Shown: positions 1 to 64,000 of the stretch, one piece after another
Layout of the letters: each line of letters starts with the position of its first letter
Position numbering within the stretch: the first letter of the stretch is position 1
NCBI GenBank assembly: GCA_903921325.1
Contig: CAIXPL010000006.1
Location: 1 to 64,000, forward strand
DNA length: 64,000 nucleotides
Source of the DNA: an uncultured Pseudomonadota bacterium
GTDB taxonomy: Bacteria; Pseudomonadota; Gammaproteobacteria; Burkholderiales; SG8-39
Direction: 5' to 3'
Notes under the pieces: generated by a model
Databases searched by the model: none
The model's input: only the letters and a program-made list of their open reading frames with translations
Told to the model about the DNA's origin: nothing
Program-made: the position numbers and the translations under genes

Positions 1-55
1 CGGTAGCGATCAGCTTCCCTACTTCCTCCAGATCCAGGGCGCCATGTTCCAGCAC
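1..55 (-). CDS. Possible 5' end of a divergent gene running off the left edge
   Basis: On the minus strand a GTG at 53-55 opens a frame that stays open to the window edge, giving only 18 residues that begin MLEHGALDLEEVGK when GTG is read as Met. GAAGG at 62-66 sits six bases upstream as a plausible ribosome binding site. In that frame a stop lies just upstream, so the gene would begin here. It would be divergent from the HTH gene at 133, an arrangement common for regulators. The product cannot be identified from so short a piece, and the frame may be chance. Confidence 0.25.
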   Translation of the reverse strand, partial: MLEHGALDLEEVGKLIAT

Positions 56-132
56 GTTGAGCCTTCAGCGAGTAAGGATTATGATGTTGGCCAATCTTGC
101 CCAATTTTGACAGATTCGGAAACGGGCCGCCA

Positions 133-354
133 ATGGCAACCGCTGAACCAGAGATTCTTACGATTTCTGAAGTCGCGAAGTATCTAAAGGTCGCGCAGAG
201 GACGATTTACCGTCTCGCTGGGGCACGAAATATCCCAGCATTTAAGGTGGGTGGTGCGTGGCGCTTCTCGAAGGCTGAGATCGATCGATGGATCAAGCGT
301 CAAACTGACGTTGCAACCGGTTCGCGTAAGCGGTCCGGTGTAAGGGGGGGGTAA
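133..354 (+). CDS. Small excisionase-type helix-turn-helix DNA-binding protein
   Basis: This 73-residue protein is essentially one winged helix-turn-helix domain of the MerR/excisionase-like (HTH_17) type. Residues ISEVAKYLKVAQRTIYRL form the helices, and KVGGAWRFSKAEIDRWI is the typical wing ending. Members act as phage or island excisionases, or as small transcription regulators at the head of mobile and defence operons. I chose ATG 133. An in-frame TTG at 97 would add 12 residues unlike the family. A basic tail (GSRKRSGVRGG) follows the domain. The helicase gene begins about 80 bases downstream on the same strand, so it may regulate that operon or serve in island excision. The family call is firm; the role is inferred. 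Confidence 0.75.
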   Translation: MATAEPEILTISEVAKYLKVAQRTIYRLAGARNIPAFKVGGAWRFSKAEIDRWIKRQTDVATGSRKRSGVRGG

Positions 355-434
355 CGAACTAATTGCTGACGCATAGTTCGTCGCCGAATTTCATCGAACG
401 CGGCCAAGGCCCGTGGAAAGCTCGGAGGTTTAAC

Positions 435-1550
435 GTGCACTGGATGGTCTCGCTCGACGAACTCGATACTGTACAAGAAGAAATTCTGAAGGAAATCCTT
501 ATGGGACCCGGTCCCCATTGGGTAGAGGGTTATGCAGGAACCGGAAAGACCATTGTGCTTACCCATGCCGTAAAAAAACTCCGAGCAAAAAACAAGCAGG
601 CCTCAATTTGCTTTGTCACGTATACGCATGCGCTGAAAGACTTGGTCGCGTCAGGGCTAGAAAACGAAAACATAGACATTTTCACAGTCGATTCATTTGT
701 CAGCCAACCTGAGAAATATGACTGGGCTTTCATTGATGAAGTGCAGGACATTACCGAAGAGAAAATTGGGAAAATTCAGAAGCTTTCAAAACACACCATC
801 TGGGCAGGCGATCCGGCTCAGTCTCTTTATCACCAACGTGTCCAACAGAATGAACTGCCAAAGGTGCTTGGAACGAAGAGTAAGAAGCTGAAGCATATCT
901 ATAGGCTATCGGAAAAAACTTACGAAATCGCATCGACAATCTACCCTTGGGCACAAGTTATGCGAGGGGCGCTCGTTTCAGTCGTCGATGATGTGGACGT
1001 TCACCTGATTGCAGCTACCACCCAAGCTAAAGAGGTCGCCTGGGTCTGGAGCAAGGCCAAGATCGTCAGCACGGTCGGAAGACCATCAGCGGTTCTTTTC
1101 CCGACGCATGCAGGGATTTACGATTTTTCTTGCGCAGTCGCAAAATTCGAAGGCAAGCCTAACCCACCGCCGCGCGAGCAGAGAGGTCGAATTACTGACT
1201 ATTCTGCATTTAACGATCATTTCCAGAAGAACCGCATTCCACTTCGGTTCCTGGGTAGTGATAACGGAGATTTGCCAGAAAGCGATACCAAGAGCCTTTG
1301 CTATCTGATGACTTACAAGAGCGCAAAGGGTTTGGATTTCAATTCAGTGTTCCTTCCCGGTCTTAACAGCGACATCTCCTTTGAAGACGGAAAGCCCCTC
1401 AAACTTTCCTCCGATGAATGGCAGCGAAAGTATTTCTTTGTCGGACTGACGCGAAGCCGGCGTGACCTGTTTTTGTCATATCACGGGGTGCCGCACCCAT
1501 TCTTGAAAGAGATGCCCAAAGAGCATTTCGTCTTCGAGAAAATTGGCTAA
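435..1550 (+). CDS. Minimal superfamily-1 (UvrD/Rep-like) helicase or NTPase
   Basis: The 371-residue product has the SF1 helicase motif series. Walker A is GYAGTGKT (residues 32-39), a motif Ia-like TYTHAL follows, Walker B is FIDEVQD (about 99-105), motif III is WAGDPAQSLY (123-132), motif V is TYKSAKGLDF (293-302) and motif VI is VGLTRSRRDL (336-345). It is about half the length of UvrD or Rep, so the 1B and 2B insertion domains are probably missing. No nuclease domain is fused. Start: GTG 435 has GGAGG at 424-428 six bases upstream, much better than the TTG at 363. It overlaps or abuts the next gene, so the two are probably co-translated. The likely role is nucleic-acid translocation or sensing in the same system as the two genes downstream. 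Substrate is unknown. Confidence 0.8.
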   Translation: MHWMVSLDELDTVQEEILKEILMGPGPHWVEGYAGTGKTIVLTHAVKKLRAKNKQASICFVTYTHALKDLVASGLENENIDIFTVDSFVSQPEKYDWAFIDEVQDITEEKIGKIQKLSKHTIWAGDPAQSLYHQRVQQNELPKVLGTKSKKLKHIYRLSEKTYEIASTIYPWAQVMRGALVSVVDDVDVHLIAATTQAKEVAWVWSKAKIVSTVGRPSAVLFPTHAGIYDFSCAVAKFEGKPNPPPREQRGRITDYSAFNDHFQKNRIPLRFLGSDNGDLPESDTKSLCYLMTYKSAKGLDFNSVFLPGLNSDISFEDGKPLKLSSDEWQRKYFFVGLTRSRRDLFLSYHGVPHPFLKEMPKEHFVFEKIG

Positions 1551-1557
1551 TAGGAAT

Positions 1558-2790
1558 ATGGAATACGTAACGCTCACCAGGTGGGAATGGCAAATCCTCT
1601 GCGCTCAGGGAAGCATTCGTATGCTGGCTGCCCGCATATGTGAAATTCCAGAAGGCCAGTCCACTTCTGTCGATGCACAAAAGTTGTTTGCCCTGGCTCC
1701 GCAGTTTAATTTGGCCGATGCGCACGCTTTCGTTATTACTGAACTTCTACCAGAATGGCGAATGGCAGGCCCCTCGAGCGAAGTAGGGCTGAGTGACAGC
1801 CTGCAGTCTTTATGTCTTGAAGCCGTGAAGTGCTTTTTCCCGATAACGACCGCTGAGGTCGAGGGTCTTCAAGAAAAGGCCGTAGCTGGGGCAATTTTGC
1901 TTGATGCTCCGAAATTCGAGCGACTGTGGCGCGACTGGGTTAGTCATCAAACACAGGCCTTGACTCGGCGTTCTGCGGAGAAATTCGTAGGCGTTCTTGG
2001 CTTGGGCGAGTGGATGCCCGACGTTTCCAAGGCGCTCAACCGGCGCACTGCATCGGAAATAGGTACTTCTGTCCTTGAGGGTGACCTGATTGGGATGTTT
2101 CTCGATAGTGCGAAGAAGATTCTGAAACACGATGAAGCGAGATCAGAAGAGGGAACATGCGCTCATGCCATTTCTTGTGCCACCGTGTGGGCGAGTCTTT
2201 TTAGCGATCGTACGATTCCTGTAGATGGGTCTGATCTTCAGGCAAAATTGGTCACCAGATTAAAGCGCTATCGGGAGCGGCAATATGGGGATGCTGATTA
2301 TTTAACATCAGGTCTTCACCACGAGTTCGAAGCTCTCGCGCAAGAGGCGCCAGGGGCGTTCGATAAACTTTTAACACCGATTTCGGTCGGCATCTACCTT
2401 CGCTTCTCGGTAGCAATTCAATTCGGTCCTCCGCCACAACCACGCCACTTGGTGGCCGCCATCCTACGATTGCAAGACTTGGACGGTGGCCTTGCCGCCG
2501 CCATCTGTGCTTACCTGATAGGTTTGAAACTGAAACCTCAACTTGTTCATCAAATTGCTATGGGTGTTGATGGCGACAAGTTTCCAGTCGTTGACAGGGC
2601 TTTGGCTGAGGAAACCTTAGGGTTAGTTTCGATCGGCGCGCTTCGGAAGATTATTGCTGTGCCGACGGTCGATTTTGACGCTGACGGTAACGATGTTGCA
2701 ATGCCAGAGAATTCTTCCGAACTGCATGACCCTATTGAGGTCGGCTTAGCTGTCGAGACACCAGTTGCCGATCCAGGTGCGAAGGTGTGA
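1558..2790 (+). CDS. Uncharacterised island protein between helicase and NYN nuclease genes
   Basis: The product is about 410 residues and matches no family I recognise. It looks soluble and mostly helical, with no signal peptide, no transmembrane stretch and no clear catalytic motif. The last 45 residues or so are acidic and low in complexity, ending PVADPGAKV, and are probably disordered. The start is ATG 1558, with AGGA immediately before it. TTG 1543, which overlaps the helicase stop, is an alternative. The tight coupling to the helicase upstream, and a NYN nuclease gene 77 bases downstream on the same strand, suggest a subunit or adaptor of one complex. That is inference from position only. 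The coding region is real by length and continuity. Confidence 0.7.
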   Translation: MEYVTLTRWEWQILCAQGSIRMLAARICEIPEGQSTSVDAQKLFALAPQFNLADAHAFVITELLPEWRMAGPSSEVGLSDSLQSLCLEAVKCFFPITTAEVEGLQEKAVAGAILLDAPKFERLWRDWVSHQTQALTRRSAEKFVGVLGLGEWMPDVSKALNRRTASEIGTSVLEGDLIGMFLDSAKKILKHDEARSEEGTCAHAISCATVWASLFSDRTIPVDGSDLQAKLVTRLKRYRERQYGDADYLTSGLHHEFEALAQEAPGAFDKLLTPISVGIYLRFSVAIQFGPPPQPRHLVAAILRLQDLDGGLAAAICAYLIGLKLKPQLVHQIAMGVDGDKFPVVDRALAEETLGLVSIGALRKIIAVPTVDFDADGNDVAMPENSSELHDPIEVGLAVETPVADPGAKV

Positions 2791-2867
2791 GCACGTAGTG
2801 CGCGGTAATCGACAGATAGTACGAGGAATGATGCCGTCGACCGAAAATACGGATTGATTATTCACCC

Positions 2868-4649
2868 ATGGAAATCGATGACCAGCCGGTTCCAGACGCT
2901 ATCGTCGATGCGTTTTGCAGATTGGTGGACAAACTGGATCCCCAACTGATACTGGCGCAGGGAAACTCGCGAATCTTTCAGGGACATCGAGTAATCCCGA
3001 AAAACGTGCCTGTTGCCCAGAAGCACATCAAGTCTTCGCTGAAAACCAGCCGCCAATTCGACCCAGTAACACGAACTCTTCTGCAACTTCAGGGCGACGG
3101 GCTCCTTAAGGGTATCGTTGCTGTACTGTCGGAAGCTGCATTGGAGGGGAGTTTCTTAGACTTGGCGATATATTTTGGCGAGGCAGATTTTCTTGCGGCC
3201 TCGCTTCTGGATGATCGTGAGGTGGTTCGAAAGCTCGCGCACGACTTCATTGCCGATTGGGACGGGCTCGTCTCAGATGATGTCCGGCGTGAAAAAGCGG
3301 CGGCGGATATCGGATCCAGCTTCGCCCCTTTCCTATCAAAAATGAAGGGCCTACTTGAGAATGCGGCGCTGCCTGCGCTTCGTGCGGACGGGGAAGAACC
3401 CGGCCGAGCTGAGAAGGTCAAACTTGAGAGGGCACTTGAGACCTCCAAGGCGGATCTGGCGCGTCTGAACCAACGCTACGCCCGCGATCAGAAGGAACTT
3501 CAGGACAAGGTCGAACAAAAGCAACAGGAGATAAATCGACACCGAGCCGATTTGATCACTGCCCAAAATGAAACCAAGTCTCGAGATGCGATAGTTGCCG
3601 ACATCCAGAAAAGACTCATGGCCCTCCAAGCTACTTTGCAGGATCGCATCGATGAGGGTGTCAGCAAGACCCTGGCCGATAGGCTTCGGCACTGGCTTGA
3701 ACCTGTCCGTAATGTGGAAGACGCGCTAGTACAGGCGCAGCGGACCGATCTCCTAGTGAGAGCAACCGCAATACTGGAAAAACAGCGCTCACTCGATCGT
3801 TACTATGGAAACCGCGTAGAGCTGACCAAAATGATAGAGCAGCGGCGGCAGGTACTTGCTGACGTGCGACGCGCGCAAACCGAGGCGTTAAATCTGACCC
3901 CGGAATTGCCTTCAATCGCTACCGAGCTTGAGCGCGAGATCTGCGACCTTGTCGGTCGCCTCGGGCAGCCCGACGAACTGGTAACCCCGACTGCTACAGG
4001 GTTGCTAGCACGAATTAATGAAGCACAGTCGCTCGATGATTTATCTGACGTGCGTCAATTTATTCATCAGGCTGCTTCGTACGAACTGTTAAAGCCGGAG
4101 GAACTCAGCCGGCTTTATCACGCAACGGATGATAAAGCGGGTCTTCTTTACGACAAGCTTGAGATTTTTGGCAAAGACGAGTCTGCGCATCCGCAGAAGC
4201 GATTCTTTCTCCGCCATGCCATTGCACATGGGGAACCCTTTACATTATTCATCGATGGCCACAATGTTCTCTACACACTCAAGAACATCTTTGGCCGACA
4301 TTTTGTGGATAACCATCCTGGGTCAAAGGCGCGAATCGAATTCGCTAACTGCCTGACCCGCATTTTTAATAAGCCGGGATCGGAGGTGGCACTTTACTTT
4401 GACGGTAGCGACCCCAGGGTACAGTCTCTTTCGGAACAGGTGCGCGTCATTTATTCCGGTGGGACGGGGGAACATCGTGCCGACGAGGCGATCCTTAAAC
4501 ATCTATCACATTCGATCCAATCGAGTCAGTCGACCTCTTTTTGCCTGGTGACCAAAGACGCCGACCTCGCTCGTCAAGCGAGCGCGATGGGGGCAACGAT
4601 TATTCATCCGGAGGAGTTCGCTGCATCACTCGATATCGCCAACGCTTGA
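2868..4649 (+). CDS. Coiled-coil protein with C-terminal NYN (PIN-like) ribonuclease domain
   Basis: This 593-residue protein has three parts. Residues 1-175 are a helical domain of unknown family. Residues about 180-260 are a charged coiled coil, followed by more helical sequence to about 450. Residues about 457-585 are a NYN domain of the PIN-like nuclease superfamily. The expected acidic residues are visible: FIDGHNV (D463), YFDG (D512), HRADEAI (D539) and VTKDADLA (D564, D566). Such domains usually cleave RNA with bound metal. Start ATG 2868 lacks a strong ribosome binding site. It is the last gene of the island operon before the ssrA terminator. The long coil suggests oligomerisation or attachment to the proteins encoded upstream. 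I infer that it is the effector nuclease of the system. Confidence 0.75.
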   Translation: MEIDDQPVPDAIVDAFCRLVDKLDPQLILAQGNSRIFQGHRVIPKNVPVAQKHIKSSLKTSRQFDPVTRTLLQLQGDGLLKGIVAVLSEAALEGSFLDLAIYFGEADFLAASLLDDREVVRKLAHDFIADWDGLVSDDVRREKAAADIGSSFAPFLSKMKGLLENAALPALRADGEEPGRAEKVKLERALETSKADLARLNQRYARDQKELQDKVEQKQQEINRHRADLITAQNETKSRDAIVADIQKRLMALQATLQDRIDEGVSKTLADRLRHWLEPVRNVEDALVQAQRTDLLVRATAILEKQRSLDRYYGNRVELTKMIEQRRQVLADVRRAQTEALNLTPELPSIATELEREICDLVGRLGQPDELVTPTATGLLARINEAQSLDDLSDVRQFIHQAASYELLKPEELSRLYHATDDKAGLLYDKLEIFGKDESAHPQKRFFLRHAIAHGEPFTLFIDGHNVLYTLKNIFGRHFVDNHPGSKARIEFANCLTRIFNKPGSEVALYFDGSDPRVQSLSEQVRVIYSGGTGEHRADEAILKHLSHSIQSSQSTSFCLVTKDADLARQASAMGATIIHPEEFAASLDIANA

Positions 4650-4930
4650 GATCGGCGTCAGATATAGGCGGCCACTCCTGGAACTTGAAAAATGGCTGGA
4701 GTGCTGCCGGGTGCCAATGCTGCGACGAAACCATTCGATTAGTCCGCGCGTAACTCATTGATTGGTATTGGGGTGGGCTGCGGCGCTTGCGGACTTCGAG
4801 CCCGGTGACCGGGGCAAGGCGGAGAGAATAACGGCTCGGAGAGAGCGGAACGGCCCCGGAACCGCGGTCGAGACGTAATTTCGAAGTCCGCAGGGACACG
4901 CGCTGACGCCCGTGAACACGCGGCGATAGG
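4650..4930. other. Gene-free island/ssrA junction with a long-range inverted repeat
   Basis: No convincing gene lies between the NYN gene and the ssrA terminator. The stretch contains an 11-base perfect inverted repeat, GCGGACTTCGA at 4789-4799 and TCGAAGTCCGC at 4881-4891. It encloses about 80 bases rich in G and C, including a near palindrome CCCGGTGACCGGG. This could fold as one branched structure, for example a small RNA, a recombination site or a remnant of an earlier insertion. I see no promoter or terminator that would settle which. Confidence 0.4.
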
Positions 4931-4931
4931 C

Positions 4932-4966
4932 AAAAAAATACCAACCGGAGAATTGGTTGGTATTTT
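4932..4966 (-). terminator. Rho-independent terminator of ssrA
   Basis: A 12-base perfect stem pairs AAAATACCAACC (4935-4946) with GGTTGGTATTTT (4955-4966) around an 8-base loop. On the minus strand the stem is followed by a T run (complement of the A run at 4932-4938). It lies just beyond the 3' end of ssrA and would terminate it. Confidence 0.85.
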
Positions 4967-4970
4967 CAAT

Positions 4971-5338
4971 TGGTGGAGGCGGCGGGAATCGAACCCGCGT
5001 CCGCAAGCAATCAGCAGCCAGATCTACATACTTAGTCGGTCAATTCTGGTTTAACCAAGTACTCAGCCGATCGACAGGCCTGTACCCGAGCGAGCCACCT
5101 TGGTTTTAGCGTCGGCCAAAGTGGCCCTGGCCGGCGCGATCCCATGTAGAGGACTCCACTGGTGTCTTGCGACACCCCGGCCCATGAGCGAACCGGTGTG
5201 GAGCTCGCTAGCCCTTAGGCTGCGAGAGCAAAACGCTCGTCGTTGGCGTTTGTAAAGTTGCAGCGATATTTACGAGGACACTGCGCCTCGGTATGCACTA
5301 AACCACCTCAACACCTACGTCGAAGCCATGTCGCCCCC
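4971..5338 (-). ncRNA. ssrA: Transfer-messenger RNA (tmRNA), tag ANDERFALAA
   Basis: tmRNA rescues ribosomes stalled on broken mRNA by acting first as alanyl-tRNA and then as a short message for a degradation tag. On the minus strand the 5' end GGGGGCG at 5338 pairs over seven bases with CGCCTCC near the 3' end, which carries an encoded CCA (4971-4973). A T-arm-like GGTTCGATTCC is also present. The tag frame is complement 5215-5247: GCC AAC GAC GAG CGT TTT GCT CTC GCA GCC TAA, giving ANDERFALAA, the usual betaproteobacterial tag. It is the one-piece form. The 3' end faces the accessory island on its left. Islands commonly integrate at ssrA 3' ends, and the gene here is intact. Confidence 0.97.
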
Positions 5339-5367
5339 GATGTTGGTCATGAAGCACCGACCGCTTG

Positions 5368-5396
5368 ATAATGCGGCCACACCGCCGAAACTTCAA
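5368..5396 (-). promoter_or_regulatory. Putative ssrA promoter
   Basis: On the minus strand TTGAAG (5391-5396) and CATTAT (5368-5373) are separated by 17 bases. This is a fair sigma-70 match about 30 bases upstream of the mature tmRNA 5' end, allowing a short leader to be removed by RNase P. It overlaps the 3' end of gph. Confidence 0.5.
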
Positions 5397-6064
5397 GGCC
5401 TTTCGGTGATCAATGCCCCAATCTGGAGCGGATGCGCAACACTGACATCGCCGCCCCAGTCCTCAGGTGGTGTGCCGGTGCCCAAATACCCATACAGCGC
5501 CACCACTGAGCGCATACCCGCAGCTTGCGCCGCCTGTACATCGCGCAGATCATCGCCCACATATACGCAGTCACTGGCTGGCCACGCCAACAGGCGCGCG
5601 CCTTCGAGCAACGGGGCAGGGTGGGGCTTGGCATGCGCCGTGGTGTCGCCGCTCACAACCGCTTGCGAACGCGCAGCGAGGCCGAGCGCCGCGACCAGAG
5701 GGGCAGTGAAGCGCATCGCCTTGTTGGTCACGATGCCCCAGGGAATACCCGCTGCATCGAGCTGGTCGAGCAACTCGGTCACACCGTCAAAAAGCTGTGA
5801 ATCCTGCGCCAGCCGCTCCTGGTACAAATCCAGAAAGCGATCTTTCAGAGCCGGATAGTCGGGGTGCTCGCCAGCATAACCAAACCCGGCCGCGATCATT
5901 CCACGCGCGCCACTGGAAGTATGTGGTCGCGCCTGATCCAGTGAAATCGGCGCTCGGCCATGTTCTGCAAGCAGTGCGTTCAACGCACCACACAGATCCG
6001 GCGCACTGTCGACCAGCGTGCCATCCAGATCGAACAGAACGGCGGTGCGTCCCGGAATAATCAC
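5393..6064 (-). CDS. gph: Phosphoglycolate phosphatase (HAD family)
   Basis: Gph hydrolyses 2-phosphoglycolate, a by-product of DNA repair and of other metabolism, to glycolate. The 223-residue protein has the haloacid dehalogenase motifs: the nucleophile motif FDLDGT at residues 11-16, VTNK for motif II, a lysine in HAKPHP for motif III, and VGDDLRD for the metal site. Length matches the family. Its start codon overlaps the ubiG stop (ATGA), so the two are translationally coupled, as in many betaproteobacteria. Other small HAD phosphatases have similar sequences, but the ubiG linkage supports gph. Confidence 0.9.
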
Positions 6065-6756
6065 GCTTTCACCGCATGCAAAAGGTAGTTGACATCGGTT
6101 GTGCCGCCCAGCCGGTAGCGCTCAGTGAACGGGTTGTATTGCATGCCCATCAAATGCTGCACTTCGAGCCCGGCGGCGCGGCATAACTCGCTCAATTCGG
6201 CTGGCGTGATGAAGCGCTCATAGTCATGCGTGCCGCGGGGCAGCAGCTTCAACACATATTCCGCGCCCAGGATGGCGTATAGATAGGCCTTGGGCGTGCG
6301 GCTGATGGTAGAAAAAAACACGTGCGCCCCGCTCGCTGCGAGCGTTGCACAGGCACGTACAACACTGCCCGGATCGGGCACGTGCTCGAGCATCTCCATA
6401 CACGTGACCCGCTCGTAGCATCCGGGCTCGCGCTCGGCCAGTGCCTCGGCAGCAATCGATTCATAGTCGAGCCCCGCGACGCCGCTTTCCTGACGATGCA
6501 GTTCAGCCACCATCAGCGCCTTGTCAGCCAGATCGATACCCTTCACCTGCGCGCCACGCGCCGCCATCGATTCGGCCAGAATGCCGCCACCGCAGCCCAC
6601 ATCGAGCACCCGGGTGCCTGCGAGTGGTGCAAGCCCGTCGATCCAGTCCAATCGCAATGGGTTGATTTCGTGCAGCGGCTTGAACTCGCTGGTGCGATCC
6701 CACCAGCGATGCGCCAGATCGCTGAATTTGGCCAACTCCTGCGGATCGACATTCAC
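6061..6756 (-). CDS. ubiG: Ubiquinone biosynthesis O-methyltransferase UbiG
   Basis: UbiG performs both O-methylations of ubiquinone synthesis using S-adenosylmethionine. The 231-residue protein has the SAM-binding motif VLDVGCGGG and a post-motif region [10 protein letters not shown] typical of UbiG. The N-terminal [10 protein letters not shown] is also diagnostic of the family, as is the [13 protein letters not shown] segment near the C-terminus. It lies between the OmpA-like gene and gph on the minus strand and overlaps gph by four bases. Membrane-associated cytoplasmic enzyme. Confidence 0.95.
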
Positions 6757-6862
6757 GCGTTGCTTATCCTCTTGGTACTGCAGAGTTCACGGTGCAGCAG
6801 TGTACTCGTGCATTTTCCTGCACATCGCCGCATCTGGATGGTCGAAAGGGTATCCACAAAGC

Positions 6863-6888
6863 AAGAGCCCCGCCGAAGCGGGGCTCTT
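6863..6888 (-). terminator. Hairpin terminator after the OmpA-like gene
   Basis: An 11-base perfect stem AAGAGCCCCGC / GCGGGGCTCTT encloses a four-base loop (CGAA on plus). It lies 24 bases past the ompA-like stop. The T tract on the minus strand is short and interrupted, so efficiency is uncertain. Confidence 0.65.
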
Positions 6889-6911
6889 TGCGGGCCGATC
6901 GATGCGATCAG

Positions 6912-7598
6912 TTACATCGCTTTCTTCGTGCCTACGACTTCCAGTTCCACGCGGCGGTTCTTGGCGCGACCGGCGTCGGTCTTGTTATCCGCCACAGGCT
7001 GCTTCTTGCCCTTGCCTTCGGTGTAGATGCGATTCGGCTCGATGCCCTTCTTCACGAGATAGGCCTTGACCGACTCGGCACGACGCACCGACAGACGCTG
7101 GTTGTAGGCATCGCTGCCGATGGCATCGGTATGACCGATCGCAATGATCACTTCCAGGCTCACAGCCTTCAGCTTGCCAACCAGCTCATCGAGCTTGGCC
7201 TGACCAGCTGGCTTGACATCGGACTTGTCGAAGTCAAACAGCACGTCGGCGGACAGAGTGATCTTCTCGGTCACCGGGGCTGCTTTGGGGGCAGGCGCGG
7301 GAGCCGGTGCCGGTGCCGGTGCGGGCGCAGCAGCAACAGGCGCAGGTGCGGGCGCAGGCGCCGGGGCGGCAGCCATCGCAGGCTTCTTCACCAGATCTGG
7401 ATCGCACTCAGCTTCGGCAGCGGCAGGCGACCAGAACTGCGAGCGCCAGCACTGACCAAAACCACTCTTGACCACCGCATCGCGCGCATCGGACGCGTAG
7501 CCGCGGGTCGAGGCCACATTACCGCCGGTGGCGCAGGCGCTCAGCGCGAATACAGAAGCAATGAGCAGCGCTTTTTGTTTTCCAGACGTCTTAATCAT
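6912..7598 (-). CDS. ompA: OmpA-family peptidoglycan-binding lipoprotein
   Basis: The 228-residue protein starts with a lipoprotein signal whose lipobox is LSAC (Cys about residue 22). A linker of repeated Ala-Pro pairs follows (about residues 75-105). The C-terminal OmpA domain (about 112-225) contains LFDFDKSDVKP, IGHTDAIGSDAYNQRLS and AGRAKNRRVEL, the hallmarks of binding to diaminopimelate in peptidoglycan. It probably anchors the outer membrane to the cell wall. No eight-strand barrel is present, so it is the short lipoprotein type rather than classical OmpA. In Burkholderiales an OmpA-like gene beside ubiG and gyrA is the normal arrangement. Confidence 0.9.
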   Translation of the reverse strand: MIKTSGKQKALLIASVFALSACATGGNVASTRGYASDARDAVVKSGFGQCWRSQFWSPAAAEAECDPDLVKKPAMAAAPAPAPAPAPVAAAPAPAPAPAPAPAPKAAPVTEKITLSADVLFDFDKSDVKPAGQAKLDELVGKLKAVSLEVIIAIGHTDAIGSDAYNQRLSVRRAESVKAYLVKKGIEPNRIYTEGKGKKQPVADNKTDAGRAKNRRVELEVVGTKKAM

Positions 7599-7765
7599 AC
7601 CGTTTCCTCTCCTAGTAACGCAGTCTTTGCGTGGCCGACCGTGAGCCCGTGGGCTTATAAAATGAGCTCGGTCACTTCACAGGGTAGACGCGTAAACCTG
7701 ATTCTGCCTGCCCTAGCACAGATGGCTCCTGTCTCCCACCGATCAATTCGACCAAACCGGGACTA

Positions 7766-9094
7766 CTAAACACTCGTTGATGATACAAGCCTATTGCCCC
7801 AGATGCAAACCAGGTTGTCGAGACTTGTTAGTCGATCTGTTGTAAGTGCGCCACGAGCCAGCCGCCGCACACCTGCTACCCAGACATCATCGACCTGATC
7901 TCGGCCCGCAACATACACGATCTGCGCGACCGGATCGTGACAGGGCTGCATATCCCACGCACCCAGATTGATCGACGTCAGATCAGCCCACTTTCCGGGT
8001 GTGATCGATCCAATGGCTGCATCCTGACCGATTGCCCGCGCACCGCCCAAGGTGGCGGCACGCAGACTCTGGTGCGCCGAGAGGGCTTGCGGGTCCTCCG
8101 CGACACCCTTGGCGAGCAACGAGGCGAGGCGCATTTCACCCATCAGATCGAGCCGATTGTTACTGGCTGCCCCATCGGTGCCCAGGGCGAGATTGACTCC
8201 GGCCGCGATCAGAGAGTTGACTGGAGCAATGCCGCTCGCCAGCTTGAGGTTGGAACTTGGGCAGTGCACCACCGACACGCCATCGTTGGCCATCTGTGCG
8301 ATCTCGTGCGCCTGCAGGTGCACCGAGTGCACTGCGATCAATCGCGATGAGGACAGGCCGAGGGCACGCAAGCGCTCATACGGGCGAGAGCCATGGGCGA
8401 CTTCGTGCTCGGCGATTTCGTTGCGCGTTTCATGCACATGGGTGTGAATCGGCAGGTCGAGTTCCTCGGCCAGCGCGGCAACGCGGATAAGGCTCGCATC
8501 AGACACGGTATAGGGGGCGTGCGGGGCGAGGCAAAATCCGAGCGTGGGCTCATCGCGTAATCGATCACGGGCGGCCAGGCCTTTATCGAGATAGTCATCG
8601 GCGCTACTTGCATATCGCGTCGGAAAATCGATCACGACCAGACCGATCGATGCGCGCAGGCCAACCGACAGATAGGCGCGCGCCGCCGCCTCCGGGTAGA
8701 AATACATGTCGTTTACGCAGGTCACGCCGCCACGCAGCATCTCGGTCGCGGCAATCAAGGTGCCGTCATGGACGAATTCGTCTGACATGAGGCGCGCTTC
8801 GGCCGGCCAGATGCGCTCGCGCAGCCAGCGTGACAGTGGCAGTTCGTCGGCGTAACCACGCAACAGACTCATGGCCGCGTGGCTATGGGCATTCACCAGG
8901 CCTGGAATAAGGGCGTGCGTGGGTAGATCGACCGATTCGGCCGCATCGTATTGCGCGAGGGCCTGTGCGGTCGGCAGCAGCGCAACGATACGGCCTGCCA
9001 CCACAACCACACTGTGATGCTCAAGCGCGATCCCCTGCGGTTCCACCGGGATGACCCAGCGGGCATTGATCAGAGTATCGGCAGGGAGGCGCAT
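7766..9094 (-). CDS. mtaD: TRZ/ATZ-family deaminase (methylthioadenosine/S-adenosylhomocysteine deaminase type)
   Basis: A metal-dependent amidohydrolase of 442 residues. The metal ligands are visible as HSH in LVNAHSHAAM, HTHVHE, HSVHL and the aspartate in LGTDGAASNN. The family includes 5-methylthioadenosine/S-adenosylhomocysteine deaminases and the related TRZ/ATZ chlorohydrolases. The position upstream of gyrA, divergent and near ubiG, is common in betaproteobacteria for the MtaD-like member. I chose ATG 9094 (MRLPADTLINARW). The frame continues upstream to 9235 only through a heptamer repeat that encodes PPATCHL repeats, which is not protein-like. Substrate cannot be fixed by sequence alone. 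Confidence 0.8.
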   Translation of the reverse strand: MRLPADTLINARWVIPVEPQGIALEHHSVVVVAGRIVALLPTAQALAQYDAAESVDLPTHALIPGLVNAHSHAAMSLLRGYADELPLSRWLRERIWPAEARLMSDEFVHDGTLIAATEMLRGGVTCVNDMYFYPEAAARAYLSVGLRASIGLVVIDFPTRYASSADDYLDKGLAARDRLRDEPTLGFCLAPHAPYTVSDASLIRVAALAEELDLPIHTHVHETRNEIAEHEVAHGSRPYERLRALGLSSSRLIAVHSVHLQAHEIAQMANDGVSVVHCPSSNLKLASGIAPVNSLIAAGVNLALGTDGAASNNRLDLMGEMRLASLLAKGVAEDPQALSAHQSLRAATLGGARAIGQDAAIGSITPGKWADLTSINLGAWDMQPCHDPVAQIVYVAGRDQVDDVWVAGVRRLARGALTTDRLTSLDNLVCIWGNRLVSSTSV

Positions 9095-9480
9095 GTCGGT
9101 TGGGTGGACAGGGGAAAGTGGCGAGTGGCAGGTGGCAGGTGGCAGGTGGCAGGTGGCAGGCGGCAGGTGATACTGGCAAAGTCCAGGGGGAAAGATGCAC
9201 GCCGACAAGACCAGACGGACTAACCTGCGGCGCAACGCGATCCAGGACGGCGCGCAAATTCTACGCTTGCGGCCGTTTTAGCCCGCCACCGTGGTGATAG
9301 AGGCGACCGAGGCACACGCCGAGGTGTCGCCGGTGCCCCTGAACCCCCCCTTGGGATGCTAAACTCGCATGTTTTCCGTCTTGTGAACTCGATGCGCCTG
9401 CCGCTGGCAGTCGCGACAACAATCGCGCTAGCCACCGGGCAGCATTTCCCGTGGCGCCGACGCGAACAGACTTTCTGAGC
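9095..9480. promoter_or_regulatory. Divergent intergenic region between mtaD and gyrA
   Basis: This 386-base region holds no gene. It contains a heptanucleotide tandem repeat close to the mtaD start and must carry the promoters for both divergent genes. A possible extended -10 for gyrA, TGCTAAACT (9358-9365), lies about 115 bases before the gyrA start with no clear -35. Confidence 0.4.
9125..9166. repeat. Heptanucleotide tandem repeat (GTGGCAG, six units)
   Basis: Five exact copies of GTGGCAG are followed by one variant GCGGCAG in strict 7-base register. The repeat lies 30 bases upstream of the mtaD ATG, in its leader. Seven-base units are prone to slippage, and the number could vary between strains. 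Confidence 0.9.
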
Positions 9481-12171
9481 ATGGATCCGTTCGCCAAAGA
9501 AACTCTCCCGATCAGTCTCGAAGACGAGATGCGTCGCTCGTATCTCGATTATGCGATGAGCGTGATCGTTGGACGAGCCCTGCCCGATGTGCGCGACGGC
9601 CTGAAGCCCGTGCACCGACGGGTGCTGTTCGCCATGCACGAGGCCAACACGGTGTGGAACCGGGCCTACGTGAAATGTGCCCGCGTGGTGGGCGATGTGC
9701 TGGGCAAGTATCACCCGCACGGCGATTCGGCCACCTACGAAGCGCTGGTGCGCATGGCGCAGGATTTCTCCATGCGCTACACCCTGATCGATGGTCAGGG
9801 CAATTTTGGTTCGGTCGATGGCGATGCCGCCGCCGCCTATCGTTACACCGAGTGCCGCCTGGAACGACTCGCGGGCGAACTGCTGGCCGACATCGACAAG
9901 GAGACAGTCGATTTCGCACCCAATTACGACGGCAAGGAGCAGGAGCCTACCGTTCTGCCGGCACGTCTGCCCAATCTGCTGGTAAACGGCTCCTCGGGCA
10001 TTGCGGTCGGTATGGCCACCAATATCCCGCCGCACAATCTGCGCGAGACGATCGATGCCTGTATTGCGCTGCTCGATCAGCCCGCGCTCACCATCGATGA
10101 CCTGATTGCCATCGTTCAGGCCCCCGACTTTCCGACCCGCGGCATCATCTACGGCCTCACCGGTGTGCACGAGGGCTATCGTACCGGACGCGGCCGGGTG
10201 GTGATCCGTGCGCGTACCCATGTCGAGGAGATCAAATCCTCGGGGCGCACCGCGATCATCGTCGATGAACTGCCTTACCAGGTGAACAAGAAGTCGCTGC
10301 TGCAGCGCATTGCCGATCTGGTGCATGACAAGAAGCTCGAAGGCATCGCCGACATGCAGGATGAGTCGGACAAATCCGGCATGCGCGTGGTGATCGAGTT
10401 GAAGCGCGGCGAGCAGCCCGAAGTGGTGCTCAACAATCTCTATAAGCAGACGCAACTGCAGGACAGTTTCGGCATCAACATGGTGGCGCTGGTCGATGGC
10501 CAGCCGCGCCTGCTCAACTTGAAGCAGATGCTGTGGGAGTTTGTCTCGCACCGGCGCGAAGTGGTCACGCGGCGGGTGATCTTCGATCTGCGCAAGGCAC
10601 GCGAACGTGCCCATATTCAGGAAGGACTGGCCGTTGCGCTGTCCAACGTCGATGAGATGATTGCGCTCATCAAGGCCTCGCGCACCCGGCCCGAAGCGAA
10701 GGAAGGCTTGCTTGGCCGCGTCTGGCCCTCCGATACCGTTGAGGCCATGCTCGCGCGCACCCCGCCCGGGGCCACCCGCGATGAAAGCGATACCCGCGAT
10801 TTCGGTATGCGTGCCGGTGGTTACCGGCTCTCCGAGACTCAGGCGCAAGCCATCTTGGAGATGCAACTGCAGCGGCTCACGGGTCTGGATCAGAGCCGTA
10901 TCGTCGAGGAATACGCCGAGCTGCTGGCGCAGATTGCCGATTACCTGGATATTCTGGCGCGACCCGAACGCATCACCACGATCATCCGCGAAGAGCTCAG
11001 CGCGATCCGCGAGCAATATGGCGATGAGCGCAAGAGCGAGATCGTCACCCACGCTGAGGATCTCGATCTCGAGGATCTGATCACGCCCGAGGATGTGGTC
11101 ATCACCTTCTCGCATGCCGGCTACATCAAGGCGCAGCCGCTGGCTGATTACAGCGCGCAGAACCGTGGCGGCCGCGGCAAGCAGGCGATGGACACCAAGG
11201 ATGATGATTTCATCGAGCGTCTGTTCGTCGCCCATACGCACGATTACATTCTGTGCTTCTCCAATTACGGCCGGGTCTATTGGCTGAAGGCCTACCAGGT
11301 GCCGCAAGGCAACCGGCAAAGCCGCGGCAAGCCCATCGTCAATGTGCTGGCGCTTGCCGAGGGCGAACGCATCAGTGTGGTGCTGCCGGTCAAGCAGTTC
11401 GATGAAACCCAGTTTGTGTTCATGGCCACCGCGCGCGGCACGGTGAAAAAGACGCCGCTGATTGATTTTTCGCGTCCGCGCGAGCGCGGCATCATCGCGG
11501 TCGATCTGGACGATGGCGACTATCTGATAGGCGCTGCGATCACCGACGGCCGCTACGACGTCATGCTGTTCTCGGATGTGGGCAAGGCGGTGCGCTTTGA
11601 GGAAACCGACGTGCGTCCGATGGGCCGCAACGCCCGCGGCGTGCGTGGCATGCGCCTGTTTGATTCGCAGCGGGTGATCTCGATGCTGGTGGCCGACGAT
11701 GAGCGTCGCACCGTCCTCACCGCGACCGCCAACGGTTACGGCAAGCGCACCGCGATGTCGGAATACCCGCGTCGCGGCCGTGGTACCAATGGCGTGATTG
11801 CCATTCAGCAAAGCGAGCGCAATGGTCCGGTGATCGGGGCTGTTCTGGTTGAACCGACCGATGAGCTGATGCTGATCTCCACCGCCGGGGTGCTGATCCG
11901 CACACGGGTCGATCAAATCCGCGTGCTGGGTCGCGCGACGCAGGGCGTGACCCTGATCAATCTCGACCCGGGATCACTTCTTGCCGGCATCGAGCGCGTG
12001 GTTGAGGCCGACGATCCGGCCGGCGCGCTGGTCTCACTTGGGCAGTCTGCGCCCGGCGACATGAGCGGTGACACAGTCGAGTCTGATGCCGGTGCGGCTG
12101 GTTCAGTGCCCGGTGCCGATGGGGAACCGGATGCCGAGGGCGGTCCGGACACCGATGCGTCGGGTTCATAA
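9481..12171 (+). CDS. gyrA: DNA gyrase subunit A
   Basis: GyrA is the DNA-breaking and rejoining subunit of gyrase, working with GyrB to introduce negative supercoils. The 896-residue protein has the catalytic tyrosine Y122 in YRYTECR, and the quinolone region [17 protein letters not shown] with Ser83 and Glu87. The GyrA box variant QNRGGRGKQ is in the C-terminal beta-pinwheel. The last 50 residues or so are an acidic, Asp/Glu/Gly/Ser-rich tail. I chose ATG 9481 ([10 protein letters not shown]), ten codons inside the longest frame, because it matches family N-termini. It overlaps serC by 17 bases, suggesting coupled translation. Confidence 0.97.
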
Positions 12172-13237
12172 TTTCAGCGCTGGGCCGGCGATACTGCCCG
12201 AGCCGGTCCTTGCGCAGGCGCAAGCCGAAATGCTCGATTGGGAAGGTGCCGGCGTATCGGTGATGGAGATGAGCCATCGCGGGCGCGAGTTTGGCCAGAT
12301 CATTACCGAAGCGGAAGCCGACCTGCGCACGCTGCTGGCGATTCCGTCGGGCTACAAAGTGCTCTTCCTGCAAGGCGGGGCCACCTTGCAGTTCTCGATG
12401 GTGCCGCTCAATCTGATGGCTCGCGGCGGCCCGCCTGACTACGTGATCACTGGCGAATGGTCAGCCAAGGCGGCGCGCGAGGCGGCACGTTTTGGTGTGC
12501 GACATATCGCCGCCGCGACACCGCCTGACAATCACACCTGCGTACCCGCGCAATCGGACTGGCAGCTTCATGACGATGCGGCCTATGTGCACTATTGTTC
12601 CAACGAGACGGTGCACGGCGTTGAATACCACTGGATCCCAGAGACCGGTAACGTGCCGCTGGTGGCCGACATGTCATCCCATCTGCTCGCCGCGCCGCTC
12701 GATGTCAGTCGCTTTGGCCTCATCTATGCCGGAGCGCAGAAGAACATCGGCCCAGCGGGTCTGGTCATTGTGATCATGCGTGATGAGTTACTCGGCGGCG
12801 CGGGGCCCGGTTGTCCCGAACTGCTCGACTACCAGATTCATGCCCAGGCGCATTCGATGCGCAACACGCCGGCGACCTGGTCCATATACATTGCCGGACT
12901 GGTGTTCAAGTGGTTGCTCGCGCAGGGCGGCCTCGGTGCCATGGATGCCCTCAACGACAAGAAAGCAGCCTTGCTCTACGGGGCAATTGATCGCAGCAGC
13001 CTGTATCGCAATCCAGTGGCCGTGGCCGATCGCTCGCGCATGAATGTGCCCTTTATTCTGCGCAAGGAGGGGCTCGATGAGCTCTTTTTGAGCGGCGCCG
13101 AGGAGCGCGGTCTCACGCAATTGCGCGGCCATCGTTCGGTCGGCGGCATGCGCGCGTCGATCTACAATGCCATGCCCATGGCAGGGGTCCAGGCCTTGGT
13201 GGACTATCTGGGCGAATTTGAATCGCGGCACGGCTGA
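12155..13237 (+). CDS. serC: Phosphoserine aminotransferase
   Basis: SerC is a PLP enzyme converting 3-phosphohydroxypyruvate to phosphoserine in serine synthesis, and it also acts in pyridoxine synthesis. The 360-residue sequence starts [19 protein letters not shown], a standard SerC N-terminus. The PLP lysine is in [29 protein letters not shown] and the C-terminal [12 protein letters not shown] are also typical. Start ATG 12155 lies inside the end of gyrA. The longer frame from 12068 has no family support. It is the first gene of the serC-pheA-hisC-tyrA-aroA-cmk run. Confidence 0.96.
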
Positions 13238-13247
13238 GAGGCTTACC

Positions 13248-14408
13248 ATGACCACACCGCCAGCGAACACGACACCGCCAACGGGCGCCACTGCGGCAGT
13301 CGATGAGCACATTGCGCAGCGGCGCACTCGCATCGATCAGATCGACCAGGCCATCGTGGCGCTCCTGGGTGAGCGTGCCACAACGGCACAGGCGATCGGT
13401 GCGCTCAAGGGCGCAGCCCCGGTCTACCGACCCGAGCGCGAGGCGCAGGTGCTCGCCGCGGCTGAAGCGGGCGAGCGTGGCCCCTTGTCGCCCGAGGCGA
13501 TCCGCCGGGTGTTTGTGGAAATCATCTCGGCCTGCCGAGGTCTGGAGCGTACGTCCCGCGTTGCTTATCTGGGACCGCGCGGCACCTTCAGCGAGATGGC
13601 GGTGGTGCAGCATTTTGGCAGTTCGGTCGAGGCGCAGTCCTTGCCCTCGATCGATGATGTGGTGCGTGCGGTGGAATCCGGTGCGGCCGATTTTGCGATG
13701 GTGCCCGTTGAGAATTCCACTGAAGGGGCGATCGGGCGGTCGCTTGATCTGATGTTGCAGACTCCGCTTAGGGCCTGTGGCGAGGTGATCGTACGGGTGC
13801 GGCAGAATTTCATGACTCGTGAAGCGGCGGTGGCGAGTGTCACCAAAGTCTATTCGCACGCGCAGTCGCTCGCGCAGTGTCATGGTTGGCTGTCGCGGCA
13901 TCTGCCGGCGGCCGAGCGGATCGCCGTTTCCAGCAACGCCGAAGCGGCCCGCATGGCCTCATGCGAACCAGGCACGGCAGCCATTGGCCCTGCGATTGCT
14001 GCCAGCCATTATGGGCTGGCGATTCTTGCCCCCAATATCGAAGATGAATCGACCAACCGCACCCGTTTTCTGGTGCTGGGCAATCAGGATGCCGCGCCCT
14101 CGGGGCGCGATCGCACCTCGCTCGTGATGTCTGCGCACAATCGCCCCGGTGCAGTGCATGCGCTGCTGAGCCCGTTTGCCGAGGCCGGTGTCAGCATGTC
14201 GCGCATCGAGTCGCGTCCGGCACGCACCAGTACCTGGGAGTATTACTTCTTTATCGATATCGAAGGCCATCGTAACGATCCGCCGGTGGCACAGGCATTG
14301 GCGCGTCTGGAAGGCCAGGCCCCGTTTCTCAAAGTAATCGGATCGTATCCTGCAACCCCCGGTCCGGTGGCGTCGCAGGCTACCGTGTCCCCGGAGACCC
14401 CGCGATGA
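13248..14408 (+). CDS. pheA: Bifunctional chorismate mutase / prephenate dehydratase
   Basis: PheA converts chorismate to prephenate and then to phenylpyruvate for phenylalanine synthesis. The 386-residue protein has an N-terminal chorismate mutase helix bundle (about residues 15-100, with RRTRIDQIDQAIVALL). A prephenate dehydratase domain follows, starting YLGPRGTFSE and containing NSTEGAIGRS and TRFLVLG. A C-terminal ACT domain (ESRPARTSTWEYYFFID) is the likely site of feedback inhibition by phenylalanine. Start ATG 13248 follows the serC stop by 10 bases. The stop overlaps the hisC start (ATGA). Confidence 0.96.
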   Translation: MTTPPANTTPPTGATAAVDEHIAQRRTRIDQIDQAIVALLGERATTAQAIGALKGAAPVYRPEREAQVLAAAEAGERGPLSPEAIRRVFVEIISACRGLERTSRVAYLGPRGTFSEMAVVQHFGSSVEAQSLPSIDDVVRAVESGAADFAMVPVENSTEGAIGRSLDLMLQTPLRACGEVIVRVRQNFMTREAAVASVTKVYSHAQSLAQCHGWLSRHLPAAERIAVSSNAEAARMASCEPGTAAIGPAIAASHYGLAILAPNIEDESTNRTRFLVLGNQDAAPSGRDRTSLVMSAHNRPGAVHALLSPFAEAGVSMSRIESRPARTSTWEYYFFIDIEGHRNDPPVAQALARLEGQAPFLKVIGSYPATPGPVASQATVSPETPR

Positions 14409-15571
14409 CCAAACCGTGTGTAGGCCCAGCGCTGAGCGCTAGCTGTGACCCGTGCGAACACGTCCCTGACTATATTCGCGCAATTGCCCCTTATCAGCCG
14501 GGCAAGCCGGTGAGCGAACTGGCGCGCGAGTATGGTCTTGAAGAAGCCTCGATCATCAAACTGGCATCGAATGAAAATCCGCTGGGCTTGCCCCCCGCGG
14601 CGCGCGTTGCCATCGAGCGCGAGTTGCACGAACTGGCGCGCTACCCGGATGGCAATCAGTACGATCTGAAGGTGGCGATATCGGAGCGCACCGGCTGGCC
14701 GATCGAGGGCATCGTGGTGGGCAATGGCTCCAACGATCTGCTTGAGATGGCCGCCGCCGCGCTGCTTGCGCCGGGCCGCGCCTGCGTATTTTCGCAACAC
14801 GCCTTTGCTGTCTATCCGCTGGCCACCCAGGCACGCGGGGCGCAGTCGATCATGGTGCCGGCGCGCGACTACGCGCATGACATGCCCGCCATGGCACGTG
14901 CTGTCACCGAGACGACCCGGCTCATGTTTGTGGCCAATCCCAATAATCCAACGGGCACCTTTGCGCCCCAGGGCCAGATCGAGACGCTGCTCAATAGCGT
15001 ACCGCGCAGCGTTCTGGTGGTGCTCGATGAGGCCTATAACGAATACCTGCCCGCTGAGTGCCGCTATGACGCGACGCGCTGGCTGCCTGAACATCCCAAC
15101 CTGATGATCGTGCGCACCTTCTCCAAGGTCTACGGCCTGGCCGGTTTGCGCGTGGGTTATGCACTGATGCATCCGGCCATGGCCGACATGCTCAACCGGG
15201 TGCGTCAGCCGTTCAACGTCAATAATCTGGCCCTGGTGGCAGCCAGGGCGGCATTGGGCGATGAACGATTTGTCGAGCGCAGCTTTGCGCTCAATCGCGA
15301 AGGCATGGCGCAACTGGAGTCGGGCTTTCGCAAACTGTCGCTGGAATGGATTCCGTCATTTGCGAACTTTGTGAGCGTGCGTATTCCGCGCCGCGAAGGC
15401 AAACCACAGGCGATGGTGGTGTTCGAGCAACTGCTACGTCGTGGGGTCATCGTGCGGCCAGTTGGTGGCTATCAGATGCCCGATCACCTGCGGATCACCA
15501 TCGGATTGCCGCAAGAGAATGAGCGCTTTCTGATTGCGCTGCGCGACTCCCTGCAGGAAACCCACGCTTGA
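14405..15571 (+). CDS. hisC: Histidinol-phosphate/aromatic aminotransferase HisC
   Basis: A class-I/II PLP aminotransferase of 388 residues. The N-terminal part contains KLASNENPLG, the substrate-binding region typical of HisC. NPNNPTGTF, VLDEAYNEY and the PLP-lysine region TFSKVYGLAGLRVGY follow. Within the gyrA-serC-pheA-hisC-tyrA-aroA cluster of betaproteobacteria, this copy is usually the second HisC and may also transaminate phenylpyruvate and hydroxyphenylpyruvate. Its neighbours pheA and tyrA support an aromatic role. Its start overlaps the pheA stop and its stop overlaps the tyrA start. Confidence 0.92.
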   Translation: MTKPCVGPALSASCDPCEHVPDYIRAIAPYQPGKPVSELAREYGLEEASIIKLASNENPLGLPPAARVAIERELHELARYPDGNQYDLKVAISERTGWPIEGIVVGNGSNDLLEMAAAALLAPGRACVFSQHAFAVYPLATQARGAQSIMVPARDYAHDMPAMARAVTETTRLMFVANPNNPTGTFAPQGQIETLLNSVPRSVLVVLDEAYNEYLPAECRYDATRWLPEHPNLMIVRTFSKVYGLAGLRVGYALMHPAMADMLNRVRQPFNVNNLALVAARAALGDERFVERSFALNREGMAQLESGFRKLSLEWIPSFANFVSVRIPRREGKPQAMVVFEQLLRRGVIVRPVGGYQMPDHLRITIGLPQENERFLIALRDSLQETHA

Positions 15572-16440
15572 TCCCCTGCGTTGCCATTGTCGGGGTTGGT
15601 CTGATCGGTGGTTCGTTTTCGCTTGCGTTGCGCGAGGCCAAAGCGGTTGGTCGGGTAATCGGTGTCGGCCGCTTGCCCGAAAACAATGCCCAGGCGCTGG
15701 CCCTTGGTGTGGTCGATGAGATCACCGATCTGGTGAGCGCGGTGGCGCAGGCCGATTTTGTGTTGGTGGCGACGCCGGTCGGGCAGATGGAAGCCATCTT
15801 TGCCGAACTCGCACCGCATTTGCGTGCCAATGCCGTGCTCACCGATGCCGGCAGCACTAAAGGCGATGTGGTGGCGGCGGCGCGCCGTGCGCTCGGCCAC
15901 CGAATTGCTCAATTTGTGCCCGGTCATCCAGTCGCCGGAGCAGAAAAAAGTGGTGCTGCCGCCGCACTTGCCGGTCTGTACCAAAAGCGCCGGGTGGTCC
16001 TTACCGCGCTCCCGGAGAATCCGCCCGAGGTGGTTGCGCGAGTCGCCGCCGCCTGGCAAACCTGTGGCGCGGTGGTCACGCAGATGAGCGTGGCCGAGCA
16101 TGATCAGGTGCTGGCCGCGGTGAGCCATCTGCCACATATGCTCGCCTATGCCCTGGTTGAAAACATAGTGGCAGATGCCAACGCCGACACGCTCTGGCAA
16201 TTTGCCGCTGGCGGATTTCGCGATTTCAGCCGCATCGCCTCCAGTCACCCCGAGATGTGGCGTGATATCAGTGTTGCCAATCGCGCAGCGTTGCTTGCGC
16301 GAATCGATAGCTACTCGCAGACGCTCGCCGATCTGCGCGGATTGATCGAGGCAGGTGACGCGGCATCGCTCGAAGCATGGTTTCAGCGGGCGCGTGATCA
16401 GCGCAACGCCTGGTTGCAGCGCTTCGAGGCGGGGCGCTGA
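15568..16440 (+). CDS. tyrA: Prephenate dehydrogenase
   Basis: TyrA oxidatively decarboxylates prephenate to 4-hydroxyphenylpyruvate for tyrosine, using NAD(P). The 290-residue protein starts with a Rossmann fold, [17 protein letters not shown]. It then has [11 protein letters not shown] and [13 protein letters not shown], both characteristic of prephenate dehydrogenase. There is no fused mutase or ACT domain. The start is TTG 15568, which overlaps the hisC stop (TTGA). No better start is available, since the Rossmann strand begins five residues later. Part of the coupled aromatic operon. Confidence 0.94.
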
Positions 16441-16442
16441 AC

Positions 16443-17783
16443 GTGCCTGACTATCCGCCGAGCCTGCTGCTGTCTGCAGTCCGATCGGTGCGCGGTGAGG
16501 TGCGCCTGCCCGGGTCCAAGAGCATTTCCAATCGCACTTTGTTGCTCGCGGCGTTGTCGCAGGGCACGACGGAACTCACCGGGCTGTTGGCCTCAGATGA
16601 CACCGAGCGCATGCTCGATGCGCTCGCCCTCCTTGGGGTGCAGGTGGTTCGGCTCGAATCCATCGACGGTCAGCCGCGGGTGCAGGTCGTGGGCTGCGGC
16701 GGCCACTGGCCCGTGCGCCGTGCCGAGCTTTATCTGGGGAATGCGGGGACCGCCTATCGCCCCCTCACGGCCGTGCTCGCCTTTGGATCTGATCGCGATA
16801 CCTGTTATCGCCTGAGTGGCGTGCCGCGCATGCATGAACGGCCGGTCGGCGATCTGGTGGATGCGCTTCGATCACTGGGCTATCCGATCCGCTACCTCGG
16901 GCAGAAAGGCTATCCACCGCTTGAGATCGGGGGCGAACCGATTGGGCAGGCGCGCAGTGCAGTCGTTAACGCCGCCAGCGTGCGGGTGCGCGGCTCTGTC
17001 TCCAGTCAGTTTCTGACTGCGCTTCTGATGGCGGCGCCGCTGGGTGGGCGCGCCCTGCAGATCGAGCTCGAGGGTGAACTCATTTCACGACCCTACATCG
17101 ACATCACAGTAAACATGATGGCGCGCTTCGGGGTCACTGTTGAGCGCGCAGGCGCCGATCGATTCGTCGTGCCAGCCACGGCGTGCTATCAATCGCCGGG
17201 CCGCCTCGCGGTTGAAGGGGATGCCTCGGCGGCCTCCTACTTCCTGGCTGCCGGTGCGATCGCTGGCGGACCGGTGCGGGTGCTCGGAGTGGGGCAGGCG
17301 AGCATCCAGGGCGATGTCGGATTCGTCGACCTGTTGCGCGCCATGGGCGCTCAGGTCAGCCTTGGGTCCGACTGGATCGAGGTGACCCGTGGTAGTCAGC
17401 CGCTGCGGGCGTTTGACCGTGATTTCAATGACATACCGGATGCCGCGATGACCGCGGCCATGCTTGCGCTGTTTGCCGATCGCCCCTCGACACTGCGCAA
17501 TATTGGCAGTTGGCGGGTGAAGGAGACTGACCGCATTGCCGCCATGGCTACCGAATTGGCCAAACTCGGGGCTACTGTGGAATCCGGCCCTGACTGGCTT
17601 CGGGTGGGGCCGCCGCGTGAGTGGCGCGCCGCCGCGATCGACACCTACGACGATCACCGGATGGCGATGTGCTTCTCCCTGGCCGCGCTCGCCGGCATCG
17701 CGGTGACGATCAATGAGCCGGACTGTGTCGCCAAGACCTATCCGGATTACTTCGAGCACTTCGCGCGCCTGGTGAGCGAATGA
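16443..17783 (+). CDS. aroA: 3-phosphoshikimate 1-carboxyvinyltransferase (EPSP synthase)
   Basis: AroA joins shikimate-3-phosphate and phosphoenolpyruvate to make EPSP, the sixth step of the shikimate pathway. The 446-residue protein has [17 protein letters not shown] at the N-terminus, [15 protein letters not shown] (the phosphoenolpyruvate site) and [19 protein letters not shown] lies near the C-terminus. The GNAGTAYRP form indicates a class I enzyme. It starts with GTG 16443, two bases after tyrA, and its stop overlaps the cmk start. Confidence 0.97.
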
Positions 17784-18454
17784 TGACGGTGATGACGGTG
17801 ATGACGATTCCAGTCATTACGATTGACGGTCCGTCGGCCTCCGGCAAGGGCACGGTGGCTGCGCGCGTCGCCGAGCGCCTGGGGTTTCATTATCTGGATA
17901 GCGGCGCGCTCTATCGCGCCGCGGCTGTTGCATCGATCCACGCGGGCATCGATCCTCAGGATGAACCGCGTCTGGTCGAACGGGTGCGTAGCCTGCAATT
18001 GCGCTGCGCGGGTGAACGGGTGCTAATGGACGGCGAGGACGTGTCGGCGGCCATTCGCACCGAGGAGGCCGGTGTGCGCTCGTCCCAGGTGGCGGCAGTG
18101 CCCGGTGTGCGCGCCGCGCTGCTTGATCTGCAACGCGGGTTTCTGCAGGCCCCCGGGCTGGTGGCCGATGGACGCGATATGGGTACCGTCGTTTTTCCGC
18201 AGGCGCGGCTCAAGGTGTTTCTCACCGCGAGTGCCCTCATACGCGCACAAAGACGTCATAAGCAGTTGATCGAAAAAGGCTTCTCTGCTAATCTCGATGC
18301 CCTTTTGCGTGATTTGCAAGAGCGTGATGAGCGCGATCGATCGCGCGCCGTGGCACCGCTTGCAGCGGCCCCTGGCGCCCGTGAGATCGACTCATCCACG
18401 CTCACCATCGTCCAGGTGGTGGATCAGATCCTGCGGTGGTATGCACAGGCTTAG
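17780..18454 (+). CDS. cmk: Cytidylate kinase
   Basis: Cmk phosphorylates CMP and dCMP with ATP. The 224-residue protein has the P-loop GPSASGKGT near the N-terminus, [10 protein letters not shown] for nucleotide binding, [13 protein letters not shown] and the LID-like region [13 protein letters not shown]. The start is ambiguous. ATG 17780 overlaps the aroA stop, but the first codons are a repeated ATGACGGTG (17783-17800), giving further in-frame ATG codons at 17783, 17792 and 17801. The functional core begins at [10 protein letters not shown]. It is followed, as in most proteobacteria, by rpsA. Confidence 0.95.
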
Positions 18455-18713
18455 CAGTCACGCAGGAACGGTCGTGGCAAATCAGTCTTGATCACGAATT
18501 GATATCACCGCTACTGCGTTCAGTCAGTCGCAGGGCAGCAGGTGTAGTACCGCAGTCGAATACATGCAGTTGCAGTACGGCAGTACAACGGTGGCGTAGC
18601 CCGAACGATTCTGGCCGCGTCGAATAGCAACCAACCCCGAACCGGCATTCGTTTCTGTACCGCCAGGCTCCTGCGGAGTCGCACCCGGTCGGGTCAATCA
18701 GCGTCCCCTAACC

Positions 18714-20426
18714 ATGTCAACTGTAGCAACCGAAATTCCTGCAATGGAAAGTTTTGCCGCGCTCTTCGAAGAGAGCCTGAGTCGCAAGGAAATGCGCATC
18801 GGCGAGGTGATCACCGCCGAAGTGGTTCGTGTCGATCAGAACTGGGTGGTTGTCAACGCCGGTCTGAAGTCCGAGAGTTTCATCCCGATCGAAGAATTCC
18901 GTAATGACCGTGGCGAGCTCGATGTCGTCCCCGGCGATTTCACCAGCGTGGCCATTGAGGCGCTGGAAGATGGCTACGGCGAGACCCGTCTGTCGCGAGA
19001 CAAGGCCAAGCGCCTGGCCGCCTGGCTCGATCTTGAGCGCGCCCTGGATGAAGCCAGCATTGTCTCTGGCATGGTCACCGGCAAGGTGAAGGGCGGTCTC
19101 ACGGTCATGATCAATGGCATCCGCGCGTTCCTGCCCGGTTCCCTGGTTGATCTGCGTCCGCTCAAGGACACCACCCCGTTTGAGGGCAAGGAACTTGAGT
19201 TCAAGGTGATCAAGCTTGATCGCAAGCGCAACAATGTGGTGGTGTCGCGTCGCGCGGTGCTCGAAGCCACTGCCGGCGAAGAGCGTCAGAAACTCCTTGA
19301 GAATCTGCGCGAAGGCGCGATCGTCAAGGGTATTGTCAAGAACATCACCGACTACGGCGCGTTCGTTGATCTGGGTGGCATCGATGGTCTGCTGCACATC
19401 ACTGATCTGGCCTGGCGCCGGGTCAAGCACCCGACCGAAGTGGTCAATGTGGGCGATGAAGTCACCGCCAAAGTGCTCAAGTTCGATACCGAGAAAAACC
19501 GCGTATCCCTCGGCCTCAAGCAGTTGGGAGAGGACCCGTGGGTGGGCATCAGCCGGCGTTATCCGCAAGGCACCCGCATGTTCGGCAAGGTCACCAATCT
19601 CACCGACTACGGTGCGTTTGTCGAGATCGAGTCGGGCATCGAAGGGCTGGTGCACGTCTCCGAGATGGATTGGACCAACAAGAACGTGCATCCCTCCAAG
19701 GTGGTGCAGCTGGGCGATGAAGTCGAAGTGATGATCCTTGAGATTGACGAAGACCGTCGCCGGATTTCGCTTGGCATGAAGCAGTGCATGCCCAATCCTT
19801 GGGACGAATTCGGTGTCAATCATCGCAAGGGCGATCGGGTCCGCGGCGCCATCAAGTCGATTACCGACTTTGGTGTGTTCATCGGCCTGCCAGGTGGTAT
19901 CGATGGTCTCGTTCACCTGTCCGATCTGTCCTGGAATCTGCCCGGTGAAGAAGCCGTGCGCAATTTCAAGAAGGGCGATGAACTCGAAGCCGTGGTGCTT
20001 GCCATCGATATCGAGCGCGAGCGCATCTCGCTGGGTGTGAAGCAGATCGAAGGCGATCCGTTCAACAACTTCGTGGCGATGAACGACAAGGGCGCGGTAG
20101 TAAGTGGCGTTGTTGGCGAAGTCGATGCGAAGGGCGCTGTGGTGATGCTCGCCGGTGAAGTCGAGGGCTATCTGCGCGCCTCTGAGATCTCGCGTGATCG
20201 CGTCGAGGACGCCCGCACGATGTTGAAGGAAGGCGATCAGATCACCCCGATGATCATCAACGTCGATCGCAAGAATCGCACGATCAACCTGTCGATCAAG
20301 GCCAAGGACATGGCCGATGAGACCGAAGTGATCGCCAAGCTGCAAAGCGACAGCGCTGCGGCCTCGGGTAGCACCAATCTGGGCGCGCTGCTGAAAGCAC
20401 GACTGGACGGTTCGAAGAATCCTTGA
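18714..20426 (+). CDS. rpsA: 30S ribosomal protein S1
   Basis: S1 binds mRNA on the small ribosomal subunit and is required for initiation on most messages. The 570-residue protein contains six S1 (OB-fold) repeats. The best show the pattern [15 protein letters not shown]/IExxGxxGLVHxSE, for instance [19 protein letters not shown] and [21 protein letters not shown] 259-base gap separates it from cmk and should hold its own promoter and leader, though I could not assign a clear site. Length and gene order (cmk-rpsA-ihfB) agree with proteobacterial orthologues. Confidence 0.97.
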
Positions 20427-20454
20427 TCGGTAGCTGCCTGTGCCTGTAGACACG

Positions 20455-20754
20455 ATGACGAAGTCCGAGCTGATTGCCCGCCTGGCAGGTCGCTATCCGC
20501 AATTGGTGGCGAAGGATGCTGAATTTGCGGTCAAGATGATGCTCGATGCGATGACCGATGCGCTCGTCAAGGGCGAGCGCATCGAGATTCGCGGGTTTGG
20601 CAGCTTCGGACTCAATCATCGTCCGGCACGCATGGGGCGCAATCCGAAATCCGGCGACAAGGTTGAAGTGCCGGAGAAGTTTGTGCCCCACTTCAAGGCC
20701 GGAAAGGAATTGCGCGAACGGGTTGACGAGCGGATCAACACGATCCAGAGCTGA
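20455..20754 (+). CDS. ihfB: Integration host factor subunit beta
   Basis: IHF-beta pairs with IHF-alpha to bend DNA at promoters, origins and recombination sites. The 99-residue protein begins [17 protein letters not shown] and has the DNA-intercalating arm [15 protein letters not shown] and the [13 protein letters not shown] strand. I chose ATG 20455. GTG 20440 would add five residues not found in family members, though neither start has a strong ribosome binding site. It lies directly after rpsA, the usual order. Confidence 0.95.
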
Positions 20755-20778
20755 TGCATCGAACACAGGGGCACTAGG

Positions 20779-21117
20779 ATGGGCGGATTGCGGCGCATCG
20801 TGACATGGGTGGTCCGGGTGCTGCTACTGGTTCTGCTCACCGTGCTCGCACTGATGAATTCCGATTCAGTGCATTTGAGTGTGTTTGGACAATACTGGGA
20901 GGTGCCGCTCCCCGTGTTGTTGCTTGCCAGTGTCACCTTTGGCATGTTGATCGCGCTGCTCGGTGTGCTCGGGCCGTATGTAGGCCTGCGTCGCCAGATC
21001 AGTGCTCTCAAGCGCGAAGTGGCGGTGCATGAAGCCGAACAGCATCGCGTGCCGCGTGCCGCCGCCGGTGTGGCGGCCGAATTCGAGGCTGATCCAGGCC
21101 GCGCGATGGAGCGCTAG
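20779..21117 (+). CDS. lapA: LapA-domain membrane protein
   Basis: LapA (YciS-like) is a small inner-membrane partner of LapB in control of lipopolysaccharide synthesis. The 112-residue protein has two transmembrane stretches: residues about 8-26 (VVRVLLLVLLTVLALMNS) and about 40-62 (LPVLLLASVTFGMLIALLG). A charged, coiled cytoplasmic tail follows (RRQISALKREVAVHEAEQ). It is directly followed by lapB two bases later, the conserved pair. The last 20 residues are poorly conserved in the family. Confidence 0.85.
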   Translation: MGGLRRIVTWVVRVLLLVLLTVLALMNSDSVHLSVFGQYWEVPLPVLLLASVTFGMLIALLGVLGPYVGLRRQISALKREVAVHEAEQHRVPRAAAGVAAEFEADPGRAMER

Positions 21118-21119
21118 GG

Positions 21120-22292
21120 ATGGAGTTTGAATACTGGTGGCTGATCGTCTGCCCGCTTTTTTTTGCTCTTGGCTGGCTCGCGGCGCGAATCGACATCAAT
21201 CACCTGATTCATGAATCACGCAGCGTCCCGCGAGCGTATTTCAAGGGTCTGAATTTTCTGTTGAATGAAGAACCCGACCGTGCCATCGATGCGTTTATCG
21301 AGGTGGTCAAGATCGGGCCTGAAACAATCGATCTGCATTTTGCGCTCGGTAGCCTCTTTCGGCGCCGTGGCGAAACCGAGCGGGCGATCCGCATGCACCG
21401 CAATCTGCTTGAGCGGACCGACCTGGCCCCCGAGCAACGCGATCACGCACTGGCCGAGCTGGGCGAGGATTTCCTCAAAGCCGGTTTGCTCGATCGCGCC
21501 GAAGAGTGCTTTCAGAAATTACGCGCCGGTGCGTATCACAGCGAGGCGCTCGAGCACCTGCTCAATATCTACCAGCTTCTCAAAGAGTGGCCAAAGGCCA
21601 TCACGACAGCCCAGGCGCTCACTGACGAGTGTGGGCAGGCACGTCAGCGCGAAATTGCCCACTTCCACTGTGAACTGGCGCAGCAGGCGCAGGCCGCCGA
21701 CGATCTGGAGCGCGCCCGTGCCGAGCTCGATCTGGCACTGCAGTCGAACCGGTTGTGCACGCGTGCCAACATCATGCTGGGCGATCTGGCCGCACGCGAA
21801 GGTCAGCCGGCGCAGGCAATCGAGATCTGGCGTCGCATCGAGCAGCAGGACCCCGAGTTTCTTGCCCTGGTCGCGCGGCGCATGCTCGATGCCTATCGAG
21901 CCCTGGGTCAGTACGCTGAAGGGGTGGCAAGGATCAAGAACTATCTGACCGATTACCCGGCCCTCGATAGCCTCGATGTTGCCTTCCAGGCGAGTCTGGA
22001 GCAAGACGGCCCCGAGGAGGCCCATCGCATGGTGCGCGATGAGCTGAGACGCAATCCCACCTTGCGTGGCCTCGATCACCTGCTCGAAGCGCAACTGCTC
22101 GAGGTCGGCACAGAGCAGCGCTCGGAGCTGGAAATGGTGAAATCGCTGGTGCACAACCACACACAGAGATTGTCACGTTACAAATGCGAGAATTGCGGTT
22201 TTCGTGCGCGTCAGTTTCACTGGCAGTGTCCGGCCTGTGCGGGCTGGGAGAGTTATCCGCCTCGGCGCGTCGAGGAATTCGATCTTTCCTGA
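21120..22292 (+). CDS. lapB: Lipopolysaccharide assembly protein LapB (YciM)
   Basis: LapB is an inner-membrane-anchored TPR protein that in enterobacteria guides FtsH degradation of LpxC and so limits lipid A synthesis. The 390-residue protein has an N-terminal membrane anchor (WWLIVCPLFFALGWLAA), a run of TPR helices (about residues 30-330), and a C-terminal rubredoxin-like metal site with CENC and CPAC. Length matches LapB (389 in E. coli). It sits after lapA and before the envelope sugar genes ugd, hldA and hldD, which suits a role in the outer membrane. Confidence 0.93.
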   Translation: MEFEYWWLIVCPLFFALGWLAARIDINHLIHESRSVPRAYFKGLNFLLNEEPDRAIDAFIEVVKIGPETIDLHFALGSLFRRRGETERAIRMHRNLLERTDLAPEQRDHALAELGEDFLKAGLLDRAEECFQKLRAGAYHSEALEHLLNIYQLLKEWPKAITTAQALTDECGQARQREIAHFHCELAQQAQAADDLERARAELDLALQSNRLCTRANIMLGDLAAREGQPAQAIEIWRRIEQQDPEFLALVARRMLDAYRALGQYAEGVARIKNYLTDYPALDSLDVAFQASLEQDGPEEAHRMVRDELRRNPTLRGLDHLLEAQLLEVGTEQRSELEMVKSLVHNHTQRLSRYKCENCGFRARQFHWQCPACAGWESYPPRRVEEFDLS

Positions 22293-22310
22293 CTTACAGC
22301 TGAGGTTTCC

Positions 22311-23651
22311 ATGCGTATCACGATGATCGGTACCGGCTATGTGGGGCTGGTGACCGGAGCCTGTTTCGCCGAAGTAGGCAACGATGTCCTGTGTCTGGAT
22401 CTGGATGAGCGAAAAATTGCCATCCTGAATTCAGGCGGCATCCCGATTCACGAACCCGGTTTGCTCGAGATGGTGGAGCGTAACCGCGCCGCGGGCCGCC
22501 TGCGCTTCACCACCAATGTGGCCGAGGGCGTCGCGCATGCCCAGGTGCAATTCATCGGCGTGGGCACGCCCCCGGATGAAGACGGCTCGGCCGATGTGCG
22601 CCATGTGGTGGCCGCCGCCCGCTCGATCGGCCGCCTGATGGAAGATTCGAAAATCGTGGTGGATAAATCCACCGTGCCGGTGGGCACCGCCGATGCCGTG
22701 CGCGCCGCCATTGCCGATGAGCTGCAAAAGCGCGGCAAGTCGATCCATTTCACCGTGGTGTCGAATCCTGAGTTTCTGAAAGAAGGCGCGGCGGTAGAGG
22801 ATTTCATGCGCCCGGATCGCATCGTGATCGGTAGCGATGATGAAGAGGGGTTGCGCGCGATGCGTGCCTTGTATGCCCCGTTCCAGCGCAATCACGATCG
22901 ACTGATCGTCATGGATGTGCGCTCGGCCGAGCTCACCAAATACGCGGCCAACGCAATGCTTGCCACGCGCATCTCGTTCATGAACGAAATTGCCAATCTG
23001 GCTGAGCGCATTGGCGCTGATATCGAGGACGTGCGTCGCGGCATCGGCTCAGACCCGCGCATCGGTTTTCATTTTCTGTACCCGGGTGCAGGCTACGGTG
23101 GCTCGTGCTTCCCCAAGGATGTGAAGGCACTGGCGCACACCGCGCGCCAGGCCGGCTTGAATCTGCGCGTGCTCGATGCGGTCGAGCAGGTTAATGCGGC
23201 GCAAAAGGAAGTGCTCGCGCAAAAGATTGTGGCGCAATTCGGCACCGATCTGAGCGGCCGGCATTTTGCGCTCTGGGGGCTTGCGTTCAAACCCAATACC
23301 GATGACATGCGCGAGGCCCCCAGCCTGGTGCTGATCCACGAGTTGCTTGCGCGCGGGGCCACGGTGGCAGCCTATGACCCGGCAGCGATGGAAGAAGCCA
23401 AGCGTCAGCTCGACGGGATTCCAGGTGTGCGGTATGCCACGCATCCGATGGATGCGCTGGAGGCCGCCGATGCACTGGTCATCATCACCGAATGGAAGGA
23501 ATTCCGCAGCCCGGATTTCGCGGCCATTCGCGGCCGGCTCAAGGTCCCGGTCATTTTCGATGGTCGCAATCTCTACGACCCGGCACTGGTGGCGCAGAAT
23601 GGCCTGCAATACCACACCATCGGGCGGCGCACGTTTGCGCCTGCGGTCTGA
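22311..23651 (+). CDS. ugd: UDP-glucose 6-dehydrogenase
   Basis: This NAD-dependent enzyme oxidises UDP-glucose to UDP-glucuronate, a precursor for surface polysaccharides and for aminoarabinose. The 446-residue protein has a Rossmann start [19 protein letters not shown], the STVPVGTAD segment, the substrate-binding stretch [15 protein letters not shown] and the catalytic cysteine motif [10 protein letters not shown]. The C-terminal domain contains [17 protein letters not shown]. It falls between lapB and hldA, a common Burkholderiales order. Some databases call this gene tuaD or udg. Confidence 0.95.
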
Positions 23652-23695
23652 TCGCCGATGACGGTGGCGAGCGCAAGCAGCGGGGGACTTTGATC

Positions 23696-24643
23696 GTGCC
23701 TGTCAGCGAGATGCCGGATTTCTCACCTGCGCGGGTGCTGGTGGCAGGTGATGTGATGCTCGATCGCTACTGGTTTGGCGATGTCGATCGCATTTCACCC
23801 GAGGCCCCCGTGCCCGTGGTGAAGGTGGTGCGTTCGGAAGAGCGCCCCGGCGGTGCGGCCAATGTGGCGCGCAACGCCGCGGCTCTGGGCGCACACACCG
23901 AATTGCTGGCCGTCACCGGCGATGATGAGGCGGGCAGCGCACTGCAGGCTCTGATCAAAGCAGAAGGCGTTCACGGCCAGTTGCAGCGCGATCCGACCAT
24001 TTCCACAACGGTCAAACTGCGGGTACTCAGCCGTCAGCAGCAGTTGATTCGCATTGATTTTGAAAGCGTCCCCAGCCGCGAAGTGTTGAGCGACAAGATG
24101 GCGCAATTCAAGGCCATGCTGCCCCTGGTCGATGTGGTGGTGTTATCCGACTACGGCAAGGGCGCATTGGCCGATGTGGCGCAGATGATTGCGGCTTCCC
24201 GCGCGGCCGGCAAGGCGGTGCTGGTCGACCCCAAGGGCGATGACTATTCGCCCTACCGTGGTGCAAGCGTGATCACACCGAATCGCACGGAACTGCGCCA
24301 GGTGGTGGGTCGTTGGAGTGATGAGGCTGACCTCGCGCACCGCGCGCAACAGCTGCGCGCCGAGCTTGGCCTCGAGGCGCTGTTGCTCACGCGCTCAGAG
24401 GAGGGCATGACCTTATTTACTGCCGATGGGGTCATCAACCAGCCAGCACGGGCGCGCGAGGTCTACGATGTGAGCGGTGCAGGTGACACCGTGATTGCAA
24501 CGCTCAGTGCGGCGCTGGCAGTGGGGTGTGCGCTGCCCCGTGCCATGCACCTGGCCAATGTGGCAGCGGGCATCGTGGTCGGTAAACTGGGCACCGCGGT
24601 GGTTCATAACAGGGAATTGCGTCAGGCGCTGGCGACCGGCTAA
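23696..24643 (+). CDS. hldA: D-glycero-beta-D-manno-heptose-7-phosphate kinase (kinase domain only)
   Basis: HldA phosphorylates heptose-7-phosphate in ADP-heptose synthesis for the lipopolysaccharide core. The 315-residue protein is a PfkB/ribokinase-type kinase with [21 protein letters not shown], shown here as the start region GDVMLDRYW. It also has [32 protein letters not shown] and the catalytic [11 protein letters not shown]. It ends where the kinase domain ends. The cytidylyltransferase half found in E. coli HldE is absent, so a separate hldC should exist elsewhere. Start GTG 23696 has GGGGGA at 23682-23687. The longer frame overlaps ugd and is not supported. Confidence 0.92.
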
Positions 24644-24723
24644 GGCCTGTGCGCGGGCTGGTCGGCTCGATCAGGCCGAGCCACTGGGTCGACGGCAATG
24701 ACGAATTGAAGGGGAAGGTCAGC

Positions 24724-25731
24724 ATGAGCGGGTACACCATACTTACGGGCGGGGCCGGATTCATTGGATCCAATCTGCTGCGTGGATTGAACAAGCTTGG
24801 TGTGACCAACATCATCGTGGTGGACAACCTCACCCGTGCCGACAAGTTTCACAATCTGGTCGGCTGTCAGTTCGCCGACTATCTGGACAAGGGCGAGTTC
24901 CTCGGCCGCTTGAGCGCCGGTGAGTTTGACGGCGCCGTCGATCTTGTTCTGCATCAGGGCGCCTGCTCCGATACCACTGAGACTGACGGGCGCTACATGA
25001 TGGAGAACAACTACCGCTATTCGCTTGCGCTGCTCGATTTCTGTCTCGATGAAGACGTGCCGCTTCTGTATGCCTCATCGGCTGCAATTTACGGCGGCAG
25101 CACGGTGTTTGCCGAAGACTTCAGCTACGAACGGCCACTCAATGTGTACGGCTACTCGAAGTATCTGTTTGATCAGATCGTGCGCGAGCGTCTGCCTGAC
25201 GCCGGAGCGCAGATTGCCGGCTTTCGCTATTTCAATGTCTACGGCTTGAATGAGGATCACAAGGCGCGCATGGCCTCAGTGGCCTGGCATTTTTACAATC
25301 AATTCAGTGCCGAGGGGCGGGTGCGCCTGTTTGAGGGTAGCGGTGGCTATGCCAATGGCGCACAGCAGCGCGATTTTGTGTCGGTGGAGGATGTAACCCG
25401 TGTGGTGCTCGACTTTGTCGCGCATCCTGAGCGATCGGGCATCTTCAATCTGGGCACCGGACGGGCGCAGACCTTCAACGACATGGCGCGGGCCACCATC
25501 AATACCGTGCGCGTGCACCGGGGCATGCCAGAGATCACCCTTGAGCAAATGCATGCCGATGGCTTGATCGATTACATCGCTTTCCCCGATTCACTCAAGG
25601 GCAAGTATCAGCATTACACCCAGGCCGATCTGACGCGGCTGCGCGCGAGCGGCTACACTGCGCCTTTCCTCACAGTAGATGAAGGCGTATCGCGCTATAT
25701 CCGTGCGTTGATCGAACGCGGACCGCGCTGA
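24724..25731 (+). CDS. hldD: ADP-L-glycero-D-manno-heptose 6-epimerase
   Basis: HldD epimerises ADP-D-heptose to ADP-L-heptose for the lipopolysaccharide inner core. The 335-residue protein is an extended short-chain dehydrogenase. It has an NADP-binding [10 protein letters not shown] near the N-terminus, [11 protein letters not shown], the catalytic YGYSKYLFD (Y-x-x-x-K) and [14 protein letters not shown]. Start ATG 24724 has GGGAAGG upstream (before 24720) and matches the family. The frame upstream to 24649 does not. It follows hldA by 80 bases, so both belong to one pathway operon. Confidence 0.95.
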
Positions 25732-25753
25732 TATCTGCCCCAAGGTTCAAGCT

Positions 25754-26659
25754 ATGACCCCTGGCGTCCCACGCTATCTGAGTGTCGAAGACACCATCGG
25801 CGGCACTCCGCTGGTGCGCCTTGCACGATTGCCAGGCAAAACCAGCAATATCGTCCTTGGCAAAATGGAAGGCGACAATCCGGCCGGATCGGTGAAGGAC
25901 CGGCCCGCGCTCTACATGATTCGTGAGGCCGAGCGGCGTGGCACCATTCACCCGGGCGACACCCTGATCGAGGCCACCAGTGGCAACACCGGCATTGCGC
26001 TTGCCATGGCTGCAGCGGTGCGTGGCTATCGCATGGTGCTGATCATGCCCGAGCATTTGTCAATTGAGCGCCGCCAAACGATGCGCGCCTATGGCGCGCA
26101 CATTATTCTCACGCCCAAAGAGGGTGGGATGGAATCGGCGCGCGACCTTGCTGATCAAATGGTGGCCGCAGGCAAAGGGGTCATGCTGGATCAGTTTGCC
26201 AACCCGGACAATCCGCTCGCGCATTACGAGACGACCGGGCCGGAGATCTGGAACGACACCGCGGGCACCATCACGCACTTTGTATCGAGCATGGGTACGA
26301 CCGGCACGATCATGGGTGTGTCACGCTACTTGAAAGAAAGGAATCCGGCGATCTGCATCGTGGGTGCGCAGCCCGAAGAAGGCTCGAACATCCCGGGTAT
26401 TCGCAAATGGCCGCAGGCGTATCTACCCCGCATCTACGACGGTGCGCGCGTCGATCGCATCGAGTCGGTCAGCCAGGCGGCGGCCGAGCAGATGGCGCGG
26501 CGTCTGGCGAGCGAAGAGGGCATTTTCTGCGGCATCTCGGCTGGCGGGGCGATGGAGATCGCACTCAGAATCTCGCGCGAGGTGGAGCACGCGACCATCG
26601 TCGCGGTGATCTGTGATCGCGGTGATCGCTATCTCTCCACCGGGGTCTTTCCGGCCTGA
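25754..26659 (+). CDS. cysM: Cysteine synthase B
   Basis: CysM uses PLP to make cysteine from O-acetylserine and sulfide or thiosulfate. The 301-residue protein has TIGGTPLVRL, the PLP lysine region NPAGSVKDRPA, the substrate loop EATSGNTGIALA and the phosphate-binding GTTGTIMG. CDRGDRYLSTGVF near the C-terminus is typical of the CysM group rather than CysK. In Burkholderiales cysM lies next to hldD, as here. The sulfate importer genes further along the window supply the sulfur route. Confidence 0.93.
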   Translation: MTPGVPRYLSVEDTIGGTPLVRLARLPGKTSNIVLGKMEGDNPAGSVKDRPALYMIREAERRGTIHPGDTLIEATSGNTGIALAMAAAVRGYRMVLIMPEHLSIERRQTMRAYGAHIILTPKEGGMESARDLADQMVAAGKGVMLDQFANPDNPLAHYETTGPEIWNDTAGTITHFVSSMGTTGTIMGVSRYLKERNPAICIVGAQPEEGSNIPGIRKWPQAYLPRIYDGARVDRIESVSQAAAEQMARRLASEEGIFCGISAGGAMEIALRISREVEHATIVAVICDRGDRYLSTGVFPA

Positions 26660-26677
26660 GCCGGAGGCGCATCACTG

Positions 26678-27475
26678 ATGCCACCGGTGCTGGTATTTGA
26701 TATCGAGACCATTCCTGATACCGCGGCCTTGCGCGCGATTCATGGGTTTGATGATCAGTTGAGCGATCGCGATGTGGCCGAGCTCGCGTTCCAGCGACGC
26801 CGCGCTCAGAATGGCAGCGACTTTTTGCCCATCCATTTGCACCGGATTGTGGCGCTCTCGTGTGTGTTGCGTGACAACGAACAATTCAAGGTGTGGACGC
26901 TGGGGCGCAATGGCGAGGACGAACGCTCGATTGTGCAGCGCTTCTTCGACGGACTGGACAAATACACGCCGCAACTGGTGTCCTGGAATGGTGGCGGTTT
27001 TGATCTGCCCGTGCTGCACTATCGCAGTCTCGCGCACTCGCTGAGCGCGCCACGCTACTGGGACATGGGCGAGGATGACCGCGAGTTCAAGTGGAACAAC
27101 TATCTCAGCCGCTATCACACCCGGCATCTGGACTTGATGGATCTGCTCGCGCTCTACCAGCCACGTAACAATGTGCCACTAGATCAGGCGGCGCGATTGC
27201 TCGGTCTGCCCGGCAAGCTCGGTATGGATGGATCGCTGGTGTGGGACGCGTGGCGTGCCGGACGTGCTGCCGAGATCTGCGATTACTGCGAGACTGACGT
27301 GGTGAACACGTACCTGATTTATCTGCGCTTTCAACTGATGCGCGGGCATATCGATCAGGCCACCCATGCGCGCGAAGTGGCGCTGGTGCGTGAGACGCTC
27401 GCGGGCAGTGGTGCAGCGCATTGGGGCGAGTACCTGGCTGCTTGGGACGTGACCATGCCGGCGGCAAAGGCCTGA
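26678..27475 (+). CDS. Predicted 3'-5' exonuclease (DEDD type)
   Basis: A 265-residue protein of the family annotated as predicted polysaccharide-polymerase-related 3'-5' exonuclease (DNA_pol_B_exo2). The DEDD nuclease motifs are visible: VFDIETIPD at the N-terminus supplies Asp and Glu, [11 protein letters not shown] supplies the second Asp, and [14 protein letters not shown] the last. No polymerase domain is attached. It sits between cysM and rlmD and probably acts on DNA or RNA 3' ends. Its physiological role is not known. Residues 107-130 ([20 protein letters not shown]) are typical of this family. Confidence 0.82.
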
Positions 27476-27488
27476 CGACCGCTTGCCA

Positions 27489-28781
27489 ATGTCACAGCTT
27501 GCCTCCATAGAATCCATCGACCGCGAAGGCCGCGGGGTCACCCATGTCGATGGCAAGGTGATTTTCATTCCGGGGGCACTGCCCGGCGAGCTGGTGCGCT
27601 TTTCAATCTCGCGCGACAAGAAGAGCTTTGCCATCGGTGCCCTTGAAGCGGTCATCAAGGAGTCAAGTGCGCGGGTGCGACCGCGTTGCCCGTCCTTTGG
27701 CATCTGTGGCGGCTGCTCGTTGCAGCATTTCGAGGGCCGCTCGCAGGTGGCTGCCAAGCAGCGCGTACTGGAGGACGCCTTTGCGCACATCGGCAATGTG
27801 CTTCCACAGACACTGCTCGCACCGATCTACGGTCTGCAGTGGGGCTATCGTCATCGGGCGCGTTTGACGGTACGCCTGGTGGCCAAGAAGGGCGGGGTGC
27901 TGGTGGGCTTTCATGAACGCGGATCGAGTTATGTGGTCGATATGCGCTCGTGCGAAGTGCTGCCGCCGTCGATCTCCGATCTGCTGGTGCCGATGCGCGC
28001 ACTGGTTGGCTCGCTCAGTACACCAGACCGCTTGCCACAGATTGAAGTCTCGGTCGGCGAGCAGGTGATCGTTCTGGTTCTGCGGGTGTTAGAGGCATTG
28101 AACGAGGCGGACGAGCAACGATTGCGGGATTTTGCCGATGAGCGCGGGGTGCAGATCTGGTTGCAACCCAAAGGGCCTGAAACCGCGCATTTGTTCCATC
28201 CCGTCGGGGCTGCGCCGCTTGCCTACGAATTGCCCGAGTTTGGGGTGCGAATCGGTTTTCTGCCCACCGATTTCACCCAGGTCAATCACTTGATGAACGG
28301 TGTGCTGGTGCGCCGTGCGATAGGGCTGCTTGACCCGCGACCGGGCGAGCGGATTGCGGATCTGTTTTGTGGTCTGGGCAATTTCACGCTGCCGATCGCT
28401 CGACGAGGCGCGCGGGTGCTGGGTTTTGAAGGTCATGCGGGGCTGGTGAGCCGGGCGCGTACCAATGCTCAGACCAACGGATTGCCGGCAGAATTTGCAG
28501 TGGCCAATCTGTTCGAAGCCGACAAGATTCCCGACTTGGCGAAGTTTGACAAGCTGCTGATCGATCCACCGCGTGACGGGGCCATGGAAGTGGTGAAGCA
28601 GCTACCCGAGGCGGGCAGTCCGCGGCGCATCGTCTATGTGTCGTGTGATCCGGCGACGCTGGCGCGCGACGCCGGGGTGTTGGTCCATACCCGAGGCTAT
28701 CGCCTGGTGAGCGCGGGAATTGCGAACATGTTTCCGCATACGGCGCATGTCGAATCGATTGCGTTGTTTGAACGTGATTGA
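27489..28781 (+). CDS. rlmD: 23S rRNA (uracil-1939-C5)-methyltransferase RlmD
   Basis: RlmD (RumA) makes 5-methyluridine 1939 in 23S rRNA with SAM. The 430-residue protein has an N-terminal TRAM domain (about residues 5-60), then the iron-sulfur cysteines in [15 protein letters not shown]. The methyltransferase domain follows, with [21 protein letters not shown] and the nucleophile cysteine in [13 protein letters not shown] chose ATG 27489. TTG 27483 is an alternative two codons upstream. The gene ends at a shared bidirectional terminator. Confidence 0.94.
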
Positions 28782-28792
28782 AGCCGGAAAAC

Positions 28793-28819
28793 AAAAAAGG
28801 CGCCAAAGGCGCCTTTTTT
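28793..28819. terminator. Bidirectional Rho-independent terminator
   Basis: A perfect 12-base stem, AAAAAAGGCGCC (28793-28804) and GGCGCCTTTTTT (28808-28819), encloses a 3-base loop. It lies between the convergent rlmD (plus) and yccA-like (minus) genes, and each strand ends in a T run. Confidence 0.93.
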
Positions 28820-28838
28820 GTTCAGCGATCAGAAGTGC

Positions 28839-29531
28839 TCAGTCGCGGTTACCACCGAAGATGCCCAGGAGTTGCAGCAGGCTGGTGAACAGGTTGTAGA
28901 TCGACACATACAGGGTGAGGGTGGCTGACACGTAGTTGGTCTCACCGCCGCGCACGATCTGGTTCAACTGGAAGGCAATCATCATGGTCGAGAAGATCAC
29001 GAAGGCGCCGACCACGACCAGTTGCAGGACCGGGCTTTGCAGGAAGATATTGGCGACAACTGCCAGCATGATGACGATGCCGCCGACCATCAGGAACTTG
29101 CCGGTGTTGGACAGATCGCGCTTGGCATTGGTGGCAAACGCGGCCAGACCAAAGAACGACACCGCGGTACCGCCGGCGGCCATCATGATCAATTGCGCAC
29201 CGTTGCTGAAGCCCAGAATGTGCTGGAACAGTGGTCCGAGCAGCAGCCCCATGAACCCGGTGAAGCCAAGTAGCAGGACAACGCCCAGGCTCGATTCGCG
29301 ATTGCGTTCAATCGCGAAAATCCAGCCATAGAAGATCGCCATGATGGCAATGATGCTGACCATCGGGCTCGTCCGCATGAATGACAAGTCGAGGTTGGTG
29401 CCGATGACCGCGCCGATCATGGTCGGGATCAAGCTGAGCGCGAGCAACCAGTAGGTGTTGCGGAGCACTGCATTCTGAATCGACTGGGTGCCGAATACCT
29501 GACGTCCGAATGTTCTGACTTGCTGGTCCAT
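28839..29531 (-). CDS. yccA: Bax inhibitor-1/YccA-family inner membrane protein
   Basis: A 230-residue integral membrane protein with about seven hydrophobic stretches. Members include YccA and YbhL. YccA modulates FtsH proteolysis, and other members are pH-sensitive calcium leak channels. Diagnostic features are a short soluble N-terminus (MDQQVRTFGRQ), the FSNGAQLIMMAAGGTAVSFF segment and the C-terminal VSATLTLYVSIYNLFTSLLQ region with an acidic residue missing from this stretch. I chose ATG 29531, which has CAGGAGAG just upstream. The longer frame from 29576 lacks support. Confidence 0.88.
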   Translation of the reverse strand: MDQQVRTFGRQVFGTQSIQNAVLRNTYWLLALSLIPTMIGAVIGTNLDLSFMRTSPMVSIIAIMAIFYGWIFAIERNRESSLGVVLLLGFTGFMGLLLGPLFQHILGFSNGAQLIMMAAGGTAVSFFGLAAFATNAKRDLSNTGKFLMVGGIVIMLAVVANIFLQSPVLQLVVVGAFVIFSTMMIAFQLNQIVRGGETNYVSATLTLYVSIYNLFTSLLQLLGIFGGNRD

Positions 29532-29971
29532 TAGTCTCTCCTGAAAAAGGTCTTCAATCCGAACTGCGTTCACCAACGCCGCGCCGGGTTGCTGCGTGGC
29601 GCACAGATTACGCCAGAAACGCGATTTTGGTGTGAAACGTTCGTCACCGACTGCCGTAACCGACTGCCACAGCCTGATATGGGGGTGCCAGATTGCAATC
29701 TCAAGATGTTCAAGCGCAATTTCAAGATGCCCAAGCGCTTGATTCTCGCTAACTTTGACCGCCGCGATCTTACTTCAGTTCCCTCAATTGCGACAGGCAC
29801 CTGACCTCCACCCGGCGCAGGGTCTTGGATGCGCTGTAAAGCGTCGCGGCGCCTGCGCCGCAACCGGGCTGAATGCTATCATCGGCGGCTGTCCTTCTAC
29901 GGTCGCGGCGCGACGATGTTGCGCTCCGGTGCCGTGGCGCCGCTTGGGCATGAGCGCAGAGAAGGTTTGCA
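29532..29971. other. Gene-free spacer upstream of tRNA-Ser(TGA)
   Basis: I see no supported gene in these 440 bases; open frames here lack protein-like composition. The right part probably holds the tRNA promoter: an extended -10 TGCTATCAT (29874-29882), about 90 bases before the tRNA. A short direct repeat lies at 29701-29738, TCAAGATGTTCAAGCGC and TCAAGATGCCCAAGCGC. Confidence 0.45.
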
Positions 29972-30059
29972 GGAAGCGTGGCAGAGTGGTCGATTGCACC
30001 GGTCTTGAAAACCGGCAACGGGCAACCGTTCGTGAGTTCGAATCTCACCGCTTCCGCCA
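29972..30059 (+). tRNA. serT: tRNA-Ser(TGA)
   Basis: An 88-base class II tRNA. The acceptor stem pairs GGAAGCG with CGCTTCC and CCA is encoded. The anticodon stem CCGGT/ACCGG holds the loop CTTGAAA, with anticodon TGA at 30006-30008. The long variable arm and the T-loop GTTCGAATC are typical of serine tRNAs. Confidence 0.97.
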
Positions 30060-30152
30060 GTTCTCGATCATGTGTGCCATTAACGGCTCTGCCGCGATCG
30101 GGGCGGTCCCGGCGCCGCGTGGGGATTTTCTGCGCAAAGACCCGACGGTGCG

Positions 30153-31124
30153 CTATGGCGTGGGTAACTTTGCCTTGAAGAAGGCCACGACGGCGGCATT
30201 GAATTCGCGATGGAACGCCGCGCGATCAAAGCCGGCGGGGTCGTGGCAGATCTCCGGCGCGTAGCGCTCGGCCATCGCGGTACACGGTGCCAGAAAGGCG
30301 AAATGACCCGCATTCGCCACCACGTGATACTCGGGCTTGCTCGGTAATCCATCGTAGACGTGCTGCGCGTATCGCGGATGCGGCAAAATTTCGTCGCTGT
30401 CGCCACGCCAGAGCTGAATGGGGGCTTTGATGCTCGACAGCGCCTCAGTCGTGAAGGAGTAACCGATCGCGGGCGCGGCAATCACCGCAGCGGTGATGCG
30501 CGGATCGTGAACGAACGCGCCGGGCTCTACCCGAGATGCGCCTCCCGCTTCCTTGACTTTGCGACAGGTCCATTCCTCTGGATGCGTGGCGCAATAGTGT
30601 GGGAAGCGTCCCAGATCAGGTACGCCACCGATCAGCACCAGTCCGGTGAAGCCACCGGCTGAGAAACCGAACAGGCCGATTCGTGCCGAATCAAGCACAG
30701 CGCGGTGCGGCCATGACGCGAGCATGAAATCGACCAGGGCCTTCATGTGGCGCGGCCGGTTCTCGACGCGCGTGAACCCACTGAGGTCGCGGTAATTGTC
30801 GCCCGTGTGGGTAAGGCCAGCCACTACAAAACCTGCATCGGCAAGTGCCAGAGCGGTGTCGTAATGGCCTTCGAACGAGCCACCGGTGCCATGGGATATG
30901 ACGATGAGCGGCAGGTTGCGTCCGGCGACTGCCCCGTCAGCTGCCACCGTCTGGCGGTATAGCCCGAGTTGCTGGGACGCGCCCGGCGCATCGCTTGGAT
31001 ACCAGACGCCGGCTTCAAGCGCCGGGCCGTCAGGGTCGGGCACGCTGACACGGACAAACCCACTCGCCAACGCCGTCGTTGCCGTCAAAATCATGGCCGC
31101 AATGGCTGCCACTGAGAGTTTCAT
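30153..31124 (-). CDS. Secreted dienelactone-hydrolase-like alpha/beta hydrolase
   Basis: A 323-residue alpha/beta hydrolase with a signal peptide (MKLSVAAIAAMILTATTALA). The oxyanion-hole region VISHGTGGSFEGH and the nucleophile elbow GFSAGGF are clear. An aspartate in WRGDSDEILP and the histidine in NAGHFAF complete a likely catalytic triad. Related proteins are annotated as predicted dienelactone hydrolases, and natural substrates are unknown. GTG 31136 is an alternative start four codons upstream. The location is probably the periplasm. It stands alone, convergent with the preceding tRNA gene. Confidence 0.85.
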   Translation of the reverse strand: MKLSVAAIAAMILTATTALASGFVRVSVPDPDGPALEAGVWYPSDAPGASQQLGLYRQTVAADGAVAGRNLPLIVISHGTGGSFEGHYDTALALADAGFVVAGLTHTGDNYRDLSGFTRVENRPRHMKALVDFMLASWPHRAVLDSARIGLFGFSAGGFTGLVLIGGVPDLGRFPHYCATHPEEWTCRKVKEAGGASRVEPGAFVHDPRITAAVIAAPAIGYSFTTEALSSIKAPIQLWRGDSDEILPHPRYAQHVYDGLPSKPEYHVVANAGHFAFLAPCTAMAERYAPEICHDPAGFDRAAFHREFNAAVVAFFKAKLPTP

Positions 31125-31271
31125 GCTGCGCGCCACTCTGATTCGATATTGATCAGTATGTACCAGTGCTTACGCTTTTAGGTAATTTGCAAATGCAATC
31201 TCTATCGTTCCCTTTCGATGTTGCGTAGCGGAAACTGCGCCATCAACATTTATTGGCTTCAGGTAAACGTG

Positions 31272-32282
31272 ATGATTTCGTACGCGCGGTTCTTGCGGGC
31301 GTGTCTGCCCGCACTGGCGGTGATGGTCACTGGCATAGCGCTCGCGCAGTCACCGGTCACCTTGCTCAATGTGTCCTACGATCCGACGCGCGAGCTCTAC
31401 GTTGAATTCAACGCCGCGTTTGCCCGCTACTGGAAGGCTCAGACCGGCCAGGATGTGATCGTCAAACAGTCACACGGCGGCTCGGGCAAACAGGCTCGAT
31501 CAGTGATCGATGGTCTCGATGCCGACGTGGTGACCCTCGCGCTGGCCGGTGATGTCGACGCGCTCTACATAAATGGGGCGTTGATTCCGCAGAACTGGCA
31601 ACAGCGACTGCCGCACAATTCCGCGCCCTATACCTCCACCATCGTACTGGTAGTGCGCGAAGGCAATCCCAAAGCAATCAGGGACTGGGACGATCTGGTG
31701 AAACCCGGGGTGCGCGTGATCACGCCAAATCCGAAGACCTCCGGCGGGGCGCGCTGGAATTACCTGGCGGCCTGGGAGTACGCACGGCGGAAATATGGCA
31801 GTGAGGCCAAGGCAAAAGCGTTTGTTGCTGCCTTGTACCAGAACGTTCCGGTGCTCGATACTGGTGCGCGGGGGGCATCGATCACGTTTGCGCAACGCAA
31901 TCAGGGCGATGTGCTGATCTCGTGGGAAAACGAAGCGCATCTTCTGGAAAAGGAATTTGGTAACCGGGTCGATATCGTGTATCCGTCGATCAGCATCCTC
32001 GCTGAGCCGCCGGTCACCGTGGTCGACAAGAACGTCGATCGCAAGGGCACGCGCAAGGTCGCCGAGGCGTATCTCAATTACCTCTACAGCGACGAGGGCC
32101 AGGACATTGCGGGCAAAAATTACTACCGCCCGACATCGGCAAAGGCACAAGAGAAATACCTGAAACAATTGCCGAAACTGCCCCTGTTTACCCTGGAGCA
32201 GGCCTTCGGTAGCTGGGCCAGAGCGGACAAAGACCATTTTGAGGATGGCGCGAGCTTTGACCAGATCTATACCAGAAAGTAG
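31272..32282 (+). CDS. sbp: Periplasmic sulfate-binding protein
   Basis: This protein captures sulfate (or thiosulfate) in the periplasm and passes it to CysTWA. The 336-residue product has a signal peptide cut after a region ending ALAQS. The mature N-terminus [19 protein letters not shown] and the [14 protein letters not shown] motif are highly diagnostic of Sbp/CysP. The C-terminus contains [20 protein letters not shown] chose ATG 31272, three bases after a GTG alternative. It heads the sulfate operon and is followed by cysT after three bases. Confidence 0.95.
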
Positions 32283-32285
32283 CCC

Positions 32286-33107
32286 ATGAGAAAGGTCCTC
32301 CCGGGGTTCGGCATCACGCTCGGATTCACGCTGACCTATCTGAGTCTGATCGTCCTGATCCCGCTATCTGCACTGCTGTTCAAGACAATGAGCTTCACAT
32401 GGGAGCAGTTTGAGGCGGCCGTTACCAGCGCTCGGGTCGTCGCTTCCTATCGGTTGACCTTCGGAGCGTCGCTGCTGGCTGCTCTGGTCAATGTGGTGTT
32501 TGGGTTGCTCGTGGCCTGGGTGCTGGTGCGCTATGAATTCTTCGGTAAGAAGTTGATCGATGCCCTGGTCGATCTGCCATTTGCATTGCCAACCGCGGTC
32601 GCGGGTATTTCGCTCACCGCCTTGCTGGCAAGTAATGGCTGGGTGGGACAGATCTTCGAGTCCTGGGGCATCCAGCTGGCTTTCAATCCCACTGGCGTGG
32701 TGATTGCCCTGATCTTTATCGGCTTACCTTTTGTCGTGCGCACGGTACAACCCGTGTTGGAGGACACCGAAAAAGAACTGGAGGAGGCCGCCGCCTGCCT
32801 TGGCGCGACTCGTTGGCAGACTTTCGCGCGGGTCATTCTGCCGGCCATCACCCCGGCCCTGCTGACCGGTTTTGCGCTCGCCTTTGCGCGCGCAATCGGC
32901 GAATACGGTTCAGTGATTTTCATTGCTGGAAATATGCCGATGGTCTCAGAGATCACGCCCTTGCTGATCGTAAGCAAACTGGAGCAATACGACGTGCCCG
33001 GGGCAACTTCGATCGCAGTGGTCATGCTGGCGATCTCATTTTCCCTGCTGCTCCTCATCAATGCGCTGCAGGCATGGCAGCGCGCGCGCAGCGGAAGCCC
33101 GGCATGA
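32286..33107 (+). CDS. cysT: Sulfate ABC transporter permease CysT
   Basis: CysT (CysU) is one of two inner-membrane permeases of the sulfate/thiosulfate importer. The 273-residue protein has about six hydrophobic stretches and the EAA loop, seen as [20 protein letters not shown], through which it contacts Cys[16 protein letters not shown] is also characteristic of the family. It follows sbp and its stop overlaps the cysW start (ATGA), so stoichiometric translation is likely. Confidence 0.95.
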
Positions 33108-34036
33108 GTGCCCTGATCGCTCCATCCGCCCGATCCCGTTCACCGGGGGGCACGCAAGAGCCCAAGTGGGTACGGGTGTGCCTCATTGCGGTTGCACTGG
33201 CGTTTATCGCCTTGTTCCTGGTGTTGCCCCTGGCGGCCGTGTTGACCGAGGCGCTACGCAATGGTGTGCACGCCTACCGGGAAGCGCTGCGCGAACCCGA
33301 CGCGGTCTCGGCCATCCGGTTGACTGTGATCACTGCGTTGATCGCCGTTCCGCTTAATCTGGTATTCGGCGTTGCGGCGGCCTGGGCCATCGCGAAATAT
33401 GAATTTCATGGCAAGGCATTCCTCACCACACTGGTCGACTTGCCCTTTTCCGTCTCGCCGGTGGTCGCAGGCCTGATCTATGTGCTGTTGTTCGGGGCGC
33501 AAGGATGGTTCGGTCCCTGGTTGCAGGCCCACGATATCAAGATCATTTTCGCGGTACCCGGCATCGTGCTTGCCACGGTGTTTGTCACCTTCCCGTTCAT
33601 TGCGCGCGAACTGATCCCGCTGATGCAATCTCAGGGTAACGACGAAGAGCAGGCGGCGATTGTGCTTGGTGCGACCGGATGGCAGACGTTCTGGCACGTC
33701 ACTTTGCCAAATATCAAGTGGGGGCTGTTCTACGGCGTGATCTTGTGTAATGCGCGTGCCATGGGGGAGTTTGGAGCGGTTTCGGTGGTCTCGGGGCATA
33801 TCCGCGGGCAGACCAACACGATGCCCCTGCATGTGGAAATTCTGTACAACGAATATCACTCGGCAGCGGCCTTCGCGGTGGCCTCCTTGCTCGCGCTGCT
33901 GGCACTGGTGACCCTGGCCATCAAATCGGTGGCTGAATGGCGCCAGGGCAAGATCCTCAAGGCATTGGGGGAGTTGCCCCCTGAGCGCGCAGGCGTCTAT
34001 GCGGCAGACGCCTTGACGTTGCAACCGGCGGGCTGA
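33104..34036 (+). CDS. cysW: Sulfate ABC transporter permease CysW
   Basis: CysW is the second permease of the sulfate importer. The 310-residue protein has six predicted membrane helices, the [17 protein letters not shown] segment typical of CysW, and an EAA loop seen as [19 protein letters not shown]. The start is ATG 33104, overlapping the cysT stop. The long upstream extension of this frame lies inside cysT and is not coding. The N-terminal 25 residues are polar and variable in the family. Confidence 0.95.
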
Positions 34037-34039
34037 GCG

Positions 34040-35152
34040 ATGAGCATAGAAATCAGGCATATCAAGAAGAATTTCGGCGACTTCAAGGCCCTCGATGATG
34101 TCAGCCTTGATATCGACTCAGGGGAGTTGATCGCGCTGCTGGGTCCGAGCGGGTGTGGCAAGACGACCTTGCTGCGCATCATTGCGGGCCTTGAGACCGC
34201 CGATCAGGGGACTATCGCCTTTAGCGGCGAGGACGCCACTCATGTTCACGTGCGCGAGCGCCGGGTAGGGTTTGTGTTTCAGCACTACGCGCTGTTTCGC
34301 CACATGACCGTGTTTGAAAATGTCGCATTCGGGTTGCGCGTCAAACCACGGGGCACGCGGCCTGACGATGCACAGATTGCGCTGAAGGTGCACGCGCTGC
34401 TCAACCTGGTGCAGCTTGATTGGCTCGCCGATCGCTATCCTGCGCAGCTGTCTGGCGGACAACGTCAGCGCATTGCATTGGCCCGTGCCCTTGCTGTTGA
34501 GCCCAAGGTCCTGTTGCTCGATGAACCTTTCGGGGCATTGGATGCGAAAGTGCGCAAGGAATTACGCCGCTGGCTGCGCCGCCTGCATGATGAGCTCAGT
34601 GTGACCACGATTTTCGTCACCCATGATCAGGAAGAGGCGCTGGAAGTATCAGACCGTGTGGTCGTGATGAATCACGGTGCGGTGGAGCAGGTGGGCGCGC
34701 CCCAGCAAGTGTGGGAAGCACCAGCAACCGCATTCGTTTATGGATTCCTTGGTGATGTGAATCAGTTCAAGGGGCAGGTGAGCGCCGGGCAGATGCGCAT
34801 AGGTTCGAAGAAGCAGCAGGTCTTTCTCCCAAGCCCGGACTATATGCAATCCGATGCATTGCCAGCGGTCGCTTATGTTCGACCGTACGACTTTGATGTT
34901 CGTCGCTATTCGCCAGACGATGAGGGGATCGTGGCGCACCTGGAGCGTGCGGTGGTGGTCGGTCCGATTGCCCGAATGGAGCTGCGCGCGCCGGTTGAGG
35001 GCGGGTTGGCTGGCGCGCAACTGATCGAAGCGCAGATCCCGGCATCACTGTTCCACCAGGAGGCATTCACCGAGGGAGAAACACTGGTGCTCGCGCCGCG
35101 TCGAGCCCGGGTGTTTGCTGGTGCTGCTCAGGCAGGGTTCGCTCGGCCCTAG
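34040..35152 (+). CDS. cysA: Sulfate ABC transporter ATP-binding protein CysA
   Basis: CysA powers sulfate uptake. The 370-residue protein has Walker [12 protein letters not shown], the Q loop VFQHYALF, the signature [15 protein letters not shown], Walker [12 protein letters not shown] and the switch histidine [11 protein letters not shown]-terminal TOBE-like regulatory domain (about residues 240-360) follows. It comes three bases after cysW and completes an sbp-cysT-cysW-cysA operon of standard order. Confidence 0.96.
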
Positions 35153-35179
35153 CAGGCATTGCGGCGCGCGCCGAGGGCG

Positions 35180-35674
35180 TCAACGGCAAAAGCGTTTCAT
35201 CACCTCTTCTTCAATACTGCCAGAGATGATGCGTTCGGGCTTTGTGCGGTCTTCCTGATGTTTCATCACGCTCAGGGTCTGTGGATCGGCGTAAAAGCTT
35301 CCGCTGATGGTGCCAGTGTCGGTGATGTTACGCCCGCTCGCCATTGACCCCGTGTACATATTGGTTGAGTAGCGCAGCACCGATTTCTCGGCACAGTGAA
35401 TTTCCCAATCATAGAGTGCCGAACGATACGGGTCGCCCGATAGCGGGTCGATGGTCAGACTCGGGTTCTCACGCAGGACCTTGATTCGCACTTCAAGATT
35501 GGCCGGGCGGCGCATCGAACTGGCGTCGTAGTAGTAGGTGACCGCGTTGCGCTCCACCAGCTGCGTCCAGCGGGTCTGGCTCGCGCATCCTGCAGCCAGC
35601 GATGCGCAGGCAAGCGCGCTAACGAAAAAGGGGCGCAAGCACCCCCCCGGTGATTCTGCGTTCCATTGACTCAT
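35180..35674 (-). CDS. Small predicted lipoprotein, surface-adhesin-E-like
   Basis: A 164-residue protein with a signal sequence ending in the lipobox LAAGC (Cys about residue 30). The mature part, including TYYYDASSMRR, VRIKVLRENP, YDWEIHCAEKSV and SGSFYADPQT, resembles a widespread betaproteobacterial family. That family is annotated as surface-adhesin protein E or hypothetical. AAGGA sits before ATG 35674. It is divergent from lysC and is not linked functionally to the cys operon. Function unknown. Confidence 0.65.
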   Translation of the reverse strand: MSQWNAESPGGCLRPFFVSALACASLAAGCASQTRWTQLVERNAVTYYYDASSMRRPANLEVRIKVLRENPSLTIDPLSGDPYRSALYDWEIHCAEKSVLRYSTNMYTGSMASGRNITDTGTISGSFYADPQTLSVMKHQEDRTKPERIISGSIEEEVMKRFCR

Positions 35675-35707
35675 GGCATTCCTTGCGGTGCAGCAATGCT
35701 GAGGGAC

Positions 35708-35716
35708 TGTTACAAT
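35708..35716 (+). promoter_or_regulatory. Putative extended -10 promoter of lysC
   Basis: TGTTACAAT (35708-35716) fits an extended -10 element 30 bases before the lysC ATG. No good -35 is seen at the usual distance. Confidence 0.4.
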
Positions 35717-35746
35717 AAATGGTTTGACTGGACCTGTGGCATTTCA

Positions 35747-36970
35747 ATGGCCTTGATCGTTCAAAAATTTGGCGGCACATCGGTGGGCACCACCGAGAGA
35801 ATACGCAATGTGGCGGCGCGCGTGGCGCGCTGGAAAGCGCAGGGCCACGATGTGGTCGTGGTGCCCTCGGCGATGTCCGGTGAGACCAATCGGCTGATTG
35901 CACTTGCCAAGGAAGTGCAGACGCAACCGAGCGCGCGCGAACTCGATGTGATCGCATCGACCGGTGAGCAGGTCACCATCGCCCTGTTGTCGATGGCACT
36001 GATGCAGTTGGGCGTGAAGGCGCGCAGCTACACCGGGGCGCAGGTTCGTGTGCTCACCGACAGCGCGTTTACCAAGGCGCGCATCCTGCACATTGATGAG
36101 GAGCGCATGCGGCGCGACCTGGCACAGGGCATCGTGCCGGTGGTGGCCGGGTTCCAGGGCATGGACCAGGCTGGCAACATCACCACGCTAGGGCGCGGTG
36201 GATCAGACACCTCAGCGGTCGCCCTGGCTGCCGCGCTCAAAGCCGATGAATGCCAGATCTACACCGATGTGGATGGGGTCTACACCACCGATCCGCGCAT
36301 CGTGCCCGAGGCGCGGCGCCTGAAGACCATCACCTTCGAGGAAATGCTCGAGATGGCGAGCCTGGGCTCCAAGGTGTTGCAGATCCGTTCGGTGGAGTTT
36401 GCTGGCAAGTACAAGGTTCGCCTGCGTGTACTGTCCTCGTTCGAGGATGAGGGCGAAGGTACATTGATTACTTTCGAGGAAGATCAGACGATGGAGCAGG
36501 CAGTCATTTCCGGCATCGCATTCAGTCGCGACGAGGCAAAGCTCACGGTGACTGGCGTACCCGACCGCCCAGGCATTGCCTATGCGATTCTCGGTCCGGT
36601 GGCCGATGCCAATATCGATGTCGACATGATCATCCAGAATGCCGGCACCGACAATCTCACTGATTTCTCCTTCACCGTGCATCGCAATGAGTTCGCTCGC
36701 GCACAGGAACTGTTGCAGAAAGTGAAGACCCATATCGGTGCCCGTGACATTGTGAGCGACGGTCACATCTGCAAGGTCTCCATGGTAGGCGTGGGCATGC
36801 GCTCGCATGTCGGCATTGCGAGTCAGATGTTTCGCACACTGGCCGAAGAGGGCATCAACATTCAGATGATCTCGACCTCCGAGATCAAGATCTCGGTGGT
36901 GATTGACGAGAAGTACCTGGAACTCGCTGTGCGTGTGCTGCACAAGGCATTTGGACTCGAGCAGGGCTAG
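35747..36970 (+). CDS. lysC: Aspartate kinase
   Basis: Aspartokinase phosphorylates aspartate, the first step to lysine, threonine, methionine and diaminopimelate. The 407-residue protein begins MALIVQKFGGTSVG, the canonical nucleotide-binding start. It contains STGEQVTIALLSMAL, TLGRGGSDTSAVALAAAL and YTDVDGVYTTDPR. Two ACT domains follow (about residues 260-400, with VPDRPGIAYAILG and MISTSEIKISVVI), the normal site of feedback control by lysine and threonine. The upstream extension to 35666 has no family support. No homoserine dehydrogenase is fused. Confidence 0.96.
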   Translation: MALIVQKFGGTSVGTTERIRNVAARVARWKAQGHDVVVVPSAMSGETNRLIALAKEVQTQPSARELDVIASTGEQVTIALLSMALMQLGVKARSYTGAQVRVLTDSAFTKARILHIDEERMRRDLAQGIVPVVAGFQGMDQAGNITTLGRGGSDTSAVALAAALKADECQIYTDVDGVYTTDPRIVPEARRLKTITFEEMLEMASLGSKVLQIRSVEFAGKYKVRLRVLSSFEDEGEGTLITFEEDQTMEQAVISGIAFSRDEAKLTVTGVPDRPGIAYAILGPVADANIDVDMIIQNAGTDNLTDFSFTVHRNEFARAQELLQKVKTHIGARDIVSDGHICKVSMVGVGMRSHVGIASQMFRTLAEEGINIQMISTSEIKISVVIDEKYLELAVRVLHKAFGLEQG

Positions 36971-36984
36971 GAGCTCATCACGCC

Positions 36985-37959
36985 ATGGATTACGCCGGCA
37001 TTGATTCCGTGGTGTTCGGCGCGCAGGATTTGAAGCTTGCGCGCAGGCTCTTTAGCGATTGGGGGCTGGAGAAGCGGCGCGACACCCGCACCGGGCTGGT
37101 GTTTTCTACCCGGTTGGGTAGCGAGGTGATTGTGCGACCGGCCAATGCACTGGGATTGCCGCCGTCACTGGAAGGGGGCTCGCAATTCCGCGAAGTGATT
37201 TTCGGTGTGACCAGTCGGGCGCAATTGAATCGACTGGGCGAGGATCTCGCCCGTGATCGCGCGGTGAATGCCGATGCCGATGGCACCCTGCACACCACCG
37301 ATGACAATGGCATCGGGATCGGATTTCGGGTGTGGCGGCACGGCAAGGAAGCCGCGCAACCCGGTACAGCCTGGAATGGACCCGGCCATCGTTCTCGAAT
37401 CAACGCCATCAGCCCGGTCTATGAGGCCGCGCAGCCCTACAAGATGGGCCATATCGTGTTTGCGGTGCCCGACACCCGGGTGGCCGAGGCGTTCTATCGT
37501 AAACGCCTGGGTTTCTGGCTCTCCGATCGCTATGTAGGCGGGGCAGGGGTGTTTCTGCGCTGGGCAAAGAAGAGCGAGCACCACAACCTGTTTTTTGTAA
37601 AAAGCCGCACCGGCAAGACCGATCTGCATCATGTGGCCTTTGAGGTGCGCGATGTGCACGAGGTCTTTGGCGGTGGCAAGGCGTTTGCCGAAAAAGGCTG
37701 GGCGACCGAGATCGGCCCGGGTCGGCATCCGATCTCATCGGCGTATTTCTGGTATTTCAAGAATCCTCTGGGTGGGGCGATTGAATACTTCTGCGATCCG
37801 GATCATGTCACCGAGCAGTGGCAACCGAGCAACTACCGGGTCAATCGCTTCGCCGAATGGCACCTGGCAGACGGCCTCGGCAATGGTGAGGACAAGAGCA
37901 CTTTTGCGCGCCCCTCACTTGCTGCTGTGCGCGCTATGGCTGCGCAGAAAGGTGCCTGA
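36985..37959 (+). CDS. VOC-superfamily (glyoxalase/extradiol dioxygenase-like) protein
   Basis: A 324-residue protein with two vicinal-oxygen-chelate domains. The first is divergent. The second (about residues 150-270) has likely metal ligands in KMGHIVFAVPD, TDLHHVAFEV and the glutamate in AIEYFCDPD, the pattern of extradiol ring-cleavage dioxygenases. It could act on a catechol or be an uncharacterised relative. It follows lysC by 14 bases, but I see no pathway link. No other aromatic ring-cleavage genes are adjacent. Confidence 0.72.
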   Translation: MDYAGIDSVVFGAQDLKLARRLFSDWGLEKRRDTRTGLVFSTRLGSEVIVRPANALGLPPSLEGGSQFREVIFGVTSRAQLNRLGEDLARDRAVNADADGTLHTTDDNGIGIGFRVWRHGKEAAQPGTAWNGPGHRSRINAISPVYEAAQPYKMGHIVFAVPDTRVAEAFYRKRLGFWLSDRYVGGAGVFLRWAKKSEHHNLFFVKSRTGKTDLHHVAFEVRDVHEVFGGGKAFAEKGWATEIGPGRHPISSAYFWYFKNPLGGAIEYFCDPDHVTEQWQPSNYRVNRFAEWHLADGLGNGEDKSTFARPSLAAVRAMAAQKGA

Positions 37960-38100
37960 GAGGGCTTGAGCGCGGGACTGGGCCCGGTTGGCAAGCGGGC
38001 CGGTATCAGTTTAATCTGCCGCAACCCTGCTGCGCCTGGGTGTTCAAATAGGTTCGACGACACCTCGCCGCTGAAAACGCTCAGCGGTCGCCGCGGTGAA

Positions 38101-39177
38101 TCATTCCAGCGTGATCTTGCGCTCGCGAATGAGTGTGCCCCAGCGCGCGGTTTCGGTGCGGATCAGCTCGGCGAGTACCTCGGGTGAGCTACCCACCACT
38201 TCATAGCCTTGCACCTGAAGTTTCTGCGCCACATCGGCATTGGCCAGGGTAGCGAGTGTCTCGTGATTCAAGCGCGCGACAATTTCAGATGGGGTGCCAG
38301 CAGGGGCTACAAAGCCTGCCCAGGACTGGGTCTGAAACCCCGGAAACGTCTGCGCAATCTGCGGTAGATCGGCCAGCGCGGCAACGGGTCGGGCGGAGGA
38401 TACGGCCAGGGCCAGCAGTTTGCCCGCGCGCACATGCGGCATGGCGGTGCCGGTGGTGACCATCATCACATCGACCTGACTGCCGACGATCGCCGTCATC
38501 GCCGGGTTGCCGCCCTTGAAGTGAATGGCGGTGGGATCGATGCCTGCGGTGACCTTGAACAATTCCATGGCCAGATGGCTCGAGGTGCCGGCACCCGCCG
38601 TGGCGTAGTTGACCGCGTTGCCGCGAGTCTTGGCGAGCGCCACAAACTCATCGAGCCGTTTCACACCTAAACTGGGTGGCACCACCAGCAACTGGTAGCT
38701 GCGCACCAACTGAGCGATCGGGGCGAAATCGCGCACCGGATCGGATTCGACGTTCTTGAATAGAAACGGGTTGGTGGTGAAGTTGTCGAATACCGCGAGC
38801 AGGGTGTACCCATCGGGTGCGGATTTGGCCGCTGCATCGGTGCCCATCACGCCACCGGCACCGACCCGGTTGTCGATCACGATCGGTTGCCCCAGACGCT
38901 CGGAGAGGCCGGTGGCCACAATGCGCGCGACCACATCGGTGGCGCCACCTGGCGGGAAGGGCACCACCAGCTTGAGTGGCTTGCTGGGGTAGGCACTTTG
39001 TGCCTGCGCGGCGTGGGGTGCGAGGCCGGCAAAGGCGAGCATCCCGGCAAAAATGCTGGCGAAGGTGGTTTGAATGAACGTTGAGCGCTTATGTTTGGCC
39101 AGACAGAGTGAGGTCTGCGGGGCATCTGAAAGGCCGGCAAAGGTGCGCGCCGTGCGCTCCGAGGGGTGCGGAGTCAT
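38101..39177 (-). CDS. Bug-family (TctC) periplasmic solute receptor
   Basis: A 358-residue extracytoplasmic receptor of the tripartite tricarboxylate transporter family. This family is greatly expanded in Bordetella, Cupriavidus and relatives. The signal sequence includes KHKRSTFIQTTF and ends AAQAQS. The mature part shows YPSKPLKLVVPFPPGGATD, GQPIVIDNRVGAGGVMGTD and VATATSHL-like GAGTSSHLAMEL, all diagnostic. No TctA or TctB permease genes are adjacent, as is usual for orphan Bug proteins. The ligand cannot be predicted. The start could be ATG 39177 or a later methionine; the basic stretch favours the longer form. Confidence 0.88.
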   Translation of the reverse strand: MTPHPSERTARTFAGLSDAPQTSLCLAKHKRSTFIQTTFASIFAGMLAFAGLAPHAAQAQSAYPSKPLKLVVPFPPGGATDVVARIVATGLSERLGQPIVIDNRVGAGGVMGTDAAAKSAPDGYTLLAVFDNFTTNPFLFKNVESDPVRDFAPIAQLVRSYQLLVVPPSLGVKRLDEFVALAKTRGNAVNYATAGAGTSSHLAMELFKVTAGIDPTAIHFKGGNPAMTAIVGSQVDVMMVTTGTAMPHVRAGKLLALAVSSARPVAALADLPQIAQTFPGFQTQSWAGFVAPAGTPSEIVARLNHETLATLANADVAQKLQVQGYEVVGSSPEVLAELIRTETARWGTLIRERKITLE

Positions 39178-39306
39178 GTCTCGTTGGTCCTTGTGATCAG
39201 TGCGATCGCGCCAGGCGATTCATCCAATGGGGGCAATGATCGCACGCACCGGTGCCATGCGGTGATTGCCCAGGGCATCCAAACCCGGTATTCTCCGAGC
39301 CGGACC

Positions 39307-39399
39307 GGAGAGATGGCCGAGTGGTCGAAGGCGCTCCCCTGCTAAGGGAGTATGCGGTCAAAAGCTGCATCGAGGGTTCGAATCCCTCTCTCTCCGCCA
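39307..39399 (+). tRNA. serV: tRNA-Ser(GCT)
   Basis: A 93-base class II tRNA with encoded CCA. The acceptor stem starts GGAGAGA, and the anticodon stem CTCCC/GGGAG holds the loop CTGCTAA, with anticodon GCT at 39341-39343. It has a long variable arm and the T-loop GTTCGAATC. Accessory genes begin immediately downstream. Confidence 0.97.
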
Positions 39400-39549
39400 A
39401 GACTATTTCGAACTGATTCCAAGTCGTTCGAACAATTTACAAACCGTTCGGGGCCTCCTTGGGTGCGCTCCTAGAACACTTTCCGGATCAGACAGGCTTC
39501 TTCATATGCCTCAATGTCTGTGAACCGGCACAAGACCTTATTCACAATC

Positions 39550-39963
39550 TCAATGACTGCTGACCCAGTTTTCAACACTCAATCCGGCGTAGTTCACAAA
39601 GTCGGCTTCGTTGTTGGTAACCAGTGTCACTCCTAAAGCAACCGCATGGGATGCGATGAGTTTGTCAAGGGCATCGCGGTTGCGATCTTTGTAGGCTGCG
39701 CGGATGGGGCCGTAGGCCTTGGCAGCTTGTGCATCAAAAGGCGCAACCTTGATGTCGTCGAGCAAGCTCTCCAGTGCCGACCGGTTGGATTCCTGTGCCG
39801 CAGTGCTTGAGCAGGCGATACCAAATTCAAGCTCAGCCAAAGTCACAGCAGAAATAACAACGTCGCCCACAAAGCACTGGGCAAACCGCTCGCGCACCTC
39901 AGGCGGCTGATGCTTCATGAGGTAGATGCAGATGTTGGTGTCGAGCATGTATTTCGGATTCAT
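39550..39963 (-). CDS. vapC: VapC-type PIN-domain toxin
   Basis: VapC toxins are PIN-fold ribonucleases that cut tRNA or rRNA when released from the antitoxin. The 137-residue protein has the expected acidic residues: LDTN near the N-terminus, LAELEFG, RDALDKLIASHA and TNNEADF. It belongs to the VapC group paired with AbrB/SpoVT-type VapB. Its ATG overlaps the vapB stop (ATGA). A degraded second copy of its 3' end lies at 41528-41665. Confidence 0.93.
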   Translation of the reverse strand: MNPKYMLDTNICIYLMKHQPPEVRERFAQCFVGDVVISAVTLAELEFGIACSSTAAQESNRSALESLLDDIKVAPFDAQAAKAYGPIRAAYKDRNRDALDKLIASHAVALGVTLVTNNEADFVNYAGLSVENWVSSH

Positions 39964-40196
39964 AAAGTCTCGCGCTCGCCCTCCATGTTTTCGCCCCGGC
40001 CCTGGGCCATGAAGTCAGGTGAGAACTTGGCAAGTTTGCCCAACACATCGCCCATGCGGCGCTGGGCTGGACGGATGCGCAACTCGTCCCCTTGTCGCTC
40101 GATGACCAGATCAACGTCCCACGTGCTGTAGGCAAGTTCGGCAGGAATGCGTACGGCTTGCGAGTTGCCGTTCTTGAAAAGTTTGGTGGTGGCCAT
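39960..40196 (-). CDS. vapB: VapB-type AbrB/SpoVT-fold antitoxin
   Basis: The 78-residue antitoxin binds VapC and represses its own operon. The N-terminal swapped-hairpin motif TKLFKNGNSQAVRIPAEL is typical of AbrB/SpoVT DNA-binding domains. The C-terminal part (MGDVLGKLAKFSPDFM) should wrap VapC. I chose ATG 40196 with AAAAGG eight bases upstream. The longer frame from 40226 overlaps the operator. A promoter and a 16-base palindrome lie just upstream (40212-40253). Confidence 0.92.
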   Translation of the reverse strand: MATTKLFKNGNSQAVRIPAELAYSTWDVDLVIERQGDELRIRPAQRRMGDVLGKLAKFSPDFMAQGRGENMEGERETL

Positions 40197-40211
40197 GGCG
40201 AACCTTTTGTG

Positions 40212-40253
40212 GATGTACACGTACATCTTAATCCAGGAGGAAATGAATGTAAA
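40212..40253 (-). promoter_or_regulatory. vapBC promoter with overlapping palindromic operator
   Basis: On the minus strand TTTACA (40248-40253) and TAAGAT (40225-40230) are 17 bases apart, a good sigma-70 promoter. A perfect inverted repeat GATGTAC-AC-GTACATC (40212-40227) overlaps the -10 and start point. This is the expected position for VapBC autorepression. Confidence 0.75.
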
Positions 40254-40437
40254 GCCAAGTATCCAGTCGATCTGCGGCGCGAGTTACACCGATGTATCGA
40301 CATTTAGAAAGATGAACCGGACACCAAGTGCTTGATTTGCTTACCCAACAAAACTAAGGCGTGTTGCGATCTGGAATCTTCTGGCCCGCCAGTACAAATA
40401 CCTCCAACCTGCTCAGCAGGCATAGAGGCAGCATGAG

Positions 40438-40461
40438 GCCCCGCACCACGCGGGGCTTTTT
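40438..40461 (+). terminator. Orphan Rho-independent terminator
   Basis: The stem GCCCCGC (40438-40444) / GCGGGGC (40450-40456) with a 5-base loop is followed by five T residues. It is oriented to end plus-strand transcription, but there is no plus-strand gene just upstream. It probably belonged to a deleted gene. Confidence 0.75.
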
Positions 40462-40580
40462 GCTTTGGGCTCCTGACTGCGACCTGCCGCAGCGGATCGT
40501 ATGAGTACGCTGGAGTTCGTGCCACGTTGCCGGCGCAACTTGGAACTGCACGTCTCACCGCCCGCTGCATCTGCAACAAG

Positions 40581-40608
40581 GTTGTCCCCGCATACGCGGG
40601 GGTGCTGG
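40581..40608. repeat. Single CRISPR-repeat-like hairpin (type I-E style), no array
   Basis: The stretch GTTGTCCCCGCATACGCGGG and its continuation GGTGCTGG have the layout of a type I-E CRISPR repeat: CCCCGC, four-base loop, GCGGGG, at the right offset in a 28-base unit. I find only one copy and no cas gene. It may be a relic repeat or just a hairpin. Confidence 0.3.
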
Positions 40609-40641
40609 CCGTGCATTACGGGTACAGTCGTTAAAAAACGC

Positions 40642-40670
40642 TTGTACGGACGATGTCCGGACAATATGAT
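40642..40670 (+). promoter_or_regulatory. tacAT promoter with palindromic operator
   Basis: TTGTAC (40642-40647) and TATGAT (40665-40670) are 17 bases apart. The spacer and -35 form an inverted repeat TTGTACGGAC-GAT-GTCCGGACAA (40642-40664) with one mismatched pair. A TacA-TacT complex bound here would block RNA polymerase, giving autorepression. Confidence 0.75.
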
Positions 40671-40698
40671 GCGGCAACGAACCAAAAAAGGAGTCGCC

Positions 40699-40977
40699 AT
40701 GACCGCAGCCATTCATTCCAAATCTGAGCGCATTGATGTTCGTGCCAGCACGCCTGTGAAGCAATTACTTCAGGAAGCGGCGCGCGTGGCGCACAAAAGT
40801 GTGAGCGAGTTTCTGCTTGACGCGGGCATCATCGCGGCCAACCAGACCTTGGCTGACCGCACCCGGTTTGAACTGAGCGATGAGAAGTGGCTGGCGTTTC
40901 AGGCTGCATTGGACCAGCCCGTGAGCGCCAAGCCCAAACTCAAGAAGCTTTTGTCTGAGCCGGGGCTGCTTGGTTGA
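40699..40977 (+). CDS. tacA: DUF1778-family antitoxin (TacA-like)
   Basis: The 92-residue protein has an N-terminal ribbon-helix-helix domain (KSERIDVRASTPVKQLLQEAA), which binds the operator. The C-terminal tail, FELSDEKWLAFQAALDQP and the following basic stretch, matches the DUF1778 antitoxins that neutralise GNAT toxins. Start ATG 40699 is preceded by AAAAAAGGAG. The longer frame from 40501 runs through the promoter and is not coding. Its stop overlaps the toxin start. Confidence 0.92.
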   Translation: MTAAIHSKSERIDVRASTPVKQLLQEAARVAHKSVSEFLLDAGIIAANQTLADRTRFELSDEKWLAFQAALDQPVSAKPKLKKLLSEPGLLG

Positions 40978-41486
40978 GTTCGCAGGCTTACGAGCCTGTT
41001 CGCAAACTGGCCGGTTCGGACGCGATTGAGTCCTTCGATTGTGGCCAGAGCGCACTGAACCAGTTTTTGCAGCGCTTTGCGCTCGTCAACCAAAAATCCA
41101 ATAGTGCGCAAACCTACGTGAGCTGCCATTCGGGCTCGGTCGTTGGTTTCTACAGCTTGGCGGTTGGCAGTGTGGAGCCATCCAATGCGGCACCGCGTGT
41201 GACCAAAGGCATTCCACAACACCCCGTGCCGGTGATGATTCTGGCCCGGCTTGCCGTGGACCTTCAGCACCAAGGCGCAGGGCTTGGCAAAGCACTGCTC
41301 AAAGATGCGCTGCTGCGAACGGCACAAGCGGCGGACATTGCCGGGATTCGTGCACTGCTGGTGCATGCCAAAGACGAGCCTGCCAGGCAGTGGTATCTCA
41401 ATTGGGAGTTTGAACCCAGCCCATCCGATCCGTTCCACCTGTTCCTTTTGATGAAGGCCATCAAGGCCATAGTAGGCAAAGCCTGA
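40974..41486 (+). CDS. tacT: GNAT acetyltransferase toxin (TacT-like)
   Basis: TacT toxins acetylate the amino group of charged aminoacyl-tRNA and stop translation. The 170-residue protein begins with the family pattern SFDCGQSALNQFL. It has the acetyl-CoA-binding region ILARLAVDLQHQGAGLGKALL, where Q-G-A-G-L-G is the pyrophosphate loop. A catalytic-type tyrosine lies in ARQWYLNWEF. The start is TTG 40974, overlapping the tacA stop, usual for the pair. Target tRNA is unknown. Confidence 0.9.
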   Translation: MSSQAYEPVRKLAGSDAIESFDCGQSALNQFLQRFALVNQKSNSAQTYVSCHSGSVVGFYSLAVGSVEPSNAAPRVTKGIPQHPVPVMILARLAVDLQHQGAGLGKALLKDALLRTAQAADIAGIRALLVHAKDEPARQWYLNWEFEPSPSDPFHLFLLMKAIKAIVGKA

Positions 41487-41527
41487 GTTTGACCTGACCG
41501 TCCCCATGACAGCAATCCGACTTGAGA

Positions 41528-41665
41528 TCAGTGGTTGCTGACCCAGTTTTCAACACGCAGGTCAGAGAAATTTGCAAAGTCTGCTTCGTTGCTGGTGACC
41601 AGCGTCACCCCTAGAGCGACTGCATGCGAGGCGATGAGTTTGTCCAGCGCGTCTCGGTTGCGCTG
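41528..41665 (-). pseudogene. 3' remnant of a second vapC toxin gene
   Basis: On the minus strand this stretch encodes RNRDALDKLIASHAVALG followed by VTLVTSNEADF and a final VENWVSNH before TGA. It closely matches the last 45 or so residues of the intact VapC at 39550. The similarity stops at about 41665, where unrelated sequence begins, so the N-terminal two thirds are gone. It is a broken copy, in the same orientation as vapC and about 2 kb from it. Confidence 0.88.
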
Positions 41666-41692
41666 ACTGTGAGTGCCGACCGCTTTCGTCGC

Positions 41693-42136
41693 TTACAGCG
41701 AGGTGGGTGAGACCCCGAAATACGCTCTGACCTTCGCTAGGACCTGGCGCTCGGTCATCTTGTCTTCAGTCTGAATGGCCACTACCCGATCGCCCTGGTG
41801 CTGTTTAACGAGCCTCGCATTCAGCTCGCCCTTTGCCTCGCCAGGACCAAAGATCAGTAATTCCTTGTAATCACCGGCGGCGGTGATGACAGCGTCGTAG
41901 TAGGCGTTGAAGTCATTCGTAAGCGCGTTTTGCTGTTTGTCATCGGCGGGCACCTGATGCGCTTCATAAGATCCTTTCAGTGGCGAGTCGCCGCCGCGCT
42001 CCAGATGCCTCTCAACATTCGAGCTAATGAACTGGCTGGTTTCCGTGTCGGCGGTAAGACCGACAATTTGCGCTTTGCGATGGTCGATCCAGATCCCTGC
42101 GCTGCGCATCGTGGTATGCGTTGTGGTCTTGGTCAT
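41693..42136 (-). CDS. Small eRF1/L7Ae-fold-like protein next to PPK2
   Basis: A 147-residue protein of a common bacterial family annotated hypothetical or translational machinery protein, related to domain 3 of eRF1. Features are the start AGIWIDHRKAQIVGL and the central ELLIFGPGEAKGELNARL. A C-terminal VAIQTEDKMTERQVLAKVR with KVRAYF follows. Biochemical role is not established. Start ATG 42136 has GAGGAG about ten bases upstream. It lies 15 bases after the PPK2 gene, so the two are probably cotranscribed, suggesting a stress or translation-related role. Confidence 0.6.
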   Translation of the reverse strand: MTKTTTHTTMRSAGIWIDHRKAQIVGLTADTETSQFISSNVERHLERGGDSPLKGSYEAHQVPADDKQQNALTNDFNAYYDAVITAAGDYKELLIFGPGEAKGELNARLVKQHQGDRVVAIQTEDKMTERQVLAKVRAYFGVSPTSL

Positions 42137-42151
42137 GACGCGCAATCTCCT

Positions 42152-43042
42152 CTACTTGAGTATTTTTCGAATACTGCCCAGCTCTCGAATCCGGGCAGCG
42201 CTGGCCTTCGGGTAGGACATGTCCAGTGAGCGCAGCAGATCCAGAACCACCTCGGAGACGATCAACTGTGCGTTGGCCTTGTCGTCTGCCGGGACCACAT
42301 ACCAGGGCGAGTTGGCGGTGCTGGTCGCGCCGAGGCATTTCTCATAGGCCGCCCGGTATTGCGGCCAGCAGGCACGCTCGGTGATATCGGCAAGACTGAA
42401 CTTCCAATTTTTGTCAGGGTCATTGATACGATCTATGAAACGTTTGCGCTGCTCGCCCTTGGACAGGTGCAGAAAGAATTTGATGATCCGGGTGCCATTG
42501 CCATTGAGATGCTCTTCCAGATGGGTGATCGACTGATATCGGTCATGCCAGGTGGCGGGGCCAGGATTTTTGCCCCCAGGTACGCCCTCACTGCGCAGGA
42601 TGTCCGGATGGACTCGGGTGATCAGCACTTCTTCATAGTAGGACCGATTGAAAATGCCGATGCGGCCGCGCTCGGGAAGCTCACGGGTGGTGCGCCAGAG
42701 AAAGTCGTGCTGCAGCTCGGCGACACTCGGATGCTTGAAGCTGAATACCTGGCAACCCTGCGGATTGACTCCGGACATGACGTGCTTGATTGCCCCGTCT
42801 TTTCCTGCCGCGTCCATGCCCTGAAAAATGAGCAGCAGTGCGATTTTGTTTTCTGCATACAGCAGTTGCTGCAAGTCGCTTAACTGCGTTGCGTGCTCCT
42901 TCAGAAGCTGCGCGCATTGCTCGAGCGAGGTGTAGAGCGGCGGCTCGATGGTCGGCCACTCTTTCAGGGTAACCGTCGTCCCTTCTTTGACCTGGTATTG
43001 TTTGCAGTCGATGCTCACTGTGCGCCACGAGTGATGAGTCAT
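42152..43042 (-). CDS. ppk2: Polyphosphate kinase 2 (PPK2) family nucleotide kinase
   Basis: PPK2 enzymes use polyphosphate to phosphorylate nucleoside mono- or diphosphates. The protein of about 296 residues has the Walker A-like GMDAAGKDGAIKHVMSGVNP, the substrate motif FNRSYYEEVLITRVHP and LHLSKGEQRKRF with KNWKFSLADI, all diagnostic. The start is uncertain. I give ATG 43042 (MTHHSWRTVSIDC). Upstream in-frame starts reach 43171, but that extension looks unlike the family and no start has a clear ribosome binding site. It is the first gene of a two-gene unit with the eRF1-like gene. Confidence 0.88.
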   Translation of the reverse strand: MTHHSWRTVSIDCKQYQVKEGTTVTLKEWPTIEPPLYTSLEQCAQLLKEHATQLSDLQQLLYAENKIALLLIFQGMDAAGKDGAIKHVMSGVNPQGCQVFSFKHPSVAELQHDFLWRTTRELPERGRIGIFNRSYYEEVLITRVHPDILRSEGVPGGKNPGPATWHDRYQSITHLEEHLNGNGTRIIKFFLHLSKGEQRKRFIDRINDPDKNWKFSLADITERACWPQYRAAYEKCLGATSTANSPWYVVPADDKANAQLIVSEVVLDLLRSLDMSYPKASAARIRELGSIRKILK

Positions 43043-43158
43043 CGGCACAGGCTGACCCAAGGTCGGCATTACGGTCTGTGCGGCTGCACACGCAGACTTT
43101 GCCGTATTCGATTGCGCACTACCTGTAGTCCTCGATAGTCGCTTCCCGCCCAATCTAA

Positions 43159-43314
43159 GCTGATCGAGCACAGATCATCGTATTCAAGGTGCACGCTTGG
43201 GACGTCAATTGTCCGCAGCCTATTCCGCAGCGATTGGAGGCCGGGGAGGTCGCCAAATTGCTCGCCGAGCGTGACCGGCGGATTGCAGAGCTGGAAGCGC
43301 GGCTAAGGTTGTAG
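43159..43314 (+). pseudogene. C-terminal remnant of a PNPOx-like flavin-binding protein gene
   Basis: In frame from 43174 this encodes IIVFKVHAWDVNCPQPIPQR, then a charged helix AERDRRIAELEARLRL and TAG at 43312-43314. I recognise this as the C-terminus of pyridoxamine-5'-phosphate-oxidase-like FMN-binding proteins. A stop lies in frame at 43156-43158 and there is no start, so only the last 46 residues remain. The rest has been deleted, probably when the neighbouring PPK2 segment arrived. Confidence 0.75.
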
Positions 43315-43446
43315 TCTTCGAATGGGCAAACCGGAAGGTAGGCAAGTGCGAGTTGGTCGGACACCGAAGGTGGTTTACTGGTGATTTTGATTGTCACGGC
43401 GTCAGGCAGTCTCGCTACAATGCCCCGAACGACAAAGGATATCGAG

Positions 43447-43968
43447 ATGAATCGATCGCTATTGCGTGGATTGGGTTGTGCAGTGCTCGTCGTGGCGAGC
43501 GTGGAGTGTGCACTTGCCGATGTGACGCCCATGCCGGCAGGCGCTGGCACGTCGAGCACCAGCGCACCGAGCACCAGCGCATCGAGTACCAGCGCATCGA
43601 GTACCAGCACGAGACAGACGCCTGAGCGCTACCAGGTGGTGGTACAGGTGAGCGATGACGATCCTGCCAAATGGACGCTCGCCCTCAACAACGTAAAGAA
43701 CGTGCAAGCCATGCTGGGCGCGGCCAGTGTCGACATCGAAATCGTTGCCTATGGCCCCGGCATTGGCATGCTGCTTCAGGAGTCAGTCGCAGGACCCGGA
43801 GTAAAGCAAGCGATCGCGGGCGGTGTGCGTGTCGCCGCCTGCGAGAACACCATGAAGAGCCGTGGGCTGATCAAGGACGACATGCTGCCCCAGTTGCTCT
43901 ACGTGCCTGCCGGGGTGGTCGAATTGATGAAGCGGCAGCACGAGGGCTATGCCTATATCCGTCCCTGA
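43447..43968 (+). CDS. Exported DsrE-fold protein
   Basis: The 173-residue protein has a signal peptide (RSLLRGLGCAVLVVASVECALA). A linker of repeated STSA(P/S) units follows (about residues 34-55). The DsrE/DsrF-like domain has YQVVVQVSDDDPAKWTLAL, VDIEIVAYGPG, ACENTMKSRGL and VPAGVVELMKRQHEGYAYI. This periplasmic DsrE subfamily is widespread in proteobacteria and its function is unknown. Start ATG 43447 has AAAGGA upstream. The linker is encoded by four 15-base repeats. Confidence 0.85.
   Translation: MNRSLLRGLGCAVLVVASVECALADVTPMPAGAGTSSTSAPSTSASSTSASSTSTRQTPERYQVVVQVSDDDPAKWTLALNNVKNVQAMLGAASVDIEIVAYGPGIGMLLQESVAGPGVKQAIAGGVRVAACENTMKSRGLIKDDMLPQLLYVPAGVVELMKRQHEGYAYIRP
43552..43611. repeat. 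Four 15-base tandem repeats in the DsrE linker
   Basis: Four units of (T/C)CGAG(C/T)ACCAGCGCA occupy 43552-43566, 43567-43581, 43582-43596 and 43597-43611, the last one changed at its end. Each unit encodes five residues, STSAP or STSAS. The length being a multiple of three means copy-number change would alter linker length without breaking the frame. Confidence 0.9.
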
Positions 43969-44022
43969 ACGACTTGAGCAAGGGCAGGGTGACCGGGCCT
44001 TGAACATGATAGGCGCTTTTGC

Positions 44023-45516
44023 GTGAGCTACCTCCTCGCGCTAGACCAGGGCACGACCAGCTCGCGCAGTGTGCTCTTCGAAGCCTGCGGCTTGGTGGTG
44101 GCAATTGCGCAGCGCGAGATCAGGCAACACTATCGCTATCCGGGCTGGGTCGAACACGATCCGGTCGAGATCTGGGAAAGCCAGTTGCAGACTGCACGCC
44201 AGGTGCTTGCCACTGCGCAGGTCAGTGCCGCTCAAGTCCGCGCGATCGGCATCACCAATCAGCGTGAAACCACGCTTCTATGGGATCGTCGCACCGGCGA
44301 GCCGGTGTATCCGGCCATCGTCTGGCAGGATCGGCGCACCGAGGCGGCCTGCGAACGGTTGCGTGAGGGTGATCTGGCGGTGCAGATCGCTGAGAAGACC
44401 GGGTTACGCATCGATCCCTATTTTTCTGCAACCAAACTGCAATGGCTGCTCAATGAAGTCAGTGGCGTCCGCGCACGGGCCGAGCGCGGCGAGCTCGCCT
44501 TCGGCACGGTTGACTGCTGGCTGCTGTGGAAACTCTCAGGCGGCACTGCACACGCTACCGATGTGAGTAATGCTTCGCGCTCCATGCTGTTTGATGTTGA
44601 GCGCTCAGCGTGGGACAGCGAATTGCTCGACCGGTTTCAAATACCCGCAGCGGTCCTGCCGCAGGTGTTGCCCTCAGTGGCAGCGTTTGGGCGAACCCAG
44701 GCCGATTGGCTGGGCGGCACGATTCCGATTTGCGGCATTGCAGGCGATCAGCAAAGTGCACTATTCGGTCAAGCCTGTTTCAGTCCGGGCATGGCCAAGA
44801 ATACCTACGGCACCGGCTGCTTCATGCTGATGCATACCGGCGAGGAGCGCCATCGCTCAGACAACGGCCTGATTACCACTCGTGCCGCGCAGTCAGGGGC
44901 AACCGCCGAGTTCGCTCTGGAGGGCAGCGTGTTCATCGGCGGTGCCGTAGTGCAGTGGTTGCGCGATGGTCTGGGGCTGATTGAGCGCAGTGGCGATATT
45001 GAAGCCCTGGCGGCGAGCGTGCCTGATAGTGGCGGAGTGACGGTGGTGCCGGCCTTCACCGGGCTTGGGGCACCGTATTGGGATTTGCAGGCGCGCGGTG
45101 TCATCAGTGGCCTGACTCGCGGTACCACGCGGGCGCACCTGGCGCGTGCCGCGTTAGAGAGTATTGCGTTTCAAAGCGCAAGCGTGCTGCAGGCGATGGC
45201 GCGCGATGCGCAGGCGCGTGGCGCCGCACGGCTGCTGGAACTGCGGGTCGATGGGGGCGCGTGCGTCAATGATTTGCTCATGCAATTCCAGGCAGACCTG
45301 CTAGGCATTCCGGTGCTGCGACCGCGCGTCAGTGAAACGACTGCCCTGGGCGCGGCTTACCTGGCTGGTTTGGGTAGCGGCCTTTATGCCAGCCGCGATG
45401 AGTTGGTGAGTTTGTGGCAACTCGATCGGCGTTTCGAGCCGGCCATGCCACAGGCGCTCGCTATCGAGCGCCTGGCGCAGTGGGAACGCGCGGTGCGGCA
45501 GGCTACTGCGCGGTAA
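44023..45516 (+). CDS. glpK: Glycerol kinase
   Basis: GlpK phosphorylates glycerol to glycerol-3-phosphate with ATP. The 497-residue FGGY-family kinase has [15 protein letters not shown] at the N-terminus, [27 protein letters not shown] for glycerol binding and [20 protein letters not shown]. The second FGGY signature region [20 protein letters not shown] is present. It starts with GTG 44023. No glpF or glpD lies adjacent, so regulation is not apparent. Confidence 0.95.
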
Positions 45517-45548
45517 TAGGCGCCGTTGGCAGCACCCGGGCGCTTCTC

Positions 45549-45686
45549 TCAGGTCGCTGCCCCCTGCCGGGCGAGGTAACGCCTGCGCATCTGCTTGAGA
45601 ACAAACAAGGCGAGCAGGGCGGTGAGGACATCCATCGCGATGACCACGGAAAACACGGGCACCCAGCTACCGACGCTGTGCCAATT
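45549..45686 (-). pseudogene. C-terminal remnant of an oxalate/formate-antiporter-type MFS transporter
   Basis: On the minus strand the frame reads NWHSVGSWVPVFSVVIAMDV, then LTALLALFVLKQMRRRYLA and a stop at 45549-45551. The final membrane helix followed by a K-x-MRRR-type basic end is characteristic of OFA-family (OxlT-like) transporters. Only about 45 residues remain, immediately downstream of the SDR stop codon. The rest of the gene is absent, so it is a deletion scar. Confidence 0.65.
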
Positions 45687-45701
45687 CCCCGCGTGAGGGG
45701 T

Positions 45702-46454
45702 TCAGGTCCGCACCCACCCGCCATCAACGTAGAGCGTCTGGCCGGTGGTGAACGCGGCGTCATCACTGGTGAGAAACGAGAGGGTCCCGACCAGATCGTC
45801 GGGTACCTGAATGCGCGGAATCGCCTGATGCGCAGACACGCGCGCAAAACGTTCTTCCGAGCGCGGATTGGTGATCGTCGTCCCCACGGTGCGGGTGAGG
45901 CTCGGAGCGATTGCGTTGACCGTGATGCCATCGGCGGCCAGATCGCTCGCCAGGGCCCGGGTCAGGCCGATCACACCGCCTTTACTCGCAATGTAATGGG
46001 CGTAGCCGGTCACCGGGGTGGAAAACGTGTTCGAGGCCATATTGACGATGCGGCCCCAGTGACGCTCGCGCATGCCGGGCACAAAGGCGTGTGCGGTCAG
46101 AAACATCGAATCCAGATTGATGGCCATGACCCGGCGCCACTGCGCGAAATCGATACTGTCAAACGGCTGATTGGGGAAAATTCCCGCATTGTTGACGAGA
46201 ATGTCGCAGTGGCCGAAGCGCACTTTCACCTGCTCGGCCAGGTGCATCACTTCGTCCTCATTGGACACATCGCAGCGCACCGCGAGTCCATCGCGTCCTG
46301 CCGCGCGTACGAGCGCCAGAGTGTCACTTGCATCGTCGATATCGGCGAGCACAATATGAGCACCATCCTCGGCCAGTCGCTTCGCGTAGGCTTGACCGAT
46401 GCCGGCAGCGGCGCCGGTGATGACGGCGATGCGGTCTTTATGTCCCTTGCCCAT
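45702..46454 (-). CDS. Short-chain dehydrogenase/reductase
   Basis: A classical 250-residue SDR. The cofactor motif TGAAAGIG, the structural NNAG (ILVNNAGIFP), the serine region NMASNTFSTP and the catalytic YAHYIASKGG (Y-x-x-x-K) are all present. The aspartates after strand 2 (LADIDDASD) favour NAD over NADP. The C-terminus FTTGQTLYVDGGWVRT is standard. It acts on an unknown alcohol or ketone. In the ancestor it may have been an operon with the OFA transporter whose 3' end survives directly downstream. Confidence 0.88.
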   Translation of the reverse strand: MGKGHKDRIAVITGAAAGIGQAYAKRLAEDGAHIVLADIDDASDTLALVRAAGRDGLAVRCDVSNEDEVMHLAEQVKVRFGHCDILVNNAGIFPNQPFDSIDFAQWRRVMAINLDSMFLTAHAFVPGMRERHWGRIVNMASNTFSTPVTGYAHYIASKGGVIGLTRALASDLAADGITVNAIAPSLTRTVGTTITNPRSEERFARVSAHQAIPRIQVPDDLVGTLSFLTSDDAAFTTGQTLYVDGGWVRT

Positions 46455-46528
46455 GGCGTCTCCCTGTCGGTCTTGATTTTGTGATCATGATCACGTGGGG
46501 GCGGGTGCTTTGTCCAGCGAGTTCGAAG

Positions 46529-46918
46529 ATGAATCTGTTCAGCTACGGGTCCCTGATGTTCGATCCGGTATTGATGCAAGTGGTGGGGCGCCTCGCGCGC
46601 TCGCAGCCAGGACACCTGCTTGGCTGGTCGCGCCATGCAATCCAGGGAGAAATCTATCCGGCCGCCATCCCTGTCCCCGGCGCCAGCATCGAGGGTCGGG
46701 TATGGCTCGATCTGACTGTCGAGGAAGTGTCCGCACTCGATCGTTTCGAGTCTGACGAGTACCGCCGCGTGAACGTCCTCGTCGAGGTGGACGGTGCGCG
46801 GGTGCCCTGCTTTGTCTACGAGTGGCGCGATCGCTCGCGCATGCTTGCGCAGGACTGGTCGCCTGAGGCGTTTCGCGAGACCGGGTTGGCGGGTTTTGTA
46901 CAACAGCGGTCAGGTTGA
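46529..46918 (+). CDS. Gamma-glutamylcyclotransferase-like (AIG2/BtrG fold) protein
   Basis: A 129-residue protein of the GGCT-like fold. The N-terminal NLFSYGSLMFDP is the substrate-binding YGSL motif. A glutamate in LDRFESDEYRRV matches the family catalytic position. Members convert gamma-glutamyl amines to 5-oxoproline plus amine, but many bacterial AIG2-like proteins are uncharacterised. Start ATG 46529 was chosen because the fold begins there. A 5-oxoproline product would be of interest beside the HyuA/HyuB (oxoprolinase-family) genes downstream. Confidence 0.8.
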   Translation: MNLFSYGSLMFDPVLMQVVGRLARSQPGHLLGWSRHAIQGEIYPAAIPVPGASIEGRVWLDLTVEEVSALDRFESDEYRRVNVLVEVDGARVPCFVYEWRDRSRMLAQDWSPEAFRETGLAGFVQQRSG

Positions 46919-47074
46919 ATTGCGGCGCGGGCGCACCAGAAAGGAGCGTATGAGGGGTTTTTGCGTAGTCACGGTGCGGCTGTGCTGGCCGAGACGGTCG
47001 GCGGGCGCTTGGGTTGGCACAGCGCGGGTCGGTCTAATCCACCCATTTGGCACAGGGTTTGCAAGACCCTCACC

Positions 47075-48682
47075 ATGAAAAAAATCCCTGTCCCGTCTGC
47101 AGCACGCGCGAGCACCGCTACACGCCACCCCCTCAATTGTCCGACTGCCCTCGGTCACTTGAGCGGCGTGCGACTGGGCGTTGACGCGCACTCAACCACC
47201 GGCGTTCTGCGGCAAGGCCGACGCGTCGATATCGCGATCGCAAACGGTGTGATTCAATCAATCACCGCGGCGGCCACCCGGCGCGCCGGTGACCCGATCG
47301 CGGCACCCAGCCAATTGGACGGACGCGATCTCATCGTGTTCCCCGGCTTTGTGAATGCCCATGTGCATTCCAATGAAATGTTCGAGCAGGGCGCCTACGA
47401 TCGTGCAGCGCTCGAGGAGTGGCTGGTGCTGAGCTACCCGCCCTTGCTGGGCGAACAGCCTTCGCCGCGCCTCGATTACCTGCGCACGATGATGATGGCG
47501 ATGCAGTCGCTGCGCTCAGGGGTCTGTGCACTGCACGATGATTTCTTGAATCCGGCGGGCGATCCGGAACGCCTCGCCGCAGTATTTCAGGCCTATGAGG
47601 ACATTGGCATCCGGGCCGCGGTGGCCTGCACACTGGGTGATCGGCCCTACCTCGACGGCTTGCCGGAAGGGCGCACGTTGTGTCCACCGGATTTGGCTGC
47701 TCAACTTGACCGCATGCCCATTCGGCCGCTCAAGCAGCAGGTGCGATTTTTTGAAAATGAATATGCCCGCATGCGTGGCACCCGCGGCCCGCGCCTGAGT
47801 CTCACTCTGGGGCCGCGCGGACCGCAGCGCTGTACTGAAGGGCTCATGCGTACGGTGGGCGAATTGGCCCGTGCGGGCAACATCCAGATCAATATGCATG
47901 TGCTTGAGAGCCGCACCCAGTGGCAGAGCGCGCAGCAGCAGTATGCGCAGAGCTATGTTGAAGTGCTTGAACGTAACGGCCTGCTGTGTCCGCAACTGAC
48001 CATGAATCACGCGATCTGGCTCACTGCCAGCGACATCGCTCGCATGGGGGCGAACGGTGTGTCGACCACCCACAATCCGATGTCCAATTTCAAGCTATCG
48101 AGCGGCGTTTCGCCGGTGCGGCAGTTGCTCGCAGCCGGCGTGAATGTGGCGCTTGGCTCCGATGGCCCGGCCACCGGGGATAGCAGCGATTTCATGCAGA
48201 CTATCCGCTTTGCAGCGCTCATTCACAAGCTCGAACCGCAGCGTGGTTTGGCGCCGCCCTCGGCCGCGGCGATTGTGCAGATGGCGAGCCTGGCCGGTGC
48301 CCGATCGATGGGCACTGGGGGCTCGTGTGGCGAATTGCGCCCAGGGGCACAGGCTGATCTGACCTTGCTCGACGCGCGTAATCCAGGCCTGGTGCCGCTC
48401 AATCATGCCGCGCGCCAGCTTGCCTACAGCGTGGGTTCTGACGCCGTACATACTGTGCTGGTGGCCGGTGACCCGGTGTTTCAGGCCGGTCGGTTCACGC
48501 GTATTGACGAGGTTGCAGTGTCAGCGGAAATTCGCGAGGAAGCCGAGCGCTTTCGGCGCATGGTGCTCGCGGCTCGCCATGGCGCACAGCCCGCAATGCT
48601 TGCCTTCATTCGCAAGGTGGTGGCCCACGCGCACCGGCAGGCGACAGTGACGGGTACGGTGAATCGGCCCCTTGCCGGTTGA
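47075..48682 (+). CDS. Amidohydrolase of the TRZ/ATZ deaminase family
   Basis: A 535-residue metal-dependent hydrolase. Metal ligands appear as H-x-H in VNAHVHSNE, then MHVLES, MNHAIWL and the aspartate in LGSDGPATGDSSDF. STTHNPMSNFKLSSGVSP is a typical substrate-side segment. The family deaminates or dechlorinates purines, pterins, triazines and related rings. It is about 90 residues longer than MtaD, with extra sequence at both ends. ATG 47075 is my choice, because the fold starts soon after. It heads a region rich in cyclic-amide enzymes. Confidence 0.82.
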   Translation: MKKIPVPSAARASTATRHPLNCPTALGHLSGVRLGVDAHSTTGVLRQGRRVDIAIANGVIQSITAAATRRAGDPIAAPSQLDGRDLIVFPGFVNAHVHSNEMFEQGAYDRAALEEWLVLSYPPLLGEQPSPRLDYLRTMMMAMQSLRSGVCALHDDFLNPAGDPERLAAVFQAYEDIGIRAAVACTLGDRPYLDGLPEGRTLCPPDLAAQLDRMPIRPLKQQVRFFENEYARMRGTRGPRLSLTLGPRGPQRCTEGLMRTVGELARAGNIQINMHVLESRTQWQSAQQQYAQSYVEVLERNGLLCPQLTMNHAIWLTASDIARMGANGVSTTHNPMSNFKLSSGVSPVRQLLAAGVNVALGSDGPATGDSSDFMQTIRFAALIHKLEPQRGLAPPSAAAIVQMASLAGARSMGTGGSCGELRPGAQADLTLLDARNPGLVPLNHAARQLAYSVGSDAVHTVLVAGDPVFQAGRFTRIDEVAVSAEIREEAERFRRMVLAARHGAQPAMLAFIRKVVAHAHRQATVTGTVNRPLAG

Positions 48683-48799
48683 ATTCAGCGACTGCTGAAT
48701 GTCCGGATAACCCTGCTGTAGGGGTGCGGCCACTACGGAGCAAGAGTAGTACCGTTCGATCAAGCAGAGCCGCACTACTTGATCGAGCGCGCGGATGCC

Positions 48800-50113
48800 T
48801 TAAATGAGGTGCCCTCCTACCGCATCGCCACCGACCAGCACGCAGCGCTCGAGGGCGCCGCCAGCGACCAGGTCCGCTGCATCCTCGGCCTTGGTGATGA
48901 GCAGGTCGGCCCGCGCTCCAACCTTCAGCCCATGCTCGGCATCGATGCGCAGCAGTCTGGCCGGGTTGCCACAGGCCATGTCGAATGCACGGCCCAGATC
49001 TTTTGAGCCCAGGTGGGCGGCGAGCACGGTCCAGCGCGCGATTTCCAGCATGTCACCGGATCCGGTCGGCACGAACGGGTCGCGAATATTGTCTGACGCG
49101 CAGGCCACGGTGACACCGGCATGGGCGAGTTCATTGACCCGTGTGAGGCCGCGCGGCGGCAGGCGATCGGCGTGACGGCCTTGCAGGAACAAATTGGCTG
49201 CGGGCAGCGTGATCACGCCAATGCCGGCATGGGCCAGACGATCGATGATCCGGTTCGCCTCATCGGGGGCAAGCGCCGAGAGCACCGAGCTGTGACTGGC
49301 CACGACCTTGCCCTGCATACCCAGGGCCAGGGTCCGATCAGCCAGCGCATCGAAATGCACCGCGTTCACATCCAGATGCTCATCCATGTGTACGTCGATC
49401 GGCCGGCCAAAGCGCTGTGAGGCATCGAACAGCATGTCGAGAAAGGCATCAACATCATGCGCCCGGGTCGGCGTGCCGCCGACGACATCGGCTCCCATGG
49501 CAAGGGCGTCATCGAGCCAACCCTTGCCCTTTGGGTTATTGATCGCACCACTGGTGATGAAAGCCACCACCTGCAGGCGTATGCGATCCTGCCAGCGTGC
49601 GCGCAACTCGATCAACGCTTCGGCGTTGCGCAGTCCGCACTCCGGATCGATATTGGCATGGGAGCGGATGGCCACGGTGCCGCGCGCCGAGCAGGCACGC
49701 AAAGTGCGCTCGGCGTGCGCGATGACGTCCTCGCGGGTAAGCCGGGTGGCATAGTCGGCAAAGGCCGCGATAGCGCCGTCCAGAGTGCCCTGTGGATTGG
49801 GCACTTCGCGCAAGGTGTGTGACTTGTCCAGGTGCTGGTGCGCGTCAACCAGGCCCGGCACCACCAGGCGGTCAGCCAGATCGATGGTGATCAATTCGGT
49901 GCCCCTTCGCTGTGCCGACGCGGCTGGCGATCCTGCACGGGATGGGACTTCGCGATCGAATGGAATTCCTGAGTCAGGTGGCATGCCACCGGGGATCGGC
50001 TCACCCGGCGCGAGCAAGGCCGCGATGTAGCCTCGCTCGTCGATCAGAATGTCACGCCGCTCGATAGGCGCGTCGCCACTCGCCTGTATTCTGCCGCCGC
50101 GTAGCAATTTCAT
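48800..50113 (-). CDS. Cytosine-deaminase-like amidohydrolase
   Basis: The 437-residue protein resembles the CodA/cytosine-deaminase branch of the amidohydrolases. Visible ligands are VDAHQHLDKSHT (H-x-H), HMDEHLD, VASHSSVLSAL and the catalytic aspartate in ASDNIRDPFVPTGSGDML. The last motif, with DNIRDPF and GSGDM, is distinctive for cytosine and isoguanine deaminase-like enzymes, some of which act on creatinine. There is an Asp/Pro/Gly-rich insertion at about residues 40-70 that is unusual. It is divergent from the VOC-hyuA-hyuB-liv operon and may share its control region. Confidence 0.82.
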   Translation of the reverse strand: MKLLRGGRIQASGDAPIERRDILIDERGYIAALLAPGEPIPGGMPPDSGIPFDREVPSRAGSPAASAQRRGTELITIDLADRLVVPGLVDAHQHLDKSHTLREVPNPQGTLDGAIAAFADYATRLTREDVIAHAERTLRACSARGTVAIRSHANIDPECGLRNAEALIELRARWQDRIRLQVVAFITSGAINNPKGKGWLDDALAMGADVVGGTPTRAHDVDAFLDMLFDASQRFGRPIDVHMDEHLDVNAVHFDALADRTLALGMQGKVVASHSSVLSALAPDEANRIIDRLAHAGIGVITLPAANLFLQGRHADRLPPRGLTRVNELAHAGVTVACASDNIRDPFVPTGSGDMLEIARWTVLAAHLGSKDLGRAFDMACGNPARLLRIDAEHGLKVGARADLLITKAEDAADLVAGGALERCVLVGGDAVGGHLI

Positions 50114-50357
50114 CGTGGAGTCCTTTCACCAGATAAATGGGTCGATTGGGATCAGCAGCAATCATGCCTGCATCGCTCAGACGGTGCTGATCGTAGTCGC
50201 CCGAACAATGGCGCCACGCCTATCGAGGTGCGATAAACGTCCGGAAGGCGTCGGGCGCGGCGTGCGCGGGTGGCGCAATGAGTACAGAATTCGGTTCGGG
50301 CCGATGATGCAGCATTCGACCCAGGCCGATCAATTCAACGCGGAGGAGTCATTGCTG

Positions 50358-51182
50358 ATGAACAATTGCCGAGCGGGCGCGCGTATCAGTCATGTGGCCC
50401 TGGTCTGCAGCGACCTTGACCGCTCGGCCGAATTCTACGAAAGCGTGTTCAACCTCACCCGCGTCGGGCGCGAAGATCTTGAACACGGATCGGGCCTCTA
50501 CCTGTCCGATGGCCTCTTTAACCTCGCCCTGCTGCGCTACAAGGGTGAACAGATGTCCGGGCTGGCCGATGCGGCGCGATTTACCGGCACCCATCATTTC
50601 GGGCTGGTGGTGGATGATCTGGCCGCAGCCGAGACGCGCATCAAGGCGGCCGGCGGCAGCTTTTTCTTTCAGCTCGGCGAGGGCGAGGACAAGGCCAATT
50701 TCGAGCGCAAGTTCAAAGACCCCGATGGCATCATTTTTGACATCTCGCGACATGGCTGGCTGTGCGCCGATGCGGCTTCGCGCGGTGCCCGTCTGCGCCA
50801 CGTCGCCCTGGTGGTGCGTGACCTGGACGCCGCCGCCCGGTTTTATCAGCAGGTGTTTGGCCTTGTCTTTGTCGCTCGTGACGATCAGCCCTTTGGCTCG
50901 GCCGTCTATCTGTCCGATGGCACCGTGAACCTTGCACTGCTGCGCTATGCGGGCAGCGCGGTCTCGGGTCTGAACAATGCGGCCCAGTTCGTGGGCACCC
51001 ACCATTTTGGCTTTGTGGTGGACGATTTGCGCGACTGCGAAGCGCGCATCACCGCCGCCGGTGGCCAGTTTTTCTTTCAACTGGGCGATGGTGAAGACAA
51101 GCAGAATTTTGAGCGCAAGTTCAAAGATCCCGATGGCGTCATTTTTGATATCTCGCACAAGGGATGGCAGTTGGCGCCCTAG
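50358..51182 (+). CDS. Tandem-duplicated VOC domain protein
   Basis: The 274-residue protein consists of two consecutive VOC domains (about residues 8-135 and 145-272) that are strikingly alike. Both contain HVALV near the start, LYLSDG or VYLSDG, NLALLRY, GTHHFG and FERKFKDPDG. This indicates a recent internal duplication. Histidines in HVALV and GTHHFG and the glutamate in FERK could bind metal. ATG 50358 has GGAGGAG upstream; ATG 50304 is an in-frame alternative. It is the first gene of the hyuA-hyuB-liv operon, 45 bases before hyuA. Reaction unknown; an isomerase or epimerase for the ring substrate is possible. Confidence 0.82.
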   Translation: MNNCRAGARISHVALVCSDLDRSAEFYESVFNLTRVGREDLEHGSGLYLSDGLFNLALLRYKGEQMSGLADAARFTGTHHFGLVVDDLAAAETRIKAAGGSFFFQLGEGEDKANFERKFKDPDGIIFDISRHGWLCADAASRGARLRHVALVVRDLDAAARFYQQVFGLVFVARDDQPFGSAVYLSDGTVNLALLRYAGSAVSGLNNAAQFVGTHHFGFVVDDLRDCEARITAAGGQFFFQLGDGEDKQNFERKFKDPDGVIFDISHKGWQLAP

Positions 51183-51227
51183 GCTGCGTTCGGTACCATC
51201 GCAACACATAACAAGGATGAGACAGCT

Positions 51228-53336
51228 GTGCCAGTCATGCGTATTGCCGCCGATGTCGGCGGGACGTTCACCGATTCCGCGCTTTTTGATGAATCCCTCG
51301 GAACGATCCGGCTTGGCAAATCGCTCAGTACGCCACAGCGACTGGTGCAGGGTATCGATGACGCGGTGGCGCGTGCCGGCAGCCGGTTTGCCGATGCCAA
51401 CCTGTTCTTGCATGGCACGACGGTCGCGATCAACACGCTGCTCGAGCGTACGGGCGCGCGCACCGCACTGGTCACCACGCGCGGTTTTCGCGATATTTAT
51501 GAAATCGGCCGCATCAACCGGCCGGAGGCCTACAACCTGTTCTTTCGCAAACACCGGCCGCTGATTGACCGCGCGCAGCGCTTCGAGATTGATGAACGCT
51601 TGCTTGCCTCAGGCGAGGTACGCACCGCCTTGAGCGAAGCGGAACTGGAGCGTGTCGCATCTCTGGTCGAGGCGGCCAAGGTTGAGGCACTCGCCATTCT
51701 GTTTCTGCACTCGTGGAGCAATCCGGTGCATGAGATCAGGGCGCGAGACTACTTCAAACGACGCTTTCCAGGTCTGTACATCACCGCCTCGCACGAGCTG
51801 TCGCAGGAATACCGCGAATTCGAACGCACCTCGACCGTGGCGGCCAACGCCTACGTCGGGCCGCGGGTCGATCGCTACCTGGGCGAGGTGGTTGACCACC
51901 TGCAGCGCGAGCGCTTCGGTGGCAGCTTCCTCATCGTGCAGTCCACCGGCGGCCTCTACGATGTCGAGCGGGCGCGGCGCGAGAGCATCCGCATGCTTGA
52001 ATCCGGCCCCGCTGCGGGGGTGATCGGCACCCGCGAGCTGTGCCGCAGCCTGGGCATGGCCAATGCCATCGCGTTTGATATGGGTGGCACGACCGCCAAG
52101 GCCGGGGTGATCCTCGCTGGCAGCGAACTGATGACATCCAGTTCCATGATCGGCGGCTACGCGGAAGGCTTGCCGGTGCAAATTCCGATGATCGACATCC
52201 AGGAGGTGGGCACTGGCGGGGGCAGCATCGCGCGCCTGGGACCGGGTGGGTCGCTACGCGTCGGCCCGCAAAGCGCGGGGGCGAGTCCAGGGCCGGTCTG
52301 CTACAGCCTCGGCGGTACCGAGCCGACGGTGACCGATGCCAATCTGCTGCTGGGGCGATTGTCCGAGAGCCGCTTTCTGGGCGGTGACATGGCCCTTGAT
52401 CTCGCACTTGCACGTTCGGCCATCAAGGAGCGTTTGGCCGATCCGTTGGGTCTCTCGATTGAGCAGGCGGCCAGTGGCGTGATCCGGATTGCGGCAGCGA
52501 GCATGTCCAATGTGGTGAAGCGGGTGACCACTGAACGCGGCCTCGATGCGCGCGACTTTCCGATGGTGGCCTTCGGCGGGGCAGGTCCGCTGCACGCGGT
52601 GCTGGTGGCGCGCGAACTGCAGATCAGTCAGGTGATTATTCCCAATGCCCCTGGTCATTTCTCAGCCTACGGCATGCTGGTGGCCGACCTGCGCCGTGAT
52701 CAGGTGAAGACCTTGTTCATGCCTCTGGCCGCGCTTGATTTTGATCGGCTGGAAGCGGTCTTCCGGTCGATGGAGGACGAGGCCCTGGTGGATGTGTGCG
52801 CGGCATCGGCGAGCGTCGGGCCGATCGAGCGCCGTCGCGCACTCGATATGCGCTATGTGGGGCAGGAGCATGCAGTCACGGTCGATGTTGCCTTGAGTGC
52901 ATTTGAGCACCGCGATCAGGCCGCCATCAAGCAGGCATTCGATGCGGTGCATGAGCTGCGCTATGGCTACTGCTCGGCCACCGAGCAGGCCGAGATCGTG
53001 AGCCTGCGTTCATCGGTGGCCGGTGCAATGCCAAAACCGGCCCCGCGCGAATTGGCGCCTGCAAGTGCGCTGTCTGCGGGCGCCCGGCCTGCGAATGCGG
53101 CGGTGGCCGTCGAACAGATGTCGCGGGCGGTGTATTTCGATGACGCGTCGGGGTGGGTCGATACCCCGGTGTTTGCGCGCGATCCGCTGTGCGCCGGGCA
53201 GCGCATTGACGGGCCGGCGTTGATTGAAGAGTACGCGTCGACGACGGTGGTGTTTCCGGGTGATCGGGTCGTCGTGGACGGGCAGGGCAATCTGGTGATC
53301 GACATCAGGCTCGATGACACCGCGGAGGCACGATGA
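51228..53336 (+). CDS. hyuA: Hydantoinase/oxoprolinase subunit A (ATP-binding)
   Basis: HyuA-family proteins couple ATP hydrolysis to opening of cyclic imides such as N-methylhydantoin or 5-oxoproline. The 702-residue protein has the N-terminal phosphate-binding AADVGGTFTDSALFD. It then has LHGTTVAINTLLERTGA, GGTTAKAGVILAG, GTGGGSIARLGPGGSLRVGP and FGGAGPLHAVLVARELQI. GTG 51228 has AAGGA ten bases upstream; ATG 51237 is an alternative. It overlaps hyuB by four bases. It is 702 residues and unfused, unlike the single-chain eukaryotic oxoprolinase. Substrate is not certain from sequence. Confidence 0.92.
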   Translation: MPVMRIAADVGGTFTDSALFDESLGTIRLGKSLSTPQRLVQGIDDAVARAGSRFADANLFLHGTTVAINTLLERTGARTALVTTRGFRDIYEIGRINRPEAYNLFFRKHRPLIDRAQRFEIDERLLASGEVRTALSEAELERVASLVEAAKVEALAILFLHSWSNPVHEIRARDYFKRRFPGLYITASHELSQEYREFERTSTVAANAYVGPRVDRYLGEVVDHLQRERFGGSFLIVQSTGGLYDVERARRESIRMLESGPAAGVIGTRELCRSLGMANAIAFDMGGTTAKAGVILAGSELMTSSSMIGGYAEGLPVQIPMIDIQEVGTGGGSIARLGPGGSLRVGPQSAGASPGPVCYSLGGTEPTVTDANLLLGRLSESRFLGGDMALDLALARSAIKERLADPLGLSIEQAASGVIRIAAASMSNVVKRVTTERGLDARDFPMVAFGGAGPLHAVLVARELQISQVIIPNAPGHFSAYGMLVADLRRDQVKTLFMPLAALDFDRLEAVFRSMEDEALVDVCAASASVGPIERRRALDMRYVGQEHAVTVDVALSAFEHRDQAAIKQAFDAVHELRYGYCSATEQAEIVSLRSSVAGAMPKPAPRELAPASALSAGARPANAAVAVEQMSRAVYFDDASGWVDTPVFARDPLCAGQRIDGPALIEEYASTTVVFPGDRVVVDGQGNLVIDIRLDDTAEAR

Positions 53337-55273
53337 GTCAGTCACAATCGACAGCGCCTGTGCATTACGCGCGCAAATCCGATCCGGTGGTCACCGAGAT
53401 CATTCGCAATGGCATGTTTGCGGCGACCGAGGAGATGAAATCCAATCTCATGCGCACCGCCTACAACATGATCATCTACGAGGCGCTCGATTTCACTGTC
53501 GGCTTGTTCGATCGTGACGGTAATACCGTGTCGATTGGCATCGGACTGCCGATGTTCATTCGCGGCATGAGCAACACGGTCAAACGCATGATTGCTCACT
53601 TCGGCCACGATGGTATCGATCCGGGCGATGTGCTGCTTACAAACGATGCCTATATCACTGGCAGCCATCTGAATCACATGACCTTTGTAGTGCCGGTATT
53701 CGATGGCACGCGCATTGTCGGATTCTCTGGCTGCATGGCCCACTGGATGGATGTCGGGGGCACCCTCGGCGGCATGACCCGTGACATCTATTCCGAAGGC
53801 TTGCAGATGCCGATCGTCAAGGCCTGGCGGGCCGGGGTTGAAAACGACGATGTGTTTCGCATCATCGAGATGAACGTGCGCATCCCTGAGCGTGCCATGG
53901 GTGATTTGCGGGCGCAGATCGCCGCTGTCAACACAGGCGAACGGCGCTTCCGCGAGATGATCGGCAAGTACGGCTGTGATGCGGTACTGGGTGCCATCGA
54001 AACCATCTTCGACCAGAGCGAGGCCGCGGCGCGCGAATCCATACGCGCCATTCCCGATGGCACCTATCACGCTGAATCGTTCATGGACGACGATGGTGTC
54101 GATCTGGGGGTACGGGTGCCGATCCGGGTGAAGGTCATCGTGTCAGGCGATGAGATGACCATCGATTTGAGCGATGTCAGCGATCAGGTACGCGGCTTTT
54201 ACAATTCGGGCGAGGCGGCCGGCATCGCCTGCGCCCAGGTGGCGTTCAAATGTCTGACCGCAGCCCTTGAACTGCCGATCAACGATGGCTGTTTTCGGCC
54301 GCTCACAGTCATACTGCCTGAGGGCAAGGTCGTCAATGCGCGCCGGCCTGCGCCGATGCGCTGGTGGATGACCTTTCCGATGACCGTGGTCGATTCGGTG
54401 TTCAAGGCACTGGCCCCGGCCATTCCGACCCAGGTCATTGCCGGCCACCATGCCGATCTGGTGATTGCCATGATTCACGGGCGTCACCCGCAAGATGGCA
54501 AGCTGTACTTGTATCTCGGTGGTTTGATCGGCGGTGGTTGGGGCGCCAAGCACAACGAGGACGGCATGTGTGTCACCGTCGCGATCAACGATGGCGACAC
54601 GCATAACGGCCCCTCCGAGCAGGTCGAGGCGCGCTATCCGGTGGTGATCGAACGCTACTCGCTGCGCGAGGATTCGGGTGGCCCCGGCCGTCAGCGCGGC
54701 GGCTTGGGTGCCGAACAGGTGGTGCGGGTGCTCGCCGACATGATGTTCGACAGCCAGATCGAGCGCGTCGAGTGCCGTCCCTGGGGGCTCCTGGGCGGGC
54801 TCTCGGCACTTGGCAACGAAGTAGCGCTCACGCGCAAGGGTGAGCAGGAGGTGGTCTATGCCTCCGGAAAACTGTTCTCGCAGGTCTTGCGCGCGGGCGA
54901 TGTGTGGACGCTGCGCTCGGGCGGTGGCGGTGGTTTTGGCAGCCCGCTCGATCGCAAACGCGCTGATGTCGAACGCGACGTGGCCAATGGCTATGTGTCG
55001 ATACAGTCAGCCGCCGAGCACTACGGCGTGGTGATCGATGCGGTGAGCCTGCGCGCCGACGAGGCGCGCACGGCGCGCCTGCGTGCGCAGATGAAAGCTG
55101 CAGGCTTGCCCGTCGATCAACCACTGACCAGCCGCGCTCGAACCGCCAGTGGCGAGCGCAAAACCCGTGTACGGGCGACCCGTGCCGGTTTGCGATTGCT
55201 GCCACCTGAGGCACAATCCATGAAAGATGAAGCGCATGAGGCCGGACTCATGGTCATGCGCTGTTGCAGTTAA
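53333..55273 (+). CDS. hyuB: Hydantoinase/oxoprolinase subunit B
   Basis: HyuB is the catalytic partner of HyuA. The 646-residue protein shows the family marks DPVVTEIIRNGMFAATEEM, GDVLLTNDAYITGSHLNHM, GMTRDIYSEGLQMP and the C-terminal LREDSGGPGRQRGGLGAE and GGGGGFGSPLDR. Its start overlaps the hyuA stop. The extreme C-terminus (about the last 60 residues) is basic and variable and is not needed for the fold. An ABC importer gene follows 18 bases later, so the imported ligand is probably the substrate or a precursor. Confidence 0.92.
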   Translation: MSQSQSTAPVHYARKSDPVVTEIIRNGMFAATEEMKSNLMRTAYNMIIYEALDFTVGLFDRDGNTVSIGIGLPMFIRGMSNTVKRMIAHFGHDGIDPGDVLLTNDAYITGSHLNHMTFVVPVFDGTRIVGFSGCMAHWMDVGGTLGGMTRDIYSEGLQMPIVKAWRAGVENDDVFRIIEMNVRIPERAMGDLRAQIAAVNTGERRFREMIGKYGCDAVLGAIETIFDQSEAAARESIRAIPDGTYHAESFMDDDGVDLGVRVPIRVKVIVSGDEMTIDLSDVSDQVRGFYNSGEAAGIACAQVAFKCLTAALELPINDGCFRPLTVILPEGKVVNARRPAPMRWWMTFPMTVVDSVFKALAPAIPTQVIAGHHADLVIAMIHGRHPQDGKLYLYLGGLIGGGWGAKHNEDGMCVTVAINDGDTHNGPSEQVEARYPVVIERYSLREDSGGPGRQRGGLGAEQVVRVLADMMFDSQIERVECRPWGLLGGLSALGNEVALTRKGEQEVVYASGKLFSQVLRAGDVWTLRSGGGGGFGSPLDRKRADVERDVANGYVSIQSAAEHYGVVIDAVSLRADEARTARLRAQMKAAGLPVDQPLTSRARTASGERKTRVRATRAGLRLLPPEAQSMKDEAHEAGLMVMRCCS

Positions 55274-55291
55274 ATTAGGAAGGAGACAGAC

Positions 55292-56557
55292 ATGACTTGC
55301 AGAACATCGGTGCGCGACGTCCGCGCCAGCGCGGCGAGCGCGGTGCTTGGGGTGACGCGGCCTGTATTGACCGGTGCGGTGAGTGCCGCGCTTGTGCTCG
55401 GTGGCCTTACCTACCAGGCGCCCGCGCTTGCCCAGGCGAGCGGCCCGATCAAAATTGGCTTCAACACCGAGTTGACCGGCCCGTGGACGTTCTTCGGCAA
55501 TAGCTGTGTGGCCGGACTCAAGATGGCCAATGATGAGATCAACAAGGCAGGTGGCGTGCTCGGGCGACCGCTCGAATTTGTCACCGTGGACAATCAGACC
55601 AGCCCGACTCAGGCAGTGGCGGCTTCGCGTAATCTGGATGTCAACGACAAGGTCGTCGCGCTCACCGGCCCCACCAGTTCCGATACCGCGCTGGCGATGT
55701 ACGGCTACGCCGAACAACAAAAAATCCCCTATCTGGTGCCGGTGGCGGCTTTTCCGCAACTGACCAAACCCGGGACACGGTATACCTTCCGGATCGAACC
55801 GGATGCCGCGGGCTGGGGCTATGTGATTGCGCGCTTTCTCGAGGAGCGCAAGCCCGGGGCCAAGGTGGCGCTGATGTATTCCGATGCCGCGCTGATGCAT
55901 GCCATCGTGGCCGGGTTCAAGTATCAGGCACCGCGCTCCAAGCTCACCATCGTCTCCGATGTGATGTTTCCGCAAGGCTCAAGCGATGCCACGGTGCAGG
56001 CTGCTCAGGTGCGCGCAGCCAATCCCGATTATGTGATCGTGATGGGGGCCGGCGCGTTTGACAACGTGATGCAAAATCAATTGCTCGATCTGGGTATCAA
56101 GCCCGAGCAGCTTTTGCACCCGTATGGCATCACCACCCAGGTGTTTGGCTGGGGCCAGCGCAGTGCGGGGATGATCTATGGCTCGTTCTTTGACCATGGG
56201 TTGGACAATCTGCCTGCCGAAGGGCGCGATTTCATCAAGCGCTTTGACGCTGCCAATGGCCGGCCACCGTCCTATGTCGAGAACTACTGCTACAACACGC
56301 CCTATATTTTCAAGCAGGCGCTTGAACTGGCAGGCGTGGTCGATCGCGAAAAACTGCGCGATGCGTTCTCGCGCATGAAGGGCCGCGAGGTCACCACCGG
56401 GCTGCCAGTGAGCTTTGACAAGAATGGCGCACGCAAGGAATACATCTATTTCATGCAACTGCTCTCGGTCGATGGCAAGCGTACCTACGCGTCCAAGCAG
56501 ATCTACTATCACGAGTGGGATGCTGACGCGATTCCGGTCTACGATCTGGTCAAGTAG
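55292..56557 (+). CDS. Liv-type ABC transporter substrate-binding protein
   Basis: A 421-residue periplasmic binding protein of the branched-chain-amino-acid/amide type (Peripla_BP_6). The signal region has hydrophobic TGAVSAALVLGGL and ends ALAQAS. Mature features include IKIGFNTELTGPWTFFGNS, GGVLGRPLEFVTVDNQT and VVALTGPTSSD. AGGAAGGAG-like sequence precedes ATG 55292. Such receptors bind amino acids, urea, amides and many aromatic acids. Context in the hyu operon suggests a hydantoin, lactam or carbamoyl compound. It stops directly against the permease start. Confidence 0.9.
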   Translation: MTCRTSVRDVRASAASAVLGVTRPVLTGAVSAALVLGGLTYQAPALAQASGPIKIGFNTELTGPWTFFGNSCVAGLKMANDEINKAGGVLGRPLEFVTVDNQTSPTQAVAASRNLDVNDKVVALTGPTSSDTALAMYGYAEQQKIPYLVPVAAFPQLTKPGTRYTFRIEPDAAGWGYVIARFLEERKPGAKVALMYSDAALMHAIVAGFKYQAPRSKLTIVSDVMFPQGSSDATVQAAQVRAANPDYVIVMGAGAFDNVMQNQLLDLGIKPEQLLHPYGITTQVFGWGQRSAGMIYGSFFDHGLDNLPAEGRDFIKRFDAANGRPPSYVENYCYNTPYIFKQALELAGVVDREKLRDAFSRMKGREVTTGLPVSFDKNGARKEYIYFMQLLSVDGKRTYASKQIYYHEWDADAIPVYDLVK

Positions 56558-57436
56558 GTGTCTGACGCAACGCTCCTCGTCGTTGCCTCGACGCTGAGCA
56601 CCGGGCTGATTCTCGGGGCGATCTTCGCCCTGGTGGCAGCCGGTGTCACCATCGTCTACGGCTGCGTGTGGTTGCCCAATGCGAGCAACGGCCAGTTCTT
56701 TCTGCTCGCCGCTCTCGCAGCCTGGAGTCTGACCGGCGCGGGGCTGGGGAGTGCTGCCGCCATCATCATGGTGCTGCTCCTGGGGCTCGTCCTCTCGCTT
56801 GGCCTGGAATGGCTGCTGGTGCGCCGGCTCTACGATGTGCCCAACCGTAATGTGGCCTGCTTCGTATTGACTCTGGGGCTCACGCAGATCATGGCGGGGA
56901 TTTTCTCGATGACCTGGGGACGCTGGAGCGATCAGTACACGCTGCCACCACTCGTGTCGGGTATTACGATGATCGGTCCGTTCCCGATGACCAACAATCG
57001 CATTCTGGTGTTGCTGATCGCATTGGTGGTGCTGGCGGCCTCGTTTGCATTGCTGCGTTATCACCGCTACGGCCGCGCCTTGCGCGCGGTATTTCAGAAT
57101 CGCGAGGCGGCGGCCCTGCGCGGGGTGGATGTGCGCGCGGTCTATCGCATGTCGTTTCTGCTCGGCTCATCGATCATTTTTCTCGGTGGCCTTCTTTTTG
57201 CGCTGGCCTACAGTTTTGATCTGACCGTGGCCTGGACGATGTCGGTCACTGCCTTTGCCATCATGATCGTGGGCGGCCCGGGGTCGGTTCTCGGCGCCTT
57301 GGTGGTGGGCATGGTGTTTGGATTTACCCAGGCGATCGTGAGCATTTTTGCCAGTCCGACCGCAGCGACTTTTTCCTATCTGCTGGCGATGCTTGCCATG
57401 CTGTTATTCAAGCCCACCGGGCTATTTCTGCGATGA
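56558..57436 (+). CDS. livH: Liv-type ABC transporter permease LivH
   Basis: A 292-residue inner-membrane permease of the LivH family with about eight hydrophobic segments. LILGAIFALVAAGVTIVYG at the N-terminus, NREAAALRGVDVRAVY (the cytoplasmic loop that touches the ATPases) and the SVLGALVVGMVFGFTQAI end are typical. It starts with GTG 56558 immediately after the binding-protein stop, and overlaps livM by four bases. Confidence 0.93.
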   Translation: MSDATLLVVASTLSTGLILGAIFALVAAGVTIVYGCVWLPNASNGQFFLLAALAAWSLTGAGLGSAAAIIMVLLLGLVLSLGLEWLLVRRLYDVPNRNVACFVLTLGLTQIMAGIFSMTWGRWSDQYTLPPLVSGITMIGPFPMTNNRILVLLIALVVLAASFALLRYHRYGRALRAVFQNREAAALRGVDVRAVYRMSFLLGSSIIFLGGLLFALAYSFDLTVAWTMSVTAFAIMIVGGPGSVLGALVVGMVFGFTQAIVSIFASPTAATFSYLLAMLAMLLFKPTGLFLR

Positions 57437-58395
57437 GCGCGCGGCGCTGGGCTGTGGCGCTTGGGCTGCTTGCACTGGCCCTGCCATTCGTGTTGGAGGG
57501 CAATCGCTTTCTTGCCTTTGTCTACAGCATCGTGATGATTCATCTGATCTGGGCCAACGGGATGAATCTGCTCTATGGCTATGTGGGGCTGATGCCGCTC
57601 ATGTTCGCAGGCGTCGCAGGCGTCGCGGCCTACGCCATGATTTACCTGACGCGCAGCCATGAGTGGTCATTCTGGCTGGCCGCCCCGATGGCATCACTGG
57701 GCGCCTCACTGTTCGGAGTCTTGCTGGGTTTGCCCTCGCTGCGACTGACGGGCTTTTATTTCACGCTGTGTTCGCTGGTGATCCAGACGGTGATCACCCT
57801 GGCGTTTGTGTTCTTCCCGACCTTTACCAATGGTGACACCGGCATCAATCAGATCGCGCCGCCGCAAGCGCCGTGGGGTGGTGCGTTGAGCGGCGTTTGG
57901 ATGGATGAGACGCTCGCCATCGTTGCCGTGCTTTCGGTGCTGCTCTGTGGCTGGATCGTCTCGACCCGGCTGGGCAAGCGCTTCATGGCCATTCGTGAAG
58001 ATGATGTGCTGGCCGAGGTGCTAGGCATCGATGTCGTGCGCGATCGCATCATCGCGTTCTTCATTGTCTCGATGTTTGCTTCGATCGGTGGGTGCCTCTT
58101 TGCGGTCACCATCGGCTTCATCTCGCCGCGCTCCTTTGATGTGCTGACATCGCTCAATATCTGGCTGTTTGTCGCCTTTGGCGGTCGCGGCACCTTGATC
58201 GGTCCGATCATCGGTACGATCGTCCTTGCACCGATCCCCTATCTGTTGCAGGAATTGCAGGGGTTCAAGGATGTGCTCTCAGGGGTGCTGATCATCGTGG
58301 TGACCTTGCTGATGCCCGGTGGCGTTTGGGGTGAACTGCTGCGCTGGCGTGATCGGCGTCGGGCACGGCGAGCACTTGCCGTGGGGCAAACATGA
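57433..58395 (+). CDS. livM: Liv-type ABC transporter permease LivM
   Basis: A 320-residue permease, the second membrane subunit of the importer, with about nine hydrophobic stretches. WANGMNLLYGYVGLMPLMFA near the N-terminus and the coupling loop RFMAIREDDVLAEVLGIDVV are diagnostic of LivM. AFGGRGTLIGPIIGTIVLA lies near the C-terminus. It overlaps the genes on both sides by four bases. It forms a heteromeric channel with LivH. Confidence 0.93.
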   Translation: MSARRWAVALGLLALALPFVLEGNRFLAFVYSIVMIHLIWANGMNLLYGYVGLMPLMFAGVAGVAAYAMIYLTRSHEWSFWLAAPMASLGASLFGVLLGLPSLRLTGFYFTLCSLVIQTVITLAFVFFPTFTNGDTGINQIAPPQAPWGGALSGVWMDETLAIVAVLSVLLCGWIVSTRLGKRFMAIREDDVLAEVLGIDVVRDRIIAFFIVSMFASIGGCLFAVTIGFISPRSFDVLTSLNIWLFVAFGGRGTLIGPIIGTIVLAPIPYLLQELQGFKDVLSGVLIIVVTLLMPGGVWGELLRWRDRRRARRALAVGQT

Positions 58396-59132
58396 GCCTG
58401 CTACAGGTCAACGGTCTGGTGCGCCGCTTCGGCGGCGTGGTGGCCTTGCGTGATGTCGAACTCACTATGGAGGCGGGTGAGACACTCGGCATGATTGGCC
58501 CCAATGGATCAGGCAAGACCACCTTCGTGAACATCGTGAGCGGGCATCTGGCAAGCGATGCGGGCACCATGCTGTTTGATGGCGAATCGATCACCGGCGC
58601 CTCACCGCATCAATTGGCGGCACGCGGGCTGACCCGTACCTATCAGGCGGTGCGGGTGTTCTCCGGTCTGAGCGTGGCGCGCAATATCGAGACCGCCAGC
58701 CTGCTGCGGCGTGACGCGCGGGCAGGGGCAGGGGCGGGGGCAGGCAGGGCGGATGGGGCGACGGTCGATGAACTGGCCGAATGGCTGCGGCTTGATCGCC
58801 TGATGGGCAAGCCCGCCGGAAGTCTGACGCTCTTTGAGCAACGCCGCCTTGAATTGCTGATGCGCCTCGCGCAGCGCCCGCGACTGATCATGCTCGATGA
58901 ACCGGTGGGGGGCCTCGCGCTCACCGAGGTGCGCGAGATGATCGAATTGCTTGCGCAGTTGAAAGCGCGCTGCTCGCTCTTTGTGATCGAGCACACCATG
59001 CGGGTGATTCGCGAATTGGCCGATCGGGTGGTGGTGCTGATGGCTGGTGAGAAGATCGCCGATGGCGCACCCGACGAAGTACTGCGTGACAAGCGCGTGG
59101 TTGAACAGTACCTGGGGACGGTCCATGCTTGA
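58392..59132 (+). CDS. livG: Liv-type ABC transporter ATPase LivG with altered signature motif
   Basis: A 246-residue ATPase with Walker A GPNGSGKTTF, Walker B LIMLDEP and the switch histidine VIEHTMR. A Gly/Ala-rich insertion (GAGAGAGRADGA) lies before the signature. Oddity: where LivG proteins have L-S-Y-G-x-Q or similar, this one reads LTLFEQRRLE, so the signature glycine is replaced by phenylalanine. That glycine normally contacts ATP across the dimer. The surrounding RRLE is intact, so this is not a frameshift. It may still work with LivF, whose signature is normal. It overlaps livM by four and livF by eight bases. Confidence 0.9.
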   Translation: MSLLQVNGLVRRFGGVVALRDVELTMEAGETLGMIGPNGSGKTTFVNIVSGHLASDAGTMLFDGESITGASPHQLAARGLTRTYQAVRVFSGLSVARNIETASLLRRDARAGAGAGAGRADGATVDELAEWLRLDRLMGKPAGSLTLFEQRRLELLMRLAQRPRLIMLDEPVGGLALTEVREMIELLAQLKARCSLFVIEHTMRVIRELADRVVVLMAGEKIADGAPDEVLRDKRVVEQYLGTVHA

Positions 59133-59829
59133 GATTGATCAGGTGTCGGTCCGCTATGGTCCGTTCCTTGCCCTCGATGGAGTAAGCCTCAACGTCAATG
59201 AGGGCGAAATTGTTGGTGTGATCGGTCCCAATGGAGCCGGCAAGAGTTCGCTTGCGCGGGCCATTGTGGGACTTGAACCAACCGCAGGAGGCAGCATCCG
59301 GTTTGGCGGGCAACTTATGCAATCTGGCGTGGTGCATGAGCGAATCACGCAAGGCCTGTCGCTGGTGCCCGAAGGGCGCGGTCTGTTCGCGCAAATGTCG
59401 GTCGAGGACAACCTGCTCATGGGCGCCTACACGATGCGTGCGAGTGCGGCCAGAGAGCAGGCGCTGCGCGAGGCCTTTGAGTTATTTCCTGTGCTCGATG
59501 AGCGACGCGATCAGCGTGCCGGTACGCTCTCAGGCGGGCAGCAGCAGATGCTGGCGGTGGCAGTGGGGCTGATGACCCACCCGCGGCTGTGCGTCTTTGA
59601 TGAGCCTTCGCTCGGCCTTGCGCCGATTGTGATTGAGCAGATCGGCAACACCCTCAAAGCCATGAAGCGCCGCGGGCTCACCGTGCTGTTGATCGAACAG
59701 AATGCCACGCTGGCGATGTCGGTCGCCGAGCGGATTTATGTCATGGCCGCCGGTTCCATTCGTCATCAGGGGACGCCCGAGGCGCTCATGCGCAATCCCG
59801 AGGTGCTGGAGACCTTTCTGAGTGCTTGA
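59125..59829 (+). CDS. livF: Liv-type ABC transporter ATPase LivF
   Basis: A 234-residue ATPase with Walker A GPNGAGKSSLARAI, Q loop region LVPEGRGLF, the intact signature LSGGQQQMLAVAVGL, Walker B LCVFDEPSLGLAP and the H-loop position occupied by glutamine in LLIEQNATL, as is normal for LivF. Start ATG 59125 overlaps the end of livG. The upstream frame to 59047 is within livG. It is the last gene of the VOC-hyuA-hyuB-liv operon. LivF probably provides the canonical half of the ATP sites with LivG. Confidence 0.95.
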   Translation: MLEIDQVSVRYGPFLALDGVSLNVNEGEIVGVIGPNGAGKSSLARAIVGLEPTAGGSIRFGGQLMQSGVVHERITQGLSLVPEGRGLFAQMSVEDNLLMGAYTMRASAAREQALREAFELFPVLDERRDQRAGTLSGGQQQMLAVAVGLMTHPRLCVFDEPSLGLAPIVIEQIGNTLKAMKRRGLTVLLIEQNATLAMSVAERIYVMAAGSIRHQGTPEALMRNPEVLETFLSA

Positions 59830-60003
59830 GTCAGATCACTCATCTGCTGCTGCCTGCATGCCTGAATGCCTGATGTCGTGTGCTGGTCAATCTCCGATAT
59901 TTGGTGCCTCTGTTACCGGGCTTCTGCAGAATTCAATTGCAGGCCTCATCAGATTGTTCCTTCTTCCGTCCATCGCTGCTGGCCATTGCACTCTGACCCA
60001 TCC

Positions 60004-60894
60004 ATGATTCCAGTTATCGATTCCCATCACCACATCTGGCGCCAGGCCGATCTCGCCTGGCTGCAGGGTCCGATGCAGCCACGGATCTTCGGTCCCTACG
60101 AGAGCCTGCAGCGCGACTATCCGATGGCTGAGTACCTGCAGGACGTTGCAGGCAGCGGTGTCGTAGGTTCTGTGTACGTGCAGGCCAATTGGCCGTCTGA
60201 CCGGGCGCTGGAAGAGGTGCAATGGGTGCAATCAGTGGCCGCAGCGACCGGCTGGCCCCACGCCATTGTGGGCTATGCCGATATGCTGAGTGCGTCGATC
60301 GATTCGGTGCTCGATCAGCAGTTGAAGGCGAGTGACCGACTGCGCGGCATTCGCATGCAATTGCATTGGCACACCAATGCGCAATATCGCTTCGCTTCAG
60401 CACCCGATCTCACCGCACATCCCGATCTGCGGCGCAATGTCCGTGCGCTGGCCAGTCGCGGCTTGAGTTTTGATTTGCAGGTGTTCGATGCGCAGATGGC
60501 GGGGGCGGCGCAACTGGCGCACGATAACCCCGATGTCACTTTTGTGCTGCAGCATGCCGGCATGCTGGAGGATCTGTCCGCGGCAGGCATCAAGCGCTGG
60601 CGCGACGGGATGATTCAGTTGGCAGCGCAACCCAATGTCGTTGCCAAATTGTCAGCCTTTGGTACTTTCATTCATCGCAACGAACCGGCGCAGGTGGCCT
60701 TTCTGGTGCACGAAACCGTGCGCCTGTTCGGACCCGACCGCTGCCTGTTTGGCAGCAACTTCCCGATCGAAAAGCTGTGGACAAGTTACGCTGAGCTGGT
60801 GAGTGCCCATCGCGCGGCAATCGCCGATCTCTCCTTGCCCGCGCAACGCGCCGTGTTGCACGATACGGCGCGGCGCGTGTATCGAATGGCTTGA
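60004..60894 (+). CDS. TIM-barrel metal-dependent amidohydrolase (amidohydrolase-2 family)
   Basis: A 296-residue hydrolase of the Amidohydro_2 family, related to lactonases and decarboxylases. Near the N-terminus DSHHHIWR supplies the H-x-H metal ligands and DLAWLQG follows. A histidine occurs in LQHAGML, and the C-terminal aspartate motif is close to CLFGSNFPIEKLW. The family includes 4-sulfomuconolactone and fucono-lactone hydrolases. The frame is open upstream to 59866, but the fold begins at ATG 60004. A ring-opening or lactone step is plausible, but the substrate is unknown. Confidence 0.83.
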   Translation: MIPVIDSHHHIWRQADLAWLQGPMQPRIFGPYESLQRDYPMAEYLQDVAGSGVVGSVYVQANWPSDRALEEVQWVQSVAAATGWPHAIVGYADMLSASIDSVLDQQLKASDRLRGIRMQLHWHTNAQYRFASAPDLTAHPDLRRNVRALASRGLSFDLQVFDAQMAGAAQLAHDNPDVTFVLQHAGMLEDLSAAGIKRWRDGMIQLAAQPNVVAKLSAFGTFIHRNEPAQVAFLVHETVRLFGPDRCLFGSNFPIEKLWTSYAELVSAHRAAIADLSLPAQRAVLHDTARRVYRMA

Positions 60895-61029
60895 GCGCAG
60901 ACGACGCCTATTCAGCGCCCCGCGGCTATTGCGCGGGTGCGCTGAACGCCCTCAGCATCCAGGGGTTGCACTGGCCGCCCCAGGGCGATCGACGGGCGTC
61001 GCCGCCGCAGGCGACACTTGCGGTGCAGG

Positions 61030-62331
61030 TCAACCGGTTTGGCGGGCTGCGCGTCCGGCAATCAGGTCCATTTCGGCGGCGTGGGCGAGCGCGGCATCCT
61101 CATCGAGCAATTCACCTTCCCACTTGGCAACCACGGCGGCGGAGAGCGAATTGCCGACCGCATTGGTGGCCGAGCGGCCCATGTCGAGGAAGGTATCGAC
61201 ACCCAGGATCAGCAGCAGACCCGCCTCAGGGATATTGAATTGATTGAGGGTGGCGGCAATCACCACCAGCGACGCACGTGGCACGCCAGCCATCCCCTTG
61301 GAGCTGAGCATCAGGATGGCAAGCATCGTGATTTCGGTGGCAAGGGACAGATGGATGTCATAGGCCTGCGCCACAAAGAGTGTGGCGAACGTGCAGTACA
61401 TCATCGAGCCATCAAGGTTGAACGAATAGCCCAGCGGCAGCACAAAGCTGCCGATTTTGCGATTCACTCCGAAGCGCTCCAGCGCGTCGAGCAGTTTTGG
61501 ATAGGCCGCTTCGGAGCTTGCCGTGGCAAATGAGAGCAGGAACGGTTCTTTGATCAAGCCGAGCAGGCGAAAAACCCGCTTGCCGAGGAAGAACCCGCCA
61601 GCTGCAATCAGAATCACCCACAGCAGCCCGAGTGCGACGTAGAACTCGAGCATGAAGAGAGCAAACTTGGCCAGGATCGCCAGCCCGTTGGTTGCCACGG
61701 TCGAGGCCATGGCCGAGAACACCGCGAAGGGCGCGAGCTTCATCACGTAGCCGGTCATCTTGAGCATGATGCTCGCCAGCCCGTCGATGGCTGACACCAG
61801 AGTACGGGCACGCTCGCCCAGGGCGGCTGCCGCAGTGCCCACCAGAAGAGAAAACACGACGATCTGCAGAATCTCGTTGGTGGCCATCGCCTCGAAGAAC
61901 GAGCGTGGCACCATGTGCTGAATGAAATCACGTATGGTGAAGTGATCCGCTGAGAGCCCCGTTGCGGTGCCGACCGGCGGCAGCGGCAGGTTGATATTGA
62001 CCCCTGGTTCCATCAGGTTGGCGAGGACGAGTCCAAGGGTGAGCGAGACGATCGATGCCGTGATGAACCAGGCCATCGCCTTCAGGAACACCCGACCCAC
62101 CGCACCACTGTCGCCCATGTGCGCAATGCCGATGACCAGTGTCGAGAAGACCAGCGGGCCGATCAACATCTTGATCAGGCGCAGGAAGATGTCGGAGATG
62201 ATCGACACATAGCCCGCGATCTTCACCGCGGAGGCTTTGTCCGGAAAGGACGTGAAGATCATGTACCCGGCGATGATCCCCAGTACCAGGCCAATCAGGA
62301 TCCAAACCGTCTGCGAGGTCTTCTTAGTCAT
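61030..62331 (-). CDS. dctA: Dicarboxylate:cation symporter (DctA/GltP type)
   Basis: A 433-residue member of the DAACS family, which takes up C4-dicarboxylates, glutamate or aspartate with protons or sodium. It has about eight membrane segments. The serine-rich re-entrant hairpin region appears as FATASSEAAYPKLLDAL, followed by SFVLPLGYSFNLDGSMMY and the transport-core LMLSSKGMAGVPRASLVVIA. LLILGVDTFLDMGRSATNAVGNS completes the core and holds the acidic substrate site. The start is ATG 62331. The frame upstream is not family-like. Either C4-dicarboxylate or an amino acid is possible. The gene is oriented opposite to its neighbours. Confidence 0.9.
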   Translation of the reverse strand: MTKKTSQTVWILIGLVLGIIAGYMIFTSFPDKASAVKIAGYVSIISDIFLRLIKMLIGPLVFSTLVIGIAHMGDSGAVGRVFLKAMAWFITASIVSLTLGLVLANLMEPGVNINLPLPPVGTATGLSADHFTIRDFIQHMVPRSFFEAMATNEILQIVVFSLLVGTAAAALGERARTLVSAIDGLASIMLKMTGYVMKLAPFAVFSAMASTVATNGLAILAKFALFMLEFYVALGLLWVILIAAGGFFLGKRVFRLLGLIKEPFLLSFATASSEAAYPKLLDALERFGVNRKIGSFVLPLGYSFNLDGSMMYCTFATLFVAQAYDIHLSLATEITMLAILMLSSKGMAGVPRASLVVIAATLNQFNIPEAGLLLILGVDTFLDMGRSATNAVGNSLSAAVVAKWEGELLDEDAALAHAAEMDLIAGRAARQTG

Positions 62332-62476
62332 GTGAACCGCCCTGTGGGTTGATGCAGTTTTGGCGCTGCGCTCTTGGTCATACTGCCACGGCTTCCTGCT
62401 CACCGCGATACTACCTTGCCTTTGGCGATAGGATATCGCCTGAGGCCGGACTCAACCGGCCCGCTCCGGAGTTGCC

Positions 62477-63205
62477 ATGGACGCCACCCATTTCGAGGAT
62501 CACTGTTGGCGCGATCTGATACCCGCCGATGTGATCGAATTGTATTCACACTACGCGCGTGACACCTTTGTCGGGCCGTCGGCAGCTTTGCTGGCGATCG
62601 ATCTCTATGAACTGGCCTACCAGGGCGGCGCGCATCCGGTTGCCGAAGTGAGCAAGCGTTACCCCAGCTCCTGTGGCGAACATGCCTGGGCGGCCATACC
62701 GCCAACCGTGCGGCTGTTTGCCGCTGCGCGCGCAGCCGGCCTGCCGGTGTTCTATACCACCAGCGATACCCGGCCGATGAGTAGTCCGGGCGCAGTGCAG
62801 GCGACCCGCCGCCGTGGTGTTCCAACCGATCCTGCGCTCTATCAGATACGCGCCGAATTCGCACCGCAGCCCGGTGATGTTGTGCTCACCAAGATGCGGG
62901 CCAGCGCGTTTTTTGGCACCCCGCTCATTGCTCACCTGACCCAGCTTGGGGTGCGCACCCTGATCCTGTGTGGCGAGAGCACGTCGGGCTGTGTGCGTGC
63001 CTCGGCGGTGGAGGCCTATTCCCATGGGTTTCATGTTGTGCTTGCCGAAGAGTGCTGTTTTGATCGCAGCCCGCTGTCGCACAAGGTGAATCTGTTTGAT
63101 ATGCACCATAAGTACGCCGATGTGATCGCCGTGGACGAGGTGATCGCGCATCTGAATAAGGCGGCATCGGCGCCAATACAAAGGTTAACCGGTGACCCAC
63201 GATGA
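62477..63205 (+). CDS. Isochorismatase-fold amidohydrolase (N-carbamoyl-amidase/maleamate-amidase-like)
   Basis: A 242-residue cysteine hydrolase. The catalytic triad is visible as Asp in LLAIDLYEL, Lys in VLTKMRASAFFG, and Cys in GESTSGCVRASAVEAYSHGF. The downstream DRSPLSHKVNLFDMHHKYADV matches the N-carbamoylsarcosine and maleamate amidase branch more than isochorismatase proper. Products would be an acid plus ammonia (and carbon dioxide from a carbamoyl group). Its stop overlaps the next gene (ATGA). The ATP-dependent HyuAB would make a carbamoyl acid from a hydantoin, a natural substrate for such an enzyme. Confidence 0.8.
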   Translation: MDATHFEDHCWRDLIPADVIELYSHYARDTFVGPSAALLAIDLYELAYQGGAHPVAEVSKRYPSSCGEHAWAAIPPTVRLFAAARAAGLPVFYTTSDTRPMSSPGAVQATRRRGVPTDPALYQIRAEFAPQPGDVVLTKMRASAFFGTPLIAHLTQLGVRTLILCGESTSGCVRASAVEAYSHGFHVVLAEECCFDRSPLSHKVNLFDMHHKYADVIAVDEVIAHLNKAASAPIQRLTGDPR

Positions 63206-64000
63206 AACCTGCTCCTTATGGTCCGTTTTCGTACTCTCCCATTCACCAGCGCGCGCCTCTGCATTGGCCGAACGGTGCGCGCCTGGCGCTGTGGGTGATT
63301 CCCAATATCGAGTTTTTTTCCCTGCAGGACACCATCCCCGCCGGTTCCGGCGGAGGTGGCACGCCAGCACCCGATGTACCGCTGTGGTCAGTGCGTGACT
63401 ACGGCAACCGCGTCGGCGTGTTTCGCCTTATGAAGGTGCTCGAACGTTATGGTGTACGCGGCACGGTGGCGCTCAATAGCAACCTGTGCGCCCAGCACCC
63501 CGAGATCATCGAAGAGGGTCAGCGACTGAACTGGGAGTGGATGGGGCATAACGAAACCAACACCCGACGCCTGAACGAAGTCGACGCGATCGAAGAGGCG
63601 CGCATCATTGCTGACTCGCTCACCACCATTGAGCGCGCAACCGGCACGCGACCGCGCGGCTGGCTCGGCAGCGGGCTGCAGGAGACCTGGAACACGCTCG
63701 ATCGGCTGGTCGATAACGGCTGCCAGTACGTGTGCGACTGGACCAATGACGATCAGCCCTATGTGATGACCCTCGAGGGCGGCCGCAGCATAGTGTCAGT
63801 GCCCTACAGCCATGACATCAATGACAAGCCGGCATTCGAGAAGCTGCATCGTACGGCCGATGAATTTCGCGACATGATCTGCCGGCAGTTTGATGTGCTC
63901 TATGACGAGGGTGGCGAGTCAGGCCGGGTGATGGCGATCTGCCTGCACCCGTATCTCACCGGTGTGCCACATCGCATTGGCGCGCTCGATGCGGCGCTCG
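63202..64000 (+). CDS. Polysaccharide-deacetylase-fold hydrolase, cut by window edge
   Basis: The frame starts ATG 63202, overlapping the preceding stop, and is open to 64000 (266 codons). Early residues include LHWPNGARLALWVIPNIEFF. GVRGTVALNSNLCAQHPEI, WMGHNETNTRRLNE and RPRGWLGSGLQETWNTLDRL follow. These match the PuuE-like branch of NodB-fold deacetylases, which includes metal-independent allantoinases. The N-terminus, the central GWLGSG and the CLHPYLTG near the edge agree. It probably opens a cyclic ureide or deacetylates a small amide. It is translationally coupled to the amidase. The C-terminus is outside the window. Confidence 0.85.
   Translation, partial: MKPAPYGPFSYSPIHQRAPLHWPNGARLALWVIPNIEFFSLQDTIPAGSGGGGTPAPDVPLWSVRDYGNRVGVFRLMKVLERYGVRGTVALNSNLCAQHPEIIEEGQRLNWEWMGHNETNTRRLNEVDAIEEARIIADSLTTIERATGTRPRGWLGSGLQETWNTLDRLVDNGCQYVCDWTNDDQPYVMTLEGGRSIVSVPYSHDINDKPAFEKLHRTADEFRDMICRQFDVLYDEGGESGRVMAICLHPYLTGVPHRIGALDAAL

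Follow-up and report, generated by a model that had tools for sequence, protein, structure and literature searches.

The 64,000-nucleotide stretch of DNA analysed here (the window) is probably a mosaic in which three or more units are combined, the first composed of genes for a two-VOC-domain protein, HyuAB, a Liv importer and an Amidohydro_2 protein, the second of an isochorismatase-fold amidase (ISO) and a PuuE-like hydrolase that form part of a wider catabolic locus, and the remainder of unlinked genes. This reading is favoured because HyuAB and an orthologous, adjoining Liv importer recur together in 19 of 77 loci from other genomes (HyuA at 55% identity or more), nine of the 19 also having the Amidohydro_2 gene, whereas the CodA-like, isochorismatase, GGACT and TRZ-type genes were each found in none of the 77 at 45% identity or more. 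It is further favoured because two congeners (G027 and G028) keep a Liv-Amidohydro_2-ISO-PuuE-RraA-MetE-NicC-MhpA arrangement (71-87%) from which HyuAB and CodA are absent, the CodA and isochorismatase orthologues of both congeners lying on different contigs. The same orthologous importer is thus found on the HyuAB side in 19 other loci and on the ISO-PuuE side in the two congeners, and Amidohydro_2 is kept beside it in both congeners as well as in the nine loci already mentioned.

Gene content and predicted transcription units

The initial annotation had noted a CodA-like protein, HyuAB, a Liv importer, an isochorismatase-fold amidase and a GGCT-like gene, and domain matches confirm that all of these are present (Table 1). 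The genome as a whole carries 11 copies of HyuB, 10 isochorismatase-domain proteins and about 15 Amidohydro_3 matches above cut-off, and with random placement the number of isochorismatase genes lying no more than 10 kb from a HyuB would be about 0.5 for the genome. Co-presence alone is therefore weak evidence for a shared pathway.

Table 1. Genes of the window, with positions, strands and the matches on which the assignments are based
Feature	Position	Strand	Basis
GGACT / AIG2-like gamma-glutamyl cyclotransferase gene	46529..46918	+	PF06094, 69.4 bits
TRZ/ATZ-type amidohydrolase	47075..48682	+	PF01979, 147 bits; under every NCBIfam cut-off
CodA-like amidohydrolase	48800..50113	-	alignment to E. 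coli CodA 1k6w
Two-VOC-domain protein	about 50355..51182	+	PF00903, two stretches
HyuA, ATP-binding subunit	51228..53336	+	PF05378, PF01968 (315 bits), PF19278
HyuB, DHHH clade	53333..55273	+	PF02538, 528 bits
LivK-H-M-G-F importer	55292..59829	+	orthologous with importers in other HyuAB loci and two congeners
Amidohydro_2 protein (lactonase/decarboxylase superfamily)	60004..60894	+	PF04909, 129 bits
DctA-like dicarboxylate symporter	61030..62322	-	PF00375, 361 bits
Isochorismatase-fold amidase (ISO)	62477..63205	+	PF00857
PuuE/imidase-like polysaccharide-deacetylase-fold hydrolase	63202..64000, running beyond the window end (L009:1202-2089)	+	TIGR03212, 99 bits (cut-off 424)

The two-VOC gene is the first of the putative HyuAB-Liv transcription unit and lies 45 bp upstream of HyuA, and the CodA-like gene is divergent from this unit. 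Together with LivKHMGF, which HyuAB directly precedes, and Amidohydro_2, these genes would make up a single plus-strand operon (50355-60894). In the scheme we favour, the Liv importer would take up a compound, either a small acid or a cyclic amide, which HyuA would activate with ATP; HyuB would act on the activated compound at its metal site, and the Amidohydro_2 protein would then probably hydrolyse or decarboxylate a product. Gene identities, synteny, metal-site residues, clade support and fold are observed here, whereas the substrates, the reactions, the cargo of the importer and the operon structure are inferences. The second unit, also on the plus strand (62477 onward), begins 1.6 kb past Amidohydro_2 and would represent the start of the wider catabolic locus; its two genes overlap by 4 bp, and the opposite-strand DctA gene stands between it and the HyuAB-Liv unit. 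The GGACT, TRZ-type and CodA-like genes appear to be unrelated to either unit.

HyuAB and its metal site

HyuA has kept the ATP-binding motifs of its family, as ADVGGTFTD, FDMGGTTA and GASPGP are the counterparts of CapA D11, D295 and GxxPGP, and the same motifs are found in N-methylhydantoinase (PDB 7hk5, 9h03) and CapAB (PDB 6yra). The fold of HyuB is likewise shared, in that an AlphaFold2 model (pLDDT 82) matches N-methylhydantoinase 9h03 and CapB 6yra with TM values of 0.78-0.79 at about 30-34% identity. The equivalents of CapB Asp41, His99 and His124 are present, but CapB Asp102 is replaced by His115, so that the metal residues D53, H112, H115 and H137 of HyuB stand against D41, H99, D102 and H124 of CapB. 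The resulting Asp-His-His-His (DHHH) site differs from the Asp/Glu-His-Asp-His of CapB, N-methylhydantoinase and the carboxylases, and is unlike that of every solved relative checked. The Asp-His-Asp-His site has been described as conserved in hydantoinases, and its Asp as fully conserved; a literature search on altered HyuB metal sites found nothing.

The substitution extends across a clade. Asp-His-His-His is present in each of the 94 HyuB sequences retrieved at 59% identity or more; 36 of them were included in a tree, where they group as a single clade (support 100/100), outside of which N-methylhydantoinase and CapB fall. Acetone and acetophenone carboxylases have the superfamily and fold in common with HyuB at 21-23% identity, but they keep the His-x-x-Asp that the DHHH clade lacks. 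HyuA and HyuB also score under the NCBIfam cut-offs for CapA and CapB (511 and 306 of 1000 bits), and HyuAB is here linked to Liv and Amidohydro_2 genes, unlike N-methylhydantoinase and CapAB. We tentatively raise the possibility that DHHH HyuAB is a distinct enzyme type, in which the change from Asp to His would alter the metal or lead to an ATP-dependent reaction unlike those of known hydantoinases, lactamases and carboxylases; the change may also leave the HyuB reaction as before. The sequences define a large 'hydantoinase B' clade that has an altered metal site, and in which no characterised member was found, and its metal and reaction are directly testable.

Members of the DHHH clade occur widely among Burkholderiales and Rhizobiales, and their transport partners are Liv or TctC. 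A CobW-type metallochaperone was considered as a further partner and rejected, the gene having been seen in one plasmid locus (L162) and no CobW family being prominent among the recurring neighbour families.

The isochorismatase-fold amidase and its PuuE-like neighbour

The closest solved chains to ISO are the N-carbamoylsarcosine amidases 26st and 1nba and the maleamate-type amidases 3ot4 and 4l07 (NicF/Ami). Its residues Asp42 (assigned by motif position), Lys139 and Cys172 correspond to the Asp-Lys-Cys triad, and Arg197 to the carboxylate-binding Arg202 of N-carbamoylsarcosine amidase; triad and DR-motif Arg are, however, common to both amidase types, and ISO favours neither clearly. In the gene neighbourhoods, a PuuE-like gene is adjacent in nine of 12 ISO relatives and HyuAB is next to ISO in none of the 12. 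The conserved partner of ISO is the PuuE-like hydrolase and not HyuAB, which counts against the creatinine route proposed earlier.

The PuuE-like protein is closest to 3s6o and to PuuE (3cl6), and is nearer to these than to the imidase-like 3qbu, a point against the scheme favoured here; it scores far under the PuuE cut-off. It shares the polysaccharide-deacetylase fold, and the association with an amidase, with cyclic imidase HxnM and allantoinase PuuE, and HxnM followed by HxnN offers a precedent for a PuuE-fold imidase acting with an amidase (PMC9304392). The pair resembles an imidase and half-amidase: a cyclic imide or ureide would first be opened by the PuuE-like enzyme, leaving a carboxylate-bearing amide that ISO would turn into an acid and ammonia. 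A literature search on isochorismatase-PuuE pairs found nothing.

Alternative pathway assignments

The initial annotation proposed a possible complete route for creatinine, N-methylhydantoin or another cyclic amide. In the creatinine version, deamination of creatinine would fall to the CodA-like protein, ATP-dependent opening of N-methylhydantoin to HyuAB, and cleavage of N-carbamoylsarcosine to ISO. Such a route has some appeal, as the three classes lie within 15 kb, the top solved matches of ISO and HyuB are N-carbamoylsarcosine amidase 26st and N-methylhydantoinase, and Corynebacterium glutamicum employs homologues of CodA, CshA, HyuB and SoxA (PMC8864220). The likeness to the C. glutamicum route is nonetheless one of enzyme superfamilies; conserved clustering is absent here, with the CodA-like, HyuAB and ISO genes syntenic in no relative, and searches of the genome for sarcosine oxidase with models of two families (soxB and monomeric soxA) gave scores far below cut-off. 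The active sites also argue against it. The CodA-like protein conserves the equivalents of E. coli CodA H61, H63, H214, E217, H246 and D313, but the cytosine-binding Gln156 is Thr186 and Asp314 is Asn, and the score is under the curated NCBIfam cut-off (272 of 403 bits); to this are added the altered HyuB site and the about equal nearness of ISO to maleamate amidases. Since the genes fall into separate units that related genomes do not keep together, there is no creatinine pathway to be read from them, and we reject the route, which is very improbable, on synteny and active-site evidence. Automatic annotation makes calls of this kind from co-located families, and the one corrected here was plausible but wrong. 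It had also been suggested that the GGCT-like gene allows a 5-oxoproline route, GGACT making 5-oxoproline and HyuAB opening the ring. A D-glutamate cyclase-like neighbour does occur in 13 more distant HyuAB loci, but none was seen in the Liv-linked locus of the window, where two amidohydrolase genes and the VOC gene intervene between GGACT and HyuAB; with GGACT near HyuAB in none of the 77 loci, this salvage is rejected for want of linkage and is extremely improbable.

What survives of the earlier proposal is its broader part, an importer with enzymes for some cyclic amide or imide, which is plausible; creatinine as the substrate is not supported. As HyuAB, ISO and PuuE share one Liv-Amidohydro_2 neighbourhood in the window, they could still serve one Liv-fed pathway in this species, HyuAB having been added to an ancestral Liv-ISO-PuuE locus. 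The association of Liv-Amidohydro_2 with both neighbourhoods and the short distances noted above are in keeping with this, but HyuAB and ISO-PuuE occur together in no other genome examined and are divided by the DctA gene, and we regard a single pathway as unlikely. The mosaic reading also has to be set against the neighbours of ISO-PuuE, namely flavin monooxygenases, an RraA-type aldolase and a CoxSML molybdenum hydroxylase, as the monooxygenases and CoxSML adjoin ISO, are kept in the congeners, and could belong to a pyridine-type pathway instead. ISO would then be a maleamate-type amidase of a nic/pic-like pathway for N-heteroaromatics, as its nearness to NicF-type 3ot4 and 4l07 would allow, and Amidohydro_2 a PicC-like decarboxylase, PicC being a decarboxylase of the amidohydrolase family with PicE and PicF beside it (PMC10142695). 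Neither 2,5-dihydroxypyridine dioxygenase nor maleate isomerase was recognised in the locus, however, and the available parts of the accounts of pic and nic clusters describe no PuuE-like partner, which makes this assignment quite unlikely. With regard to the congeners, a simple swap of HyuAB for their ThDP-enzyme gene is unsupported, as the orthologue of that gene survives on contig C30.

Layout of the window

Every gene class named in the initial annotation was found in the window, which covers positions 1-64000 of a contig of 94,752 bp (C6) in a genome of 4.5 Mb in 38 contigs. The gaps between genes from the double VOC gene to LivF are at most 45 bp, or the genes overlap, which is consistent with one operon, and the CodA-like gene is divergent from this run. 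As the isochorismatase-fold amidase gene (ISO) lies past an opposite-strand gene, orientation points to a transcription unit of its own; the PuuE-like gene (deacetylase-fold hydrolase) overlaps it by 4 bp and extends beyond the window end. The closest relatives of HyuAB point to the Burkholderiales, and the tmRNA tag, ANDERFALAA, is in keeping with that order.

Genes of the window in order, and features of loci in other genomes
Feature	Locus	Positions	Strand
GGACT	window		+
TRZ/ATZ-type amidohydrolase	window		+
CodA-like amidohydrolase	window	48800-50113	-
Double VOC	window		+
HyuA	window	51228-53336	+
HyuB	window	53333-55273	+
LivK-H-M-G-F importer	window	55292-59829	+
Amidohydro_2	window		+
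DctA-like	window		-
ISO	window	62477-63205	+
PuuE-like	window	from 63202	+
ThDP enzyme and VOC gene	L146 (congener)	3271-5385	
ThDP enzyme and VOC gene	L148 (congener)	8042-10105	
D-glutamate cyclase family	L088	9158-9931	
123-139 aa protein	L162	7860-8231	
123-139 aa protein	L163	11841-12260	

Conservation of gene linkage

The region is most likely a mosaic of a Liv-HyuAB-Amidohydro_2 operon, an ISO-PuuE unit, and unlinked GGACT, TRZ-type and CodA-like genes. By itself, the co-location of these genes is evidence of little weight, as the families are abundant (genome-wide, the proteins over the cut-off number 11 for HyuB, 10 for the isochorismatase domain and about 15 for Amidohydro_3) and, with random placement, about 0.5 isochorismatase genes would be expected at 10 kb or less from a HyuB; synteny was tested for this reason.

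A HyuA scan over 84,980 species genomes yielded 79 loci, 77 of them with HyuA at 55% identity or more; some are short contigs, so that linkage counts are lower bounds. The orthologous Liv importer adjoins HyuAB in 19 of the 77, nine of which carry the Amidohydro_2 gene, and in the best locus (L086) identity is 73-87% for HyuAB-LivKHMG, 70% for LivF and 68% for Amidohydro_2. Recurrent neighbours also include TctC receptors, IclR regulators, fumarylacetoacetate hydrolase, and DHDPS-family and D-glutamate-cyclase-like proteins. None of the 77 loci has a CodA-like, GGACT, TRZ-type or VOC match over half of the protein, and ISO has only two weak matches there, below 45%. Creatinine, for which the initial annotation had suggested a possible route through the CodA-like protein, HyuAB and ISO, is not supported as the substrate. 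The sarcosine oxidase models TIGR01373 and TIGR01377 both score far under cut-off in the genome.

The proposed CodA-HyuAB-ISO grouping is not seen among relatives either. In a family set of 98 genomes, ISO orthologues (53-82%) have a PuuE-like neighbour in 9 of 12 cases and a HyuAB neighbour in none of the 12. Two congeners share the order Liv-Amidohydro_2-TctC-ISO-PuuE-ADH-RraA-MetE-like-CocE-like-TctC-NicC-like-MhpA-like, after which come genes for a Cox-type molybdenum hydroxylase and for CoA-transferase, and genes of this locus continue in the present genome beyond the window end. The congeners' locus is without HyuAB and CodA; their CodA orthologue is on a separate contig in both, and no orthologue of the window HyuA was found in them, the best HyuA (59-60% identity) being located elsewhere.

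Several smaller observations concern these neighbourhoods. In the congeners, the flank of the Liv operon that HyuAB occupies in the window carries a ThDP enzyme (twin-arginine-like signal) and a VOC gene, both in divergent orientation; the ThDP orthologue is retained in the window genome on contig C30. A D-glutamate cyclase-family gene adjoins HyuAB of the Asp-His-His-His type described below in 13 loci (L088 and 12 others), a hint that this subgroup acts on a compound similar to 5-oxoproline, and in some loci a protein of 123-139 aa with no Pfam match directly follows such a HyuB. Solute receptors of the TctC (Bug) type are numerous beside HyuAB and other catabolic genes, both genome-wide and in related loci.

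Candidate roles of ISO and the CodA-like protein

Lys139, Cys172 and Arg197 of ISO are common to N-carbamoylsarcosine and maleamate amidases and Asp42 is at the expected place, so that the substrate probably bears a carboxylate. ISO and the PuuE-like protein probably form a two-step hydrolytic unit of a wider catabolic locus, a pair with a precedent in fungal nicotinate breakdown, where a PuuE-fold imidase is followed by an amidase (HxnM, HxnN; PMC9304392). A live rival is a pathway of the pyridine type, in which a maleamate amidase and a decarboxylase of the amidohydrolase family take part, as in the pic cluster (PMC10142695).

The CodA-like protein scores below every curated cut-off. The residues that bind metal and serve catalysis in E. 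coli CodA are retained in it, but Gln156 is replaced by Thr186 and Asp314 by Asn.

The metal site of HyuB

The metal ligands of the caprolactamase subunit CapB are Asp41, His99, Asp102 (D101 in the abstract of the same paper) and His124; Ala mutants of the four are inactive, and His99, Asp102 and His124 are reported as invariant among related hydantoinases, oxoprolinases and carboxylases (PMC8453981). The window HyuB, in contrast, has Asp53, His112, His115 and His137. This Asp-His-His-His pattern (DHHH) occurs in 94 of 94 HyuB sequences of the set at 59% identity or more, the window's included; six at 37-41% have Asp-His-Asn-His (DHNH) and ten at 26-38% the canonical Asp-His-Asp-His (DHDH). 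In an IQ-TREE phylogeny of 52 rows, with outer order unsure and some long branches, the 36 DHHH rows, the window HyuB's clade, are united with support of 100/100 and the DHNH rows with 99/92; CapB and N-methylhydantoinase group with the canonical rows. The literature search, with most subscription papers outside it, found no report of this His substitution, so the novelty of the DHHH clade is provisional.

ATP motifs are kept in HyuA, and the AlphaFold2 model of HyuB (pLDDT 82, pTM 0.82) matches 9h03, 6yra, 5m45 and 5l9w. The DHNH group is a second HyuB clade with a changed metal site, and the genome's own 11 HyuB (the window's and paralogues L150-L159) comprise three DHHH (window, C5, C13), four DHNH (C28, C1, C5, C2) and four DHDH (C26, C29, C37, C16).
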